Positions 1-64,000 of a DNA stretch of 64,000 bases are shown piece by piece. The stretch is taken from NCBI RefSeq assembly GCF_006385175.1, contig NZ_VFIY01000018.1:620001-684000 (forward strand), given 5' to 3'. Source of the stretch: Emcibacter nanhaiensis (GTDB lineage Bacteria; Pseudomonadota; Alphaproteobacteria; Sphingomonadales; Emcibacteraceae). Both the position numbers and the translations under genes were made by a program. Numbering within the stretch: position 1 is the stretch's first letter; each line of letters starts with the position of its first letter. The notes under the pieces are model-generated. The model had not been told where the DNA came from. It ran no database searches and saw only the letters and a program-made list of their open reading frames with translations.

Positions 1-522
1 GATCCGAAGAGCGAACCGGTCGAACATATTTACCAGATGTCGGAAGTCAGCGTCGCCGATCCGACCCAGGTCAAAGGTTTTGTCCAGCTGGTGGATGGAA
101 ACTGGATATACGGCACCCACATCAACAACCAGTATGGCGTCGACCCGGTGGCCGAGGCCCTGAAACTTCTCTATGCCCCTTATCTCTGGGGCGGAAAAAG
201 CTGCGCCGGACTGGACTGCTCCGCCCTGATCCAGCTGGCCTTTGCCACAACCGGGGTCTTTGTTCCCCGCGACAGCGACCAGCAGGAAGCGGCCATCGGC
301 ACAATACTCGGTGATGACGAGGTACCGCAGCGGGGCGATGTTGCGTTCTTCCCCGGCCATGTGGGGTTCATGCTGGATGACATGCATCTGCTGCACGCCA
401 ACGCCCACCACATGCGGGTCAGTATCGATCCGCTGAAGGACGTCATCAACATCGTCAGCTTCCAGACCGACCAGGAACCGCTCCGTTGTATCAAGCGTCC
501 GTCCCCTGCAGAAGACGCATAA
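1..522 (+). CDS. NlpC/P60 family cysteine peptidase, C-terminal part (5' end outside window)
   Basis: The frame is open from the first base, so this is the 3' part of a longer gene; the ATG at 37 is probably internal. NlpC/P60 enzymes cleave peptidoglycan stem peptides. The catalytic Cys lies in GLDCSALIQ (residue 61 counted from the internal ATG), the His in FFPGHVGF (108), and the third polar residue is His120 in LLHANAH. Bacterial homologues often carry N-terminal SH3-like domains, and the visible N-terminal 50 residues could be the end of one. The family call is firm; the substrate is unknown. Confidence 0.85.
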   Translation, partial: DPKSEPVEHIYQMSEVSVADPTQVKGFVQLVDGNWIYGTHINNQYGVDPVAEALKLLYAPYLWGGKSCAGLDCSALIQLAFATTGVFVPRDSDQQEAAIGTILGDDEVPQRGDVAFFPGHVGFMLDDMHLLHANAHHMRVSIDPLKDVINIVSFQTDQEPLRCIKRPSPAEDA

Positions 523-527
523 AAAAA

Positions 528-547
528 AGCCGCCCCTTCGGGCGGCT
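528..547. terminator. Rho-independent terminator shared by the NlpC/P60 and cycM genes
   Basis: AGCCGCCC and GGGCGGCT pair around a CTTC loop. The stem is preceded by an A-run (a U-run on the minus strand) and followed by TCTCTTT. It lies between convergent genes and probably works in both directions, best on the minus strand. Confidence 0.8.
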
Positions 548-572
548 CTCTTTAAAATCTTTCCGGCAGTCC

Positions 573-1196
573 TTAGTGAACTTCTGCCTCGGCAGCTTCC
601 GCAGCGGCGTCAACGGCTTCTGCGGCGTCTCCGGCAGCCTGGTCAGCCACCTCTTCGACGGCCGGCAACGGCAACGGATTGTTGCTCAGGGTATGAAGGA
701 ACATGATCAGCTCAGCACGATCCTCAGGCTTCTTCAGACCGGCAAAGGCCATTTTGGTGCCGGGAACGAAATCTTTCGGCTTGGTCAGGAAGTGATCCAG
801 GTCCTCGTAGGTCCAGTTGCCGCCTTTGGCATGCATGGCGTCGGAATAACCGAAGCCTTCATGGGAGCCTTTCGGCCGGCCAACAATGCCCCACAGGTTC
901 GGGCCGGTGCCATTCTTGCCGCCTTCTTCCGCGGTGTGGCAGGCTTTACATTTCTTGAAGACCTTTTCCCCGTCTGCAGCACTGGCGGTTGCAAGAAGAG
1001 CCGCCAGGGTCGGGCCCTTTTCTTCTTCAACAGCAGCACCGGTGTCGGCAGCAGCCATTTCAACTTCAATCGGATAGGCATTTGCTTCCAGATGTTCCTC
1101 ATGGAAAACAATTTCGCCAAGATTGTTAATACCGATAACCACCAACAGTGTAACCAACACAGCCAGTGCGATTTTATTCAACTCAAAGGAATCCAA
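573..1196 (-). CDS. cycM: Membrane-anchored class I cytochrome c (CycM/c-552 type)
   Basis: 207 aa. Residues 9-24 form one N-terminal membrane anchor (ALAVLVTLLVVIGINN) that is probably not cleaved. The haem site is CKACH (83-87) and the Met ligand is in PGTKMAF (Met149). In alphaproteobacteria, proteins of this layout pass electrons from the bc1 complex to the aa3 oxidase. The last 28 residues are an unusual Ala/Glu-rich tail (EAAEAE-type) beyond the cytochrome fold. The gene stands alone and converges on the preceding gene. The cytochrome call is secure; the CycM assignment rests on anchor plus domain layout. Confidence 0.85.
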   Translation of the reverse strand: MDSFELNKIALAVLVTLLVVIGINNLGEIVFHEEHLEANAYPIEVEMAAADTGAAVEEEKGPTLAALLATASAADGEKVFKKCKACHTAEEGGKNGTGPNLWGIVGRPKGSHEGFGYSDAMHAKGGNWTYEDLDHFLTKPKDFVPGTKMAFAGLKKPEDRAELIMFLHTLSNNPLPLPAVEEVADQAAGDAAEAVDAAAEAAEAEVH

Positions 1197-1439
1197 GGCT
1201 CTTCCCCGTGGTTATAAATTCAAAAATACCCGGAAACTGGCAATATCTGAGGGAAACAACAGAATATGTGGCCAATTCCACCCTCTAGGTTGTTCTTGTA
1301 CAGATGTTTTTATTTAGTGACAAGAGATTCTTGTTGCAAAATATGCCCAATTTGTAGTCTATCTGGATGATCCCGTGACAGAATGGGACAAAGCCAAGTT
1401 ATCAGAAGTAAATCGCCAAAAGGCAGATAAGGACCACAA

Positions 1440-2324
1440 ATGGCCACCACAGAGCAGACAAGCCAATCCAACAGCACCCTGATCGCTTTTCAGGGAGAAC
1501 CCGGCGCCTATTCCCATCTGGCCTGCCGGACTTTTTTTCCGGATCGTGAAGCTTTGCCCTGTGCCACCTTTGACGCCGCCTTTGACGCCGTGGAAAACGG
1601 CCAGGCCGAATTTGCCATGATCCCGATCGAGAATTCAGTGGCCGGACGGGTCGCCGACATCCACCAGCTGATGCCGCACAAGAAGCTGCATATCGTCGGC
1701 GAACATTTCCAGCGGGTCAACCACCACCTGCTGGTATTGCCGGGCACCAAAATGGAAGACCTGGACCTGGTGCGCAGCCACGAACAGGCGCTGGGCCAGT
1801 GCCGGGGCCATATTGCTGAATGGGGCCTCAAGGCCGAAGCCTATACCGATACCGCCGGGGCGGCCAAGCTGCTGTCCCAGATCAAGGATCCGGGCATGGC
1901 CGCCATCGCCTCTTCGCTGGCCGGGGAAATTTACGGCCTGGAAAGCCTGCGCGAAGGCATCGAGGATGCGGAACATAACACCACCCGCTTTGTGATCCTG
2001 TCCCGGGATGAAAAGATTGCCCCGAGCGACATCCCCTGTGTCACCACCTTCCTGTTCCAGACCCGGAACGTGCCGGCGGCGCTGTACAAGGCGCTGGGCG
2101 GTTTTGCCACCAACGGCATCAATATGACCAAACTGGAAAGCTACCAGCTGGAAGGCAGCTTCAATGCCAGCCAGTTTTATGCCGATATCGAAGGCCACCC
2201 GGATGATCCCAGCGTCAAGCTGGCCATGGAGGAACTGGATTTTTTCACCAATGATATCCGCCTGCTCGGCACCTATCCACAAGCGGACTACCGCATCGAA
2301 CAACGTAAAAAGGCCGGTCAGTAA
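1440..2324 (+). CDS. pheA: Prephenate dehydratase
   Basis: 294 aa. It converts prephenate to phenylpyruvate in phenylalanine synthesis. The N-terminal two thirds is the periplasmic-binding-protein-like catalytic domain with the TRF motif (Thr182-Arg-Phe) in NTTRFVIL. Residues about 200-280 are an ACT domain for allosteric inhibition by Phe; the usual ESRP motif reads ESYQ (233-236). No chorismate mutase domain is present, so this is the monofunctional type. The start follows a weak ribosome site (AAGGA). It is transcribed alone, with a 243-bp upstream gap. Confidence 0.95.
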   Translation: MATTEQTSQSNSTLIAFQGEPGAYSHLACRTFFPDREALPCATFDAAFDAVENGQAEFAMIPIENSVAGRVADIHQLMPHKKLHIVGEHFQRVNHHLLVLPGTKMEDLDLVRSHEQALGQCRGHIAEWGLKAEAYTDTAGAAKLLSQIKDPGMAAIASSLAGEIYGLESLREGIEDAEHNTTRFVILSRDEKIAPSDIPCVTTFLFQTRNVPAALYKALGGFATNGINMTKLESYQLEGSFNASQFYADIEGHPDDPSVKLAMEELDFFTNDIRLLGTYPQADYRIEQRKKAGQ

Positions 2325-2346
2325 AGGACCGGCCCCCTCACTTTTT
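2312..2346 (+). terminator. Terminator hairpin spanning the pheA stop codon
   Basis: GGCCGGTC (2312-2319) pairs with GACCGGCC (2327-2334) around a 7-nt loop that contains the TAA stop. A short U-run follows at 2342-2346. The last pheA codons therefore form the left arm. The gap before the U-run makes it moderate in strength. Confidence 0.55.
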
Positions 2347-2359
2347 CCTGTGACTGAAT

Positions 2360-4213
2360 TCAGCCTTTCCGGATCAGGCCGGAAATATCCCTGACTGCGC
2401 CCTTGTCGGCAGACGTCGCCATCAGGGCATAGGCCTGCAGCGCCCGGCTCACCACCCGGGGACGGGCTTCGGCCGGCTGCCAGGCCTTGTCGCCTTTGGC
2501 GTCCATGGCGGCGCGGCGCTTGGCCAGTTCCTCATCGGAAAGGCGGATGCTGATGCTGCGGCCCGGGATATCGATATCGATCATGTCCCCTTCTTCGACC
2601 AGACCGATGGCGCCGCCAGAGGCCGCTTCCGGGCTCACATGGCCGATGCTGAGGCCGGAGGTGCCGCCGGAAAAGCGCCCGTCGGTGATCAGGGCGCAGG
2701 CCTTGCCGAGCCCCATGGATTTGAGGAAGCTGGTCGGATAAAGCATTTCCTGCATGCCGGGCCCGCCTTTCGGACCCTCGTAACGGATGATGACCACATC
2801 ACCGTCAACTACCTTGCCGCCGGTGATAGCTTCGACCGCATCTTCCTGGCTCTCGTAGATTTTGGCCGGGCCGCTGAACTTGAGGATGCTTTCATCGACT
2901 CCTGCGGTTTTGACGATACAGCCGTCCAGGGCCAGGTTGCCGCGCAGTACGGCGAGCCCGCCGTCCTTGCTGAAGGCATGTTCCACGCTACGGATACAAC
3001 CGTTCTCCCGGTCGGTATCCAGTTCGTCATAGCGCTTGTTCTGGGAGAAGGCTTCCTGGGTCGGCACCCCGCCCGGGGCGGCGCGGAAGAATTCCTTCAC
3101 CTTGTCGTCCGTTGACGTCATGACATCAAAATAATCAATGGCCTCACCCAGGCTGTCCGCATAAACGGTCGGGCTGTCGCGATGGATCAGGCCGGCGCGA
3201 CTGAGCTCGCCAAGAATACCCATGATGCCGCCGGCCCGGTGCACGTCTTCAATGTGATAGTCCTGGCTCATGGGCGCCACTTTACAGACATTGGGCACCT
3301 TGCGGCTGAGCCGGTCGATGTCCTCCATGGTGAAATCGACCTCACCCTCCTGGGCCGCGGCCAGGATATGCAGCACCGTGTTGGTAGAACCGCCCATGGC
3401 GATGTCCAGGGTCATGGCATTCTCGAACGCGTTGAAATTGGCCACGGAACGCGGCAGCACGCTTTCATCATTTTCCAGATAATATTTCTTGCAGTTTTCG
3501 ACGATCCGGCGCGCCGCTTCCAGGAACAGGTCCTTGCGGTCGGCATGGGTGGCGAGCGCGGTGCCATTGCCGGGCAGGCTCAGGCCCAGGGCTTCGGTCA
3601 GGCAGTTCATGCTGTTGGCGGTGAACATGCCGGAACAGGAACCACAGGTCGGGCAGGCGCTGCGTTCCACCTGCTCCACCACCTCGTCGCTGACCTGCGG
3701 ATCGGAGCCCATGACGATGGCGTCGACCAGGTCGAGCCCGTGGTTGACGCCTTCGGTCTTGCCGGCCTCCATCGGCCCGCCGGACACAAAAATGGCGGGG
3801 ATATTAAGGCGCAACGCCGCCATCAGCATGCCGGGGGTGATTTTGTCACAGTTGGAAATACAGACCATGGCGTCGGCGCAATGGGCCTGCACCATATATT
3901 CCACCGAGTCAGCAATGATCTCGCGGCTCGGCAGGCTGTAGAGCATGCCGTCATGACCCATGGCAATGCCGTCATCGACGGCGATGGTGTTAAACTCCTT
4001 GGCGATGGCGCCGCTGGCCTCGATCTCGCGCGCCACCATCTGGCCCAGGTCCTTGAGGTGGACATGGCCCGGCACGAACTGGGTAAAGCTGTTGACCACC
4101 GCCACGATCGGCTTGCCGAAGTCCTTGTCCTTGACGCCTGTGGCCCGCCACAGGGCGCGCGCACCGGCCATGTTGCGGCCGTGGGTGGAGGTCTTTGAAC
4201 GATACTCGGGCAT
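2360..4213 (-). CDS. ilvD: Dihydroxy-acid dehydratase
   Basis: 617 aa from the ATG at 4213, chosen because AAAGGA precedes it and [17 protein letters not shown] matches the family N-terminus; a longer in-frame start at 4258 is unlikely. It dehydrates 2,3-dihydroxy-isovalerate and -methylvalerate to the keto acids of valine and isoleucine. The iron-sulfur Cys motifs are visible as [12 protein letters not shown] and [11 protein letters not shown], followed by the nucleotide-like LSLPGNG segment. Length is normal for the family. It converges on pheA. Confidence 0.96.
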
Positions 4214-4313
4214 GGTCTTTCCTTTATGGTCTTCCGGCGGTGGTCTTTCGGGTGGCATTTCTCAGGGCCTATTAGGCCGTTTTCCCGCTGGAAGTCAAGA
4301 TTTCATTCCCTGT

Positions 4314-4940
4314 TCACCGGTCTTCCGATGGTGCCATTCTGCCGAAGGACATGGGAAATGCCTCGTCCTTGTGCCAAGCCTCGGCAAGAGGTGGAAAGCC
4401 GTCATTCTGGCTGGTCATTGCCTTCCAGTTTTCCTTGCCGCTCCAGCTTTCAATATCGAGGGCAAAGACGGTCACCCGGTCAATGTCGTCCTGAACGATG
4501 GGACTATAGTTCTCGTTCAGGGCAAGAGGGGAGAAATATTTATCGATCAGGCTGTACAGCCCGTGCTCCATTTCCGCCCGATCCTCCACATGGCGGATTC
4601 TACCGAACGCCATAACGCTACGATACTGACTGGAAAAATGCAGCGCCCGGTTGCTGGGCAACAGCCTGCCCATCTCCGTCGCGCAGAAAGCCATCTTGTC
4701 ATGACGTTCCGTATTGGCCCGGCGCCGGCCGACAACGGATCCGTGGGCATAAATGCAGTGCCGCTCCGGATCATAGACGTAAGTCATGGGATGGATGAAG
4801 GGCTGGTCATCCCAACGGCTGGCAAAATAGCCAAGCGGCGCCCGGCTGATGAAATCCCGGATCCACTCATCGTCCTTACCCAGATGTCCGCGCCGGTGCC
4901 GGTTGGCCGGCCGGCTCTCAAGATCATATCCACGTGCCAT
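4314..4940 (-). CDS. Pyridoxamine 5'-phosphate oxidase-related FMN-binding split-barrel protein
   Basis: 208 aa with a split-barrel flavin-binding fold. Key segments are YFASRWDDQPFIHPMTYVYD and the Arg-rich AHGSVVGRRRANTERH, as in the Nim/PNPOx-like group. Such proteins reduce or bind small substrates with FMN; the substrate is unknown here. The start is preceded by AAAGGA. It is divergent from a MocR/PdxR-type regulator across 88 bp, so it is the natural target of that regulator and may be linked to vitamin B6, which remains an inference. Confidence 0.75.
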   Translation of the reverse strand: MARGYDLESRPANRHRRGHLGKDDEWIRDFISRAPLGYFASRWDDQPFIHPMTYVYDPERHCIYAHGSVVGRRRANTERHDKMAFCATEMGRLLPSNRALHFSSQYRSVMAFGRIRHVEDRAEMEHGLYSLIDKYFSPLALNENYSPIVQDDIDRVTVFALDIESWSGKENWKAMTSQNDGFPPLAEAWHKDEAFPMSFGRMAPSEDR

Positions 4941-4990
4941 TATATTTTCCTTTTGTCAGATAACTCATGGGCTTGTGGATAGTCCCCATA

Positions 4991-5011
4991 ATGGATATAA
5001 TAAATATCCAT
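4991..5011. promoter_or_regulatory. Perfect inverted repeat, candidate operator of the MocR-type regulator
   Basis: ATGGATAT-AATAA-ATATCCAT: two perfect 8-bp arms with a 5-bp spacer. It lies in the 88-bp gap between the divergent flavin-protein and regulator genes, 17 bp before the regulator start, and so is placed to control both. Confidence 0.5.
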
Positions 5012-5028
5012 TTTATTATTATTTTATT

Positions 5029-6450
5029 ATGACCACTGAATTCACTCTTCATCTTGATCGCACCCTTGAGGCACCCCTGCAGCTGCAGCTGGTGCAAAAG
5101 CTGAAATCCGCCATCAACGGAGGACAGCTTGCCCCAGGGGCCCGGCTGCCGTCGAGCCGTGGGCTCTCCGAGACTCTCGGCGTCTCCCGCATTGTGGTCC
5201 TGAATGCCTATGACCAGTTGCAGGCGGAAGGGTATCTGGAAACCCGACACGGCGAAGGCAGTTTCGTCAGCGATAGTGTGACCGCTACGCCCCCGCCGCA
5301 GGCCGTCGATTACCGGGGACCGGAGTGGCTGCCGGTTCAGCCTGCCCCATCGGCAAGCCGAAACTGGAAATATGATTTTTCCCTCGGCGGACTGGCGGAG
5401 GGACTGCTGCATCACACCGACTGGAAACGGGCCTGGCGCCGGGCGTTGAACAATACGCGCGGCCTGGACCAGTCGCCACCGGAGGGACTCGCCCCGCTGC
5501 GACAGGCGGTTGCCGACCATGTACGGCGCTATCGGGGCATTGCCTGCGAGGCCGAGGAGGTCATTATCACCAGCGGCGTCGCCAGCAGTCTTGACCTGAT
5601 TGCCCGAATTTGCCGCCCCGCCGATCCGGTCATCTATCTGGAAAATCCCTGTTTCAAGGCCGCCCATGCCGCCTTCCGCCGCTATGACCACGCCGTCCGG
5701 TTGCAGGAAATTGACAGCGAAGGCATCCGTCTGGACGGACTCGACACCCCCCAAAACCAGCCGTCGATCCTGTTCTGCACCCCGTCCCATCAGTTTCCCA
5801 TGGGACCGCGATTATCGCTCGGGCGACGGCTGGCCCTGTTGGACTGGGCCCGTGAGCGCGACGCCCTGATCCTGGAAGATGACTATGACAGCGAATTCCG
5901 TTACGGCGTCACCCCGCTGCCGAGCCTCAAGGCCCAGGACAGCGCCGGTCATGTGGTTTACCTCTCGAGCCTGTCAAAGAGCCTGAGCCCGTCCATCAGG
6001 CTGGGCTATATTATCGCGCCGCAAAGCCTGCGCCATGCCCTGACCCGGGAAATCGGCATCAATCACGGCCAGCCCCCGGCCCTGGTCCAGCAGGCGGTCG
6101 CGGAATTTATGGACGCGGGCGACATGGACCGGCATCTCCGCCGCCTGCGCCGCCATTATGAAACCCTCAACCGCATTGTCCGCAAGGGGCTTCAGGACCT
6201 TTCGCCGGAAATAGAGGTCATGGGTCTCGAGGCCGGTATCCATTGTTTCCTTAAGGTGAACGCCCGCCCGCTCTATGACCGGTTGAAAACGGCGCTCCGG
6301 GAAAACGACATCTACCTCCCGGCCCTCGATAATTTCCGGCACGGCCCCACCCAAAACCGCGGCTTTGCCCTCGGTTACGGCCATTTCCGGGAGGCGGAAC
6401 TGGAAGCGGCGCTGGAGGTGCTGCTAAAGACTATCAAGCGGGAACATTAA
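5029..6450 (+). CDS. MocR/PdxR-type transcriptional regulator (GntR HTH plus aminotransferase-like domain)
   Basis: 473 aa. Residues 10-85 are a GntR winged helix (LPSSRGLSETLGVSR). Residues about 110-470 are a fold-type I aminotransferase domain with LEDDYDSEF and the PLP-binding Lys317 in SSLSKSLSPSIRLGY. Regulators of this class sense PLP or PLP adducts; PdxR members control vitamin B6 synthesis and others control GABA or taurine use. The ATG at 5029 is chosen because the upstream extension overlaps the neighbouring gene and its promoter. The divergent flavin-protein gene and the 21-bp palindrome suggest local autoregulation. Confidence 0.9.
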   Translation: MTTEFTLHLDRTLEAPLQLQLVQKLKSAINGGQLAPGARLPSSRGLSETLGVSRIVVLNAYDQLQAEGYLETRHGEGSFVSDSVTATPPPQAVDYRGPEWLPVQPAPSASRNWKYDFSLGGLAEGLLHHTDWKRAWRRALNNTRGLDQSPPEGLAPLRQAVADHVRRYRGIACEAEEVIITSGVASSLDLIARICRPADPVIYLENPCFKAAHAAFRRYDHAVRLQEIDSEGIRLDGLDTPQNQPSILFCTPSHQFPMGPRLSLGRRLALLDWARERDALILEDDYDSEFRYGVTPLPSLKAQDSAGHVVYLSSLSKSLSPSIRLGYIIAPQSLRHALTREIGINHGQPPALVQQAVAEFMDAGDMDRHLRRLRRHYETLNRIVRKGLQDLSPEIEVMGLEAGIHCFLKVNARPLYDRLKTALRENDIYLPALDNFRHGPTQNRGFALGYGHFREAELEAALEVLLKTIKREH

Positions 6451-6524
6451 GCGTCACATCCTTTAGTATCAATATTTGCGAATTTAAATGGACATAAGTT
6501 CATTTTATTTGTATTTAAGGCGCC

Positions 6525-7388
6525 ATGGATGTCACTTTGGCCCAAACATTTCTGGCGATTGTGGACTGCGGCAACTTCCGGGATGCGGCCAAGCGCCTGC
6601 ATGTCACCCAGTCCACGGTCAGCGCCCGCATCAAGTCGCTGGAAGAACAGCTCGGCAAACCGCTGTTCGTGCGCAACAAGTCGGGCGCGACCATGACCGT
6701 CGCCGGCCGGAACTTCCGCGACTGCGCGCTCAGCTTCGTGCAGCTGTGGGACAAGGCCCGCTACAAGGTGGCCAGCACCCGAAGCTACCAGGATTATTTC
6801 CGCATCGGCGTGCGCCCGAGCCTGTGGCACCCCCTGACCATGAACTGGCTGCAGCGGGTGCAAAGGCAGTTTCCCGCCGTTGCCTTCCATCTCCATTTCG
6901 GCATTGCCTCGGACCTGGTGCGCAAGATGCAGGAAGGGGTGCTGGATATTGCCGTGCTGCTGACGGCGCCGAGCCTGCCGGGAATCGAGGCGGAAAAACT
7001 GTACCGCGAGGATTTCCTGCTGGTCAGCGGCTGTGACGACCCGGTCCCCTCGCCCGAGCGGGCCGACGAGTTCGCCGCCCGCTATATCGATATTGAATGG
7101 GGCGAGGAATTCCGCAGCAATCGCGACCATTATTACCCTTATCTCAGCGTCGCCGGGCTGACCTTCAGCATGGGCAGTTACGGCCTGCAGTACCTGCTGC
7201 GCAACGGCGGCTACGGCTATTTTCCCCGCACCATGGTTCAGGCCGACCTTGACCGCAAGGCCCTGAAAGTTGTAAACGAAGCGCCGGTGATCAGCCAGCA
7301 GATTTACCTGGCGCACGCCCGCAATGTGGACAATGTTTTTCTGCCGGATTTGCTTAATCACTTCCGTGCGCTGGCAAAGGAAGTATAA
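6525..7388 (+). CDS. LysR-family transcriptional regulator
   Basis: 287 aa. The N-terminal HTH is clear (FRDAAKRLHVTQSTVSARI, residues 18-36), followed by a type-2 periplasmic-binding-like effector domain (about 88-287). The next genes on the same strand are a small membrane protein and TrkH, starting 53 bp downstream. LysR genes more often regulate a divergent neighbour, but the gene to its left is co-oriented, so the target is unclear. The effector is not predictable. Confidence 0.88.
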   Translation: MDVTLAQTFLAIVDCGNFRDAAKRLHVTQSTVSARIKSLEEQLGKPLFVRNKSGATMTVAGRNFRDCALSFVQLWDKARYKVASTRSYQDYFRIGVRPSLWHPLTMNWLQRVQRQFPAVAFHLHFGIASDLVRKMQEGVLDIAVLLTAPSLPGIEAEKLYREDFLLVSGCDDPVPSPERADEFAARYIDIEWGEEFRSNRDHYYPYLSVAGLTFSMGSYGLQYLLRNGGYGYFPRTMVQADLDRKALKVVNEAPVISQQIYLAHARNVDNVFLPDLLNHFRALAKEV

Positions 7389-7440
7389 TGGCAAAAACCT
7401 CTTCTCCATACCTGGTCCGGAAGCCCGAGGAACAAGACAA

Positions 7441-7716
7441 ATGACCGAGCCACAGTTTTCCACAAAAAATATCCGCAAGGTCCTGTTTGTCATCGTGCTG
7501 GCCATCATGGGCGTGTGCCTTGTGGCGCTGGTCACCTTTGAACTGGAATATGCCCTGGCGTCCGGCATCGAAAGCTTCCTGGAATGGATCGGACTGGTGG
7601 AAAGCGGCTGGCTGGAAAAACACAGGGAGGGCTTCCTGCAGGAAGTGGTGCTGGCCGCGGTCGTGACCTTTTTCATCGCCATCATCCTGTTCCTCCGGAA
7701 CCTGTGGAAAGACTAG
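7441..7716 (+). CDS. Small two-helix membrane protein of unknown function, upstream of trkH
   Basis: 91 aa from the ATG at 7441, preceded by GAGGAAC. Two hydrophobic helices are visible (about residues 15-35, VLFVIVLAIMGVCLVALV, and 69-86, VVLAAVVTFFIAIILFLRN) joined by an acidic, Trp-containing loop. I do not recognise a family. It ends 24 bp before trkH on the same strand, so it may be a TrkH partner, but nothing in the sequence proves this. Confidence 0.65.
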   Translation: MTEPQFSTKNIRKVLFVIVLAIMGVCLVALVTFELEYALASGIESFLEWIGLVESGWLEKHREGFLQEVVLAAVVTFFIAIILFLRNLWKD

Positions 7717-7740
7717 GAAATTTGTAAGGGGTATTTGGCC

Positions 7741-9186
7741 ATGCGACTGCATAACCTGCTTTTCATTACCGGACAGTTTCTGCTGGCGCTCAGCCTGACC
7801 ATGCTGATTCCCCTGCTGCTGGACCTGGAGGCTCATAACCCCGACTGGCAGGCCTTTATCCTGTCGGCCGTACTCACCGCCTTGGCCGGGATCATGATGA
7901 TTGCCGCCTTCCGGGGTGAGATCGCCCAGCTCTCCCTCAAGGAAGGCTTTATCCTCACCAACCTGATCTGGATCAGCTGCTGCCTGTTCGGGGCCCTGCC
8001 GCTGGCCCAGGCGGATATCGGCCTCAGTTATACCGACGCTTTCTTTGAAACCGTCTCCGGCCTGACCACCACCGGATCGACCATTTTCGCCGACCTCGAG
8101 AAACTGCCGCCGGGGATCATCCTGTGGCGATCGATCCTGCAATGGATCGGCGGCATCGGTGTGGTCTTCATGGTGATCATCCTGTTGCCCTTCCTCAGGG
8201 TATCCGGGATGCAGCTGTTCCGGATCGAATCTTCCGATACCCATGATAAACCGGCGGAACGCACCCATCAGCTGATGAAAAATATCGCGCTCTGGTACAT
8301 GTTCCTGACGCTGGCCTGCTTCCTGTGCTACCGGCTGGCCGGCATGGGGTTCCTTGATGCCGCCAACCACGCCATGACCACCCTGTCGACCGGCGGCTAT
8401 TCCCCGTATAACAACTCGCTCGGTCATTTTAACAGCGCCGGGGTCGCCTGGACGGGCATTACCTTCATGCTGGCAGGCTCCCTGCCCTTTACTTTTTATA
8501 TGTTCCTGTCGTCCACCTTCATGAAAAGACGGCCGCCGCTGTCCCAGATCAAGGGCTTCCTGACCCTGGTGGCCATGTTGTCACTGTTTGCCACCGCCTA
8601 CCTGATGATCGACAAACATGGCGGCTTGGGCCACAGCCTGACCACGGCCACCTTCCATGTAGTCAGCCTCATCACCACTACCGGCTACGCGCTGGAAGAT
8701 TACGGCCTGTGGGGTCATCCGGTGATCGGACTGTTGTTCATGGTGACTTTTATCGGCGGCTGCAGCGGCTCCACCGCCGGCGGGATCAAGATTTTCCGCT
8801 TCCAGATCCTGGGGCAGTATTTCAGCAATATGCTGCAGTCCCTCTATTTCCCGAAAAAAATCTCGGTCAATATGTTCAACTACCAGCGGGTCGACGACAC
8901 GGTTATCGCCGGCGTTATCCTCTATTTCAGCATCTATTTCATCAGCCTGCTGATCATGACGTTCCTGTTGTCCCTCACCGGCCTGGATTTCATCTCCGCC
9001 ATTTCCAGCTCCGCCACCGCCATTGCCAACGTGGGCCCGGGCCTCGGGGAAATGGTCGGCCCGGCCGGCAACTTCGCCGACCTGTCCGATCCGGCCAAAT
9101 GGATCATGGTCGCCGGCATGATTCTGGGGCGGCTGGAATTCCTCAGTGTGATTGTGATTTTCACGCCCGCCTTCTGGCGCGCCTGA
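7741..9186 (+). CDS. trkH: TrkH-family potassium uptake channel protein
   Basis: 481 aa from the ATG at 7741; a TTG two codons earlier is too close to the AAGGGG ribosome site. It is a polytopic inner-membrane K+ transporter. The four pore loops with filter glycines are visible: SGLTTTGST, TLSTGGYSP, SLITTTGYA and AIANVGPGLG. TrkH normally works with the cytosolic regulator TrkA, which is not in the window. It follows a small membrane protein and converges on nudC. Confidence 0.92.
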   Translation: MRLHNLLFITGQFLLALSLTMLIPLLLDLEAHNPDWQAFILSAVLTALAGIMMIAAFRGEIAQLSLKEGFILTNLIWISCCLFGALPLAQADIGLSYTDAFFETVSGLTTTGSTIFADLEKLPPGIILWRSILQWIGGIGVVFMVIILLPFLRVSGMQLFRIESSDTHDKPAERTHQLMKNIALWYMFLTLACFLCYRLAGMGFLDAANHAMTTLSTGGYSPYNNSLGHFNSAGVAWTGITFMLAGSLPFTFYMFLSSTFMKRRPPLSQIKGFLTLVAMLSLFATAYLMIDKHGGLGHSLTTATFHVVSLITTTGYALEDYGLWGHPVIGLLFMVTFIGGCSGSTAGGIKIFRFQILGQYFSNMLQSLYFPKKISVNMFNYQRVDDTVIAGVILYFSIYFISLLIMTFLLSLTGLDFISAISSSATAIANVGPGLGEMVGPAGNFADLSDPAKWIMVAGMILGRLEFLSVIVIFTPAFWRA

Positions 9187-9202
9187 ACAAGGAAGAGTTG
9201 GC

Positions 9203-10150
9203 TCAATCGCCCTCGGCCACCCATTTCTCGATCAGGTGGCGGGCGATGGCAATGGGATAGGGGGCCAGGCGCAGATCATCTGTGCCGCCGGTCAGCAGCA
9301 GCAGTTTCGCCTGCGCCCGGTTGACCCAGCGGGCTTCCTCCAGTTCCTTATCGTCGATCCGGATGTCCTCAGTCAGCGCCTCGGCATAGAGGCCGATCAT
9401 CAGGCTGGAGGGAAAGGGCCAAGGCTGGCTCTTGATATAGTCCACCTGGCCGATCTCGATCCCGACCTCCTCCCTGACTTCCCGCCGACAGCCTTCCTCG
9501 ATGGTCTCGCCCGGCTCGATAAATCCGGCCAGCGCGGAAAAATTGCCGGCCGGCCAGCCGACGCCGCGCCCGACCAGCATCTGGTCCCCCCGGTGCACCA
9601 GCATGATCGCCACCGGATCGGTACGGGGAAAATGCTGGGCCTTGCAGGACGGACACTGGCGCAGATAACCCGCCTGGCCAGCTTCGGTCCCGGCGCCGCA
9701 CACAGCGCAGAAGCCGTGCCGGGCATGCCAGTCGAGCAGCGACTTGGCCTTGCCCATCAGCGCCGGCAGCGGGGAAAATTCCTCATACACCATCTGCAGG
9801 GCCACGCTGCGCAGGTCGATGAATTTGGCGGTCTCGCCGCTGGCCTCCTGTTCGGAAATCGTGTCCCCCAGTTCCACGGCGAACACCGCCGTCTCCTCGA
9901 GCAAGCCCATGAAGACCGCTGTCTTCAGCGCCGCGTCCGGCACCTGCGAGCGGTCCAGGAAACCGGGCACCGGCTTGTTCCGGTCCGACACGTCCATCAG
10001 CGGCTTCATCTGGTGGAACACCAGAAACAGGGTGTCGGGATCTTCGAGCCGCTCCCCGATCCATTTATCGTCGGTGCGCAGATGATCGGCCGGATTCAGG
10101 GGAAAACCGGCAAAGGCGCAGGGCTCCAGATGGAGGGCACGTGTCGACAT
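9203..10150 (-). CDS. nudC: NAD+ diphosphatase (NUDIX hydrolase)
   Basis: 315 aa. Layout is N-terminal domain, four-Cys zinc ribbon (CAVCG...CPSC), then NUDIX domain with GFIEPGETIEEGCRREVREE and the NADH-pyrophosphatase signature SQPWPFPSS. The enzyme hydrolyses NAD(H) to NMN(H) and AMP and can remove NAD caps from RNA. The start has AAGGAG at good spacing. It ends 16 bp from trkH in convergent orientation. Confidence 0.93.
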   Translation of the reverse strand: MSTRALHLEPCAFAGFPLNPADHLRTDDKWIGERLEDPDTLFLVFHQMKPLMDVSDRNKPVPGFLDRSQVPDAALKTAVFMGLLEETAVFAVELGDTISEQEASGETAKFIDLRSVALQMVYEEFSPLPALMGKAKSLLDWHARHGFCAVCGAGTEAGQAGYLRQCPSCKAQHFPRTDPVAIMLVHRGDQMLVGRGVGWPAGNFSALAGFIEPGETIEEGCRREVREEVGIEIGQVDYIKSQPWPFPSSLMIGLYAEALTEDIRIDDKELEEARWVNRAQAKLLLLTGGTDDLRLAPYPIAIARHLIEKWVAEGD

Positions 10151-10267
10151 GAAAAGCTCCTTCTTTTGCGGCAGACTGCCACATCATCAGGGACATTACC
10201 AGACGGCTGTAACGGAATGACTCCGATTTCCCTTGAATTTGTGACAAAAAAATTCCATATAGGCCCC

Positions 10268-10356
10268 GAGAGATTGGCGGACGGGCATCTTCGCCAACCC
10301 GGTCAGGCCCGGAAGGGAGCAGCCGTAACGAAACATCCCGGGTCGTTCAATCTCTC
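10268..10356 (+). ncRNA. ffs: Signal recognition particle RNA, small bacterial (4.5S) type
   Basis: The conserved SRP apical core GGTCAGGCCCGGAAGGGAGC lies at 10301-10320 and continues AGCC. The outer arms GAGAGATTG (10268-10276) and CAATCTCTC (10348-10356) pair perfectly, closing one long hairpin as in 4.5S RNA. A T-run follows at about 10380. The RNA binds Ffh for co-translational membrane targeting. Exact ends are estimated from the pairing. Confidence 0.93.
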
Positions 10357-10470
10357 ACCGATCCCTTCCCTGATCCGACATTTTTTCCCGTTCCTCAATT
10401 CTTCGGTGGCAATGATCCCCAGAGCCGATATAGTATCTGTGAAGAACAGATAACATGATATATTGAGGCC

Positions 10471-12300
<1,830 letters not shown>

Positions 12301-12396
12301 GGCTCCCGGCCAATAGACAATTGAACTAATTCCACTCAGGACCTACATAAAGGCCGTAACGCGGAACAGCTGCCCGGACGATTTGAAGGAGTGATG

Positions 12397-12720
12397 ATGA
12401 AAAACCTCGGTAAAATGATGAAACAGGCCCAGGAAATGCAGAGCAAGATGGCCGAAATGCAGGCCTCCCTGGAAGAGCTGGAAGTGACCGGCACCGCCGG
12501 CGCCGGTCTGGTCACCGTGACCCTCAACGGCAAGAGCGACGTGAAAAGCGTCAAGATCGACCCCAGCCTGTTCACCGGCGACGATGTGGAAGTGGTCGAG
12601 GATCTGATCGTCGCCGCCTGCAACGACGCCAAAGCCAAAGTGGAAGTCCGCACCCAGGAAGAAATGCAGAAACTGACCGGCGGCCTGAAACTGCCGGAAG
12701 GCTTCAACCTGCCGTTCTGA
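12397..12720 (+). CDS. ybaB: YbaB/EbfC family nucleoid-associated protein
   Basis: 107 aa from the ATG at 12397, best spaced after AAGGAG; in-frame GTG (12391) and ATG (12394) are alternatives. The N-terminus is Met/Gln/Lys-rich (MMKQAQEMQSKMAEMQ) and the core has VTVTLNGKSDVKSVKIDP, as in this DNA-binding dimer family. The dnaX-ybaB-recR order is conserved widely. Likely one operon with both neighbours. Confidence 0.93.
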   Translation: MKNLGKMMKQAQEMQSKMAEMQASLEELEVTGTAGAGLVTVTLNGKSDVKSVKIDPSLFTGDDVEVVEDLIVAACNDAKAKVEVRTQEEMQKLTGGLKLPEGFNLPF

Positions 12721-12737
12721 CCCCATAAGGATTCGCC

Positions 12738-13346
12738 GTGTACCGCACCCGCACCTCCAACAGCGAACTTGACCAGCTGATCCAGCTTCTCTCCAAGCTG
12801 CCCGGCTTCGGTCCCCGTTCGGCGCGGCGCGCGGTGCTGCATCTGGTCAAGAAAAAGGACACGCTGATGAAGCCGCTGGCGGCGAGCCTGGCCAGCGTCG
12901 CCGAACATGTCCACCCCTGTTCCACCTGTGGCAACCTGGATGTCAGCGATCCCTGCCATATCTGCGAAGACGAGCGCCGCGACAAAAGCACCATCTGCGT
13001 GATCGAGGAAGTCGCCGATCTCTGGGCCCTGGAGCGGGCCGGCAGCTACCGCGGCCTTTATCATGTGCTCGGCGGCACCCTGTCGGCGCTGGACGGAATC
13101 GGTCCCGATGACCTCAATATCGCCGGCCTGATCGAGCGGGCCGATGAAGAGGGCGTGCAGGAAGTGATTATCGCCACCAACGCCACCGTCGACGGCCAGA
13201 CCACCGCCCACTATATCACCGACCGGCTGAAGAATAGCGGGGTCAGCGTCTCGCGCCTCGCCCATGGCGTCCCGGTCGGCGGTGAACTGGACTACCTGGA
13301 CGACGGCACCCTGACCGCCGCCCTCAACTCCCGCCAGCCGTTCTAA
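12738..13346 (+). CDS. recR: Recombination mediator protein RecR
   Basis: 202 aa with a GTG start at 12738. It works with RecO/RecF to load RecA on single-stranded gaps. Visible parts are the HhH segment [16 protein letters not shown], the four-Cys zinc finger (CSTCGN...CHIC), the Toprim domain with [13 protein letters not shown], and the C-terminal Walker-like [10 protein letters not shown]. It follows ybaB by 17 bp. Confidence 0.95.
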
Positions 13347-13357
13347 GGAGCCACATC

Positions 13358-13735
13358 ATGAAACACCGGGGTTCCTGCCATTGCGGAACGGTCACTTTTG
13401 AAGTCGAAGCCCCGGCGGTGATTGACGCCGTGCGCTGCAACTGCTCCATGTGTTCCAAGACCGGTTTTGTCCATCTTATTGTGCCCAAAGAGGATTTTCA
13501 TCTGAAAAGCGGCGCCGACATCATTACCACCTATACGTTCAACACCCATACCGCCAAACATACTTTCTGCAGCGTCTGTGGCGTGAAAAGCTTCTATACC
13601 CCGCGCTCCCATCCCGATGGCATCAGCGTCAACGTCAATTGCCTGGACCCGGGCACCACCGAAGGCATCAATTACAGCGACTTTGACGGCGCCAACTGGG
13701 AAGAAAACATAGAGAACCTGCGGTCTAAAGACTGA
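13358..13735 (+). CDS. GFA/CENP-V-type zinc-binding protein
   Basis: 125 aa. Seven Cys in the family pattern: C7 and C9 (SCHCG), C27, C29 and C32 (CNCSMC), C71 and C74 (CSVC). The fold is named after glutathione-dependent formaldehyde-activating enzyme, but most members have unknown substrates, so formaldehyde chemistry should not be assumed. It starts 12 bp after recR and may be read through from it. Formaldehyde is a possible by-product of the lignin-type pathway at the other end of the window, but the two loci are 24 kb apart. Confidence 0.85.
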   Translation: MKHRGSCHCGTVTFEVEAPAVIDAVRCNCSMCSKTGFVHLIVPKEDFHLKSGADIITTYTFNTHTAKHTFCSVCGVKSFYTPRSHPDGISVNVNCLDPGTTEGINYSDFDGANWEENIENLRSKD

Positions 13736-13744
13736 CAGTCCGGC

Positions 13745-13784
13745 CAAAAAAGAGGCTTCTCCCAGGGGACGGGGGAGAAGCCTC
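13745..13784 (-). terminator. Rho-independent terminator for the pentapeptide-repeat gene
   Basis: A 12-bp stem (13752-13763 with 13773-13784, GAGGCTTCTCCC / GGGAGAAGCCTC) is followed on the minus strand by CTTTTTTGG. It may also stop plus-strand transcripts from recR and the GFA gene, though no U-run follows on that side. Confidence 0.8.
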
Positions 13785-13792
13785 AAAGAGGG

Positions 13793-13873
13793 TGACCGTC
13801 AAACAATACTCGGGGCTGGTTCGCCTGTGACGGTCAGGATTGCGGATAAACGGAACCAGACACAGGTTCCGTT
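13793..13873. repeat. Two further inverted repeats in the 202-bp gap
   Basis: TGACCGTCA (13793-13801) and TGACGGTCA (13828-13836) are perfect 9-bp arms 26 bp apart. AACGGAACC (13849-13857) and GGTTCCGTT (13865-13873) form a 9-bp hairpin with a 7-nt loop. They lie at the edge of the AT-rich gene. Their role is unknown. Confidence 0.5.
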
Positions 13874-13937
13874 ATATAAGGCAATAGTTAAAAAAGTCTT
13901 TTCTAATATATAATTTTCTTGCCCTGGTTGTGGAAAG

Positions 13938-15482
13938 CTAGTTGCGTTTCACCTGATTTCGGATTGAAAGGGCAATCAACGCAATCTGAAACGGCCCGAT
14001 GATCCGGAAGGCAAGATCGAGCCACTTGTGCGGGCCGTCAAACTCAAGAGTATTTGAAGAGGCTTTCAGCGTCATAAGCGAGAGACCACTGTAAGCCCTT
14101 TCCCACAGACAGACAAAATCACCTGTAATTAGTATAGATAGAGTTATGTAAATCCCTAGCAAAACAAAATAAGCAAATATGGCTCTCAGTGGTCGTGTAG
14201 CATAACGACTTAAATAGTTATAGAATGCCGATATGGAAAAAAACCTACCTAAAATGCCTTTTTGACGAAGCCGGTAGTCCATTTCCCCAATGTAAAAGTC
14301 ACTCGCGGCCAAAAAATCTTTATTGTTCTCCAAAACAGTTCGAAGATGCCGATATTGACTCTCGATTACCGGATAAACAAACTCCCTACTTTTTCCACTG
14401 AAACTTTCCATGAGAAAAACATCGTCATAAATTCCGTTCCTACCTAGTTTCTCTTGTTCCCAATTTACTCCAACCAAGGAAACACCGTTAAAATATGTAC
14501 CTTTAACAAGAGCTTTTCGAAAGTCTGCTCGTTCAATCCAGACTTTTTCAGGTTTTAAAAATTTAACATCCTCGAAATAAATTTTACCTGACATTGAGCT
14601 AATAAATTCAACACTTGGATCATTAATAAAATTAGCCACCCTTGTACTAATCTTTTTTGTCCGGCTAATTAACGCCTTGAAGTAATTTTGCGTCTTTTTC
14701 TTTATACCAATAAATAAGTTTTTTAGTGAAATTATACTTTCTCTCAACTTTGCTCCTCCCCCTTGGAGTAAAGTTTTGTTGCTTTCTTCTTTTTGATTGA
14801 GTTCCCCCTGACCGGTATGAACGTGTATTGTGGCCGAATCTACCACTAGTACATGACTACGATTCCCTAAAAATTTAACCGCCTCATGGAAAACTGTGCC
14901 ACTAAAACTGCAGCCGTTTAAAAAACTACTCTTAGCCAAGAAATCATCCTCAAATGCGCAAGCATCGAATTTTGGAGGATGGCAAAAATTCACATGGGAA
15001 AACTGCACATATCCTGTGAACACCGCCTTGCGAAAATCAGCTACACCCTCAAAAGAAGTTCCATTCTCAAACGTCACGACACAATTGAAGTTAACATTCA
15101 AAAAAATAGCACTCTCACAAAAAATGACTTTGTCCCTAAAAATAATCTTGTTCTTAAAACTGGCGTCCGAAAAATTAATTTCCTCTTTCAACAAAATCTT
15201 CGATAACTCAAGCCCATGGAATTTTGTTCTTCGAGCATCAATTGGGAAATCAATCTTCAAATCATCAAGTTTCACTTCGCTGATAAATTGTAGACCAGTC
15301 CATGTTCCATCTTTTTTCTCTATCATCTCCTCAAGTGCAGCCTGATCCAATCCCGTACCATCAAATCCATCAACATGAAGGTGACCAGTGCAATATCCTC
15401 TGTCATCTTGAGAAACGCGCGAACACTTGAAACTCCCGTCAGGAGTTTCATACCTACACGTTGGATATTCGTCTTGAGACAT
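13938..15482 (-). CDS. Pentapeptide-repeat-like membrane protein, AT-rich and probably acquired
   Basis: 514 aa. Residues 9-40 hold several Cys and His (CRYETPDG, KCSRVS, GYCTGHLH) that could bind a metal. Residues about 85-190 show degenerate pentapeptide repeats with Phe/Leu at the central position (INFSDASF, VADFRKAVF, VQFSHVNF), predicting a right-handed beta helix; a second short set lies near 300-345 (ADFRKALVKGTYF). Two hydrophobic helices lie near the C-terminus (AIFAYFVLLGIYITLSILIT, and about 488-505). The gene is visibly far richer in A+T than its neighbours. Function unknown; a membrane effector or channel-like role is speculative. Confidence 0.7.
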   Translation of the reverse strand: MSQDEYPTCRYETPDGSFKCSRVSQDDRGYCTGHLHVDGFDGTGLDQAALEEMIEKKDGTWTGLQFISEVKLDDLKIDFPIDARRTKFHGLELSKILLKEEINFSDASFKNKIIFRDKVIFCESAIFLNVNFNCVVTFENGTSFEGVADFRKAVFTGYVQFSHVNFCHPPKFDACAFEDDFLAKSSFLNGCSFSGTVFHEAVKFLGNRSHVLVVDSATIHVHTGQGELNQKEESNKTLLQGGGAKLRESIISLKNLFIGIKKKTQNYFKALISRTKKISTRVANFINDPSVEFISSMSGKIYFEDVKFLKPEKVWIERADFRKALVKGTYFNGVSLVGVNWEQEKLGRNGIYDDVFLMESFSGKSREFVYPVIESQYRHLRTVLENNKDFLAASDFYIGEMDYRLRQKGILGRFFSISAFYNYLSRYATRPLRAIFAYFVLLGIYITLSILITGDFVCLWERAYSGLSLMTLKASSNTLEFDGPHKWLDLAFRIIGPFQIALIALSIRNQVKRN

Positions 15483-15502
15483 TCGCTCCCCCTACATAAA
15501 AC

Positions 15503-16666
15503 CTATTCCCCGTCCAGCTGACCTCTTGCCGTTTCCAGTACCGCGCCTGCGCTCTCGCCTTCTTCCAGTTGCAGGGCTTCGATCTTTTCAGCACGCTTGG
15601 AGATCTTGCCGCTCGAAGTTTCGATTTCCTTGATGTCTTTTTCTGCCTGATTAAAATGACTGCGTAAATTACCCACCCGCTTGTCCAGTCGATCCACATC
15701 GATGAGCAGGGTCCCCACTTCCTTCTGAATCACCCCCGCCTGCTCGCGCATGCGCACATCCTTGAGCACCGCCCGCACCGTATTCAGGGTCGCCATCAGC
15801 GTGGTCGGGCTGACGATCCACACCTTGGCGCGGAAACTTTCCTCCACCAGGTCGGGGAAATTGGCGTGCAGTTCCGCATAGACCGCTTCACTGGGCAGGA
15901 ACATCAGCGCCGATTCCGCCGTCTCGCCGGTGACGATATATTTTTCGGCGATATCCTTCACATGCTTTTTGATGGCGGTGCGGAAGGCGGCGGCGGCCTG
16001 CTTGTTTTGACCCTCGTCCTGGGCGTTGCGCAGCAGGTGATAGCTTTCCAGCGGGAACTTGGCGTCGACCACAATCGGGCCCGGCGGGTTGGGCAGCTTG
16101 ATCACGCAGTCGGCCCGCTTGCCGTTGCCCAGAGTCTCCTGGAAGCCGTAGGCGCTGGGCGGCAGGATGGCGGACACCAGGTCGTTAAGCTGCACCTCGC
16201 CAAAGGCGCCGCGGCTCTGCTTGTTGCTGAGAATATCCTGCAGCCCGACCACCTGGCCGGAAAGCTCGGTGATATTCTTCTGGGCCTCGTCAATCAGCGC
16301 CAGCCGGGTTTTGAGGTCGGTCAGGCTTTCGGTGGTATTTTGGGTGGTTTTCTCCAGGCTTTCGCCCATGCGCTGGCTGACCTTGTCGAGCCGTTCCTCC
16401 AGGGTCCGGGTCAGCTCCGCCTGGCTCTTGGCGCTGGCGTCGGACATCTGGGCCAGACGGCCTTCGAGCGCCGACTGGGACTGCATCATCCGCATCAGGG
16501 CTTCCTGGGCCCGGGCCTCGGCCTCCTGCTGCTTGCGGCGCTCCTCGGTCAGCTGTTCCTGGAACGCGGCGGTGCGCCGTCCCATGAACCAGATGGCGAG
16601 CAAAACGGCGACCAGGCTGAAAAGTGCCGCGCCGATGGCGATTAAGTGCGTTTCCGTTAAGACCAC
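15503..16666 (-). CDS. rmuC: DNA recombination protein RmuC
   Basis: 387 aa from the GTG at 16666, which has AAGGGA upstream and places a single membrane helix (AIGAALFSLVAVLLAIWF) at the N-terminus as in RmuC. Longer in-frame starts (16717, 16999) run into or through def. A coiled coil (about 35-130) precedes the nuclease-like core with GAFGEVQLNDLV, IVVDAKFPLESY and FLPSEAVYAELH. RmuC limits rearrangement at inverted repeats. It is divergent from def; the start is the main uncertainty. Confidence 0.9.
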   Translation of the reverse strand: MVLTETHLIAIGAALFSLVAVLLAIWFMGRRTAAFQEQLTEERRKQQEAEARAQEALMRMMQSQSALEGRLAQMSDASAKSQAELTRTLEERLDKVSQRMGESLEKTTQNTTESLTDLKTRLALIDEAQKNITELSGQVVGLQDILSNKQSRGAFGEVQLNDLVSAILPPSAYGFQETLGNGKRADCVIKLPNPPGPIVVDAKFPLESYHLLRNAQDEGQNKQAAAAFRTAIKKHVKDIAEKYIVTGETAESALMFLPSEAVYAELHANFPDLVEESFRAKVWIVSPTTLMATLNTVRAVLKDVRMREQAGVIQKEVGTLLIDVDRLDKRVGNLRSHFNQAEKDIKEIETSSGKISKRAEKIEALQLEEGESAGAVLETARGQLDGE

Positions 16667-16760
16667 CCCGTATATTCCCTTGATTTTCCTTATCTCTTGA
16701 CCTTGCGTCCTTCTCATATTACCTACCAGATAGAAGATTGAAAGATAAGATAGAGACAGA

Positions 16761-17276
16761 ATGGCGATTTTACCCATTATTACAGTTCCCGACCCGATGC
16801 TGAAATTCTCCTCGACCCCGGTGGAAAAGGTGGATGACGCGCTGCGTAAATTCATGGATGACATGCTGGAAACCATGTATGACGCGCCGGGCATCGGCCT
16901 TGCCGCGATCCAGGTGGGTCGGCCGATCCGGGTACTGGTCATCGACCTGGCGCGGGATGATGAAGAGCCCGATCCGCAATATTTCGTCAACCCGGACATT
17001 TACTGGACCAGCGAGGAAATGGGCGTCTATAACGAAGGCTGCCTGTCGGTGCCGGAACAATATGCGGAAGTGGAACGTCCCGCCGAATGCAAGGTCCGTT
17101 ACCTGGACTACAACGGTGAGGAACAGGATATTCATTGCACCGGCCTGCTCGCCACTTGTATCCAGCATGAAATGGATCACCTCAACGGCATCCTGTTTGT
17201 GGATCACCTGTCCAAGCTGAAGCGGGATATAATGGTGAAGAAGGTCAAGAAACTGACCCGGGACAAAGTACTGTAA
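16761..17276 (+). CDS. def: Peptide deformylase
   Basis: 171 aa. It removes the formyl group from nascent Met. All three motifs are present: [10 protein letters not shown] (44-53), EGCLSVP (Cys94) and QHEMDH (His136, His140), the metal ligands and catalytic Glu. It begins the def-fmt-truA operon, so deformylase and formyltransferase are made together. Confidence 0.96.
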
Positions 17277-17300
17277 TTCATTCTGGCAGGGGAGAGACCC

Positions 17301-18227
17301 ATGGCAACGCCGCTCCGTATAGCCTTTATGGGCACTCCCGACTTTTCCGTTCCCACCCTGCGCGCCCTGCTTGGCGCCGGCCATGACGTGGCCGCCGTCT
17401 ACAGCCAGCCGCCGAGCCGGGCCGGACGCGGCAAGAAGGAACGCCCCTCCCCGGTTCACGCCTTTGCCGAACAACACGGCATCCCGGTCCATACCCCGAC
17501 CAGCCTGAAATCCGAAGAGGAACAAGAGAAATTCGCCGCCCTCAACCTGGATGTGGCCGTGGTGGTGGCGTACGGGCTGCTGCTGCCAAAAGCCATTCTC
17601 GACGCGCCGCGACTGGGTTGCGTCAATGTCCATGCCTCGCTGCTGCCGCGCTGGCGCGGAGCGGCGCCGATCCACCGGGCGATCATGGCCGGGGACAAGG
17701 AGAGCGGCGTCGACATCATGATGATGGAAGAAGGGCTGGACACCGGACCGGTGCTGCTGGAAAAACGCGTCATTATCCAACCTGAAGACACCACCGGCAG
17801 CCTGCATGATGCTCTCGCGCAGCTGGGTGCCGAGGCCATTGTCCCGGCGCTCGAGGGCCTCGCCGATGGCAGCCTTACCCCCCGCCCGCAAGGGGAAGAG
17901 GGCGTGATCTATGCCAAAAAGATCGACAAGGCGGAAGCCCGCATCGAATGGACCCGGCCTGCACAGGAATTGCGCGCCCATATTCACGGCCTCAGCCCCT
18001 TCCCCGGCGCCTGGTGCGAAGTGGAGGGCGAACGGCTCAAGCTGCTTTTGGCGGAAGTGGTTACCGGCAGCGGCGCACCCGGCGAAGTGATCGCCGAGCC
18101 CTTGGTAGTGGCCTGCGGAGACGGCGCGCTCAAAATCCTCAAAGCCCAGCGCGCCGGCAAGGGCCCGATGCTGGCCGAGGACCTGCTGCGCGGCTTCCCG
18201 ATCCCCAACGGGACCATTCTCACATGA
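17301..18227 (+). CDS. fmt: Methionyl-tRNA formyltransferase
   Basis: 308 aa. It formylates initiator Met-tRNA with 10-formyl-THF. The catalytic region [20 protein letters not shown] and the Asp in LDTGPVLL are present, with an OB-fold C-terminal domain. GGGGAGAG precedes the start, 24 bp after def. Its stop overlaps the truA start as ATGA, indicating translational coupling. Confidence 0.96.
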
Positions 18228-18988
18228 CCGAGTTTACCCGCTACAAGCTGACCATCGAATATGACGGCACCGGCCTGGTCGGCTGGCAGCGGCAGGAAAA
18301 CGGCCTTTCGGTGCAACAGCTGCTTGAGGAGGCCGCGCAGAAATTCTGCCGGACCTATGATCCGGAACAGAATCGCTTTTATGCCGCCGGGCGCACCGAC
18401 GCCGGGGTTCACGCCTTGGGTATGGTTGCCCATGTGGACCTGCCCCGCGACGACGAGCCCTTCAAAGTCATGTCCGGTCTCAATTATCACCTGCATAACG
18501 GCCCGGTCGCGGTGCTCAAGGCGGAACGGGCAGCGGAGGATTTCCATGCCCGCTTTTCGGCCCTGAAACGATACTACCGCTATCACATCATCTGCCGCGA
18601 TGCGCCACTGACCCTGCAGAAGCACAAGGCCTGGCAGGTGCGGGACAAGCTCGACACCGACGCCATGCGCGAAGCGGCCGCTCACCTGATCGGCAAACAT
18701 GACTTTACCACCTTTCGCTCTGTCCAGTGCCAGTCGGAAAGCCCGGTCAAGACGCTCGACAGCCTGGAGGTGATTGAGGCCGGGGAACATGTCTATGTCG
18801 ACTGTTCCGCCCGCTCCTTCCTGCATCACCAGGTCAGGAGCATGGTCGGCTGTCTTTATTATGTGGGCAAGGGCAAATGGACCCCGGACGACATGAAAGC
18901 GGCGCTGGAGGCGGCGGACCGCACTGCACTTGGGTTCAATGCGCCGCCGGACGGGCTCTATTTTGTGAAGGTGGATTACCCGGACTAG
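18224..18988 (+). CDS. truA: tRNA pseudouridine synthase A (positions 38-40)
   Basis: 254 aa from the ATG at 18224, which overlaps the fmt stop by 4 nt. The catalytic Asp is in [11 protein letters not shown]. The C-terminus has [11 protein letters not shown] typical of TruA. The last 4 nt overlap the stop of the convergent membrane-protein gene. Confidence 0.95.
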
Positions 18989-19599
18989 GACGCCATCTGG
19001 CCCAGCCGCTCGAAATATCCCGGCAGCATCAGCCGCAGCAACAACATGTCCACCAGCGTCGTCGCCAGTTGCTGGAACAGCAGGACGCCGAAGGCCAGCC
19101 AGCCGCTGATCTTCAGGGATTCCCGGAAGATAAACCAGCGATAGAGGTAGAGATAGCCCGCGATCAGCAGCATCACCAGGACGCCGACCTCCTGGGCGAT
19201 CAAACCGCGGCTGATGATCAACGCCATCGGCAGGGACACCAGATAGACAATCACCGTCGACCAGTTATAGGCAATAATCATCGGCGCATAATTGGCGTCA
19301 ATCTTCATATAGCGGGTGAAATAAATCATGATAAAGGCGGTGAACGGCAAATGGATCAGGTAGCTGATCAGCGACGGCCAGAAAGTGCCCGAAACACCAG
19401 CCTGTTCCGCCATATGCTGACCCATCAGCAACGGCAGGAACGCCAGCGGCGCCGCCACGGCGATGGCCCAGAAACTTTTCCAGAAGCCTTCGGCCGTGAG
19501 GTCGAACATCAGCATGCCACGGCCGTCAAACTGGGCCAGCGTCCAGGCCGCCTTCACGGAGGAAACAATGAAATTCTGTGACTGGTTCTGGTCTGACAT
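18985..19599 (-). CDS. Yip1-like multi-pass membrane protein of unknown function
   Basis: 204 aa with about five hydrophobic segments (near 43-60, 76-98, 105-128, 135-155, 165-190). The layout resembles bacterial Yip1-domain proteins, but I see no diagnostic motif. Its start overlaps the dapE stop by one base (TGATG), so it is probably the last gene of a dapD-dapE transcript. The link to lysine/diaminopimelate synthesis may be positional only. Confidence 0.6.
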   Translation of the reverse strand: MSDQNQSQNFIVSSVKAAWTLAQFDGRGMLMFDLTAEGFWKSFWAIAVAAPLAFLPLLMGQHMAEQAGVSGTFWPSLISYLIHLPFTAFIMIYFTRYMKIDANYAPMIIAYNWSTVIVYLVSLPMALIISRGLIAQEVGVLVMLLIAGYLYLYRWFIFRESLKISGWLAFGVLLFQQLATTLVDMLLLRLMLPGYFERLGQMAS

Positions 19600-20753
19600 C
19601 AGCCTTGATTCCGGAAAAATCGGTTCAGGATTTCCGTATAGATATCCGCAAGTTGCTCGATATCCTCGACCCGGACCCGCTCATCCACCTTGTGCATGGT
19701 CTGGCTCACCAGGCCGAATTCGGACACCGGGCAATAATCCTTGATAAAACGGGCATCGGAGGTGCCGCCGGTGGTGCTGAGCTCCGGTCTGATCCCCGTC
19801 ACTTTTTCCACCGCCCCGGTGATCAGGTCGCTGAGTACGCCCGGCGGGGTGAGGAACGCGTCGCCGGACGCCTTCATCTCGAGCTCGACCTCGCCGCCGA
19901 CCGCGTCACAGACCGAGCGGATCCAGTCCTTGAGCCCGTCGATGCTCTGCTCGTTATTGAAACGGATGTTGAAGCGGGCTTCGGCCTCGGCCGGGATCAC
20001 ATTGCTCGCCTCATTACCCACATCGATGGTCACCACTTCCAGGTTGCTGGGCTGGAAATGGTCGTTGCCATCGTCCAGTTTCTTACCGGTCAGCCGGTGC
20101 AGGATTTCAATCAGCCGCGGAATCGGGTTGTCGGCCAGATGCGGATAAGCCACATGGCCCTGGGTCCCCTTGACCACCAGGCGCGTATTGAGGCTGCCGC
20201 GGCGGCCGATCTTGGCCATCTCGCCGAGCGTGGTCGGGTTGGTCGGCTCACCGACCAGGCAATAGTCCAGCTTTTCGCCATTGTCTTCGAGCCACTGCAG
20301 CATCTTGATGGTGCCGTTGATGGCCGGGCCTTCCTCGTCACCAGTGATCAGGAAACTGATCGAGCCTTTGACCTCGCCATCGTCCAGCAGGCGGGACACC
20401 GCCGCGACAAAGGCGGCAATGGCCCCTTTCATGTCAGCCGCCCCGCGCCCCGTGAGCCAGCCGTCATTGACCTCGCCGGCGAAGGGATCGACGGACCAGT
20501 CCGCCGCCGCGCCGACCGGCACCACATCGGTATGGCCGGCAAAGCAGAAGTTGGGCGCGTCGGTGCCGAGGCGGGCATAGAGATTGTCCACATCCGGCGT
20601 GCCCGGCTCGCTGAACGGCAGGCGGGTGCAGGTGAACCCGAGCGCCGTCAGCTTTTGTTCCAGCACATCCAGCGCCCCCGCGTCAGCGGGCGTGACACTG
20701 GGGCAGCGGATCAGGTCGCGGGTAAACTCTACCGGATTGACGATCTCAACCAA
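19599..20753 (-). CDS. dapE: Succinyl-diaminopimelate desuccinylase
   Basis: 384 aa M20 metallopeptidase-family enzyme that releases LL-diaminopimelate for lysine and peptidoglycan. Metal and catalytic motifs are seen: [29 protein letters not shown] and VGEPTN. It starts one base after the dapD stop codon, so the two are translated from one message. Confidence 0.95.
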
Positions 20754-20754
20754 C

Positions 20755-21597
<843 letters not shown>

Positions 21598-21688
21598 ACT
21601 CAAATTCCCTAAGTTTGTGGCACTTTTGGTTCGATTACGGGCTGACAATAACGATCCCGCCCCGGCTGTCAATGATTCCCGGACCGCT

Positions 21689-22369
21689 TTATTCTTTTTG
21701 TTCAAAAGCCGCCGCAAGGTCGGAAAGCCAGCCCGTCAGGTCCTCGACCGTATAGTCGATATGCGCCTCGTTCATGCCGTCCCGGGACCATTCCTGATGG
21801 GTCGGCACCCAGACCGTGGTCATGCCGGCTTCCCGCGCCGGCTCCAGGTTACGGGCGATATCCTCCACCATCACGGATTTGTCCGCTTTGACCCCGGTAT
21901 GTTCGATCATTTTTCGAAAACTTTCCCGGTCCGGTTTGGGGGTATATCCGCCGAGCCGGATATCAAAAATATCGTCAAAAAAATCCGCAATACCGATCCG
22001 CTGCAACACCTTTTCCGCATAGGGCACATCGGCGTTGGTGTAGATGACCTTTCGGCCCGGCAGTGCCTTGAGCGCACCGGCCAGTTGCGGATTCTCCTCA
22101 AGCCCGCTGAAGTCCACGTCATGGACAAAATCCAGGAACTTATCCGGGGACACCCCGTGTTCACTCATCAGGCCCCTGAGAGTGGTGCCGTGGGTGCGGA
22201 AAAAATGCTTCTGCAGCGCCCGGGCTTCCTCTTGCTCCAGGTCGAATTTTTCCGCGATGAACCGGCCCATGCGCTGGTCCACCTGGTCGAACAGACTGTT
22301 GGCGGCCGGATAGAGAGTATTATCCAGGTCAAAGACCCAGTGTTCCAGCTCTGAAAGGTCGAGAGTCAT
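21689..22369 (-). CDS. HAD-family pyrimidine 5'-nucleotidase
   Basis: 226 aa. HAD motif I is [10 protein letters not shown], motif II YTNAD, the motif III Lys is in YTPKPD, and motif IV is VEDIARNL. The DNTLYP form marks the pyrimidine 5'-nucleotidase (SDT1/PHM8-like) subgroup. The ATG at 22369 is chosen; a TTG at 22396 is also in frame and neither has a strong ribosome site. It lies upstream of dapD, separated by 91 bp. Confidence 0.85.
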
Positions 22370-22479
22370 ATTATGATTTTGTCCAGATTTTTCCAAAGAA
22401 GTAAACCAGTTGTTAACAGCTTGGTCTCTATTATGTGTCCCTAAATTAACTGCGGATCAGTAAGGCTTACTTAGTAATC

Positions 22480-24276
22480 ATGAGCATGGACGTCAATATC
22501 GCACGGATCATCCAGAAATCCAATCTGTCTCGGGAGAAAACCGCCCTTCCTGATTTGTCCGCCTTCAGTTTCCAGACCGAGATGATTATCGAAATGTTTC
22601 CGGGGCCGGCATTGATGGTCGACAGTGAGCAGAATATCCTGCATCACAACATCCATGCCCTGGGAATTGTGGAAGCCCTGCAGGCCGGAGACCTCACCTT
22701 CACCGGCCTGATTGCCCGCAGCCTCACCAACAATTGCCCCGACATGCAGAAAGTCATCCTGAATGACAGCAAGGGCATCCGCCACTACAACCTTTATGCC
22801 ATGCCGGCCAGCCGGCAGGATGCGACCGGGGAAAAAGCGGTTCTGGTGACCGGGCGGGAAATCACAGTGGAACATAACCTGACCAATGCGCTGGTCGAAT
22901 CCCGCCAGATGTTCAAGGACCTGGTCAGCTGTTCGAGTGATTTCTCCTGGGAAACCGACAGCCAGGGTCGGTTCAAATATGTCTCGCCCAAGGGCATCCT
23001 CGGGTACACCGCCTATGAGCTGAACGGCAAGCTCGCCGCCGACCTGATCGTCGGCAATGAAGGCAAGAACCCGTTTGACACGCTGGATACCATCCATGAC
23101 ATGGAGCTCTGGGTTCAGCGCAACGACGGGACAAAGGCCTGCATTCTGGTCTCCGCCGTCCCTATCATCGATAATAAATCCAGCTGGCAGGGCGCGCGGG
23201 GCGTCTGTCGCGATATCACCGTGGTCCGGGAGCGCGAGGCCGCCCTGCGACGCATCGGCAAGCGAGAGCATATCCTCAACCGGATTGTCACGACCATCCG
23301 TGACCTCTCAAAACCGGATGAAATTTTCAGCAACCTGCTGAATGCCACCCTTGAAGGCATCCGTGCGAAACATGCCTGCATCCTGGAGATCAAAAAGTCG
23401 CGAAATGGTTCCCTGGACGCCGAGACCCGGGCCTGTTCCGGGACCCTCGACGATCACGATCTGCTGCACAAACTGACGCAGAAAGCGGTGGAAGTCTGCC
23501 GGAACAATGCCCCGGGCGAGAGCCGTCTGGCGGGAACGTTCACTCAGGATGGCTGGTCTGTCCTGTTCAGCATTACCCAGCATCATAATGAACCCAACGG
23601 TGCATTCTGCCTGCTTCGCGAGGAAGGTTCACAGGAGTGGTCGGAAGAGGACGCCATTCTGTTCAATGGCATTTCCAGCCATCTGGGTATCGCCATGGAG
23701 CAAATCCATAAGCAGGAAGAACTGGAACATCTGTCCCGCACGGATGAACTGACTGGACTATTGAACCGCCGCGCTTTCACAGAAGAAGTCAAAAAACGCA
23801 TCACCCACCAGAAACGCAGTCGCGAAAACTGCGCCCTGCTGTTTGTCGATCTGGACAATTTCAAAACCGTCAATGACAAGCTGGGTCACAAAGTCGGTGA
23901 CAAGGTCCTGCAGAAAGTTGCCGAACTCCTGAGCAAAAATACACGCGTCGGCGATTATATCTGCCGCCTCGGCGGCGACGAATTCGCATTGTGGCTTGAA
24001 AATGTGGATGCGGATGTCGCCATGGAGAAGGCCAGCGACCTTGTCGCGGGCCGCCGGTCGCTGCAGCAGGTCACCGGCGAGCTGTCCCCGGCGCCGGGCC
24101 TGTCGATCGGTGTCGCCATCAGTTCGCCGCGGAAAAACGTCACACTTGACCAGCTGCTGGAACTGGCGGACGCGGCGCTCTATGACGTCAAAAAAACCGG
24201 CAAAAATGCCGTGACCTTGGCGGAAGGGGACCGTAGTGGCGAAGGGAGGGAGAGAAATGAAAAATCTGCTGAATAA
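22480..24276 (+). CDS. PAS-GAF-GGDEF diguanylate cyclase
   Basis: 598 aa, no obvious membrane helices. A PAS domain (about 140-235, DFSWETDSQGRFKYVSPKG) is followed by a GAF-like domain (about 265-410) and a GGDEF domain (about 420-585). The active site is GGDEF at 498-502 and the allosteric I-site RVGD sits five residues earlier (489-492), so the enzyme should make c-di-GMP and be product-inhibited. Its 3' end overlaps the next gene by 20 nt. Confidence 0.92.
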   Translation: MSMDVNIARIIQKSNLSREKTALPDLSAFSFQTEMIIEMFPGPALMVDSEQNILHHNIHALGIVEALQAGDLTFTGLIARSLTNNCPDMQKVILNDSKGIRHYNLYAMPASRQDATGEKAVLVTGREITVEHNLTNALVESRQMFKDLVSCSSDFSWETDSQGRFKYVSPKGILGYTAYELNGKLAADLIVGNEGKNPFDTLDTIHDMELWVQRNDGTKACILVSAVPIIDNKSSWQGARGVCRDITVVREREAALRRIGKREHILNRIVTTIRDLSKPDEIFSNLLNATLEGIRAKHACILEIKKSRNGSLDAETRACSGTLDDHDLLHKLTQKAVEVCRNNAPGESRLAGTFTQDGWSVLFSITQHHNEPNGAFCLLREEGSQEWSEEDAILFNGISSHLGIAMEQIHKQEELEHLSRTDELTGLLNRRAFTEEVKKRITHQKRSRENCALLFVDLDNFKTVNDKLGHKVGDKVLQKVAELLSKNTRVGDYICRLGGDEFALWLENVDADVAMEKASDLVAGRRSLQQVTGELSPAPGLSIGVAISSPRKNVTLDQLLELADAALYDVKKTGKNAVTLAEGDRSGEGRERNEKSAE

Positions 24277-25507
24277 AATTTTCGACAAGAACGACAAAAA
24301 GGACCTCTCCTATGAAGAGGCCCGCGACGCCCTGGAAAAACAGAAGGCAAGCGATAAAAAGCTTCTGGCCCGGCGGCCGGAAACTCAGCCTGAAGTGCTC
24401 TATTACCTGGCCACTGACGAGGATGCCACTATCCGTCGCGATGTGGCCAGAAATGAAAGCACCCCGATCCAGGCCGATGAACTCCTCGCCAACGACAATA
24501 GTGATGACGTTCGCCTTGAGCTGGCCCGCAAGATTTCCCGTATCTTTCCCGACCTGTCCCAGCATGACCAGGTCCAGATCCGGGAAAAAGCCATCGAGAT
24601 TCTGGAGAAGCTGGCCAATGACCAGTTTCCCAAGGTGCGGCAGATTGTCGCCGAGGAATTAAAGTCCTCCGACCTGGTCCCGCACAAGATCGTCAAGACC
24701 CTGGCCAGGGATCAGGAACTGGCAGTTTGCGCCCCGATTCTGGAATATTCACCGCTGCTGAGCGATGTGGACCTGAAGGAAATCATTGCCGTCACCACCG
24801 TGAGCGGGGCGCTCAGCGCCATTGCCCGGCGTGAACAGGTCAGTGAAGATATTTCCGAGGCCCTGACCAATTCGCTGGATGTGCCGGCGGTCTCCGCCCT
24901 GATCGCCAACCAGAACGCCCAGATCCGCGAAGACACGCTGGATGCCATTCTCGACCAGGCCAGAAGCGTGGAATCCCTGCACCCGCCGCTGGTGGAGCGG
25001 CCCAACCTGTCGCTGCGCGCCATCAAGCGGATCGCCGGCTTTGTCGCCTCCTCCCTGGTCAGCCGCATGCTGGAGAAAAACCATCTCGAGAAAGATGTGG
25101 CCGATGAAATCCTCGCCAACGTGCGCAAAAGGATCCAGGACCAGCAGGTCGATGAGGATGATATCCAGACCCTGGCCGAGCAGGCCCGGGACCTGGTGGA
25201 AAAAGGTGTCGTGGATGACGATTTTATCCAGAATGCCCTCGGCAACAAGCAACGCGAGCTTGTGATCCAGTGCCTGGCCCTGTTGTCCGGAATCAAGGTG
25301 GATTCTGTCCGCAAACTGATTGCCAGCAACAAAAGCCGCCGTATTGTCGCCCTCTGCTGGCGCGCCGAGCTGAGCATGCGCACCGCCCTCGACCTGCAAC
25401 ATAAACTGGCCCATATCCCGCCCGAGGATTTCATCAATGCCCGGGACGGCGTTGACTATCCCCTGTCCGGCGCGGAAATGGAATATGAGCTGGAGCTTTA
25501 TGCCTGA
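24257..25507 (+). CDS. DUF2336-domain protein with HEAT-like helical repeats
   Basis: 416 aa from the ATG at 24257, preceded by GGGAGGGAGAG. The sequence is almost wholly helical with repeats of the form VLYYLATDEDATIRRDVARN and VRLELARKISRIF, as in DUF2336 proteins of alphaproteobacteria. Function is unknown. Its start lies inside the diguanylate cyclase gene (20-nt overlap), so the two are probably translated together, which hints at a role in the same c-di-GMP response. Confidence 0.85.
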   Translation: MKNLLNKIFDKNDKKDLSYEEARDALEKQKASDKKLLARRPETQPEVLYYLATDEDATIRRDVARNESTPIQADELLANDNSDDVRLELARKISRIFPDLSQHDQVQIREKAIEILEKLANDQFPKVRQIVAEELKSSDLVPHKIVKTLARDQELAVCAPILEYSPLLSDVDLKEIIAVTTVSGALSAIARREQVSEDISEALTNSLDVPAVSALIANQNAQIREDTLDAILDQARSVESLHPPLVERPNLSLRAIKRIAGFVASSLVSRMLEKNHLEKDVADEILANVRKRIQDQQVDEDDIQTLAEQARDLVEKGVVDDDFIQNALGNKQRELVIQCLALLSGIKVDSVRKLIASNKSRRIVALCWRAELSMRTALDLQHKLAHIPPEDFINARDGVDYPLSGAEMEYELELYA

Positions 25508-25533
25508 GGCCTGACGCGGCCTATTTTGCCAAT

Positions 25534-26457
25534 CTACTTTGCATGGCCGATGAAGCTGCCGGCGCCGTGTTCGGTAAACAGTTCCAGCAGCAGGGCATGC
25601 TTGACCCGTCCGTCAATGATGACGGCCGCCCCCACGCCGTGATCCACGGCATGGATACAGGTATCGATTTTCGGGATCATGCCGCCGGAAATGGTGCCGT
25701 CAGCAATCATGGCCCGCGCCTTTTCCTCGGTCATTTCGGAAATCAGTTCCCCGTTCGCGTCCAGCACCCCTTCCACATCGGTCAGCAGCAACAGACGGGT
25801 GGCGCCCAGCGCCTCGGCGATGGCGCCGGCCATGGTATCTGCATTGATGTTATAGGTCTCGCCGTTTTCGCCGAGCCCGATCGGGGCAATCACCGGAATG
25901 ACCGATGATTCCTCGAACATGCGCAGGAAGTCGGCGTTGACTTTTTTCGGATAGCCGACAAAGCCCAGGTCCAGGACCTGTTCGATATTGCTGTCCGGGT
26001 CCTTGCGGGTCCGGCGCAGCGGTTCGGCAATCACCAGGTTGCTGTCCTTGCCGGACAGGCCCACCGCCTGGCCGCCCACATTGTTGATGGAAGCGACGAT
26101 GCCCTTGTTGATACTGCCGCTGAGTACCATTTCGGCAATGCCGATGGTATCCTTGTCGGTGACCCGGAGGCCGTCGATGAAAGAGCTTTTGATCTGCAGG
26201 GCTTCGAGCATGCGGCCGATCTGGGGGCCGCCGCCATGCACCACAACCGGGTTCATGCCCACCTGTTTCATCAGCACCACGTCATGGGCAAAGCTGTGGG
26301 ACAGATCGTCGTCGCCCATGGCGTGACCGCCATATTTGATGACAATGGTCTGGCCGGCATATCGGCGCATATAGGGCAGGGCCTCGGAAAGGGTCTTGGC
26401 CTTTCTCAGATATCTTGCCTTCTGTTCCTGCTTGTCCAGCTTTTCCTGCTCAGTCAT
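25534..26457 (-). CDS. argB: Acetylglutamate kinase
   Basis: 307 aa from the second of two adjacent ATGs (26457), better spaced after AAAGGTG; 26460 is possible. It phosphorylates N-acetylglutamate in arginine synthesis. Motifs include [19 protein letters not shown] and TLLLTDVEG-like [10 protein letters not shown]. The extra N-terminal helix ([14 protein letters not shown]) is typical of arginine-inhibited forms. It is last in the rpmH-to-argB string. Confidence 0.95.
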
Positions 26458-26487
26458 CATGCACCTTTACCTGATCTTCTTTTTCTT

Positions 26488-27150
26488 CTAGGAGGCAGCG
26501 AGGGCCGCGATACTGGCGCGCAACTCATCCACGCCGTCACCCTTGACCGAACTGGTCAGGATCACTTCCGGATGGGCCGCCACATTCTTTTTGATGGCCT
26601 GTTCTGTTGCCTCCCTGACCTTTTCCTGCTCCCCTTTTTTAAGCTTGTCAACTTTTGTCAGAATAATCTGGTAGGAAACGGCGCTTTCATCCATCAGTTT
26701 CATGATATCCCGGTCGCCCTCCTTGAGGCCGTGCCGGCTGTCCACCAGCACGTAAACCCGCCGCAGATTCGGACGGCCCCTGAGGTAATCCTTCATCAGT
26801 CTGGTCCACTGGTTGACCAGCGAACGGGACACCTTGGCATAGCCGTAGCCCGGCAGGTCGACCAGATAGAGCGCCAACTCCTCCCGCTTGCCGAGCAGGA
26901 AGAAATTGAGCATCTGGGTCCGGCCCGGCGTGTTGGAGGTCCGGGCCAGGGTCTTGCGCCCGGTCAGGGCGTTGATCAGGCTGGACTTGCCCACATTGGA
27001 GCGGCCGGCAAAGGCAATCTCGCCCAGGTCCGCCGGCGGCAGGTTATCCAGCACCGGCGATCCCATGATGAAATCGCAATTCTGGGCAAAGAGAAGACGG
27101 CCCCGCTCCAGCCAGGCCGCCTTTTCTTCTTGTGTCATTTCGTCGGTCAT
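26488..27150 (-). CDS. engB: Ribosome-biogenesis GTPase EngB/YsxC
   Basis: 220 aa from the ATG at 27150 after AGGTGA; a GTG two codons upstream is also in frame. GTPase motifs are complete: G1 GRSNVGKSS, G2 region NTPGRTQ, G3 DLPGYGYA, G4 TKVDKL and G5 SSVKGDG. It acts in large-subunit assembly. It follows yidC with an 11-bp gap. Confidence 0.95.
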   Translation of the reverse strand: MTDEMTQEEKAAWLERGRLLFAQNCDFIMGSPVLDNLPPADLGEIAFAGRSNVGKSSLINALTGRKTLARTSNTPGRTQMLNFFLLGKREELALYLVDLPGYGYAKVSRSLVNQWTRLMKDYLRGRPNLRRVYVLVDSRHGLKEGDRDIMKLMDESAVSYQIILTKVDKLKKGEQEKVREATEQAIKKNVAAHPEVILTSSVKGDGVDELRASIAALAAS

Positions 27151-27161
27151 ATTCACCTGTT

Positions 27162-28898
27162 TCAGCTCTTGCCCGGCACCTCTGCATCAACCCGCCGCAT
27201 GATGATCCACTGCTGAAGAATGCTGAGCATATTGTTCCAGGTCCAGTAGATCACCAGACCCACGGCAAAATTGGCCAGGATGAAGGTGAAAATAATCGGC
27301 ATGAACATGAAAATCTTCTGCTGCACCGGATCGGTGGCGGCCGGGTTCAGCTTCTGCTGCAGCCACATGGTGATGCCCATCAGCACCGGCAGGATGCCGA
27401 TGGCCAGGAAGCTCGGCGGATCCCAGGGAATCAGGCCGAACAGGTTGGTCACCAGCAGCGGATCCGGCGCGGACAGGTCCCTGATCCAGCCAAAGAAAGG
27501 CGCATGGCGCATATCGATGGTGACATAGAGAGTCTTGTACAGCGAGAAGAAGATCGGGATCTGAATGAAGATCGGCAGGCAGCTGGCCAGCGGATTAACC
27601 TTCTCCTTCTTGTACAGTTCCATGGTCTCCTGCTGCAGGCGCATCTTGTCGTCGCCGTATTTTTCCTTCAGTGCCTGCATTTTCGGGGTCAGCTTTTTCA
27701 TCTTGCTCATGGAGACGAACTGCTTGTTGGCCACCGGGAACAGGATCAGCCGGATGCCGACGGTCAGCAGCAGGATGGCAACCCCGAAGTTTCCGACCAG
27801 GCCGTACAGGAAGTCCAGCGTATAAAAGATCGGCTTGGTCAGGAAATAGAACCAGCCCCAGTCAATGGCATAGCTGAACATGCGGATATTTTCGCTGTCA
27901 CGATAGTGATCCAGCAATTCCACCTTCTTGGCGCCGGCGAAAAGTTTGTCCGTCACCTCGATGGTCTGGCCCGGCGCCACGGTGCGGCTGGCCAGAATAT
28001 AGTCGGTCTGGAATTTTTCACCGCTCTTTCCGACATGGCGCAGGATACGGCCGTCAAAATCTTCCCGGCTGTCGGGAATCAGGGCCACCAGCCAGTATTT
28101 GTCGGTGATGCCGAGCCAGCCGCCGGCCTTGCCGTGGGCTTTCTGGGTTTCTTCCTCGATATCCTTGTAGCTGAATTCATCCTTACCGTCTTCCATCACC
28201 CAAAGCGGTCCTTCATGCAGGATGTACAACTGCTTGCCCTGGGGACGGCTTTCACGGGACACCAGCCCGTAAGGCGCCATTGAAACCGCCGTGTCAGCGT
28301 TGTTGGTCACGGACTGGGTGATCTTGAACATATAGTTCTCGTCCAGCGCAATCACCCGCTTGAACAGCAGGCCCTCGTTGTTAGCCCAGCTGAGCGTCAC
28401 CTTGTCGCCGGCTTTGAGCTCGCCCTTGTCGGCGGTCCAGATGGTGTTGGCCGTTGGGCCGTTCTGCACACCGGCCCAGCCGAATTCAGCGTAATAGCCC
28501 TCACCGCTGCCGGCGGGGCTCAGGAGCACCACTTCTTCCTTGCCGTCCACTTCCACATGATAGTCCCTGAGCGTCAGGTCATCCAGGCGGCCGCCCCTGA
28601 GGGCGATCGAGCCATGCACGCGGGGAGAGGAGATCGGAATGCGCGGCGTGGTCTGCAGCTGTTCTTCCCGGCTCTGCGGCACGTCCTTGACCACCGGCGC
28701 ATCGACGCCGGGAATGGTGCCGGCCGCACTCATGTCCGGAACATTGCTGTCCCCTGCCTCAGCCTGCTGAGCCAGCTGTTCCTGCTGTGCCTGCTCGGCG
28801 GCGTCCCGTTGCGGTTTGGAGATAAATACTTCGTACCCCAGCAAAATCGCCATTGTCAGCGCGATGGCAATAATGAAATTCTTGTTATCCTGCTGCAT
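27162..28898 (-). CDS. yidC: Membrane protein insertase YidC
   Basis: 578 aa, full length for a Gram-negative YidC. An N-terminal helix (FIIAIALTMAILLGYEVFI) is followed by a large periplasmic beta domain (about 55-340) and the C-terminal membrane core with NKQFVSMSKMKKLTPKMQ and LPIFIQIPIFFSLYK. AAGGG precedes the ATG. It follows yidD by 9 bp. Confidence 0.96.
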   Translation of the reverse strand: MQQDNKNFIIAIALTMAILLGYEVFISKPQRDAAEQAQQEQLAQQAEAGDSNVPDMSAAGTIPGVDAPVVKDVPQSREEQLQTTPRIPISSPRVHGSIALRGGRLDDLTLRDYHVEVDGKEEVVLLSPAGSGEGYYAEFGWAGVQNGPTANTIWTADKGELKAGDKVTLSWANNEGLLFKRVIALDENYMFKITQSVTNNADTAVSMAPYGLVSRESRPQGKQLYILHEGPLWVMEDGKDEFSYKDIEEETQKAHGKAGGWLGITDKYWLVALIPDSREDFDGRILRHVGKSGEKFQTDYILASRTVAPGQTIEVTDKLFAGAKKVELLDHYRDSENIRMFSYAIDWGWFYFLTKPIFYTLDFLYGLVGNFGVAILLLTVGIRLILFPVANKQFVSMSKMKKLTPKMQALKEKYGDDKMRLQQETMELYKKEKVNPLASCLPIFIQIPIFFSLYKTLYVTIDMRHAPFFGWIRDLSAPDPLLVTNLFGLIPWDPPSFLAIGILPVLMGITMWLQQKLNPAATDPVQQKIFMFMPIIFTFILANFAVGLVIYWTWNNMLSILQQWIIMRRVDAEVPGKS

Positions 28899-28907
28899 AA
28901 ACCCTTC

Positions 28908-29246
28908 TCAGTACTTTCTACCTTCGCCGCCGTGATGCCCGGCATGGCATTTGCAATTGTTCCTGTCTGCCTTTTGTCCCTCTTCCCCTTGTTTCGGCGG
29001 CACCGGATCGAACCCGTGCCCGCCCCAGGGATTGCAGCGCAAAATACGCCGGACGGCCAAATATGTCCCCTTGAACGGACCAAATCTGTCAATGGCGATA
29101 TAGGCATATTCCGAACAGGTCGGCAGATATCGGCATTTGGGTCCCAGCAGGGGCGAAATCAAATACTTATAGAGTGTGATCAGGCCTTTCAAGAAATAAG
29201 ACAGAATATCGAGGAGAAATCGCATGATCCGGCGGAGAAATGTCAT
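28908..29246 (-). CDS. yidD: Membrane protein insertion efficiency factor YidD
   Basis: 112 aa. The family core LITLYKYLISPLLGPKCRYL, PTCSEYA and NPWGGHGFDPVP is complete. The start at 29246 has GGAGGGG upstream and overlaps the rnpA stop by 4 nt. The His/Cys-rich C-terminal tail (CKCHAGHHGG) after the conserved core is longer than in many homologues. Confidence 0.94.
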   Translation of the reverse strand: MTFLRRIMRFLLDILSYFLKGLITLYKYLISPLLGPKCRYLPTCSEYAYIAIDRFGPFKGTYLAVRRILRCNPWGGHGFDPVPPKQGEEGQKADRNNCKCHAGHHGGEGRKY

Positions 29247-29695
29247 TTTTCCCCTCCGGAGGCAGCGACTTGCTCCCGCTTTTGTCCGTTCCGGCGTTGG
29301 GCCGGCTTTTTGCCGTTTTCATCGCCGAGTCTTTTCAGCGACCATTTCAGGTCGCGAATCAGATCGTCAAAGCTGCGCTCCTCAATGCCGGAGCGGGCGA
29401 TCAGCACATAATCCTGACCGGCCTTGCCCTTTTCCGGCAATACCCGGCGCACCACTTCGCGAAGCCGCCTGCGGGCCCGGTTGCGCACCACCGCATTGCC
29501 CACCTTCTTGCTGGTGGTATAGCCGACCCGGATCTCCTCGCCGCTGTCCACGCCCTCGGGCTGCTTGCACGTCTGGACGATCATGGCGGGCGAGATCCAT
29601 TTCTTATTGGCCCGGGCCACACGCAGGAAATCGCTGCGCTTTTGCAGCACAGTGATTTTTTTATCTTTAGTTTCAGACTGTTGCGTCATGACCAT
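29243..29695 (-). CDS. rnpA: Ribonuclease P protein component
   Basis: 150 aa basic protein. It helps RNase P RNA bind pre-tRNA. The signature RNRARRRLREVVRRV and the N-terminal LQKRSDFLRV are clear. A second ATG (29689) is also possible. It lies between rpmH and yidD; a terminator-like hairpin sits just upstream of its start. Confidence 0.94.
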   Translation of the reverse strand: MVMTQQSETKDKKITVLQKRSDFLRVARANKKWISPAMIVQTCKQPEGVDSGEEIRVGYTTSKKVGNAVVRNRARRRLREVVRRVLPEKGKAGQDYVLIARSGIEERSFDDLIRDLKWSLKRLGDENGKKPAQRRNGQKREQVAASGGEK

Positions 29696-29701
29696 GGGTC
29701 C

Positions 29702-29738
29702 ATCAAAACAAAACCGGCCACTGAAGTCAGGGGCCGGT
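29702..29738 (-). terminator. Terminator-like hairpin between rpmH and rnpA
   Basis: On the minus strand ACCGGCC and GGCCGGT (29738-29732 and 29719-29713) form a 7-bp stem followed by TTTGTTTTGAT. It would stop most rpmH transcripts and let a fraction continue into rnpA-yidD-yidC, matching the greater need for L34. Confidence 0.7.
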
Positions 29739-29775
29739 CTGTTCCTATTGCCTGTTCAGGCGAAATCCGCTGCCT

Positions 29776-29910
29776 TTACGCTGAAAGGCGCTTCCGTCCT
29801 TTTGCCCGGCGAGCTGCAAGAACCCGGCGACCACCAACAGAAGCGGAACGTGCACGAAAACCGTGACGACGTTTACGAACCAAAACGCTTGGCTGAAATG
29901 TACGTTTCAC
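29776..29910 (-). CDS. rpmH: 50S ribosomal protein L34
   Basis: 44 aa with a GTG start at 29910, preceded by GGAG at 8-nt spacing. The product ([20 protein letters not shown], ending GRKRLSA) is a full-length L34. It heads the rpmH-rnpA-yidD-yidC-engB-argB string and is easy to miss because a longer frame runs through it from upstream. Confidence 0.96.
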
Positions 29911-29933
29911 AGGATATCTCCATTTGCCGCTAC

Positions 29934-29971
29934 GGGTCTTTGACCCTATCCACCGGATCATCACGATCCGG
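29934..29971 (-). promoter_or_regulatory. Two hairpins in the rpmH 5' leader
   Basis: GGGTC-TTT-GACCC (29934-29946) and CCGGATC-ATCAC-GATCCGG (29953-29971) lie in the roughly 100-nt leader, ending 24 nt before the GTG start. They could form consecutive stems in the mRNA. Whether they bind a ribosomal protein is unknown. Confidence 0.4.
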
Positions 29972-30025
29972 ACTAAATTACCACGCCCCCGCGCTCTCCA
30001 CAGGGGCAGGTCTGATTGATGGGGG

Positions 30026-30054
30026 TGTATAATGCCTTTCCGCGGCCAAGTCAA
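30026..30054 (-). promoter_or_regulatory. Sigma-70-type promoter of rpmH
   Basis: On the minus strand TTGACT (30054-30049) and TATACA (30031-30026) are 17 bp apart. The strong -35 and ideal spacing suit a ribosomal-protein gene. The rest of the 342-bp gap 29911-30252 holds the rpmH leader and no other gene I can support. Confidence 0.65.
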
Positions 30055-30252
30055 CGCCCAAGTCCACAGAACAAGGCAAAAATTATGGACTCTTTTTGAC
30101 AGGCCCGGAACTGCCCGGCCGCGCGGTCCCGCGGCTCTTCCAGCGGGCTTCACAAAGTCGTGAAACAACTTTATTGTATTTCCCACGCCGGGGGCCTTTA
30201 TTCTCCGGCCCAAAGACGCGTTACCAGAAACCTAGAGCGGGGGCAGGATCGG

Positions 30253-31662
30253 TTGGTCGAAACTCTGAAATATCTTTCCCTGCGCAACAGGCTGTCCAAC
30301 AGGCTGCTGCTGCTGACCATCGGCTTCGTCATGCTGGCCGAGGTGCTGATCTATGTGCCGTCCATCGCCGGCTTCCGCCTCAACTGGCTCGAGGAACGGC
30401 TCGGCGCCGCCCAGATCGCCATCCTCGCCATCGAGGCTGCGCCCGACTATATGGTCGGCGAGAAACTGTCCTGGGAGCTCTTGAACTCGGCCGGGGTGGT
30501 GGCCATTGTCCGCAAGAAGGACGACAACCGGGAACTGGTGCTGGGCACCGACAAGCCGCTCAACGTCGAGGCCCGCTACGACATCCGCGACACTAACTGG
30601 TGGACCCTGGTGCATGACGCTTTCGAGGCCATGTGGCACACCCATCCCCACTCGCGCCTGATCGAGGTCACCGGCTATACCAGTGACGAAAGCATGGACT
30701 TCCTGCAGATCATCTTTGACGAAGAGTTGCTGTGCCATGCGCTGTACCAATATTCGCGCAATGTGCTGCTGGTCTCCATCATCATCTCGCTGATGACCGC
30801 GGCGCTGGTCTATGTCACCCTGTCCCTCCTCCTGGTGCGGCCGGTGCGCAAGATCACCGACAGCATGATCTCCTTCCGCGAGGCGCCGGAGGATACCCGC
30901 CGCCAGTTCACGCCCGAGGACCGCCAGGACGAGATCGGCGTGGTGATGAAGGAACTGGCCATGATGCAGGACGAGGTGCGCCGGGCCCTGAACCAGAAAA
31001 CCCATCTCGCCAACCTCGGCATTGCCGTGAGCAAGATCAACCATGACCTCAGGAACATCCTCGCCAGCGCCCAGCTGGTCTCCGATCATCTCTCGACCCT
31101 CAAGGATCCGACGGTGCAGAAGCTCACCCCCCGCTTTGTCAGCGCCGTCGACCGGGCGATCCGGCTGTGTGAAAATACCCTCGCCTACGGCCGGGCGGAG
31201 TTGGAGAAACCCCGGCTCGAGCAGGTGGCGCTCCGGCCGGTCATTGACGATGTGGCCATCTCTCTGGGTTTGCCGGAAGACGGGCCGGTCAAAATCCTCA
31301 ACCACCTCCCGGCGGCGCTCACACTCTCCGCCGACCCGGACCAGCTGTTCCGCGTGTTCCTCAATCTGGGCCGCAATGCAGTGCAGGCGCTGGAGCAGGC
31401 CCGGCTCAACAAGGGCGAGATCACCGTCAGCGGCCAGACGGAAGACAGCACCATCGTCATCGACTTTTGCGACAACGGCCCGGGCATCCCGGCCCGGATC
31501 CAGGAGAAGCTGTTCCAGCCGTTCCACGGCAGCTCCAACGGCGGCGCCGGACTGGGGTTGGCCATCGCCCGCGAGATCATCGAAGCCCACGGCGGCCGCA
31601 TCACCCTGACCGACAGCGGCCCCGACGGCACCTGCTTCCGCATTGAACTGCCGGCGGGGTAG
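30253..31662 (+). CDS. Membrane sensor histidine kinase
   Basis: 469 aa from the TTG at 30253 (GGGGCAGGA upstream, and ETLKYLSLRNRLSNR looks like the true N-terminus); a GTG at 30160 gives 500 aa. A first helix (LLLLTIGFVMLAEVLIYV), a periplasmic sensor domain of about 130 residues, a second helix (VLLVSIIISLMTAALVYVTL), a HAMP linker, the H-box KINHDLRN (His264) and the ATP domain (N-box NLGRNAVQ, DNGPGIP, GGAGLGLAIA) are visible. No response regulator gene is adjacent, so it is an orphan here. Signal unknown. Confidence 0.87.
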   Translation: MVETLKYLSLRNRLSNRLLLLTIGFVMLAEVLIYVPSIAGFRLNWLEERLGAAQIAILAIEAAPDYMVGEKLSWELLNSAGVVAIVRKKDDNRELVLGTDKPLNVEARYDIRDTNWWTLVHDAFEAMWHTHPHSRLIEVTGYTSDESMDFLQIIFDEELLCHALYQYSRNVLLVSIIISLMTAALVYVTLSLLLVRPVRKITDSMISFREAPEDTRRQFTPEDRQDEIGVVMKELAMMQDEVRRALNQKTHLANLGIAVSKINHDLRNILASAQLVSDHLSTLKDPTVQKLTPRFVSAVDRAIRLCENTLAYGRAELEKPRLEQVALRPVIDDVAISLGLPEDGPVKILNHLPAALTLSADPDQLFRVFLNLGRNAVQALEQARLNKGEITVSGQTEDSTIVIDFCDNGPGIPARIQEKLFQPFHGSSNGGAGLGLAIAREIIEAHGGRITLTDSGPDGTCFRIELPAG

Positions 31663-31700
31663 GAGTATAATTCTATCTGGATTTTAATTGGGGGAGCAAA

Positions 31701-32285
31701 ATGAAACAGAAGATTGTGGATCTTTTGAAAGGTCTTTTATTCCTCCCTCCTATCCCCGTCATGGTGGCCATGTGGCTCATTTTGATTATCGGCAGCGAAT
31801 ATATACCGGAAAATGTTCAGACCCTGCCAGAGTTCCTAGCTAGTTTTACTTTTATCCTTTTATTCATAGGAGGTTGGTTAATCTGGCCCCTCGCCCTGAT
31901 CCTCTATCTACATAAAAACTTTGCTTTGACGTCGAGGAAAATGGTTCGGTTCGTTTTTGTCAGTAATCTGGCAGTGTTAGTTTTAATTGGGGTCGCGGCG
32001 ACAACAGACTATCTGCTACCCACTTACTCGCCTCCGGAAATCTGGCATCAAATCTGGAAAATTCTAACCCTTCCCATTATCGTCCTGGCGTTTTTCCCAA
32101 GATTTCTGGCAACAAAGATGCTCGACGAAGCTGAGGAGAAATTTCTCAGTCTTCAACGCGCCTCATTCTTCACCTTCATGCTGATATTCACTATGCCCAT
32201 GATCTATATTTTTATTCCCGGACGACTGAAAAAACTGGACGAGTGGTTAGTTTCCAAAGGCAGTAAAACTTTGTTCCCAGCATGA
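31701..32285 (+). CDS. AT-rich four- to five-helix membrane protein of unknown function
   Basis: 194 aa. Hydrophobic segments lie near residues 8-31, 47-70, 85-104, 120-138 and 155-172. GGGGGAGC precedes the ATG. Base composition is clearly lower in GC than the flanking genes, as is the 30-bp gap before it. I recognise no family. It may be a recent arrival. Confidence 0.6.
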   Translation: MKQKIVDLLKGLLFLPPIPVMVAMWLILIIGSEYIPENVQTLPEFLASFTFILLFIGGWLIWPLALILYLHKNFALTSRKMVRFVFVSNLAVLVLIGVAATTDYLLPTYSPPEIWHQIWKILTLPIIVLAFFPRFLATKMLDEAEEKFLSLQRASFFTFMLIFTMPMIYIFIPGRLKKLDEWLVSKGSKTLFPA

Positions 32286-32360
32286 TATCCTTACTGTGCG
32301 GCTCACCGCCAACTCCCACCAATTTCCTGTTTTCCCCGTCCCAAAAATATGCGATATATA

Positions 32361-32377
32361 TGTTAGTGTAACTAACA
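32361..32377. promoter_or_regulatory. Inverted repeat upstream of the methyltransferase gene
   Basis: TGTTAG-TGTAA-CTAACA: perfect 6-bp arms, 33 bp before the ATG at 32410 and just after an AT-rich GATATATA stretch. It resembles an operator placed over a promoter. No regulator gene is adjacent on this side. Confidence 0.4.
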
Positions 32378-32409
32378 ATAACAGAACGGGTTCAGTTCAG
32401 GAGGCAACC

Positions 32410-33027
32410 ATGAGTTTTTACGAGAGACATATCCTGCCCCGCATCGTCAATATGGCCTGCGGCATGAGCAACATCGCCGAGCAGCGCGAAAAAGTGGTCC
32501 CCCATGCCGAGGGGCGGATTCTGGAGGTCGGTTTCGGCTCCGGCCACAACCTGCCCTACTATACGCCGGACAAGGTGGAAAAGCTGTGGGCGCTGGAGCC
32601 GTCCGAAGGCATGCGCAAGCTGGCCAGTAAACGGGCCGAGGGCATACCCTTCGATATGGAATATCTGGGCCTCGAGGCCGAGGAAATCCCGCTCGACGAC
32701 AACAGCGTCGATACCGTGGTCATCACCTATACGCTGTGCACCATTCCCGACACCGCCAAGGCGCTGGCTGGCATGAAGCGGGTGCTGAAGCCGGGCGGCC
32801 GCATTCTCTTTTCCGAGCACGGCAAGGCGCCCGACGACGCGGTGCTGCGCTGGCAGGACCGGCTTAACCCCATGTGGAAGGCCATGTGCGGCGGCTGCAA
32901 CCTCAACCGCGACATCAACCAGTTGATCAGGGAAGCCGGCTTCAAGCCCGAAGACATGACCGCCGAATATGTCCCCGGTCCCCGCTGGGCCAGCTTCATG
33001 TATTGGGGCAGCGCGCTCAAGGAGTAG
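32410..33027 (+). CDS. Class I SAM-dependent methyltransferase (METTL7/UbiE-like)
   Basis: 205 aa from the ATG at 32410 with AGGAGG upstream. The SAM-binding motif I is LEVGFGSGHNLPYY and the post-motif region is VLKPGGRILFSEHG. The C-terminal MCGGCNLNRDINQLI is typical of the METTL7/phospholipid-methyltransferase-like group. The acceptor is unknown. Confidence 0.85.
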   Translation: MSFYERHILPRIVNMACGMSNIAEQREKVVPHAEGRILEVGFGSGHNLPYYTPDKVEKLWALEPSEGMRKLASKRAEGIPFDMEYLGLEAEEIPLDDNSVDTVVITYTLCTIPDTAKALAGMKRVLKPGGRILFSEHGKAPDDAVLRWQDRLNPMWKAMCGGCNLNRDINQLIREAGFKPEDMTAEYVPGPRWASFMYWGSALKE

Positions 33028-33030
33028 AGG

Positions 33031-34767
33031 CTACTCCGCCAGCGTCACCCCTTCGCGCCGGGGATCGGCGCCGCCTTCATAAAGGGCGCCTTGCTCATCA
33101 TAATGGACGATAAAGCCGTGCAGGCCGCTGTTGGTGGTGCGGATGGATATCTCGTGGCCTTTGGCGCGTAGCGCCGGGGCGAGCTGTTCCGCCGCCGTGG
33201 TCCGTTCCAGGTAGACCGGCCCGTTGCGGGTCAGCACATGGGGCTGGCTCACCGCCTGCTGCAGGGACATGCCCCAGTCGAGCACATTGACGATGGTCTG
33301 GGTCACATAGCCGATGATGCTGTTGCCGCCGGGCGAGCCGATCGCCATCACCAGCCGGTCCTGGTCGTCAAACACCAGGGTCGGTGACATGCTGCTCCTC
33401 GGCCGTTTGCCGCCCTCGACCCGGTTGGCCACCGGCAGGCCGTCCCTGGTGAAGGGGATGAAGGAAAAGTCGGTGAGCTGGTTGTTGAGGATAAAGCCGC
33501 CGACCATCATGCGGTTGCCGAACACATTCTCCACCGTCGCTGTCATGCTGACGGCATGGCCCCACTGGTCGACAATGGAAAAATGGCTGGTGGACGGCAG
33601 TTCCGGGGTCATGCCCTCCCCGTACGCCACCTGCACCGGCATCGGCGGACGACCGGCCGTGGCCGTTCCCACGGTTTTGTCCGGGCTGATGTCGCGGGCG
33701 CGGTTGCGCAGGTAATCGGGATCGGTCAGGCCTTCGGTAGGGACAAAGACAAAATCCGGGTCGGCCATATAGAGATCCCGGTCGGCATAGGACAGTTTCT
33801 CCGCCTCCAGCAGCAGATGCATGGCCTCCGGTGAATTGGGCGTCATGTCCCCCATATCAAAATTCTGCAGGATACCGAGGATCGCCAGCACCGTGGCCCC
33901 GCCGGAGGACGGCGGCGGCATGCCGCACACTTTGTAGGCCCGGTAGGGCCGGCACACCGCTTCGCGGATTTTCGGCCGGTAGGCCGCCATATCCTCCAGC
34001 GTCAGCTGGCCGGGGTTATGTTTGGCGGTCTGCACCGCCTTAACGATCTTTTCCGCCAGCGGGCCGTGATAGAAGGCGTCCGCTCCCCTGTCCGCCAGCA
34101 GCCGCAGGGTAGCGGCCAGTTCCGGGTTCTTCAGCAGGTAGCCGGTGGGCCGGGCCTTGCCGTCCTTGTCATAGAAATAATTGCGGCTCGCTTCGAATTT
34201 TTTCAGCAGCGGGTCCTGGTCGATCAGGTAATGCAGCCGCGGCGAGACCCGGAAACCCTTGTCCGCCAGTCGGATCGCCGGTTCGAACAACTTCTTCCAC
34301 GGCAGCTTGCCGGCCTTTTTGTGGGCCATGTCCATCAGCGCCAGCATGCTCGGCGTACCGGTCGAGCGTCCGCCCAGCACCGCATCGAGAAACCCCTGAT
34401 AGGAGCGTTCCACATCGGCGAAAAGATTAAAGTCATCTGCCGCCGGCGCGGTCTCGCGCCCGTCAAAGGCATAGACCCGGCCGCCTTTTCCTTCCCCGGG
34501 GCCCTCTTCCGGGTCATAATACATCATGAAGCCGCCGCCGCCGATGCCCGAGGACTGCGGCTCCACCAGGGTCAGCACCAGCTCCGCCGCAATGGCCGCA
34601 TCCACGGCGCTGCCGCCCGCTTTGAGCATCTCCATCCCGGCCGCCGCCGCATGGGGATTGGCCGCCACCACCATATGCTTGCGCCCGGTATCGGTCTTGG
34701 GACCACTTTCGGCACCGGCGGCAAACGGCAGGCAGATAAGAAGCAAAGCGACGAACAGTCTTTTCAT
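33031..34767 (-). CDS. ggt: Gamma-glutamyltransferase / glutathione hydrolase
   Basis: 578 aa with a signal peptide (RLFVALLLICLPFAAGAES), so periplasmic. It is made as a proenzyme that cleaves itself before the catalytic Thr393 in PSTSHFSIVD. The substrate region PRSSMSPT and oxyanion segment GSPGGNSIIGYV are present. It splits glutathione and transfers glutamyl groups. It is convergent with the methyltransferase (3-bp gap). Confidence 0.94.
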   Translation of the reverse strand: MKRLFVALLLICLPFAAGAESGPKTDTGRKHMVVAANPHAAAAGMEMLKAGGSAVDAAIAAELVLTLVEPQSSGIGGGGFMMYYDPEEGPGEGKGGRVYAFDGRETAPAADDFNLFADVERSYQGFLDAVLGGRSTGTPSMLALMDMAHKKAGKLPWKKLFEPAIRLADKGFRVSPRLHYLIDQDPLLKKFEASRNYFYDKDGKARPTGYLLKNPELAATLRLLADRGADAFYHGPLAEKIVKAVQTAKHNPGQLTLEDMAAYRPKIREAVCRPYRAYKVCGMPPPSSGGATVLAILGILQNFDMGDMTPNSPEAMHLLLEAEKLSYADRDLYMADPDFVFVPTEGLTDPDYLRNRARDISPDKTVGTATAGRPPMPVQVAYGEGMTPELPSTSHFSIVDQWGHAVSMTATVENVFGNRMMVGGFILNNQLTDFSFIPFTRDGLPVANRVEGGKRPRSSMSPTLVFDDQDRLVMAIGSPGGNSIIGYVTQTIVNVLDWGMSLQQAVSQPHVLTRNGPVYLERTTAAEQLAPALRAKGHEISIRTTNSGLHGFIVHYDEQGALYEGGADPRREGVTLAE

Positions 34768-34792
34768 TTTTGATCCCCGATATTGGTTTTCT

Positions 34793-35401
34793 TTATTGTT
34801 TCAGGTCGGCCAGTTGTTCTTCGGCCGTGCCGATCAGTTCCCTGGTGCGGGCGGACAGGCTCCGGGCGCGCTGCTGCAGCACCTGCAACCTCTCCTCAAG
34901 CCCGCTCATTTCCGGCAACCGGTTCTGCAGGCTGAAGGCGTCTTCCACCAGAATGCCGAGACTGACTTGCCGGTCCGCGAGACGCGACAGGGTCATCTGG
35001 CTGCCGCGCCACAATTCGGCGCGCCGGATCTCGTCTTCGCTCTCCCGGGTTTTCTTGAGTGCCTGGCCCAGCTCACGGGTAAATTCGGAAATTTCCGATT
35101 CCAGGCCCTCGAAACGGCCTTCCATGACGATCAGCTGGGCCTGGACCTGCTCCGCGCTCAGGGGAGTGGTGTCGCCGGCCGGCGGCAGACTCGCGGCCTC
35201 CTCCCGGGTGCTCTCTGCCCCCTCATCGGGCGTCACCGGCTTGTCCCGCAGCTGCTGCATATATTGCCAGGTTTCGTCGGCCTTCATTTCCGGCCAGTCC
35301 GTATCCCCCTTGCCGGAACAGGCCGCAAGTCCCAGGGCGCCCAGAAGGACGGAGAGTGACAAAACATTACTGGTTTTAAAAGACTTAGCGGACACTAACA
35401 T
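34793..35401 (-). CDS. Predicted lipoprotein with coiled coil, unknown function
   Basis: 202 aa. The lipobox LAAC (Cys28) follows a hydrophobic segment. An acidic/Pro linker leads to a long helical region (about 85-200) with heptad-like spacing (LIVMEGRFEGLESEISEFTR). I know no family. It lies upstream of ggt on the same strand with a 25-bp gap and may be co-transcribed. Confidence 0.6.
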   Translation of the reverse strand: MLVSAKSFKTSNVLSLSVLLGALGLAACSGKGDTDWPEMKADETWQYMQQLRDKPVTPDEGAESTREEAASLPPAGDTTPLSAEQVQAQLIVMEGRFEGLESEISEFTRELGQALKKTRESEDEIRRAELWRGSQMTLSRLADRQVSLGILVEDAFSLQNRLPEMSGLEERLQVLQQRARSLSARTRELIGTAEEQLADLKQ

Positions 35402-35604
35402 CCCCCGGCATATTTTATTCCTGATAACGGACCACGGTTAACCGGCGCGAGTGTACGGCAGGAGAATGGCGAGAACAAGTCACAGTTCCGCGGCCGGTTG
35501 AAAAAAAATGACATAAAACTGCAAAGGGGGCTTGCAATTGCAGCCGGTTATGAGTAGTTTCCGCGCCACAGGAAAGATTCCTGTATTGATCCGAGGATCA
35601 CTGC

Positions 35605-35681
35605 GCGCTCGTAGCTCAGCTGGATAGAGCACTAGACTACGAATCTAGGGGTCGGGAGTTCGAATCTTCCCGAGCGCGCCA
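35605..35681 (+). tRNA. tRNA-Arg (anticodon ACG)
   Basis: 77 nt with encoded CCA. The acceptor stem GCGCTCG pairs with CGAGCGC, discriminator G. The D arm is GCTCAGCTGGATAGAGC, the anticodon stem CTAGA/TCTAG holds loop CTACGAA with anticodon ACG at 35639-35641, and the T arm contains GTTCGAATC. The ACG anticodon is normally edited to ICG and reads CGU, CGC and CGA. Confidence 0.97.
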
Positions 35682-35823
35682 TTCCTCCCTCCCCCCATAT
35701 TTATGTTTCATTTTTTTTCAGCGCCCGATATCTGCCCGTCGGTTATGTTTGCTCCGATTCCCGGAATAGGCTAGATATAGTTAACAGGCACACAAGTATC
35801 TTATCAACGAGGAGGGGGATGAT

Positions 35824-36327
35824 ATGAACAGGGGTGAAGACAGGCTCGACGAGGCGCCGGAAAATACCGAAATGTTTCTGGACACCTTCGTGCCCTATGT
35901 CATGTACCGCATCACCAACCGCCTGAACAAGGAACTGCAGAAAGACCTGCGTCCCCTGAACATCAATGTGTCGCGCTGGCGGGTCCTCGCCGCCCTCAAC
36001 AAGCAGGACGGCCGCACCATGAGCGAGCTCGGCGATTTCACCATGATCGAGCAGTCGTCCCTGAGCCGGGTGGTGGACACCATGGTCGAGGAAGGGCTGG
36101 TGACCCGGCGGCTGAAGCAGGACGACCACCGCTTCGTCCATGTCTTTCTGACCGACGAGGGGCTCGCCAAATACCGGGAAATCTACCCCAGCGCCTTTTC
36201 CCGGCAGGACATGATCCTCGATGAGTTCACCGAGGACGAGCAGGACATGCTGCTCGAGTTCCTGCAGCGGATCGAGGCCAACATCCGACGGCACCGGGAC
36301 CAGCCCCCCCCCTCAACAATAGAGTAA
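35824..36327 (+). CDS. MarR-family transcriptional regulator
   Basis: 167 aa. Winged-helix core with NVSRWRVLAAL, the recognition helix region MIEQSSLSRVVDTM and the wing RRLKQDDHRFVHVFLT. GGAGGGGG precedes the start. MarR proteins often sense phenolic compounds; this one lies just before the aromatic region (metF-ligM), so a link is possible but unproven. Confidence 0.88.
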   Translation: MNRGEDRLDEAPENTEMFLDTFVPYVMYRITNRLNKELQKDLRPLNINVSRWRVLAALNKQDGRTMSELGDFTMIEQSSLSRVVDTMVEEGLVTRRLKQDDHRFVHVFLTDEGLAKYREIYPSAFSRQDMILDEFTEDEQDMLLEFLQRIEANIRRHRDQPPPSTIE

Positions 36328-36421
36328 TCCACCATGGCCGCCCCGCTCGGGACAAAAAAAGAGCAGACTGCCTTACGGGAAGGGACAGCCTGCTATAGGT
36401 AGTCGGTATCTTTCAGGAGAA

Positions 36422-37291
36422 TTAACCGGCCATATGTTGGCCGGCAAAATCCGCTGATTTGATCAGCGAACCAAAGGTAAAGAAATGCACCCCGCTCAGG
36501 CCAAGGCTCGGATCGTCTGCATTGGCCTGGGCCAGCTCATTGAGCAGGGCTTCGGGGGTTTCCCCGGACAGCATGCTCTTGGCCATATTCTCCCGCTCCT
36601 TGAGAGCGCGCAGAGACGGCCCGACACCGCAGGCCATGGCATATTTAATCAGAGTCAGGGTCTTGGCCGGACCGGCGACACCAACCCGCAGTGGGGTGGT
36701 AATGCCCTGGGCGCGGAACCGTCTGGTCATGTCGATAAACGGCTGGGCGTCAAAACAGAACTGGGTCACCAATTCCACTTCCAGGCCGGCTTTTTCGGCC
36801 GCCGCCAGCTTGTCCTTGATGGCCTGTTCCAGGATATCGTCGGGGATACGGGCATGGCCTTCAGGATAGCTGCCGATATAGATTTTCCTGATGCCGTGTT
36901 TCTCGAACAGGCCGGTTTCGATCAGTTCCAGGCTGGAGCTGTAGTCGCCCACGGCCTCGTCCCGGTCGCCACCCAGCACCAGGGCCCGGTCGACACCGGC
37001 TTCGCGCACCAGGCGGCCGAGCAGGTTGTCCAGGGTCTCGTAATTCTCGATATTGCGGGCAACGATATGCGGCACGGCGTTGAGCCCGGATTCACTGAGC
37101 TTGGTGATCGCTCCCACCAGGTCGTCCAGTGTGTTTTTCGGCAGGGAAGCCACGAAAACCTCGGATCCCGGCGCCATTTTTTCGCCGGCGGCTTTGATGG
37201 ATTTGCTGTCACCGGAAGTCACTTCGGCGGTATAGCCTGTCAAAAATTTACTGAGTGCAGTCTCTTGTGTCGTCATTGTCGTCACCGCCAT
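36422..37291 (-). CDS. metF: Methylenetetrahydrofolate reductase (MetF family)
   Basis: 289 aa TIM-barrel flavoenzyme family; interconverts 5-methyl-THF and 5,10-methylene-THF. Segments VFVASLPKN, VPHIVARN, LVLGGDRD, GSYPEGH, TQFCFDAQPF and PLRVGVAGP fit the family. It lies directly downstream of the O-demethylase gene. In Sphingobium SYK-6 the O-demethylase LigM likewise depends on MetF to reoxidise 5-methyl-THF, so catabolic duty is inferred rather than methionine synthesis alone. Confidence 0.88.
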   Translation of the reverse strand: MAVTTMTTQETALSKFLTGYTAEVTSGDSKSIKAAGEKMAPGSEVFVASLPKNTLDDLVGAITKLSESGLNAVPHIVARNIENYETLDNLLGRLVREAGVDRALVLGGDRDEAVGDYSSSLELIETGLFEKHGIRKIYIGSYPEGHARIPDDILEQAIKDKLAAAEKAGLEVELVTQFCFDAQPFIDMTRRFRAQGITTPLRVGVAGPAKTLTLIKYAMACGVGPSLRALKERENMAKSMLSGETPEALLNELAQANADDPSLGLSGVHFFTFGSLIKSADFAGQHMAG

Positions 37292-37320
37292 TTCATTTAC
37301 TTATAGCTGGATAAGAGTGT

Positions 37321-37350
37321 GGCAGGACCGCGCCTGGTGGCGCGGCTGCC
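37321..37350. repeat. GC-rich hairpin between ligM and metF
   Basis: GGCAG-GA-CCGCGCC-TGGT-GGCGCGG-CTGCC folds into a strong stem with a two-base bulge. No U-run follows on the minus strand, so it looks more like an mRNA-stability or processing element within the ligM-metF message than a terminator. Confidence 0.5.
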
Positions 37351-37382
37351 GCAGGATTGAAAAGCCTTAAGCTGAGCAGGCC

Positions 37383-38783
<1,401 letters not shown>

Positions 38784-38865
38784 CTATCTCCTATATTGAA
38801 ATGATAATGGGGGGAGGAAATTTCCTCGATTTCCTGACTAATTTGAGTCTTACACTCATTTCATA

Positions 38866-38939
38866 TTGCATGCAAGTTTTATTTTTGATACAGGTATTGC
38901 AGCAAGTTTAGGCGGGTATTTGGTATTTTTTGCATGCAA
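38866..38939. promoter_or_regulatory. Paired TTGCATGCAA palindromes between ligM and purU
   Basis: Identical 10-bp palindromes at 38866-38875 and 38930-38939 lie 88 bp from each divergent start codon, with centres 64 bp apart. A related TTGC-A-GCAA sits between them (38897-38905). The symmetry suggests one regulator controls both arms. FCD-GntR regulators such as VanR use short operators of this kind, and an FCD-GntR gene follows folD. Confidence 0.65.
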
Positions 38940-39027
38940 TATTGCAAAGTTGAGATAAAAACCCCAATATGCGTCGCAATAATATATAACTGCCTTATAG
39001 GATCGGCTCGTACAGGAGAACAAAGCC

Positions 39028-39888
39028 ATGGAGAATACCTATATTCTGACCCTTTCATGTGTTGACCAGCCCGGACTGGTGGCCAAGGTGTCCGGCCTGC
39101 TTTTTGAAAAAGGCGCCAACGTACTGGACGCACAGCAATTTCGTGATGGGGATACCGGCCGGTTCTTCATGCGAATCGTTTATGACCTTGCCGGCAACAG
39201 CGGCAAAGCCGACGCCCTGAAAGCCGCCTTCGCGCCGCTGGCGGAAGAATTCGGCATGACCTGGCAGATCCACAACACCGCCGAAAAGCGGAAAGTCCTG
39301 CTTCTGGTTTCCAAATTCGACCACTGCCTGGGCGACCTGCTCTACCGCAATCGAATCGGTGAATTGAACATGGATGTGGTCGGAATTGTATCCAATCACC
39401 CGAAAGAGGTCCTCAACCTGACCCTGCTGGGCGACATCCCCTATTATCATTTCCCGATCACCAAGGACACCAAGCCGCAGCAGGAAGCCCAGATCAAACA
39501 AGTGATCGAGGATACCGGCGCCGAACTGGTGGTTCTGGCCCGGTATATGCAGATCCTGTCCGACGACTTCTCCGCCTTCCTGTCCGGGCGCTGCATCAAT
39601 ATCCACCATTCGTTCCTGCCCGGCTTCAAGGGTGCCAAGCCCTATCACCAGGCCTATGACCGCGGGGTGAAAATGATCGGCGCCACCGCGCACTATGTGA
39701 CCAAGGATCTGGATGAAGGCCCGATCATTGTGCAGGATGTTGAGGCGGTCAGCCATCGGGACACACCGGATGACCTGGTCCGCAAGGGCCGTGATATCGA
39801 GCGCCGGGTCCTGGCCCGCGCCGTTCATTATCACCTGGAAGACCGGGTCCTGACCAACGGCAGCAAGACCGTCGTTTTCCGCGACTGA
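39028..39888 (+). CDS. purU: Formyltetrahydrofolate deformylase
   Basis: 286 aa. Layout is an N-terminal ACT domain ([20 protein letters not shown]) and a formyltransferase-like hydrolase domain with [16 protein letters not shown] and [10 protein letters not shown]. It releases formate from 10-formyl-THF, regenerating free THF. Paired with folD and facing ligM-metF, it probably finishes disposal of methyl groups removed from methoxy-aromatics, as in sphingomonad C1 pathways. Confidence 0.94.
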
Positions 39889-39947
39889 TCCGACCACCCA
39901 GCACACAGATATCGGGGCCGCCGGCGGCGGCCCCCGGGAGTAGTAAA

Positions 39948-40805
39948 TTGGCTAAAATTATTGACGGCAAAAAGGTCGCCGCGACCATTCGCGACGACTG
40001 CGCCAAACGTGTTGAGAAACTCAAAGCGGCCGGGATCACCCCCGGCCTGGCGGTGATTCTAGTCGGAAGCGACCCGGCCTCGTCACTTTATGTAAGCAAC
40101 AAGATCAAGGCCTGTGAAAGTGTCGGCATCAAGTCCTTCAGTCATCATCATGACATGGACATCACCACCGACGAACTGGTGGCCCTGATCGAGAAACTGA
40201 ACAACGACCCGGAAGTCCACGGCATCCTGGTCCAGCTTCCCCTGCCCAAACATATCGATATGGAGCGGGTGCTGGAAACCATCTCCGTAGACAAGGATGT
40301 CGACGGCTTCCATCTCTATAATGTGGGCGGCTTGGTGGTCGGCAAGATGGTCTTTTCCCCCTGCACCCCCTACGGCGTGATGAAGATGCTGGAAAGCGAG
40401 AATATCCCGGTCGAGGGCCAGAATGTGGTTGTGGTCGGCGCCAGCAACATCGTCGGCAAGCCCATGGCCCTGATGCTGATGGCCCATGACGCCACCGTCG
40501 CCGTGTGCCACGCCAAGACCCGGGATCTGGCCCAGTTCACCATTCTGGCTGATATCCTGGTTGTCGCCGCCGGCGTGCCCAACCTGATCCTGCCCCAGAT
40601 GGTCAAGACCGGCGCAGTGGTGATTGATGTGGGTATCAACCGGTTGCCGGATGGCAGCTGGCGCGGCGATGTGGATTTTGAGGGCGTGTCGAAAAAAGCC
40701 TCCTATATCACGCCGGTGCCGGGCGGGGTCGGCCCGATGACGGTCACCATGCTACTGGTCAACACCATCGAATCCGCCGAGCGGCAGCTCAAAAAAGCAT
40801 CCTGA
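39948..40805 (+). CDS. folD: Methylene-THF dehydrogenase / methenyl-THF cyclohydrolase
   Basis: 285 aa with a TTG start at 39948 after GGGAG. It converts 5,10-methylene-THF to 10-formyl-THF. The family signature is VVGASNIVGKPMALMLM (usually GRSNIVGKP) and the end has PVPGGVGPMTVTMLL; the active-site Lys region SLYVSNK is intact. It follows purU on the same strand with a 59-bp gap. Order of use would be MetF, FolD, PurU. Confidence 0.95.
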   Translation: MAKIIDGKKVAATIRDDCAKRVEKLKAAGITPGLAVILVGSDPASSLYVSNKIKACESVGIKSFSHHHDMDITTDELVALIEKLNNDPEVHGILVQLPLPKHIDMERVLETISVDKDVDGFHLYNVGGLVVGKMVFSPCTPYGVMKMLESENIPVEGQNVVVVGASNIVGKPMALMLMAHDATVAVCHAKTRDLAQFTILADILVVAAGVPNLILPQMVKTGAVVIDVGINRLPDGSWRGDVDFEGVSKKASYITPVPGGVGPMTVTMLLVNTIESAERQLKKAS

Positions 40806-40807
40806 TT

Positions 40808-41563
40808 CTACTTTTCTTCTCTGCTGGCCACTTCCAGGTCCAGCAGCGAAGCCCCCGGAATCCGTTCCAGAAGGTCCATCCGGCTCAGGGCGCGGGAGAA
40901 TATCTTCAGCGCCAGCTGGGCATGCTCGCGGGCCAGGGCTTCCGCCCGCTGTCCCTGCCCTTTTTCAATCGCCTCAAGCAGGTTGGCATGCTGATACTGG
41001 CCGAACCGCAGCAGTTCGATGTGCTCACGGGAATCGCCACCGGTAAACGCGAAGGCATTGGGACCGGAGAACGGCAGGCTGGACACATGGCCAAGCGAAC
41101 GGTTCAGCATGGCGCTGTCGGCAAGTTTCAGGAGTAAGTCGTGAAACTCGCCGTTCATTTCCTTGTATTCCTCCACCAGCAGGGCGCGGTCATCCATCCG
41201 GATAATTTCATCCATCGTTTTCGTGACCTTGCGCAGGGGCTCCAGTTCCTCTTTAGACAATCGCTTTTCGGCAACACGGCGGGCGGCCAGACCTTCCAGC
41301 GCACCCCTGATCTCGATGGCGTCATGCACGTCCTGAATGGTGAACTGGCGTACCGTGAAGCCACCCCGCGGCAGGGTACGCAGGAACCCTTCATGTTCGA
41401 GAATCGTCAGGGCCAGACGCACCGGCGTGCGGGAGATGTCGAGTTTTTCCACCACCGCCAGCTCGGACACGCGCTGGCCGACGGCGAATTCGCCCCGCAG
41501 AATCATTCTGCGGATTTCCTGCAGAGCCTGAACCTGTTGGGGGGAACGTGGCGTCGTCTTCAT
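40808..41563 (-). CDS. GntR-family regulator, FCD type
   Basis: 251 aa. Winged helix at 12-75 (LRGEFAVGQRVSELAVVEKL, then ISRTPVRLAL) and an all-helical FCD ligand domain with the metal-binding type residues in MNGEFHDLL and later His-containing helices. VanR, the vanillate repressor of Caulobacter, belongs to this class. It converges on folD (2-bp gap) and diverges from the enoyl-CoA hydratase gene. It is the best local candidate to bind TTGCATGCAA sites. Confidence 0.87.
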   Translation of the reverse strand: MKTTPRSPQQVQALQEIRRMILRGEFAVGQRVSELAVVEKLDISRTPVRLALTILEHEGFLRTLPRGGFTVRQFTIQDVHDAIEIRGALEGLAARRVAEKRLSKEELEPLRKVTKTMDEIIRMDDRALLVEEYKEMNGEFHDLLLKLADSAMLNRSLGHVSSLPFSGPNAFAFTGGDSREHIELLRFGQYQHANLLEAIEKGQGQRAEALAREHAQLALKIFSRALSRMDLLERIPGASLLDLEVASREEK

Positions 41564-41903
41564 TTCGAATCCGAAATGTATAGATTATTGTCGAAACACA
41601 AACTCACGGTGATGTCCTGACCTCTTGGTAACCTTTTATTTCTGTTATATTTTCCGGTGCAGCGCCGCCCTCCGGCAGCGATCAGCCATATTGCATGCAT
41701 TATGCTTTGCCGCAAGTTGGTCCGTCAACGGGAAATATCTACATTTACAGAAACATCAAAAGGTTAGAGACTGTTCCCGGCGGCAGGGAAGCAGGAGTTT
41801 AGTTACAAAGGATACAAATATTTTGTCCTGCGCCCCGTCTGGTGGTATCACCACAGAATATTCCGGAAGATTTATGGCCGAAAGATTTATGGGAGTTCCA
41901 GCA
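41564..41903. promoter_or_regulatory. 340-bp divergent promoter region with a TTGCATGCAT site
   Basis: No gene is supported here. A 9/10 match to the island palindrome (TTGCATGCAT) lies at 41691-41700, between the GntR gene and the hydratase. A small hairpin TGGTG-GTAT-CACCA lies at 41840-41853. The rest is AT-rich leader. Confidence 0.5.
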
Positions 41904-42704
41904 ATGACCGAGACCCAGACCAGCGAAGAGCCCACTGTCCTTGTGGAGGAGAAAGACAACGACATCCTGTTGATCACCCTCAACCGGCCCCGCTCCCGCA
42001 ACGCCCTGAACCTGCAAGTCTGGGAAGAACTGGACGCGGCGGTACGGAAGGCAGAAGGAGCCACCCCGCCCCGGGCCGTGATCCTGACCGGCGCCGGCGG
42101 CTTTTTCAGCGCCGGCGGTGACCTGAAAAGCACCCCGGCCCTGGGCGACGGCGCTTTGGCCCCGGCGGCGCGGCTGGAACTCGGCCAGAAAATCATCCGT
42201 CGGCTGCATGACCTGCCGGTTCCGGTCATCGCTGCGGTGGAAGGCGGCGCCTACGGCATCGGCTGGAGCCTGGCGCTGGCCGGCGACCTGATCATTTCTT
42301 CGGACGAGGCAAGATATTGCGCGCCGTTCCTGAGCCTGGGCCTGGTGCCGGACGGCGGTTGTGTCTGGTTCCTGCGCCGCAAGCTCGGCGCCTACCAGGC
42401 GTCGGAAATTATTCTATCCGAGCGGGTGGTGGACGCAAACGAAGCCTCTGACCTGGGCCTGGTCAGCAAACTGGTGCCGGCCGGCAGCGCTATCGATACC
42501 GCCATCAAAATGGCCGCCGGATTCGCCAAGGGCAACCGCCATTCCGTGGAACTGACCAAGCGGCTGATGCGCGACGCCGATGGCAGCGACCTCGCCGCCA
42601 GCCATGCGCAGGAGCTGGCCTATTGCAGTATCTGCCAGACCGGACCGGAAGTGGCGAAAATGCGGGCCGAACGGGCCGCCAAGGCAAAAGAGAAAGAAAA
42701 ATAA
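41904..42704 (+). CDS. Enoyl-CoA hydratase/isomerase family protein
   Basis: 266 aa from the ATG at 41904 (GGGAG at 8-nt spacing); the longer upstream frame is not used. Crotonase-fold motifs: LNRPRSRNALNL, the oxyanion segment FFSAGGDLKS and AAVEGGAYGIGWSLALAGD. The active-site Glu pair of hydratases is not obvious. It precedes a CaiB-type CoA transferase by 50 bp. The substrate may be an aromatic side-chain acyl-CoA, but this is inferred from position. Confidence 0.87.
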   Translation: MTETQTSEEPTVLVEEKDNDILLITLNRPRSRNALNLQVWEELDAAVRKAEGATPPRAVILTGAGGFFSAGGDLKSTPALGDGALAPAARLELGQKIIRRLHDLPVPVIAAVEGGAYGIGWSLALAGDLIISSDEARYCAPFLSLGLVPDGGCVWFLRRKLGAYQASEIILSERVVDANEASDLGLVSKLVPAGSAIDTAIKMAAGFAKGNRHSVELTKRLMRDADGSDLAASHAQELAYCSICQTGPEVAKMRAERAAKAKEKEK

Positions 42705-42754
42705 CTCCTTTACTGCCCGGCACGGCTAATCAAAAAAAGAGGGATATAAGCTTC

Positions 42755-43975
42755 ATGCGTGCACTGGATGACATTATTGTTCTCGACCTGAGCCGGGTGC
42801 TGGCCGGGCCTTGGGCGACCCAGACCCTGGCCGATCTCGGCGCCCGGGTCATCAAGGTGGAAAAACCCGGCGCGGGGGACGACACCCGTGGCTGGGGACC
42901 ACCGTTCCTGACTGACCCTGAAACGGGCGAGCGAGACGATGCCGCCTATTATCTCTGCGCCAACCGGGGCAAAGACTCGATCACCGTCGACATGTCCACC
43001 CCGGAAGGCCAGGACATTATCCGCCGCCTTGCCGAAAAGGCCGATGTGCTGGTGGAAAATTACAAGGTCGGCGGCCTGAAGAAATACGGCCTCGATTACC
43101 CTAGCCTGAAAGAGATCAATCCGAAACTGGTCTATTGCTCCATCACCGGCTTTGGCCAGGATGGTCCCTATGCACCCCGGGCCGGCTATGATTTCATGAT
43201 CCAGGCCATGGCCGGCATGATGAGCGTGACCGGCGAGCGGGACGACCTGCCCGGCGGCGGCCCGCAGAAGGCCGGGGTCGCGGTTGCCGACCTTGGCGCC
43301 GGACTCTATGCCGCGGTCGCCATCCTCGGCGCCCTGCACCAGCGCGGCCGAACCAGCAAAGGCCAGCATATCGACATTTCCCTGCTCGACGCCCAGGTCT
43401 TCAACATGGCCAACCAGGCGCTCAGCTATCTGGTCAGCGGCACGGCCCCGAAACGGCTGGGCAACGGCCACGCCACCGTGGTGCCGTACCAGAGCTTCCC
43501 TACCAGGACCGGCCATATGATCATTGCCGTCGGCAATGACAACCAGTTCCGCAAACTGGTCACGGTGCTGGGTCGGCCGGAAATGGCCGACGATCCCCGG
43601 TTCCGCACCAATGGTGACCGGGTTGAGAACCGCGACGCCCTGATCCCGATGCTGGAGGAGATGACCCGTGAGCGCCCCAGCGGCGAACTGTATGAACTGC
43701 TGGAGAGTAGCTCCATCCCCTGCGGGCCGATCAACACTCTGGAGGATGTATTCCAGGATCCCCAGGTCATTGCCCGCGGATTGCGCAAGGACCTGCCCCA
43801 CGGCAAACATGGCACCGTGCCCGGGGTGGCCAGCCCGCTGCGCCTGTCCGACTCGCCGGTCAGCTATGACAAGGCGCCGCCGCTGCTGGGGGAAAATACC
43901 GACGAGGTGCTGGCTGACCTGCTGGGACTCGGTGAGACAAAGCTTGGCGACCTCCATGACAAGGAGATTATTTGA
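42755..43975 (+). CDS. CaiB/BaiF family (class III) CoA-transferase
   Basis: 406 aa from the ATG at 42755 (GAGGGA upstream). Family signatures are LDLSRVLAGPWATQTLADLGA, VIKVEKPGAGDDTR and the catalytic Asp within KDSITVDM-type context followed by LVENYKVGGLKKYGLDY. These enzymes move CoA between carboxylic acids. Co-transcribed with the upstream hydratase; substrate unknown. Confidence 0.9.
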   Translation: MRALDDIIVLDLSRVLAGPWATQTLADLGARVIKVEKPGAGDDTRGWGPPFLTDPETGERDDAAYYLCANRGKDSITVDMSTPEGQDIIRRLAEKADVLVENYKVGGLKKYGLDYPSLKEINPKLVYCSITGFGQDGPYAPRAGYDFMIQAMAGMMSVTGERDDLPGGGPQKAGVAVADLGAGLYAAVAILGALHQRGRTSKGQHIDISLLDAQVFNMANQALSYLVSGTAPKRLGNGHATVVPYQSFPTRTGHMIIAVGNDNQFRKLVTVLGRPEMADDPRFRTNGDRVENRDALIPMLEEMTRERPSGELYELLESSSIPCGPINTLEDVFQDPQVIARGLRKDLPHGKHGTVPGVASPLRLSDSPVSYDKAPPLLGENTDEVLADLLGLGETKLGDLHDKEII

Positions 43976-44066
43976 CCCGGGATCGGCAATAACTTGATTC
44001 ACGTCATGTGAAAAAATCGGAAAAATAGAGTATACTGGCGGCTCAATTCGGTAAATGAGGTGCAGC

Positions 44067-45440
44067 ATGTCTATTCCAACCCCGGACCAGGCCCTCATCG
44101 GGGCCCTTGAAAAATACGCCCGCCCCCTTGGCGGCGATTTGCAGGATTATGACGAAATCATCGACGCCGCCAGTGACAGGCACTTTGTCCTGATCGGCGA
44201 AGCATCGCACGGGACGCGGGAATTCTACCGCGCGCGGGCGGAAATCACTGAACGGCTGATCTCGGAAAAATCCTTCGATGCGGTGATCGTCGAAGCCGAC
44301 TGGCCGGACGCCTATCGCATCAATCGTTACGTCACCCAGATGAATGGGGATGAGTCTGCCAATGAGGCGCTCGGCGACTTTGAACGGTTTCCCACCTGGA
44401 TGTGGCGCAACCATGAAGTAGAGCATTTTGTGCACTGGCTGCATGACTATAACCTGCGTTATATCTCCTCCAATCCTGACCAGGCCCGGCGCACCAGGCC
44501 GGTCGGCTTCTATGGCCTTGACCTCTACAGCATGAATACCTCCATCCATGCGGTGATCGACTATCTGGACCAGATCGACCCGGAAGAAGCGCGCAAGGCG
44601 CGGCTGCGCTATGGCTGTCTCTATCATTTCATGGATGATCCCCACTCATATGGGCGCGCCATGGACAGAGGTCTGGCAGCTTCCTGCGAAGATGACATTG
44701 TCGCGCAACTGATGAAGCTCCGGGAAAAATCCATTTCCTATCTGGCGCGGAACGGTGTCCCCAACGAGGAACATTATTTCAGCGCTTTGCGAAATGCGGA
44801 ACTGGTCAAAAGCGCTGAGGAATATTACCGCGCCCTGTACCGCGGACGCCAGAACAGCTGGAACCTGCGCGACAAGCATATGTTCGAGACCCTGAACAGC
44901 CTGTCCGACTATCTGGAAGAACAGCTGGGCCGCCGGGCCAAAATCGTGGTCTGGGCCCATAATTCCCATGTGGGCAATGCGGCGGCCACCGAGATGGGGC
45001 GCCTCGGCGAGTTCAACATCGGCCAGCTGGCCCGGGAACATTATGGCCGCGACGCCCTTTTGGTGGGTTTTTCCACCTGTTACGGCACCGTAACAGCGGC
45101 TAATAACTGGGATGAGGACCCGGAAACCCAAATCGTCCGTCCGCCGATTGCCGGCAGCTACGAGGAACTGTTCCATCATGTGAATCACAAGAAGTTCCTG
45201 CTCAACCTGCGGGAAGACGGTGAGGTGGTGGATGGGCTGATGACGCCCCGGCTGCAGCGGGCGATCGGCGTGATCTACCGGCCGCAGACGGAACGGCAAA
45301 GCCATTATTTCGACAGCTGCCTGCCGGAACAGTTCGATTTCATGATCCATTATGACGAAACCGAAGCGGTGGAGCCGCTGCCCACCGTCATGCACCGGCA
45401 TAAGGGCGAACTGGACGAAACCTATCCGTCGGGGATCTAG
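44067..45440 (+). CDS. Erythromycin esterase-family protein
   Basis: 457 aa from the ATG at 44067 (GAGGTG upstream). Conserved Glu/His motif VLIGEASHGTREFYRARAE, then VIVEADWPDAYRINRYV, GFYGLDLYS and KIVVWAHNSHVGN. The family includes EreA macrolide esterases, but most genomic members have unknown substrates. Its place in an aromatic island may mean it acts on another ester or lactone. It has its own upstream region with TATACT at 44031-44036 as a possible -10. Confidence 0.85.
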   Translation: MSIPTPDQALIGALEKYARPLGGDLQDYDEIIDAASDRHFVLIGEASHGTREFYRARAEITERLISEKSFDAVIVEADWPDAYRINRYVTQMNGDESANEALGDFERFPTWMWRNHEVEHFVHWLHDYNLRYISSNPDQARRTRPVGFYGLDLYSMNTSIHAVIDYLDQIDPEEARKARLRYGCLYHFMDDPHSYGRAMDRGLAASCEDDIVAQLMKLREKSISYLARNGVPNEEHYFSALRNAELVKSAEEYYRALYRGRQNSWNLRDKHMFETLNSLSDYLEEQLGRRAKIVVWAHNSHVGNAAATEMGRLGEFNIGQLAREHYGRDALLVGFSTCYGTVTAANNWDEDPETQIVRPPIAGSYEELFHHVNHKKFLLNLREDGEVVDGLMTPRLQRAIGVIYRPQTERQSHYFDSCLPEQFDFMIHYDETEAVEPLPTVMHRHKGELDETYPSGI

Positions 45441-47032
45441 CCGTCCCCGGCAATCGCCTCATAGGAAAGGCGCAGGTCACGCTTCAAAATCTTGCCGCTG
45501 GCGTTCTTGGGCAGCGCCTCGAGCGCCACGATATATTTCGGGCATTTATAGCCGGCGAGCCGTTCCCGGCAATAGGCCAGGAGCTCATCAATCTGGACAT
45601 TCGCATCCGGCTTGCAGACCACGGCCGCCGTCACCGCCTCAATCCAGGTCGGATGGGGCACCCCGAACACCGCCACCTCGGCCACCGCCGGATGGGTGAA
45701 GATCACCTCCTCCACCTCGCGGCTGGCGACATTTTCCCCGCCGGTCTTGATCATGTCCTTCTTGCGGTCGACCACATAGAGATAGCCGTCTTCATCCATG
45801 CGTCCAAGGTCACCGCTGTGGAACCAGCCACCGCGGAAAGCTTCGGCGGTTTTTTCCGGGTTATTGTAATAGCCGAGGGTCGCCTGGGGGCTGCGATGGA
45901 CAATCTCGCCCACTTCCCCTGGCGGCACAGGATTATCGCCATCATCCACCACCCGGGTTTCCACATTGAGGGCCGGCCGGCCGGCGGAGCCCAGCTTGCG
46001 GAGCTGGTCCCCGGGCCCGAGAATGGTCGCCACCGGGGCAAGCTCGGTCTGGCCGTAAAAATTATACAGCGCCAGATCGGGCAGCCGTTCGCTCAGCTCC
46101 TCGATAATGGCAGTCGGCATAATGGACGCGCCGTAGTAACCCTTGCAGAGGCTGGAGAGGTCCACCTGATCAAATTTGGGGTGGCGCAGCAGGGCGATCC
46201 AGATGGTCGGCGGGCAGAACAGCTTGGTTACTTTTTCCCGTTCGATGGTCGCGAGAATTTGTTCCGGGTCCGGCCCCGGCAGCAGGATGCTGGTCGCCCC
46301 AAGGTAGAGATCCGGCGACAGGAAACAATCGAGCTGGGCGCAGTGATAGAGCGGCAGCGAATGCAGATCCACGTCCCCGGCCGTCATATTGCCGTCGACA
46401 ATGCAGCTCACATACTGGGCATAGAGCGCCCGGGCGGTCAGCAACACCCCCTTAGGCCGGGACTCCGTGCCGCTGGTGTACATCAGCTGCACCGGGTCAT
46501 CGTCATCAATCTCCACATAGCGGGCGTCAGTGTCGGGATGGTCAAACCAGCTCTCCACATTCTCCCAGCCCGGTGGCACGTCTGTCCCGGTATGGGGAAT
46601 GAAGGCGGTGAATTTTAACGCCAGGCCGGCCTCCGCAATGGCCTTCCCGGACAGCTCCACCAGCGCGTCCTCCGCGATCATGGCGCTCACCCCGGCGTCG
46701 GACAGGATATAGGCCACTTCGGTGGCATGGAGCATGTAGTTGATCGGCGTCATCACCGCGCCAAGCCGGGCCAGGGCAAAGCGGAGAATCACAAAGGACC
46801 GGTTGTTATGGGACAGCAGCGCCACCCGCTCGCCCTTGCCGATGCCCTTTTCCCGGAGAGCATTGGCGGTGCGGTTCACCAGCTCATCCAGTTCCGCAAA
46901 TGTGTCCCGCTGATCGCCGTAAACCAGCGCCGTTTTGTCCGGCAGGCGCCGGGCGCTGCGCCGTAACAGATCGCCCAGTTGCTGACTTCTGGTTTGGTTG
47001 ATCGTCGCCTGAAGGTCCTGGTCCCCGGTCAT
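45437..47032 (-). CDS. AMP-forming acyl-CoA synthetase/ligase
   Basis: 531 aa from the ATG at 47032, which has a perfect GGAGGT; an ATG at 47044 is also in frame. The phosphate loop is MYTSGTESRPKGVLL, the adenine motif NFYGQTE, the hinge WFHSGDLGRMDEDGYLYVVDRK in part, and the catalytic Lys is in PKNASGKILKRDL. It activates a carboxylic acid as CoA thioester. It overlaps the preceding gene by 4 nt (convergent) and diverges from a crotonase gene, an arrangement suiting a feruloyl-type side-chain route, though CaiC-like substrates are equally possible. Confidence 0.9.
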   Translation of the reverse strand: MTGDQDLQATINQTRSQQLGDLLRRSARRLPDKTALVYGDQRDTFAELDELVNRTANALREKGIGKGERVALLSHNNRSFVILRFALARLGAVMTPINYMLHATEVAYILSDAGVSAMIAEDALVELSGKAIAEAGLALKFTAFIPHTGTDVPPGWENVESWFDHPDTDARYVEIDDDDPVQLMYTSGTESRPKGVLLTARALYAQYVSCIVDGNMTAGDVDLHSLPLYHCAQLDCFLSPDLYLGATSILLPGPDPEQILATIEREKVTKLFCPPTIWIALLRHPKFDQVDLSSLCKGYYGASIMPTAIIEELSERLPDLALYNFYGQTELAPVATILGPGDQLRKLGSAGRPALNVETRVVDDGDNPVPPGEVGEIVHRSPQATLGYYNNPEKTAEAFRGGWFHSGDLGRMDEDGYLYVVDRKKDMIKTGGENVASREVEEVIFTHPAVAEVAVFGVPHPTWIEAVTAAVVCKPDANVQIDELLAYCRERLAGYKCPKYIVALEALPKNASGKILKRDLRLSYEAIAGDG

Positions 47033-47220
47033 GTTTACCTCCATTTTTTTATTCCTTTGTCATTAAGGTAGCATGTCAGCTATTGAAGTCTATCCGCTTT
47101 TCCCATCTTGTGGGACTTGCCAACCCGCTCCGGCTGTATTATCCCCTAGAAAGGGAGCGCCGCCCGGCGCACTGTATCAACGCCGGGCTAACCAAAGCCA
47201 AAAAAGGAATCGGACAGGAT

Positions 47221-48009
47221 ATGGACTATAAAACCCTTGATGTGGAGCTTAAGGATAACATCCTGAAAGTGACCCTCAACCGCCCCAATGACGCCAACAG
47301 CATCAGCCTGCCGCTGGCCAAGGAACTGATGGACCTGTTTACCCGGGAGTGCGAAAACCCGGAGATCCGGGCGGTGGTCCTGACCGGCGCCGGCAAACTG
47401 TTTTGCGCCGGCGGCGACCTGGAAACCATGCTGGCCCAGGGCGAAAACACCAAGGTCTTTCTCAGGGAACTGACCAGCTACCTGCATGCCGCCGTCGCCC
47501 GCATGAGCGTCATGAATGCGCCGGTGATTGCCGCCGTCAACGGCACTGCCGCCGGCGCCGGCATGGCGCTGGCCTGTGCCGCCGATCTTGCTATTTGTGA
47601 GGAAAGTTCCCGCTTCGTGCTGGCCTACACCAAAGTTGGCCTGGTGATGGACGGCTCGTCAAGCTGGTACCTGCCGCGCATCGTCGGCCTGCGCCGGGCG
47701 ATGGAGCTGGCGCTGGACAACCGCATGCTGTCCTCTCAGGAGGCGCTGGACTGGGGAATCATCAACCGGATCGCCCCGGACGGGGAAGTTGTCGATCATG
47801 CCATGGAATGGGCCAAACAGCTGGCCAACGGGCCGACCGGATCCTTCGGCGTGGTGAAAAATATGCTGCGGCAGTCCCTGCAAACCGACCTCGACCGCCA
47901 GCTGGAAGTGGAGTCCATGCTGATGTCCGCCGCCGCCGAGAGCGACGACGGCCAGGAAGGGATGCGGGCCTTTTTCGAAAAACGCCCGCCCAACTTCAAA
48001 GGATCTTAA
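47221..48009 (+). CDS. Enoyl-CoA hydratase/isomerase family protein
   Basis: 262 aa from the ATG at 47221; the upstream extension from 47083 is leader. Crotonase motifs: LNRPNDANSISL, LFCAGGDLETM and AAVNGTAAGAGMALACAAD. It differs from the one at 41.9 kb and is divergent from the acyl-CoA ligase, so the two probably act in sequence. Hydratase, isomerase or hydratase-lyase activity cannot be separated by eye. Confidence 0.87.
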   Translation: MDYKTLDVELKDNILKVTLNRPNDANSISLPLAKELMDLFTRECENPEIRAVVLTGAGKLFCAGGDLETMLAQGENTKVFLRELTSYLHAAVARMSVMNAPVIAAVNGTAAGAGMALACAADLAICEESSRFVLAYTKVGLVMDGSSSWYLPRIVGLRRAMELALDNRMLSSQEALDWGIINRIAPDGEVVDHAMEWAKQLANGPTGSFGVVKNMLRQSLQTDLDRQLEVESMLMSAAAESDDGQEGMRAFFEKRPPNFKGS

Positions 48010-48024
48010 TTCAGGGGCAACTGA

Positions 48025-48438
48025 TCAGGCCGAAGCCCGGGCCGAGTCCATACGCCACAGGAAGGTGGAAATATTTCCGGTTCTGAGCTGCTGCGGCGCG
48101 GCCCGGCGGCTCATGCGGCGACCGCCTTCCTCCAGGAAACCGCGCACCAGCACCAGGTCTGACCAGCGGGTCAGGCCGATCACGTCGCCGGAGGACCGGG
48201 CCAGCCGGCGCACCGTCCGCCACAGGACGGCATCTTCACCGGCGATATCCAGAGTCTTTAGGCCCTGGGCGGTCATTTCCCGGGCAAACTGGCGGGACTT
48301 GGGCAGCCGGCTGTCATAGACCGCGAGCCGGGCCTTTTCCCCGGCCGTACCGGCCAAACTGCGGGCGGCAGGCCCCAAGGCTACGGCCATGCCGGCCATG
48401 CCGGCCCCTGCCATCAGGTTTCGTCTTGTGATGTTCAT
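48025..48438 (-). CDS. Small Tat-signal protein in the flavocytochrome operon, unknown function
   Basis: 137 aa. N-terminus NITRRNLMAGAGMAGMAVAL has the twin-arginine pair and a hydrophobic core ending near AGTAG, so it is probably exported folded. The mature part is about 105 residues, basic, with no family I recognise and no Cys for haem. Its start overlaps the cytochrome gene stop by 4 nt, so it is tightly coupled to the flavoprotein and cytochrome. An accessory or maturation role is inferred. Confidence 0.7.
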   Translation of the reverse strand: MNITRRNLMAGAGMAGMAVALGPAARSLAGTAGEKARLAVYDSRLPKSRQFAREMTAQGLKTLDIAGEDAVLWRTVRRLARSSGDVIGLTRWSDLVLVRGFLEEGGRRMSRRAAPQQLRTGNISTFLWRMDSARASA

Positions 48439-48875
48439 TCTTTAGCTCCCTCCAAATAGGCGGCGATCTGTGCCAGTTCCGCATCGGTGACATCGACCCG
48501 GGTTTGCGGCGGCATGGCGACCTTACCGTGACGTACTACTTCTATCACATATTGTGCCGTCAGGTCAGTACGATTGGCGAGCAGGCCGCTCTCCGGCGGA
48601 TAGCCGGCCTCGACCCGCTGTTTGGTCAACAGATTGGTGCCCATCCCACCCGGCAGGTGACAGGCGCCGCAGCGGTTGGAGAACAGAACCTCCCCGTCCG
48701 CCGTCGATGTGGTGCGGTCGCCGTCCGGCAATGCCGCCCGCATCTGATACTGCGGCACCATGGCGCCCGGTGAATTGATCGGAATGTCCGCCGCCGTTTT
48801 CTCAGGCGCGTTATCGCTATCATTACAGCCCGCCAGCACCAACCCGGACAGGAAGAGTATGGCTATCCTTTTCAT
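48435..48875 (-). CDS. Lipoprotein cytochrome c, electron acceptor of the adjacent flavoprotein
   Basis: 146 aa. Lipobox LAGC (Cys17), haem site CGACH (69-73), probable Met ligand in AMPPQT (Met121). Its start overlaps the flavoprotein stop by 4 nt. 4-Cresol dehydrogenase and eugenol hydroxylase pair a VAO-family flavoprotein with a small cytochrome c in this way, so this should be the cytochrome subunit. Confidence 0.88.
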   Translation of the reverse strand: MKRIAILFLSGLVLAGCNDSDNAPEKTAADIPINSPGAMVPQYQMRAALPDGDRTTSTADGEVLFSNRCGACHLPGGMGTNLLTKQRVEAGYPPESGLLANRTDLTAQYVIEVVRHGKVAMPPQTRVDVTDAELAQIAAYLEGAKE

Positions 48876-50452
48876 GACCGGAACTCCTTGTCTGCCTGCC
48901 CCCGGTAGGCGGACGGCCAGATCCCCTGCTTGCCCGGGGCGAGGATGCCATTGGGATCGAGCGCATCCTTGACCTTTTCCGTCAACCGCCGCTGGGCGTG
49001 GTTATTGAAATCAAAGGTATCCGCCACCGCATCCATCCAGCCGAGGTGAGTGCGATATTCGCCGTAACCGGACTCACGGGCATCCTTGATCAGAGCGTTG
49101 AACAGGCTGCGGATATTTTTGACCTGGGCCTCGTCGTCCCGGTCATACATCAGCATGTTCACATTATTGGCGAAACGGCCATGCAGGGTAAAGCTGGCAT
49201 AAAAATCCACGTCATGCTCGGCGATGATTTTGCGCGAGCGCTTCAGTTGATGCATTACATGTTTGGAATGGGCCGGCACCACCGGCGAGAAGCCCATGTG
49301 GGCACCGCGCCCGCCAACCCAGTCACCCATCTGCAGGGCCACGGCCGAGGGCACACCCATAGTGATATCCATGGCGTTGACCGGCTGGCCCTGTTCCCAC
49401 CATTCATCAACCCAGGGATTTGTAAGCTTGCCGTCGAAGGCCTTTTTCACCGCGTTGGCCCGGGCCTGGACAACATCACGGTCGCCATAGAAGCGCAGGC
49501 TCACCTGCCAGTAGCCCAGGTTATGTTCCTTGAGCAGTTCCTGGACCCGCCATTCGGGAATAGCCCCCGGCTTGTCCCAGAAATCCTCGCGCCGTCCCAG
49601 CAGCACCATCTTGCCGAGCCAGCTCGGGATAAAAATCGACTGGTCGATCAGGCCGTTGATCTTGAGCGGCGCCAGCGTATCAATGACCCAGCTGATATCC
49701 TCTTCCTTGGGAATATCCACAGTGATTTGCAGCGACGTCTCCGGCGCCGGCATCAGCCACAGGCCCATCTTGGAGACAATGCCCAGGTTGGACTGGCTGA
49801 ACATCTGATCCCAGCTGGGGCCGTAACTGAAAGGAAACAGGTGAGACGCCTTGTTGTTCTCCATCGCCCCCATGCCGGTGCGCACCAGATCGCCGTCCGG
49901 CAGCACCACTTCCATGCCGCAGATATTGCGCGCATTGGTGCCGTAGGGCGTATAGCCGATGCCGTGATCCAGGGCATTGCCGATCACCGAACCCCAGGCA
50001 TTGCCGGGGACCGACAGCCACAGGGGAATATTATGGCGCTGGATATGTTCATATAGTTCAAAGAAGCCGACCCCGGGCTCTATCACGCAATAGGCCAGTT
50101 CCGGGTCCACTTCGTGGATTTTATTCATCCGGCCCAGGTCCATCACCACCGTGCCCGGCATGCGGGGCGCGGCGGTACCATAGCCCAGGTTTTTGCCGCG
50201 CGACACCGGCCACAACGGCGTCTTATTTTCGTTGGCGATTTTCACAATCGCCTGGATTTCCTCGGTCGACGCAGGGGCCACAGCGGCGGATGGCGGCCAT
50301 TCCTCTTCAGAGCCGGGCGCATAAATATCAGAGTAAACGTCCCGATCCTGGTCCGTCGCCAGCACCCACTCCTTGCCGACAACGGCTTCAAACTTTTTCA
50401 GTGCGGCGTCGAAATTCGCCGGGCTGACCCCGGGGGGAAGCGTGAGTTTCAT
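48872..50452 (-). CDS. Vanillyl-alcohol-oxidase/4-cresol-dehydrogenase-family flavoprotein
   Basis: 526 aa from the ATG at 50452. The PCMH-type FAD domain has VSRGKNLGYGTAAPR and VPGNAWGSVIGNALDHGIGY; the substrate domain ends in LDPNGILAPGKQGIW. Tyr466-Arg467 in GEYRTHLGW match the phenolate-binding pair of vanillyl alcohol oxidase (VAO), and His385 in RGAHMGFSPV sits where VAO attaches FAD. The VAO catalytic Asp position appears to be Thr (YTPYGTN, 167-173). Family members oxidise 4-alkyl- or 4-hydroxymethyl-phenols. With a cytochrome partner it is more likely a dehydrogenase than an oxidase. No signal peptide is visible. Confidence 0.87.
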   Translation of the reverse strand: MKLTLPPGVSPANFDAALKKFEAVVGKEWVLATDQDRDVYSDIYAPGSEEEWPPSAAVAPASTEEIQAIVKIANENKTPLWPVSRGKNLGYGTAAPRMPGTVVMDLGRMNKIHEVDPELAYCVIEPGVGFFELYEHIQRHNIPLWLSVPGNAWGSVIGNALDHGIGYTPYGTNARNICGMEVVLPDGDLVRTGMGAMENNKASHLFPFSYGPSWDQMFSQSNLGIVSKMGLWLMPAPETSLQITVDIPKEEDISWVIDTLAPLKINGLIDQSIFIPSWLGKMVLLGRREDFWDKPGAIPEWRVQELLKEHNLGYWQVSLRFYGDRDVVQARANAVKKAFDGKLTNPWVDEWWEQGQPVNAMDITMGVPSAVALQMGDWVGGRGAHMGFSPVVPAHSKHVMHQLKRSRKIIAEHDVDFYASFTLHGRFANNVNMLMYDRDDEAQVKNIRSLFNALIKDARESGYGEYRTHLGWMDAVADTFDFNNHAQRRLTEKVKDALDPNGILAPGKQGIWPSAYRGQADKEFRS

Positions 50453-50497
50453 ATGATCATCCCTGGTTCGAGGGTTTTTAAATATCAAAGTGTCCTG

Positions 50498-50528
50498 AAA
50501 AAGAGAAAGGGTGTACATGACACCCTTT
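50498..50528 (-). terminator. Terminator after the TonB receptor gene
   Basis: On the minus strand AAAGGGTGT and ACACCCTTT (9-bp stem, 5-nt loop, 50506-50528) are followed by CTCTTTTTCA. It separates the receptor from the downstream flavocytochrome genes, which would need read-through or their own promoter. Confidence 0.85.
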
Positions 50529-50553
50529 CCCGATTGTTCTATGAGATCAAGAC

Positions 50554-52854
50554 TTAGAAGTCCTTTTTCACATTCAGCATCCACTCACGCGGTTTGCCGA
50601 GAGTGTCGTAAGAAACGCCTGTGAAGCCGTACAGGGCAGAGAACTGAGACGTCTTGTAATATTCGTCAAACAGGTTGGTCACCGCCAGAGAGACAGCCAG
50701 GTCCTGGTCGGCATTGCGCCAGGTCAGACGGGCGTTGCCAAGAGTATAACTTGGTAGAAAAGCAGGATCGCCGAGGCCACGGCCAACAAACCGCTTATCA
50801 ATGTAGGTCACATCAAAGCGCGGCGTAATGCTGCCGTTGTCGCCAAGATCGGCTTCATACTGAATGCCAAAACTTGCCTGCCAAGACGGTGTAGAGCTTA
50901 CCCGGTCTTCAATGTTGATGCTGGTTGCCCGCTCATCGACCCGGTTCCATTTGGTGTCGATATAGCTGACGGAGGCATTGATGCTCAGGCCATCTACAGG
51001 CTGGGCTTCCAACTCAGCTTCAACACCCCAGAATTCAGCATCGCCGCCGTTGAGAACCACGCCACAGGGGCCGCCGCCATAAGCGGTACAGTCACTGATC
51101 GGAATCTGCAGATCGGTGTAGTCGTTATAGAACACAGCCATATTCAGGCGGACATTTTCCATCGGCTCAGCCTTGAAACCAAGCTCATAGTTGGTAAGGG
51201 TTTCAGGATCGAATGAACCTTCCAGGGCCTGGGTGGCGTTAAACGGACGGGCGGTAACCCCACCACCTTTAAAGCCGGTGGAGATGGTCGCATACCCCAT
51301 GAACGTATCGGTGAATTTATAGTCTACCGTCACACGATAGTCGACCTGGTCACCGCTATATTCAGCCGTCACTCCGTCGAGGGAGCCCAGTGCGAAACTT
51401 ACCGTGCCGTCATAGTTCTTGCGGACAAAGGTATAGTCCTTGCTTTCCTCAGTATAACGCACACCAGCCGTGATGGTCAGGTCGTCAGTTACACTTGCAA
51501 TCACCGTACCAAAGACGGCAAAACTGTCCGCATTTACCGGGTCGTTACCCTGGAACTGCAGGGCAAATCCCGGGATATAGCGAATATCCTGAATCGTATA
51601 ATAGGTGGTCAGCTGATCGGAATAGAACGCACCAACCGTGAAGTCGATCCCTTCAGAGACTTGACCGTTCAGGCGGATTTCCTGACTGAAGAAATCGTGC
51701 GACATATCGTTCCAGCCGCCGGCGCCAAAGGCGGGATCCGCCGTGGAGTCGTCATCGGTACCCCATTTGGCGTTAAATTCACGGTAGGCCGTGATGGACT
51801 GCAGCTGCAGGGTATCGGAAATCGCATAGTCGATATTTGCTGACACGCCCCAGCCTTTAAAGCGGCTGCGCGGATCAAGAATATTCGCCGCAGATGTTTC
51901 CGTTGCCGGCAGATAGTAATTTGCATAGGTACAGGTTGGTCCGCAAATCATGTTCGGGTTGAAATCACTTACGGTAACCACATCCGCCGCAGCCGTCCGG
52001 TCTACGTTTGTGACATCAGCCGTAATCAGGATATTCAGCTTGTCATCAGGGGCGTAGTTCACCATCCCACGCAGGGCTGAATAACCTTCGCCGCCCAAGC
52101 TGTCAAAGTTACAGCGCCCGCCGCCGGATGCCAGAAGTGCAGCAATACCTTCCGGATTGCCCGGATTGGCGCAGCCATAGTCTACCCGGTCAACCCAACC
52201 TTTTTGTTCCTTGTGAACGCCGGATACGCGGGCATACAGTCCTTCGGAGAGAGTGAAATCTGCACTGCCGCGAATATCGATCAGGTCGCGGCTGCCGTAG
52301 CTCGCGCTAACATAACCCTGGCTTTCTCCAGTAGGACGACGAGATACCAGTTTCACAGCACCACCGATGGAGTTACGGCCGGTCAACGTTCCCTGCGGTC
52401 CGCGCAGAATCTCGACCCGCTCCAGATCCAGAAGATCCATAACGGAACCGGTCAGGATCGGATAGTAAACGTCATCCACATAGATACCCACGCCGGGCTC
52501 GTACGCCGGGTTAAAGTCAAACTGCCCGACGCCGCGGATTTCACCGCCCAGTGAGGGGCCGAAAGCGGCGCCAGCCTGAATGAAGTATACGCTCGGCGCC
52601 TGAACAGCAACATCAACGATGTTGACCTGGCTGCGGGCTTCCATCATTTCGCCGGAAACGGCGGTGATCGCCAGCGGTGTTTCCTGAAGATTCTGTTCAC
52701 GGAACTGGGCCGTAACCACAATCTCCTCCAGGGTCATTACTTCGTTTTCTTCCTGTGCGACGGCAGAAGTCGCTGAACCCAACGCCATCAACGCAGCAAG
52801 GGATACCATGCCGGCGCGATAGTGTTTTCTGCCATTAAGCTTTATCGATGTCAT
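50554..52854 (-). CDS. TonB-dependent outer-membrane receptor
   Basis: 766 aa from the ATG at 52854 with GGGAGG upstream. Signal peptide (AGMVSLAALMALGSATSAVA), plug domain (about 35-160; VDVAVQAPSVYFIQAG, ERVEILRGPQGTLTGRNSIGG), then a 22-strand barrel ending LGKPREWMLNVKKDF with the terminal Phe. Energised uptake of a bulky substrate is expected. Divergent from the lignostilbene dioxygenase gene, so an aromatic oligomer is the likely cargo (inference). Confidence 0.93.
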   Translation of the reverse strand: MTSIKLNGRKHYRAGMVSLAALMALGSATSAVAQEENEVMTLEEIVVTAQFREQNLQETPLAITAVSGEMMEARSQVNIVDVAVQAPSVYFIQAGAAFGPSLGGEIRGVGQFDFNPAYEPGVGIYVDDVYYPILTGSVMDLLDLERVEILRGPQGTLTGRNSIGGAVKLVSRRPTGESQGYVSASYGSRDLIDIRGSADFTLSEGLYARVSGVHKEQKGWVDRVDYGCANPGNPEGIAALLASGGGRCNFDSLGGEGYSALRGMVNYAPDDKLNILITADVTNVDRTAAADVVTVSDFNPNMICGPTCTYANYYLPATETSAANILDPRSRFKGWGVSANIDYAISDTLQLQSITAYREFNAKWGTDDDSTADPAFGAGGWNDMSHDFFSQEIRLNGQVSEGIDFTVGAFYSDQLTTYYTIQDIRYIPGFALQFQGNDPVNADSFAVFGTVIASVTDDLTITAGVRYTEESKDYTFVRKNYDGTVSFALGSLDGVTAEYSGDQVDYRVTVDYKFTDTFMGYATISTGFKGGGVTARPFNATQALEGSFDPETLTNYELGFKAEPMENVRLNMAVFYNDYTDLQIPISDCTAYGGGPCGVVLNGGDAEFWGVEAELEAQPVDGLSINASVSYIDTKWNRVDERATSINIEDRVSSTPSWQASFGIQYEADLGDNGSITPRFDVTYIDKRFVGRGLGDPAFLPSYTLGNARLTWRNADQDLAVSLAVTNLFDEYYKTSQFSALYGFTGVSYDTLGKPREWMLNVKKDF

Positions 52855-53334
52855 AGAAAAACCTCCCATAATTGACTCAAGACATCTCGTCATAAGATTG
52901 TCTCCCGATAGATTTGCTTCCCTATTGGCTTTATTATTTAAGCCAGCGCCTTTATGGCGCTTATCTGTTTGTATAACATACTAACGAATTTTGGCAAGAC
53001 TGCTATATAACATTTGTTTTCATTGTGTCATTTTTGTCATTCATTTTTGCGATTAACCACCGTGACACACCAAAGGAGATACTGCACTTTGTATCCATTT
53101 TAATCGCCTATTTCCCATATATTATCAGTTAATTCGATTTTTTCGCCGTTCTGGGATACATTATGGTATAATGCAACAGCTCCCAACGCAAGCCTGTAAA
53201 TGCAGCAAAACGTTACAAACATAACACTTGATATGTTTTTTAAAATTCAGTATCACTTTCCTAAAATAGTTTGTTACACATACTAATAAGAAATATAGGG
53301 TTTTCAGGCAAACTAGAGAGCGGGAGGTTCCCAG
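52855..53334. promoter_or_regulatory. 480-bp AT-rich divergent promoter region of receptor and dioxygenase genes
   Basis: No gene is supported. CATACTAA occurs at 52977-52984 and again at 53279-53286, near opposite ends. AGCGCC-TTTAT-GGCGCT (52945-52961) is a hairpin in the receptor leader. CATTAT-GGT-ATAATG (53159-53173) is an inverted repeat that contains TATAAT (53167-53172), a possible -10. Confidence 0.5.
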
Positions 53335-54801
53335 ATGACGCATTTTCCAGACACGCCGAGCTTTACCGGCTTTAACACCCCTGCACGCATCGAGGCCGAC
53401 ATTATCGACCTGGACATTGAAGGCGAAGTACCCGCCGAAATGAACGGCGCCTTCTACCGGGTCCAGCCGGATCCCCAGTTTCCGCCCAGGCTGGGCGACG
53501 ACATCGCCTTTAACGGCGACGGCATGATCACCCAATTCCGGATCAAGGACGGTATCGTCAGCCTGCGCCAGCGCTGGGCCAAGACCGACAAATGGAAGCT
53601 GGAGAATGAAGCCGGCCACGCCTTGTTTGGCGCCTACCGCAATCCGCTGACCGATGACCCCAGCGTCAAGGGCAAGATTCGCAGCACCGCCAATACCAAT
53701 GCTTTCATCTTCGCCGGCAAGCTCTGGGCGATGAAGGAAGACAGCCCCAGCCTGCTGATGGATCCGGTCACACTGGAAAGCGACACTTTCGCGACCTGGG
53801 ACGGGGCGATGAAAAGCCAGACCTTCACCGCCCATCCCAAGATCGATCCGAAGACCGGCAACATGGTCGCCATCGGCTATGCCGCCAGCGGCCTGTGCAC
53901 CGACGATGTCTCCTATATGGAGATATCCCCGTCCGGAGAGCTGATCCGCGAGGAATGGTTCAAGGTCCCCTATTACTGCATGATGCATGATTTCGGGATT
54001 ACCGAGGATTATCTCGTGCTGCATATTGTGCCCTCTATCGGAAGCTGGGAGCGGCTGGAACAGGGCCTGCCCCATTTCGGCTTTGACACCACCCTCCCCG
54101 TCTATCTCGGCATCATCCCGCGGCGCAGCGGACTCGAACAGGAAGACATCCGCTGGTTCAAGCGCGACAACTGCTTCGGCTCGCATGTGCTGAATGCCTG
54201 GCAGGAGGGGACCAAGATCCACTTCGTCATCCCGGAATCGAAGAACAATTTCTTCCCCTTCTTTCCTGACGTGCATGGCGAGCCCTTCAAGCCGATGGAG
54301 GCCATGACGCGGCTGACCGACTGGACCGTCGATCTCGCCTCGAACGGTGAGGAATTCGACGCGATTACTCCACTGACCGAGACGGTCTCGGAATTCCCGC
54401 GGATCGACGATCGCTTCACCGGCCAGAAGACCCGCTACGGCTGGGGCCTCGAGATCGACATGAGCCGCCCGGTCGAGCTCAAGGGCGGCAGCGCCGGCGG
54501 GGTACTGATGAACTGCCTGTTCTTCAAGGACTTCGAGACAGGCAAGGAACAGCATTGGTGGTGCGGCCCGGTGTCAAGCCTGCAGGAGCCTTGCTTCGTG
54601 CCCCGCTCAAAGGACGCCCCGGAAGGCGACGGCTGGATCGTCCAGATCTGCAACCGGCTCGAGGACCATCGCAGCGACCTGCTGATCTTCGACGCCCTGG
54701 ACATTGAGAAAGGCCCTGTCGCCACCGCCAGGATCCCGATCCGGCTGCGCTTCGGCCTGCACGGCAACTGGGCCGATGCGGATGTCATCGGCGACGTGTA
54801 A
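53335..54801 (+). CDS. lsdA: Lignostilbene alpha,beta-dioxygenase (carotenoid-cleavage-oxygenase family)
   Basis: 488 aa. It cleaves the central double bond of hydroxystilbenes such as lignostilbene with O2, giving two aromatic aldehydes (vanillin). Four iron-binding His are present: His167 (FTAHPKI), His218 (MMHDFGI), His284 (GSHVLNA) and His476 (GLHGNW). Tyr101 (FGAYRNPLTDD) and Lys134 (WAMKEDSP), which hold the 4-hydroxyl in sphingomonad Lsd enzymes, sit at the same numbers. The start follows GGGAGG. It has its own terminator. Subgroup LsdA versus its paralogues cannot be settled by eye. Confidence 0.9.
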   Translation: MTHFPDTPSFTGFNTPARIEADIIDLDIEGEVPAEMNGAFYRVQPDPQFPPRLGDDIAFNGDGMITQFRIKDGIVSLRQRWAKTDKWKLENEAGHALFGAYRNPLTDDPSVKGKIRSTANTNAFIFAGKLWAMKEDSPSLLMDPVTLESDTFATWDGAMKSQTFTAHPKIDPKTGNMVAIGYAASGLCTDDVSYMEISPSGELIREEWFKVPYYCMMHDFGITEDYLVLHIVPSIGSWERLEQGLPHFGFDTTLPVYLGIIPRRSGLEQEDIRWFKRDNCFGSHVLNAWQEGTKIHFVIPESKNNFFPFFPDVHGEPFKPMEAMTRLTDWTVDLASNGEEFDAITPLTETVSEFPRIDDRFTGQKTRYGWGLEIDMSRPVELKGGSAGGVLMNCLFFKDFETGKEQHWWCGPVSSLQEPCFVPRSKDAPEGDGWIVQICNRLEDHRSDLLIFDALDIEKGPVATARIPIRLRFGLHGNWADADVIGDV

Positions 54802-54826
54802 GCAAACAGATCATCGTTAAATGCAC

Positions 54827-54862
54827 AACAAGCCCGCTCCTGCTGCAGCGGGCTTGTTTTTT
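54827..54862 (+). terminator. Strong terminator after the dioxygenase gene
   Basis: AACAAGCCCGCT (54827-54838) pairs perfectly with AGCGGGCTTGTT (54847-54858), 8-nt loop, followed by a T-run to 54862. It separates two convergent genes. Confidence 0.92.
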
Positions 54863-54876
54863 AGGTGTGAATACCT

Positions 54877-56400
54877 TTATTCAGATGCGCGGCACTCGAA
54901 ACTCCCTGCCTGATCCGTATCCCCTTCGCCTTTATAAACCGCCACCTGCGGATAGGGACACAGCGGCCGGGTTCTGACCACGGCGCCTTCCTTGTCAACG
55001 CCCGTGGCAATCACCCGGTCCGGAGCCTCGCCTTGCTCGACCCATTTCATGATCGCCCCGATCATGTCGAAACGATTGGGCCCCACCCCGCCGCGACAAT
55101 GATCCATGCCCGGCACCATAAACAGGCGGAAAAATTCATCCTGCGTCTCGGCCCCCATGGTTTTTGTCACCTGCTGGTAATAGTCCACTGTGTTGTAGGG
55201 AGACAGCCAGGGATCGGTCCAGCCATGATAGGTGATCAGCTTGCCGCCCCGGGCTTTATAGGCTGACAAATCCGTCTTCCAGGCGGAGAGACTGTCCCCG
55301 AGCCTTTTGTCCAGTGCGGGAATATCGCGATCCGGATCGAAGGTTTCCGGAGTCCAGTCCCGCTGATCCTCGGTGACGATTTCGGTAAGGGCCAGCTTCT
55401 GGTCGATTACCGGCACCCACAGGAACGGGGTCGCGCCATAGGCGTTGCCGGGATATACCGAAAGCCCTTTGGGGGTCTTTTCGGGGCCGTAAAGTTTATC
55501 CGCCAGATCTGTCTGCGCCTGGGTCAGGCAGCCTTCGGTCTGATCCTTTTTACAGACCAGCTCCCGGGCCGAGAAATCGCAGCTTCGCGGCTGGCTGATG
55601 ATACCGTCCTTAACCCCGTCCACCGGATCGCATTTGGCATAAGCCGCGGCAATCAGCAGCTCCACTTCCGGCTTTCCAAACATGCCCTCCGGATTGGCCC
55701 GTTTCATGGCATTGACCCAGAAGTCGCGGCTCTGCAGCCGGACGAAATTATTGGCCGGGGCCCCGGCGACAATGCCGTCATAGTCGTCCGGATATTTCTG
55801 GGCTTCCGTCAATCCCTGCCAGCCACCGGAGGAACAGCCCATATAATAGGATTTCTTTGGCCCCTTGCCGTAATGGACGGCAATGATTTTCTTGGCAGTG
55901 ACCGCCAGGAGATGGTGGGCCCGGTGGCCGAAATTTTCCACCCGGTCCGGATGGCCCCTGATCCAGCTGACATCAAACATATGGTCCGGCGTGACATGGC
56001 CGGTGTCGGTGGAGGCCGTGGCGAAACCGCGCATCACCGCTTCGTTCATGGCCGGAAAGTTCAACCCGCCCGAAAAGCCGCCGTTGCCGACGGCCTGAAA
56101 GCGGTCATTCCAGTCGAGTGGCAGCCAGACCTCAAAGCCGATTTCCTTTTCAATGACACCTGCCACCCGACAGAAGGCCGCATCTGTCCCCGGGTTGGGT
56201 CCGGCCAGAAAATTGAACACGGATGAAGGGAATGGCCACGCCTCGCCCCCCGGGATATCCTCTGCCACCGTTATGCGGACATCGGGAAGGTCGAGCGATT
56301 TAAGGTCGGCACAGTTGTTGGCATGGGCCATAGCCCCGGATCCGAAAACAGCAAAGACTGCCAGAAACCCCCAACAACTTCTTTTAACTCGGTTCAGCAT
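54877..56400 (-). CDS. Tannase/feruloyl esterase-family protein, secreted
   Basis: 507 aa with a signal peptide cut near MAHA-NN. The CS-D-HC motif of the family is complete: Cys189-Ser190 in GCSSGG, Asp in GWTDPWLS and His-Cys in MDHCRGG, the two Cys forming the active-site disulfide. It hydrolyses aromatic esters such as feruloyl, galloyl or related conjugates. It is last in the NTF2-ALDH-LigW-MFS-esterase string, so it likely frees the acids the island consumes. Exact ester unknown. Confidence 0.9.
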   Translation of the reverse strand: MLNRVKRSCWGFLAVFAVFGSGAMAHANNCADLKSLDLPDVRITVAEDIPGGEAWPFPSSVFNFLAGPNPGTDAAFCRVAGVIEKEIGFEVWLPLDWNDRFQAVGNGGFSGGLNFPAMNEAVMRGFATASTDTGHVTPDHMFDVSWIRGHPDRVENFGHRAHHLLAVTAKKIIAVHYGKGPKKSYYMGCSSGGWQGLTEAQKYPDDYDGIVAGAPANNFVRLQSRDFWVNAMKRANPEGMFGKPEVELLIAAAYAKCDPVDGVKDGIISQPRSCDFSARELVCKKDQTEGCLTQAQTDLADKLYGPEKTPKGLSVYPGNAYGATPFLWVPVIDQKLALTEIVTEDQRDWTPETFDPDRDIPALDKRLGDSLSAWKTDLSAYKARGGKLITYHGWTDPWLSPYNTVDYYQQVTKTMGAETQDEFFRLFMVPGMDHCRGGVGPNRFDMIGAIMKWVEQGEAPDRVIATGVDKEGAVVRTRPLCPYPQVAVYKGEGDTDQAGSFECRASE

Positions 56401-56424
56401 AATCTCCCCTTTCCAAATTGGGAA

Positions 56425-58044
56425 TCAAACCTTTTCCCCGGCCGCCCGGGCCCGATCCAGAAGCGTCGCCTCATCCTTCGGCAGCCGCCGGATCAGAACA
56501 AAGGTCAACAGGATCAGAAACGGCGAGATCCAGTAAAGATTGAGGATCGCCCCGGCCAGGTCGCCGCCGTTGATGTCGCTCATCAGGCCGATCACATAGG
56601 GACCGAGGCCAAGGCCGAAAATGGTCATGGTCAGGATATAATAGCTCATCACCGTGCCGCGCATGCGCGGCAGCACCAGGTCCATCAGGGTGGCGTAGAA
56701 CGGCGGCAGCCACATGGTCAGGATCAGGCCGTAGCAGGCAAAACTGAAATAGAACATCTCGACCGATTTGGACATGAAGGTGATGATCGCCAGCGGCAGG
56801 GACAGCGCCAGCGAAGCAAAGGTGACATAAAGGCGGCCACCGGCGAAGCGGCTGTTGGCCCAGTCGGACACCGGCCCGGCAATCAGCGGCCCGATAATGC
56901 CGATGGCGGCGATCATGGGACCGAACACCAGTCCCACTTCGGTGGGTTTCTGGCCGAAGGCCGTGATCAGATGGGTCGCCGTCCAGGCCATGACCCCGTA
57001 ATTGATTATGGTCTGCAGGGCGACAATGACAATCACCATGATCATGGACGGGGTCTTGACGATCAGTTCAAAGGACGGCTTGTCACGAAGCTTGAGGGAC
57101 TGCATCCAGCACAGGATGACATAGCTGCCGAAACCGATCACCATCCACTGCAGCTCATTACCGCCAAGATTCAAGGAACCGATCGACAGAGCGACCGGGT
57201 TTTCTTCCCTGAGGCCATTGGTCCAGGTGATCATCCCGGTCGCGGCCAGGATGATGGCCGCCAGGCCGCCGATATTGACAGCCCAGTCCCGGGCCCCGGC
57301 TTTCAGGCGGCTCATGGTGGCCCAGACCAGGCCGGGCAGGATCGAAGTCAGAGTCAGCCAGCTCTCCCGGAACGGATGCGGTTCGTCATGATGATCGATA
57401 CCGTCGGCAAGCCCGCGCCGCGGTTCCTTGGTGCGATACATCAGATAGCCGAGGATCAGGCCGGGAAGGGAAGCGACAAGAAATGCTGCCTGCCAGTCGC
57501 GCAGGCCAAGCGGGGCATTGCCGTCCGGCCAGGCCGCATCCCAGGCATCAGCGACCGCGCCACCGACGGTCAGGGCACCGCCGAGGCCAAGGGCGATGGA
57601 CGCGGCGATAATCGCCGTCACCGTGCCCCGCTGCCGTTTCGGGAACACATCAGAGACCAGGGACATGCCGGCCGGCTGTACGCTGGCCTCGCCCACGCCG
57701 ACCCCGAGGCGGGAAATGGCGAGCAGGCCGAACCCGTTGGCCATGCCGCCGAGCGCGGTCATGATTGACCAGCCGAAGATAGACAGGCCAAGCAGTTTGG
57801 TCCGGACCCAGCCATCGGCGAGGCGGCCGAGCGGCAGCGAGAAAACAGCATAAAACAGCGCAAAGACAGTTCCGTACAGCAGCCCCATTTCCGCATCGCC
57901 GATATGGAGGTCTTCCTTGATGCGCGGCATCAGGATGGCCAGGATCTGCCGGTCCACCATGGACATGGCCTGACACAGGCCGACCAGGGCCAGAATATAC
58001 CATGCTGTCCTGCCGCCCAGCTGCGGTGTGACATTATCTTTCAT
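56425..58044 (-). CDS. MFS transporter
   Basis: 539 aa with twelve or more predicted helices. The cytosolic loop 2-3 signature is LPLGRLADGWVRTKLLG and the N-terminal QAMSMVDRQILAILMPRI fits Spinster/aromatic-acid type carriers. It is longer than usual owing to an insert between helices 6 and 7 (about 200-300) with two extra hydrophobic stretches. It lies 24 bp before the esterase and 51 bp after the decarboxylase gene, so it probably imports an aromatic acid. Confidence 0.9.
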   Translation of the reverse strand: MKDNVTPQLGGRTAWYILALVGLCQAMSMVDRQILAILMPRIKEDLHIGDAEMGLLYGTVFALFYAVFSLPLGRLADGWVRTKLLGLSIFGWSIMTALGGMANGFGLLAISRLGVGVGEASVQPAGMSLVSDVFPKRQRGTVTAIIAASIALGLGGALTVGGAVADAWDAAWPDGNAPLGLRDWQAAFLVASLPGLILGYLMYRTKEPRRGLADGIDHHDEPHPFRESWLTLTSILPGLVWATMSRLKAGARDWAVNIGGLAAIILAATGMITWTNGLREENPVALSIGSLNLGGNELQWMVIGFGSYVILCWMQSLKLRDKPSFELIVKTPSMIMVIVIVALQTIINYGVMAWTATHLITAFGQKPTEVGLVFGPMIAAIGIIGPLIAGPVSDWANSRFAGGRLYVTFASLALSLPLAIITFMSKSVEMFYFSFACYGLILTMWLPPFYATLMDLVLPRMRGTVMSYYILTMTIFGLGLGPYVIGLMSDINGGDLAGAILNLYWISPFLILLTFVLIRRLPKDEATLLDRARAAGEKV

Positions 58045-58095
58045 TGTCTTCCCTTTTATACTTGTCCCTAAATCGCCCTCCCCCGAGCGCCTTTA

Positions 58096-59151
58096 TTACT
58101 TCAGATTAAAGACTCGCTCCGCATTTGTCTGCATCAGCTTCTTCTTCGTCTCGTCCGACACATCAAGCAGGTCATGGGCCCGCACTTCATCAGCCACATA
58201 TTCATAGGGGTAATCCATGGCATACATGACCCGGTCTTCCCCCAGCACGTTCTGGGCAAACTTGATGGCCGGTTCCCAGGCCATGCCGCTGGTGGTGACA
58301 CAGACGTTGGACTGCATATAGCCCTGGATGGTCTTTTTCAGGGGTTTCATGCGCTCATAGCGCTTGGCGCGCACCCCCGCCTGATGCATATAGTCGAGAC
58401 GATACAGCCAGTAGGGTAAAGCTTCGCCCATATGGCCGACGATGATCTGCAGATCCGGGTATTTGTCAAAGATGCCGATGGTGATCAGGCGCAGCAGGTG
58501 CATGCCGGTTTCCACCCCGAAACCGAAAATGGCGCCGTCGAGCCCGGCTTCCAGCATCGGATCAATCATGCTGTCCGGCGGGGTCTGGGGATGGATATAG
58601 AGCGGCTGGCCGGTCTCCGCCAGAGCGCGGAAGATGGGATCGAATTTCTCCTCATCCAGATATTCGCCCTGGGTATGGCTGTTGACCATCACGCCCTTGA
58701 AGCCAAGGTCGGCGCCGCGTTTGATTTCCGCCGCGCTCCACTCCGGGTCCTGCGGCGCAATGCTGGTCATGCCGACAAAGCGGGTCGGATGAGCCTCGCA
58801 CCGTTCGGCCAGATAGTCATTGGCCCGACGTACCATGCCTTTGGCTTCCTCAGCATCCAGCAGCGGCTGGACGCCGGGGGACGTCAGCGACAGGATCGCG
58901 ACGTCAATGCCGGTGGAATCCATATCGGCCAGGCGCCGCTGGTCCAGATCCAGCAGCCGGTCCATGATCAGCATGGCCCGCTCGGACGGGGACGTCGCAT
59001 AAAAGCCCCACAGCGACACCATACCCTTGTCGGCGGTGCCGTCCCTGACCATGCGCAGGTAGGCGTCAATCTGTTCCCGGGTGGCAAAGGCTTCCTCGGT
59101 GGCAATGCGCAGGTAGCCGCGATCGCCGCCGGTTTTCAGTTCATGTGTCAT
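58096..59151 (-). CDS. ligW: 5-Carboxyvanillate decarboxylase (LigW type, amidohydrolase superfamily)
   Basis: 351 aa. It decarboxylates 5-carboxyvanillate to vanillate without O2. The N-terminus (LKTGGDRGYLRIATEEAFAT) and segments LTSPGVQPL, DGAIFGFGVETGMHLLRLIT and RLDYMHQAGVRAKRYER match my recollection of LigW nearly word for word. Mn ligands fit with a one-residue shift after Glu19: His187 (YIHPQT), His240 (VGHMGE) and Asp313 (YAMDYPY). It starts 5 bp after the aldehyde dehydrogenase stop. Its product is the LigM substrate. Confidence 0.88.
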   Translation of the reverse strand: MTHELKTGGDRGYLRIATEEAFATREQIDAYLRMVRDGTADKGMVSLWGFYATSPSERAMLIMDRLLDLDQRRLADMDSTGIDVAILSLTSPGVQPLLDAEEAKGMVRRANDYLAERCEAHPTRFVGMTSIAPQDPEWSAAEIKRGADLGFKGVMVNSHTQGEYLDEEKFDPIFRALAETGQPLYIHPQTPPDSMIDPMLEAGLDGAIFGFGVETGMHLLRLITIGIFDKYPDLQIIVGHMGEALPYWLYRLDYMHQAGVRAKRYERMKPLKKTIQGYMQSNVCVTTSGMAWEPAIKFAQNVLGEDRVMYAMDYPYEYVADEVRAHDLLDVSDETKKKLMQTNAERVFNLK

Positions 59152-59156
59152 GTCAG

Positions 59157-60590
59157 TTATCCCTCGTGGACGGTTTTCATCACCAGACAGGCATCCAGGC
59201 CTTCCGGACCGTCTTCACAGCCATGACCGGACCATTTGACGCCACCGAACGGCGTATCCGCCCCGGCGATCATCACCGAGTTAATCCCCAGCATGCCGAC
59301 CTCGATCTCTTCGGCCAGCCGCCGCTGCCGGGCGCTGTCCCGGGTCCAGGCATATCCGGCCAGACCGTATGGCAGGCGGTTGGCTTCGGCGATTGCTTCT
59401 TCCTCGGTCTTGAAGGGATTGATCAGGGCCACCGGACCGAACGGTTCCTCGTTCATGATCCGGGTATCAAGGGGGATATCGGACAGGACGGTCGGGGCAT
59501 AGAAATAGCCCTGGTTGCCGATCCGCTTACCGCCGGTATGCAGTTTGGCGCCAGCATCCATCGCATCACCGATCAGCTGCTCCATGGCCTCGGGCCGGCG
59601 GGGATTGGCCATCGGCCCCATCTGGGTATCCGGGTCCAGGCCGTTGCCGACCCTGACGGCTTCCGCCCGTTCGGTAAAGCCTTTGACAAAACGCTCGTAA
59701 ATGTCTTCCTGCACGATAAAGCGGGTGGAAGAGACGCAGACCTGTCCGGCATTGCGGAACTTGTGGGCCGCCATGACGTCAAGCGCCTGGTCGACGTCAG
59801 CATCCTTGAACACCAGCACCGGACCATGACCGCCCAGTTCCAGGGTGGTCCGCTTCATATCTTCTGCCGCAAGCTTGGCCAGATGCTTGCCGACCACGGT
59901 CGAGCCGGTAAAGGACAGCTTGCGGATAATGGGCGAGGCCAGCAGATGACGAGATACTTCATCCGGCACCCCGAAGACAGCCTGGGCCGCCTCTTTGGGC
60001 AGGCCTGCATCCAGCAGTGCCTGCAGGATTCCCAGCGCGGAAGCCGGGGCTTCCTCGGCCGCCTTCATAATGACCGAACAGCCGGCGGCAATGGGGGCGC
60101 CGAGCTTGCGGGCCGGATTGCCAAGCGGGAAGTTCCAGGGGGCAAAAGCCGCCACCGGTCCGACCGGCACCTTGGTGACCATGGAGCGCTGTCCACCTTC
60201 GGGACGGGTCAGTATACGGCCGTAAATGCGCTGGCACTCGCCTGCATAAAAATCAAACAGGCCGGCGCCGATCATCACCTCGATCCGCGCCTCGCCGAAC
60301 GGCTTGCCTTCCTCCATGGTGGCATGGCGCGCCAGGTCATCGGCCCGTTCCCTGAGCAGGCGGGCCGCGCCCTGCAGCACGGCAGCACGTTCCTGCGGGG
60401 TGGACTTCTTCCAGATTTTGAAACCGCGATCCGCCGCCTCAAGGGCCCGGTCAAGGTCATCGGCATTGGCCAGCGGCAACTCGCCAAGGGGTTCCTCGGT
60501 CGCCGGATTAACCACCTGATGGGTGCGCCGCCCGCCACCGGACACGCGTTCACCATCAATAATCATATATAGTGAAGGATAGTCGCTCAT
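59157..60590 (-). CDS. NAD(P)+-dependent aldehyde dehydrogenase, probable vanillin-type
   Basis: 477 aa. Catalytic Cys285 (AGQVCVSSTR) and Glu251 (TLELGGHGP); cofactor segments APWNFPLGNPARK and LSFTGSTVVGK. The sequence class is succinate-semialdehyde/benzaldehyde dehydrogenase-like. Between an NTF2-fold gene (4-nt overlap) and ligW (5-bp gap), it most likely oxidises vanillin or a formyl-aromatic made by stilbene cleavage. Substrate is inferred from context. Confidence 0.88.
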   Translation of the reverse strand: MSDYPSLYMIIDGERVSGGGRRTHQVVNPATEEPLGELPLANADDLDRALEAADRGFKIWKKSTPQERAAVLQGAARLLRERADDLARHATMEEGKPFGEARIEVMIGAGLFDFYAGECQRIYGRILTRPEGGQRSMVTKVPVGPVAAFAPWNFPLGNPARKLGAPIAAGCSVIMKAAEEAPASALGILQALLDAGLPKEAAQAVFGVPDEVSRHLLASPIIRKLSFTGSTVVGKHLAKLAAEDMKRTTLELGGHGPVLVFKDADVDQALDVMAAHKFRNAGQVCVSSTRFIVQEDIYERFVKGFTERAEAVRVGNGLDPDTQMGPMANPRRPEAMEQLIGDAMDAGAKLHTGGKRIGNQGYFYAPTVLSDIPLDTRIMNEEPFGPVALINPFKTEEEAIAEANRLPYGLAGYAWTRDSARQRRLAEEIEVGMLGINSVMIAGADTPFGGVKWSGHGCEDGPEGLDACLVMKTVHEG

Positions 60591-61309
60591 TTTTCTGCCT
60601 TTTCGCGATCGATATCACCTTGCCAGCGTTCCGGCACGATGGGTTGCTTGGTTACCGGATGCACATTGTGGAACGGCACCACCTTGTGAGTCGGCCACAG
60701 CCAGACATCCTTTTTCAGTTCGTCAGGCCCGGTCGGGTCTTCCGGATAGGTGGTATCCAGGAACGGCACATACTGCGGACGGGTATTGGCCCAGCCGGTT
60801 TCGAAATCGGCATGCCACTGGGGACAGTAATTCAGCACATGAATCCGCCAGACACCATCTACCTTCTTGTATACATTTTCGTACAAACCGCCTTCCCACC
60901 ATTGGCGGGGTTCGCCGTAATCCTTGTGGCGTCCGGCCTGCATCATACAGCGGAAACGCCCCAGGGCCGTCACCCCGTCATCCTGAATATCAACGATATC
61001 CTGAAGCTGCGGATGATCAAGGAGAAATCCGTCAATGGGACCGTTGTTGCCGTGCGTGAAATTTTTCTGGAACCGCTCCACATAAAGGCGGCGGGCCCCG
61101 GCATGGCCTTTGTAAATGCCGCCGAAGAAATGCACTTCACAGTCTTCGGTAAACAGCTCGACGGTCTCGTTGTAAAGGCACTTATCGATAAGGTATCCGT
61201 AGAGATGATGCAGTTTGCGAACGGCCTGCTCATCCTCCCGGACGGTCAAGCGACGGGTCAGCTCGGCCACCTGGTTCTCCAGTGCCCTGATGCGATCTGA
61301 TTCAGACAT
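60587..61309 (-). CDS. NTF2/SnoaL-fold protein, candidate aromatic-dimer lyase
   Basis: 240 aa. An N-terminal heptad helix (IRALENQVAELTRRLTVRED) precedes a SnoaL_4-type NTF2 fold (about 25-165; VRKLHHLYGYLIDKCLYNE, VYKKVDGVWRIHVLNY), then a C-terminal extension rich in Pro and Trp. Members include cofactor-free dehydratases, isomerases and the diarylpropane gamma-formaldehyde lyase LdpA, which makes lignostilbene in sphingomonads. First gene of the five-gene minus-strand string. The fold is clear; lyase activity is an inference from the dioxygenase nearby. Confidence 0.75.
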   Translation of the reverse strand: MSESDRIRALENQVAELTRRLTVREDEQAVRKLHHLYGYLIDKCLYNETVELFTEDCEVHFFGGIYKGHAGARRLYVERFQKNFTHGNNGPIDGFLLDHPQLQDIVDIQDDGVTALGRFRCMMQAGRHKDYGEPRQWWEGGLYENVYKKVDGVWRIHVLNYCPQWHADFETGWANTRPQYVPFLDTTYPEDPTGPDELKKDVWLWPTHKVVPFHNVHPVTKQPIVPERWQGDIDREKAEK

Positions 61310-61393
61310 TGATGCGCTCCTGTGTTATTATGTTTTCCGCCTCACTCCCAATCGGGCGGAACAGTATTACAAAAAGACTTATACCAAAAAAAA

Positions 61394-61493
61394 TTAGTAT
61401 GCAATACTAACTGATATTGCTATAAGACATTTATATGCACTGCTAACAGATTTTGAGAAAACGATAACAGCTGTTAGTATATATTGCATGCAA
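61394..61493. promoter_or_regulatory. Three palindromes between the NTF2 and MFS genes
   Basis: TTAGTAT-GCA-ATACTAA (61394-61410) has perfect 7-bp arms. TAACAGCTGTTA (61465-61476) is a perfect 12-bp palindrome. TTGCATGCAA (61484-61493) is identical to the ligM/purU sites and lies 54 bp before the MFS start. The gap is 238 bp and AT-rich with no gene. Confidence 0.6.
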
Positions 61494-61547
61494 AAATATA
61501 AAAGTTAGGGAACAGCTTTAGTCTTATTAAGGGAGGTCGATGGACCT

Positions 61548-62906
61548 ATGGACACTCAGAATCTGGATACTGTACATGTGGAGCCGGACTGGCCGAGCGC
61601 GCGACGCGGCTGGTATGCTGTGTTTGTCTTGACGCTGTCGCTTTTTGTGAATTTCCTCGATCGCGGCATCATCGCCCTGCTGGTCCCGAACATCAAGGCC
61701 GACCTGCAGCTGACCGATACCCAGCTAAGCCTGATCATGGGCTTTGCCTTTGTCCTGTTTTACATGTTCGCCGGCATTCCCATTGCCCGCTATGCCGACC
61801 ACGGAAACCGAAGGAACCTGATCGCCATCGGCATGGCCCTGTGGGGCGGCGCCACGGCGCTGTGCGGCTTCGCCAAAAGTTTTGCCATGCTGTTTGCCTT
61901 CCGGGTCAGCGTCGGCATCGGTGAATCCTGTACCGGGCCGGCAAGCTATTCCCTGCTCGGCGACTATTTCCCGCCGCACAAGCTGCCCCGCGCCATCGCC
62001 TTTCTCAATTTCGGCTTTATCGCCGGTAACGGGCTGGCGATCCTCGTCGGTGGAACCATCATCGGTATCCTGGCTGCCAACGCGTCCTCCTTCACCCTGC
62101 CCCTGATCGGCGAACTGCGGGTCTGGCAGCTGGCTTTCATCCTGGTCGGCATCCCCGGCATCATTGTCGGTCTGATGATGCTGACCGTCCGGGAACCAGT
62201 TCGGCGGGTCGAGGGCGCACCCCCCTCACTGGGTGAAGTCAAAGATTTCCTCAAGGATAAGAGATGGATGTATGCGCCGTTGATTATCGGCATCGCGCTC
62301 AACACCATCGTTGCCGTGGGACACGCCAGCTGGGGCCCGACCTTTTTCATGCGCACCTATGGCTGGGCCGTGGAAACCGTTGGCCTGGTATCGGGCCTGA
62401 CCTTCATTGTCGTTATGCCGTTCGGCGCCATGCTCGGCAGCATGATGGCGGAACGCTGGACCCGGGAAGGCCGGGCCGACGCCAACATGCGGGTGGTCAT
62501 GTTTGCCCTGATCATCAGCCTGCCGTTTAATATCGCCGCCCCGCTGATGCCGCAGGGCTGGATGTCTGCAGGGCTTTTCGCCTTCGGCCTGTTTTTTACC
62601 GCCTTTCTGTTCGGCCCGCAGAATGCCGCCATCCAGCTGGCCACCCCAAATCGCATGCGCGGCATGATTTCGGCCCTGGTCCTGTTTGGCTTCAATGTGC
62701 TGGGCTATGGCCTTGGCCCGACCGTGCTGGCGCTGATCACCAACTATGTGTTCCAGGATGAAATGCAGATCGGCTACGCTATGGCCACCTGCTATGCGGT
62801 GTTCAGCCCGATCGCCATTATCGTGCTCTGGATCGCGATCAAGCCCTATGCGGACACCATCCGGGAACTGCACGGAACCGGAGTTCAGCCACAAGCCGCC
62901 GAATAA
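61548..62906 (+). CDS. MFS transporter (Spinster-like)
   Basis: 452 aa with about twelve helices. N-terminal FLDRGIIALLVPNIKADL and the loop signature GIPIARYADHGNRRNLIAIG are seen. GGGAGG precedes the start. It leads a plus-strand operon with two SDR genes and is divergent from the NTF2-ALDH-ligW string, so the substrate is probably the aromatic dimer or acid handled by these genes. It is distinct from the 56.4-kb MFS protein. Confidence 0.9.
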   Translation: MDTQNLDTVHVEPDWPSARRGWYAVFVLTLSLFVNFLDRGIIALLVPNIKADLQLTDTQLSLIMGFAFVLFYMFAGIPIARYADHGNRRNLIAIGMALWGGATALCGFAKSFAMLFAFRVSVGIGESCTGPASYSLLGDYFPPHKLPRAIAFLNFGFIAGNGLAILVGGTIIGILAANASSFTLPLIGELRVWQLAFILVGIPGIIVGLMMLTVREPVRRVEGAPPSLGEVKDFLKDKRWMYAPLIIGIALNTIVAVGHASWGPTFFMRTYGWAVETVGLVSGLTFIVVMPFGAMLGSMMAERWTREGRADANMRVVMFALIISLPFNIAAPLMPQGWMSAGLFAFGLFFTAFLFGPQNAAIQLATPNRMRGMISALVLFGFNVLGYGLGPTVLALITNYVFQDEMQIGYAMATCYAVFSPIAIIVLWIAIKPYADTIRELHGTGVQPQAAE

Positions 62907-62949
62907 GTTCGGCAGCTCACTTAAATTCGAAAGATGTAGGAGAATTTGA

Positions 62950-63858
62950 ATGCAAAATCTTTCCGGCAAAACTGCCTTTATCACCGGTGGTGCCAGCGGG
63001 ATCGGCCTCGGCATTGCCAAGGCCTTGCTCAGCCGCGGTATGAACCTGGTCATCGCCGATATCCGCGATGATCACCTGGAAGACGCCCAGAAAGAACTGA
63101 ACAGCCCGGACAAGGTGCTGGCCCTGAAGCTGGACGTCACTGATCGGGCTGCCTTCAAGGCTGCCGCCGACGCTGCCGAGGAACGTTTCGGCAAAATCCA
63201 CATCCTGGTCAACAATGCCGGCGTCGCTGTGGTCGGACCGGTGGAGCAAGCCAGCTATGATGACTGGGACTGGACCATGGGCGTCAACCTGGACGGCACC
63301 ATCAATGGCGTGGTCACCATGCTGCCGCGCATCCTCGCCCACGGCGAAGGCGGCCACATCGTCAACACCGCGTCCATGTCCGGCTTCCTGCCCCACCCGG
63401 GCACGGTGATTTACACCACCTCGAAAGCGGCCGTGATCGGCATGGCCGAAGCCATGCGCGCCGAGCTCGAAGGCCGGGGCGTGATCGTTTCCGCCTTCTG
63501 CCCGGGTCCGGTGCAGTCCAATATCGCCGAGGCCGGCAAAACCCGGCCGGACTCTATGTCCGACACCGGCTATGCAGAATCAGACAAGCGGCGCCAGCAG
63601 GGCGGTGACTTCTTCCATCTCTATAAAACCAAGGAAGAAATCGGTGAGCGGGTTGCCCAGGGCATCGAGAATGACGAGCTTTACATCCTGACCCACAGCG
63701 AATTCACCGAGGGCGTGGAGGCCCGCACCCAGGCCATGCGCGCCGCCGTGCCGGACAACCTGCCACAGAATGAGGAACTGAAACAGGTCTTTGCGCCGCT
63801 GTTTTTCAACCAGGCCCATGCGGATGAGCTGGAACGGCAGAAGAAGCTGAAGAAATAA
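62950..63858 (+). CDS. Short-chain dehydrogenase/reductase
   Basis: 302 aa. Cofactor motif TGGASGIGLGIA, NNAG motif LVNNAGVAV, and catalytic Ser (NTASMSG) and Tyr-x-x-x-Lys (YTTSKAAV). Asp in IADIRDD after beta-2 suggests NAD over NADP. The extended C-terminus (about 230-302) resembles the sphingomonad C-alpha dehydrogenases LigD/LigL/LigN in general layout; an alcohol on a lignin-type side chain is a possible substrate (inference). Ribosome site TAGGAG. Confidence 0.9.
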   Translation: MQNLSGKTAFITGGASGIGLGIAKALLSRGMNLVIADIRDDHLEDAQKELNSPDKVLALKLDVTDRAAFKAAADAAEERFGKIHILVNNAGVAVVGPVEQASYDDWDWTMGVNLDGTINGVVTMLPRILAHGEGGHIVNTASMSGFLPHPGTVIYTTSKAAVIGMAEAMRAELEGRGVIVSAFCPGPVQSNIAEAGKTRPDSMSDTGYAESDKRRQQGGDFFHLYKTKEEIGERVAQGIENDELYILTHSEFTEGVEARTQAMRAAVPDNLPQNEELKQVFAPLFFNQAHADELERQKKLKK

Positions 63859-63870
63859 CGGAGACGTAAC

Positions 63871-64000
63871 ATGAAGGATTTTGCAGGACGTACCGCCTTC
63901 GTCACCGGCGGGGCCAACGGCATCGGCCTTGGTCTGGCCCGGGCGCTGCTCGACGAGGGCTGCAAGGTGGCCATCGCCGACATCCGCGAAGACAGCCTGG
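63871..64000 (+). CDS. Second short-chain dehydrogenase/reductase, 5' end only
   Basis: 43 codons before the window ends: it opens MKDFAGRTAFVTGGANGIGL and continues to IADIREDSL. It starts 12 bp after the first SDR gene with CGGAG upstream, and its start resembles that protein (TGGxxGIGLG, IADIR), so the pair looks like a tandem duplication. Confidence 0.88.
   Translation, partial: MKDFAGRTAFVTGGANGIGLGLARALLDEGCKVAIADIREDSL

Follow-up and report, generated by a model that had tools for sequence, protein, structure and literature searches.

Atu1419 of Agrobacterium fabrum is a tetrameric GntR protein that binds 10-bp palindromes upstream of a ligM homologue (PMC7797058; PDB 6z74, 6za0, 6za3, 6za7 and 6zab). 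Under its control are a metF-like gene and one for a demethylase of the LigM type, with two sites per promoter region, and its operator, ATGTATACAT, is a 10-bp palindrome with essential G3/C8 (PMC7797058). VanR is a GntR-type repressor of vanAB in Acinetobacter and Caulobacter (PMC12314914), and a Caulobacter vanillate-promoter construct contains ATTGGATCCAAT, the ends of which are identical to ATTGCATGCAAT (PMC6538847). The VanR-like GntR protein Ms0535 of Mycobacterium smegmatis functions as an activator of its own gene and of an MFS permease, and its DNase I footprint, CCTTGCATGCATTCTTGCATGCAAGG, contains adjacent half-repeats (PMC4609117). DesR of Sphingobium SYK-6 represses ligM and is relieved by vanillate, but it belongs to a different protein family, the MarR type, and recognizes a different site, GTTTGTGTAACATAC (PMC6888825). 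In the chloromethane module of Methylobacterium CM4, dedicated MetF2, FolD and PurU proteins oxidise a THF-bound methyl group to formate; the methyl group comes from chloromethane, and VanR-type control is not described in the portion of the account on which we draw (PMC3621897).

How does the present locus compare with these systems? The window, that is, the whole analysed stretch of 64,000 nucleotides from Emcibacter nanhaiensis, carries the palindrome TTGCATGCAA in the neighbourhood of the following genes.

36422-37291, minus strand: metF-like, divergent methylene-THF reductase (Pfam MTHFR, 32.7 bits, cut-off 24)
37383-38777, minus strand: ligM, THF-dependent vanillate/3-O-methylgallate O-demethylase (NCBIfam NF047885, 825 bits, cut-off 580)
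39028-39888, plus strand: purU, formyl-THF deformylase (TIGR00655, 354 bits, cut-off 286)
39948-40805, plus strand: folD, one of two in the genome (the other, on C5, is 52% identical)
40808-41563, minus strand: FCD-GntR of the VanR group, the proposed repressor (Pfam GntR and FCD; PDB, tree and AF2)
41904-42704, plus strand: enoyl-CoA hydratase/crotonase family, divergent from the GntR gene (no cut-off reached among the 25 families shown)
58096-59151, minus strand: amidohydrolase (Pfam Amidohydro_2)
59157-60590, minus strand: aldehyde dehydrogenase (best matches below cut-offs)
60587-61309, minus strand: SnoaL-like protein (Pfam SnoaL_4), heading a minus-strand gene run
61548-62906, plus strand: MFS transporter (matches below cut-offs)

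The metF-like gene directly follows ligM on the same strand and scores 47.7 bits against TIGR00676, under the cut-off of 293.7. ORF 53161-54555, antisense to an RPE65-family gene, is probably no gene.

We consider it likely that the FCD-GntR protein encoded at 40808-41563 recognises TTGCATGCAA, in its extended form WTTGCATGCAAW, as its operator and represses a vanillate-to-CO2 regulon. Most of the site-linked genes would serve to move the methyl group of vanillate, a product of lignin breakdown, to tetrahydrofolate and then burn it to CO2. The window GntR is 38-41% identical to Atu1419 and shares its VanR-group FCD-GntR fold, and TTGCATGCAA has the same length and the same G3/C8 as the Atu1419 operator. 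However, the operator letters differ at positions 1, 4, 7 and 10, the two proteins lie on different tree branches, and the candidate regulon here adds purU, folD, fdsGBA and ligAB. The Ms0535 footprint includes TTGCATGCAA, with its half-repeats side by side rather than 64 bp apart. VanR acts on vanAB, which encodes a Rieske monooxygenase that releases formaldehyde, whereas the candidate target here is the THF-dependent LigM; the window GntR gene is placed between folD and the hydratase gene, not with vanAB. As for the DesR site, GTTTGTGTAACATAC-like sequences with up to three mismatches occur four times in the window and are absent from 38778-39027 between ligM and purU. The regulator class and the site type are already known; for the extension from folate to formate dehydrogenase we found no published account.

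The sites in the window are as follows.

38866-38875: TTGCATGCAA, exact; candidate operator 88 bp upstream of the ligM start codon
38930-38939: TTGCATGCAA, exact; candidate operator 88 bp ahead of the purU start codon, with a 64-bp spacing to the 38866 copy
41691-41700: TTGCATGCAT, 9/10; candidate operator between the GntR gene (127 bp away) and the hydratase ATG (203 bp away)
61395-61404: TAGTATGCAA, possible weak partner site 89 bp from 61484 (PWM 13.3 bits; may be chance)
61484-61493: TTGCATGCAA, exact; candidate operator, with the MFS gene starting 54 bp and the SnoaL gene 174 bp away

Three exact copies and the 9/10 copy at 41691 had been noted in a sequence-only reading of the window and were borne out, as was the exact symmetry of the ligM/purU pair, with 88 bp to either start codon. 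Its remark that there were none elsewhere in the window fails at the 9/10 level, where two more copies occur: TTGCACGCAA at 10508, within ORF 10471-12300, and TTGAATGCAA at 62946, overlapping the start codon (62950) of an SDR gene. All four original sites are intergenic, as it had held, provided for 41691 that the hydratase begins at ATG 41904. Homology suggests this start rather than the TTG, because, of 25 family matches shown, 24 align from residues 97-110 onwards in the longer ORF that opens with TTG. The PWM score of the 41691 site, itself a member of the PWM training set, ranks third in the window, and the 41691 and 61484 sites have only weak partners. With at most one mismatch, the window holds six matches vs 3.2 in shuffles, and since 9 of 100 shuffles reach six, the window matches at this level are not significant. 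We took an occurrence of ATTGTATCCAAT within purU, at 39386, to be a coincidence of coding. In three site regions, promoter predictions gave results near chance level.

Could the palindromes simply be chance copies in AT-rich intergenic DNA? The 3.96-Mb genome holds seven exact copies (and none of the reversed pattern), Markov models of its own DNA predict 8.6, 2.9 and 3.2 (orders 1, 2 and 3), and 39 relatives hold a mean of 1.9 (73/39; range 0-7, with 6 and 7 in two of them). These figures suit a chance origin, and the genome-wide count was rejected as proof. However, the Markov models predict only 0.05-0.14 exact copies per 64 kb, compared with the three seen in the window. Because the count is weak by itself, the case rests on position, gene function and conservation. 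Six of the seven exact copies are intergenic; five of these precede vanillate, C1 or ring-cleavage genes and one precedes the MFS/SnoaL genes. The window copies flank ligM with the metF-like gene, purU-folD and the MFS/SnoaL pair; the 9/10 copy lies next to the GntR gene. Outside the window, exact copies lie upstream of fdsGBA, encoding an NAD formate dehydrogenase, and between ligAB and a methionine-synthase-like gene, and the candidate regulon is thus wider than the gene island to which it had been assigned. The seventh copy (C15:330346, L009:5347) is within an ORF of 97 aa next to bioD/bioF and appears fortuitous. For the set as a whole, chance is a very improbable explanation, against which stand the conservation of the pair in three genomes, its co-occurrence with the GntR gene and its placing mostly along one pathway. 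The same three observations support the regulon idea itself.

Controls place bounds on this evidence. The pattern WTTGYATRCAAW occurs seven times in the own genome vs once for the reversed control, and five times vs five in each of the relatives G008 and G022; therefore, only the ligM/purU pair stands out in the latter two. The other WTTGYATRCAAW sites in G008 and G022 (L145-L148, L150 and L151), placed by mechanical ORFs only, were dismissed as chance, no C1 gene being recognised there by eye. The sequence-only reading had named equal frequency within genes as a point against the regulon. Among 30 sites at 29 loci of relatives (L026-L054, part of the relatives' exact matches only), 23 lie inside an ORF of at least 130 aa. 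By the same rule, two of the seven exact sites in the own genome (the fdsG and ligAB promoters, through antisense ORFs) and the 41691 site (through the long TTG-start ORF) also count as covered. The ORF test is thus blunt, and its answer is a rough one.

The site pair between ligM and purU recurs in two relatives, both with the GntR gene. Its spacing is 64 bp in the own genome, 72 bp in G008 and 73 bp in G022, where TTGCATGCAA is paired with TTGTATACAA. In the three-genome promoter alignment (59% identity), the longest invariant run, ATATTGCATGCAA, spans 13 bases and contains the 38866 site. Among 40 genomes of the family or order, ligM (E<=1e-80) is found in four and GntR relatives (E<1e-50) in three; the three genomes with both genes all have the site pair, and G025, with ligM and no GntR found, has no pair. 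Across 18 LigM/DesA loci, a related GntR lies nearby in five. A TTGYATRCAA pair precedes ligM in three of these five; in G155, TTGTATACAA precedes the GntR-ligM pair, and the own desA locus has a variant site. None of the 13 ligM-type loci without a detected related GntR has TTGYATRCAA in the 700 bp before ligM. Conservation differs elsewhere in the regulon. At the G008 fds promoter (FdsA identity 73%), a good site is lacking, the best one scoring 12.4 bits and lying ~3.9 kb upstream of fdsG, and thus the fds arm is not conserved; the comparison stops at contig breaks in G022. Within 350 bp before the GntR gene, TTGnATnCAA is absent from G008 and G022, and the own GntR site is only 9/10.

Which protein reads the palindrome? 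The neighbouring VanR-like GntR is the likely reader, as had been suspected, and its VanR-group tree position, the G3/C8 in common with the Atu1419 operator and the Ms0535 core support this assignment. Its N-terminal wHTH (Pfam GntR, 47.5 bits) and C-terminal FCD (58 bits) domains both score over the cut-offs, and the AF2 model (mean pLDDT 92) has six long FCD helices at 76-227. VanR-group proteins have six effector-domain helices and FadR-group proteins one more (PMC7797058). The window GntR shows the VanR-group helix count and the metal ligands (Asn/Asp and three His) of several VanR-group members, and the 12 best matches in a PDB structure search are all Atu1419 chains. The Zn ligands N137, H141, H192 and H214, together with E34, R45, T46 and R49, are present and invariant across a 23-row alignment. 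In the tree, the protein falls in a seven-row clade (support 96/93) with four vanAB-linked and three ligM-linked rows; "VanR" rows are labelled here by their vanAB neighbours (vanA/vanB in L084-L087), the tree including no characterised or reference VanR sequence. A GntR search of genome contigs returned two loci, one in the NORP245 MAG (counted once with G022:C289) and a remote Streptomyces match (31%), which was dropped.

A first look at the genome gave 25 GntR candidates, and one other than the window GntR could share the site. The sites could be read by another FCD-GntR paralogue, with the window GntR controlling something else. GntR2 (C15:75372-76076) belongs to the same family, is 32% identical to the window GntR and adjoins a LigM-type demethylase (DesA, 877 bits), and a third relative (32%) lies on C4. 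However, the GntR2 neighbourhood has a site of its own, AWTGGATACAWT, paired at spacings of 52 and 62 bp. Three of the four exact genome matches to AWTGGATACAWT lie less than 1 kb from GntR2, a proximity that is partly circular because these sites served to define the pattern. Moreover, the relatives that have the window GntR have the TTGCATGCAA pair in common. Reading by a paralogue is therefore improbable.

Returning to the window GntR as repressor, we propose the following mechanism. Without inducer, the protein would probably form an Atu1419-like tetramer, a dimer of dimers; if, as we infer, it binds these sites, it would occupy either a single 10-bp palindrome or two of them at each promoter (spacing mostly 52-73 bp), bridge paired sites and repress transcription. 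An inducer would enter the Zn-containing FCD pocket and release the repressor. In the pathway order that we envisage, LigM would load the methyl group of vanillate onto THF, after which the MetF-like protein, second FolD and PurU would convert it to formate, FdsGBA would oxidise formate to CO2 with a gain of NADH, and LigAB would open the protocatechuate ring. The genes at the GntR/hydratase and MFS/SnoaL-ALDH sites may contribute uptake and side-chain steps. The removal and burning of methoxy methyl groups is a hard step of lignin use, and a single operator from vanillate via folate to CO2 and NADH would name the genes that the cell treats as a unit.

On balance, the inducer would be vanillate or another aromatic acid. 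A variant compatible with the same GntR acting as repressor, which we hold possible but rather doubtful, is that N5,N10-methylene-THF is the inducer and the regulon senses one-carbon load. Atu1419, the repressor of a metF-like gene and a homologue of ligM, has methylene-THF as its reported effector (PMC7797058), and the regulon here includes makers and drainers of this compound. Among the Atu1419 ligand contacts, R86, Y133, N137, H141 and H214 are kept in the window GntR, but K175, R183 and N221, which contact citrate in Atu1419, are replaced by G, E and I. The tree places the window GntR with vanAB-linked VanRs and apart from Atu1419, whose loosely supported group holds two vanAB-linked rows, and a VanR2 of Pseudomonas responds to 30-50 mM syringate and 3-O-methylgallate (PMC12314914). 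Still less likely is the broader idea that the whole VanR/Atu1419 clade responds to one-carbon load, sensed as methylene-THF, instead of to vanillate. Methylene-THF is where the two demethylation chemistries converge, VanAB formaldehyde condensing with THF and LigM methyl-THF being oxidised by MetF. If true, the idea would explain how VanR-clade repressors and their paired operator can pass from vanAB to ligM or back, and why in this genome the operator is shared by folD, purU and formate dehydrogenase. The system allows a clean decision on what VanR-group repressors detect, an aromatic acid or the one-carbon pool, and provides an example of one repressor clade at work on two dissimilar demethylases with its DNA code retained.

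Paired sites are compatible with a tetramer that loops two sites. The commonest spacing is 62-65 bp, in nine of 14 pairs of this class (own pair included, some homologous), and the vanAB-linked relatives in G392 and G314 have TTGCATGCAA-type pairs at vanA, 63-64 bp apart. Strict helical phasing was rejected, the Rayleigh value being equally high for other periods. In tblastn searches near the other class pairs, no GntR relative or C1 gene was found; therefore, the motif is not pathway-specific. The fds promoter has a spacing of 98 bp, unlike the other pairs. Sites of the TTGTATACAA form also lie at C16:9785 and C18:598228 of the own genome.

The recurrence of the 10-bp palindrome TTGCATGCAA is real and the candidate regulon is largely as the sequence-only reading guessed, and the genome scan adds sites at fdsGBA and ligAB. 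Scanning the window recovered the exact copies claimed at 38866, 38930 and 61484 and the 9/10 copy at 41691, and the proposed symmetry of the ligM/purU pair holds, since the copies at 38866 and 38930 each lie 88 bp from a start (ligM on the minus strand, purU on the plus strand). The statement that the window has none elsewhere stands for exact copies but not for near-copies, because two more 9/10 copies lie at 10508 and 62946, the latter at a start codon and not within a gene. In the whole Emcibacter nanhaiensis genome (3,963,826 bases, 19 contigs), TTGCATGCAA occurs exactly at seven places and its reversed control at none. A Markov model trained on DNA of this genome expects 8.6, 2.9 and 3.2 copies per genome at orders 1-3 and 0.05-0.14 copies in 64 kb, and the mean in 39 relatives is 1.9 exact copies. 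The copy number of TTGCATGCAA by itself is little proof. Two copies 98 bp apart (C15:233030 and 233128) lie immediately upstream of fdsG-fdsB-fdsA, and another (C18:219357) lies between ligA-ligB and a cobalamin-independent methionine-synthase-family gene, with TTGCGTGCAA 53 bp further. The seventh, within a 97-aa ORF close to bioD/bioF, is probably there by chance. The products beside the sites were assigned as follows.

LigM: NCBIfam, 825 bits, cut-off 580
FdsG, C15 fds locus: above NCBIfam cut-off
FdsA, formate dehydrogenase alpha subunit, C15 fds locus: above NCBIfam cut-off
FdsB, C15 fds locus: best score to a NuoF relative, under cut-off
LigA, C18 ligAB locus: Pfam
LigB, C18 ligAB locus: class III extradiol dioxygenase, NCBIfam
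L010:6587-7720 (ligAB locus): methionine-synthase-family gene, divergent from ligAB, two candidate sites between

LigM, the divergent MetF-like protein, FolD, PurU and FdsGBA would form a chain that carries the vanillate methyl group through methyl-THF, methylene-THF, formyl-THF and formate to CO2, a step order that we infer from known enzyme functions. A MetF2-FolD-PurU chain is described in chloromethane use (PMC3621897). The genome holds a second folD on contig C5, 52% identical to the window folD, and the window gene is therefore probably a dedicated copy; the relatives G022 and G008 have two copies and one, respectively. The methionine-synthase-family gene is possibly an outlet of methyl-THF to methionine, and its homologues (72-73%) share a region with LigM-type, metF-like and folD genes in two other genomes, G281 and G362. 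The MFS/SnoaL and hydratase genes are only putative members of the route. A minus-strand run at 54877-61309 encodes SnoaL, ALDH, amidohydrolase, MFS and tannase/feruloyl esterase proteins and is perhaps a single operon that handles lignin aromatics in esterified or carboxylated form. At 44055-45440, there is a weak match to EreB (erythromycin esterase; 26 bits, far under cut-off).

Which protein reads the palindrome? The FCD-GntR gene expected among the sites (40808-41563, minus strand) does encode a 251-aa product with GntR and FCD domains. Its best solved relative by sequence is Atu1419 of Agrobacterium fabrum (145 bits; next 51), and its AF2 model (mean pLDDT 92, 23 rows) contains six long effector-domain helices and finds Atu1419 chains as its twelve best Foldseek matches. 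The window GntR keeps E34, R45, T46 and R49, which read or touch DNA in Atu1419, and retains the zinc ligands; of the residues that contact the ligand in Atu1419, it has R86 and Y133 but lacks K175, R183 and N221. Atu1419 is reported as a tetramer that represses the genes for a LigM homologue and a MetF-like protein, with two sites joined by DNA looping, methylene-THF as the proposed effector and a 10-bp palindromic site, ATGTATACAT, in which G at position 3 is essential (PMC7797058). TTGCATGCAA shares G3 and C8 with this operator. The interior of fdsG holds a third, 9/10 site (L008:7239-7248, 110 bp past 7129), resembling the degenerate site inside Atu1419's own target ORF, 109 bp on.

Atu1419 falls in a separate, loosely supported group of the midpoint-rooted GntR tree (33 rows), whereas the window GntR belongs to a seven-row clade (96/93) whose rows include the protein of the Emcibacter sp. 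NORP245 MAG, four vanAB-linked proteins and one other ligM-linked protein. At the vanA start of G392 and G314, class genomes with vanAB-linked proteins, TTGCATGCAA-type pairs lie 63-64 bp apart. Given this clade and these pairs, it appears that here a putative repressor of the VanR clade serves LigM, a demethylase that depends on THF. Of 385 class genomes, 24 have a GntR relative at E<=1e-30, and vanA-GntR-vanB operons occur in nine (L084-L087, L089-L091, L094, L095); TTGCATGCAA, TTGTATACAA or ATGTATACAT lies near vanA in five operons (within vanA in L087) and in none of the other four. The gene of the paralogue GntR2 is transcribed divergently from desA (877 bits against a cut-off of 800), which has ligA/ligB-like genes after it (L175:5300-9126 = C15:75299-79125), and the surroundings of GntR2 carry two AWTGGATACAWT-type pairs, one 52 bp apart with both sites exact and one 62 bp apart with one site exact and one mismatched. 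That demethylase, repressor and site type each come in two versions in one genome argues for the window GntR as the candidate reader of TTGCATGCAA.

Co-occurrence was surveyed in every LigM/DesA-type locus that the searches returned, 18 in total (two with an in-frame stop), many of which are related and do not count as 18 independent trials. A related GntR lies nearby in five; three of these have a TTGYATRCAA pair upstream of ligM, G155 has TTGTATACAA upstream of its GntR-ligM pair and the E. nanhaiensis desA locus has ATGTATCCAA. TTGYATRCAA is absent from the 700 bp upstream of ligM in all 13 loci without a tblastn-found GntR (five searched in only ~1.5 kb of flank per side), of which G281b contains the looser WTGNATNCAW.

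Across the class, TTGYATRCAA pairs 46-76 bp apart occur at 14 places in 11 of 385 genomes, E. nanhaiensis included (reversed control, two genomes), and nine of the 14 spacings are 62-65 bp, some being homologous. A second set of 31 sequences (the window, the fds and ligAB loci, G008, G022 and 26 GntR loci) yielded 13 pairs within 20-200 bp, at 53, 62, 62, 63, 63, 64, 64, 72, 72, 73, 98, 110 and 125 bp. These spacings fit a dimer of dimers on two sites, and the 13 pairs give no period-specific signal of helical phasing. Because tblastn finds neither a GntR relative nor a C1 gene near several class pairs, the site is a code of the whole group and not a mark of one pathway. Two more TTGCATGCAA pairs, 64-65 bp apart, are kept in both G392 and G314, which belong to one genus; tblastn found no GntR relative in these 15-kb loci (L131-L134).

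Within the family and order (40 genomes, E. nanhaiensis included), ligM was found at E<=1e-80 in four (E. nanhaiensis, G008, G022 and G025) and GntR relatives at E<=1e-20 in six, with E<1e-50 in E. nanhaiensis, G022 (67%) and G008 (40%). The ligM-purU gap contains ATTGCATGCAAT twice, 72 bp apart, in G008 and ATTGCATGCAAT plus ATTGTATACAAT, 73 bp apart, in G022; ATATTGCATGCAA is the longest invariant run of the three-way alignment, in a stretch whose columns average 59% identity. The wider pattern WTTGYATRCAAW exceeds its reversed control in E. nanhaiensis (7 vs 1). Conservation is seen for the ligM/purU arm only, because WTTGYATRCAAW elsewhere in G008 and G022 is at control level (5 vs 5 in each, ligM/purU sites counted) and no good site was found in the fds promoter of G008.

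We take ATTGGATCCAAT to be the Caulobacter VanR operator. It is contained in a vanillate-promoter construct (PMC6538847). A published GntR site already contains TTGCATGCAA, namely the footprint of the GntR protein Ms0535 (PMC4609117), and GntR control of a ligM homologue is published for Atu1419. The class of regulator, the kind of site and the metabolic module have all been described separately, and among the open-licence papers listed we found none linking a VanR-type repressor with ligM, purU/folD and formate dehydrogenase. What is new is a distributed candidate regulon that would join these known parts, extend to formate dehydrogenase and be controlled by a protein of the VanR clade, not of the Atu1419 clade.

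The box of DesR, the MarR-type ligM repressor of Sphingobium SYK-6, was not found between ligM and purU; the rest of the window contains four matches at three places, compared with 0.5 in shuffles (0 of 100 reach 4). GTTTGTATAACATAC (one mismatch, 52967-52981) and GTATGTGTAACAAAC (two mismatches, minus strand, 53269-53283) are flanked by two genes.

50554-52893, minus: TonB receptor gene
53335-54801, plus: RPE65-family gene

The RPE65 family includes lignostilbene dioxygenases, and the DesR-like sites may constitute a second regulatory code in the 52967-53283 region.
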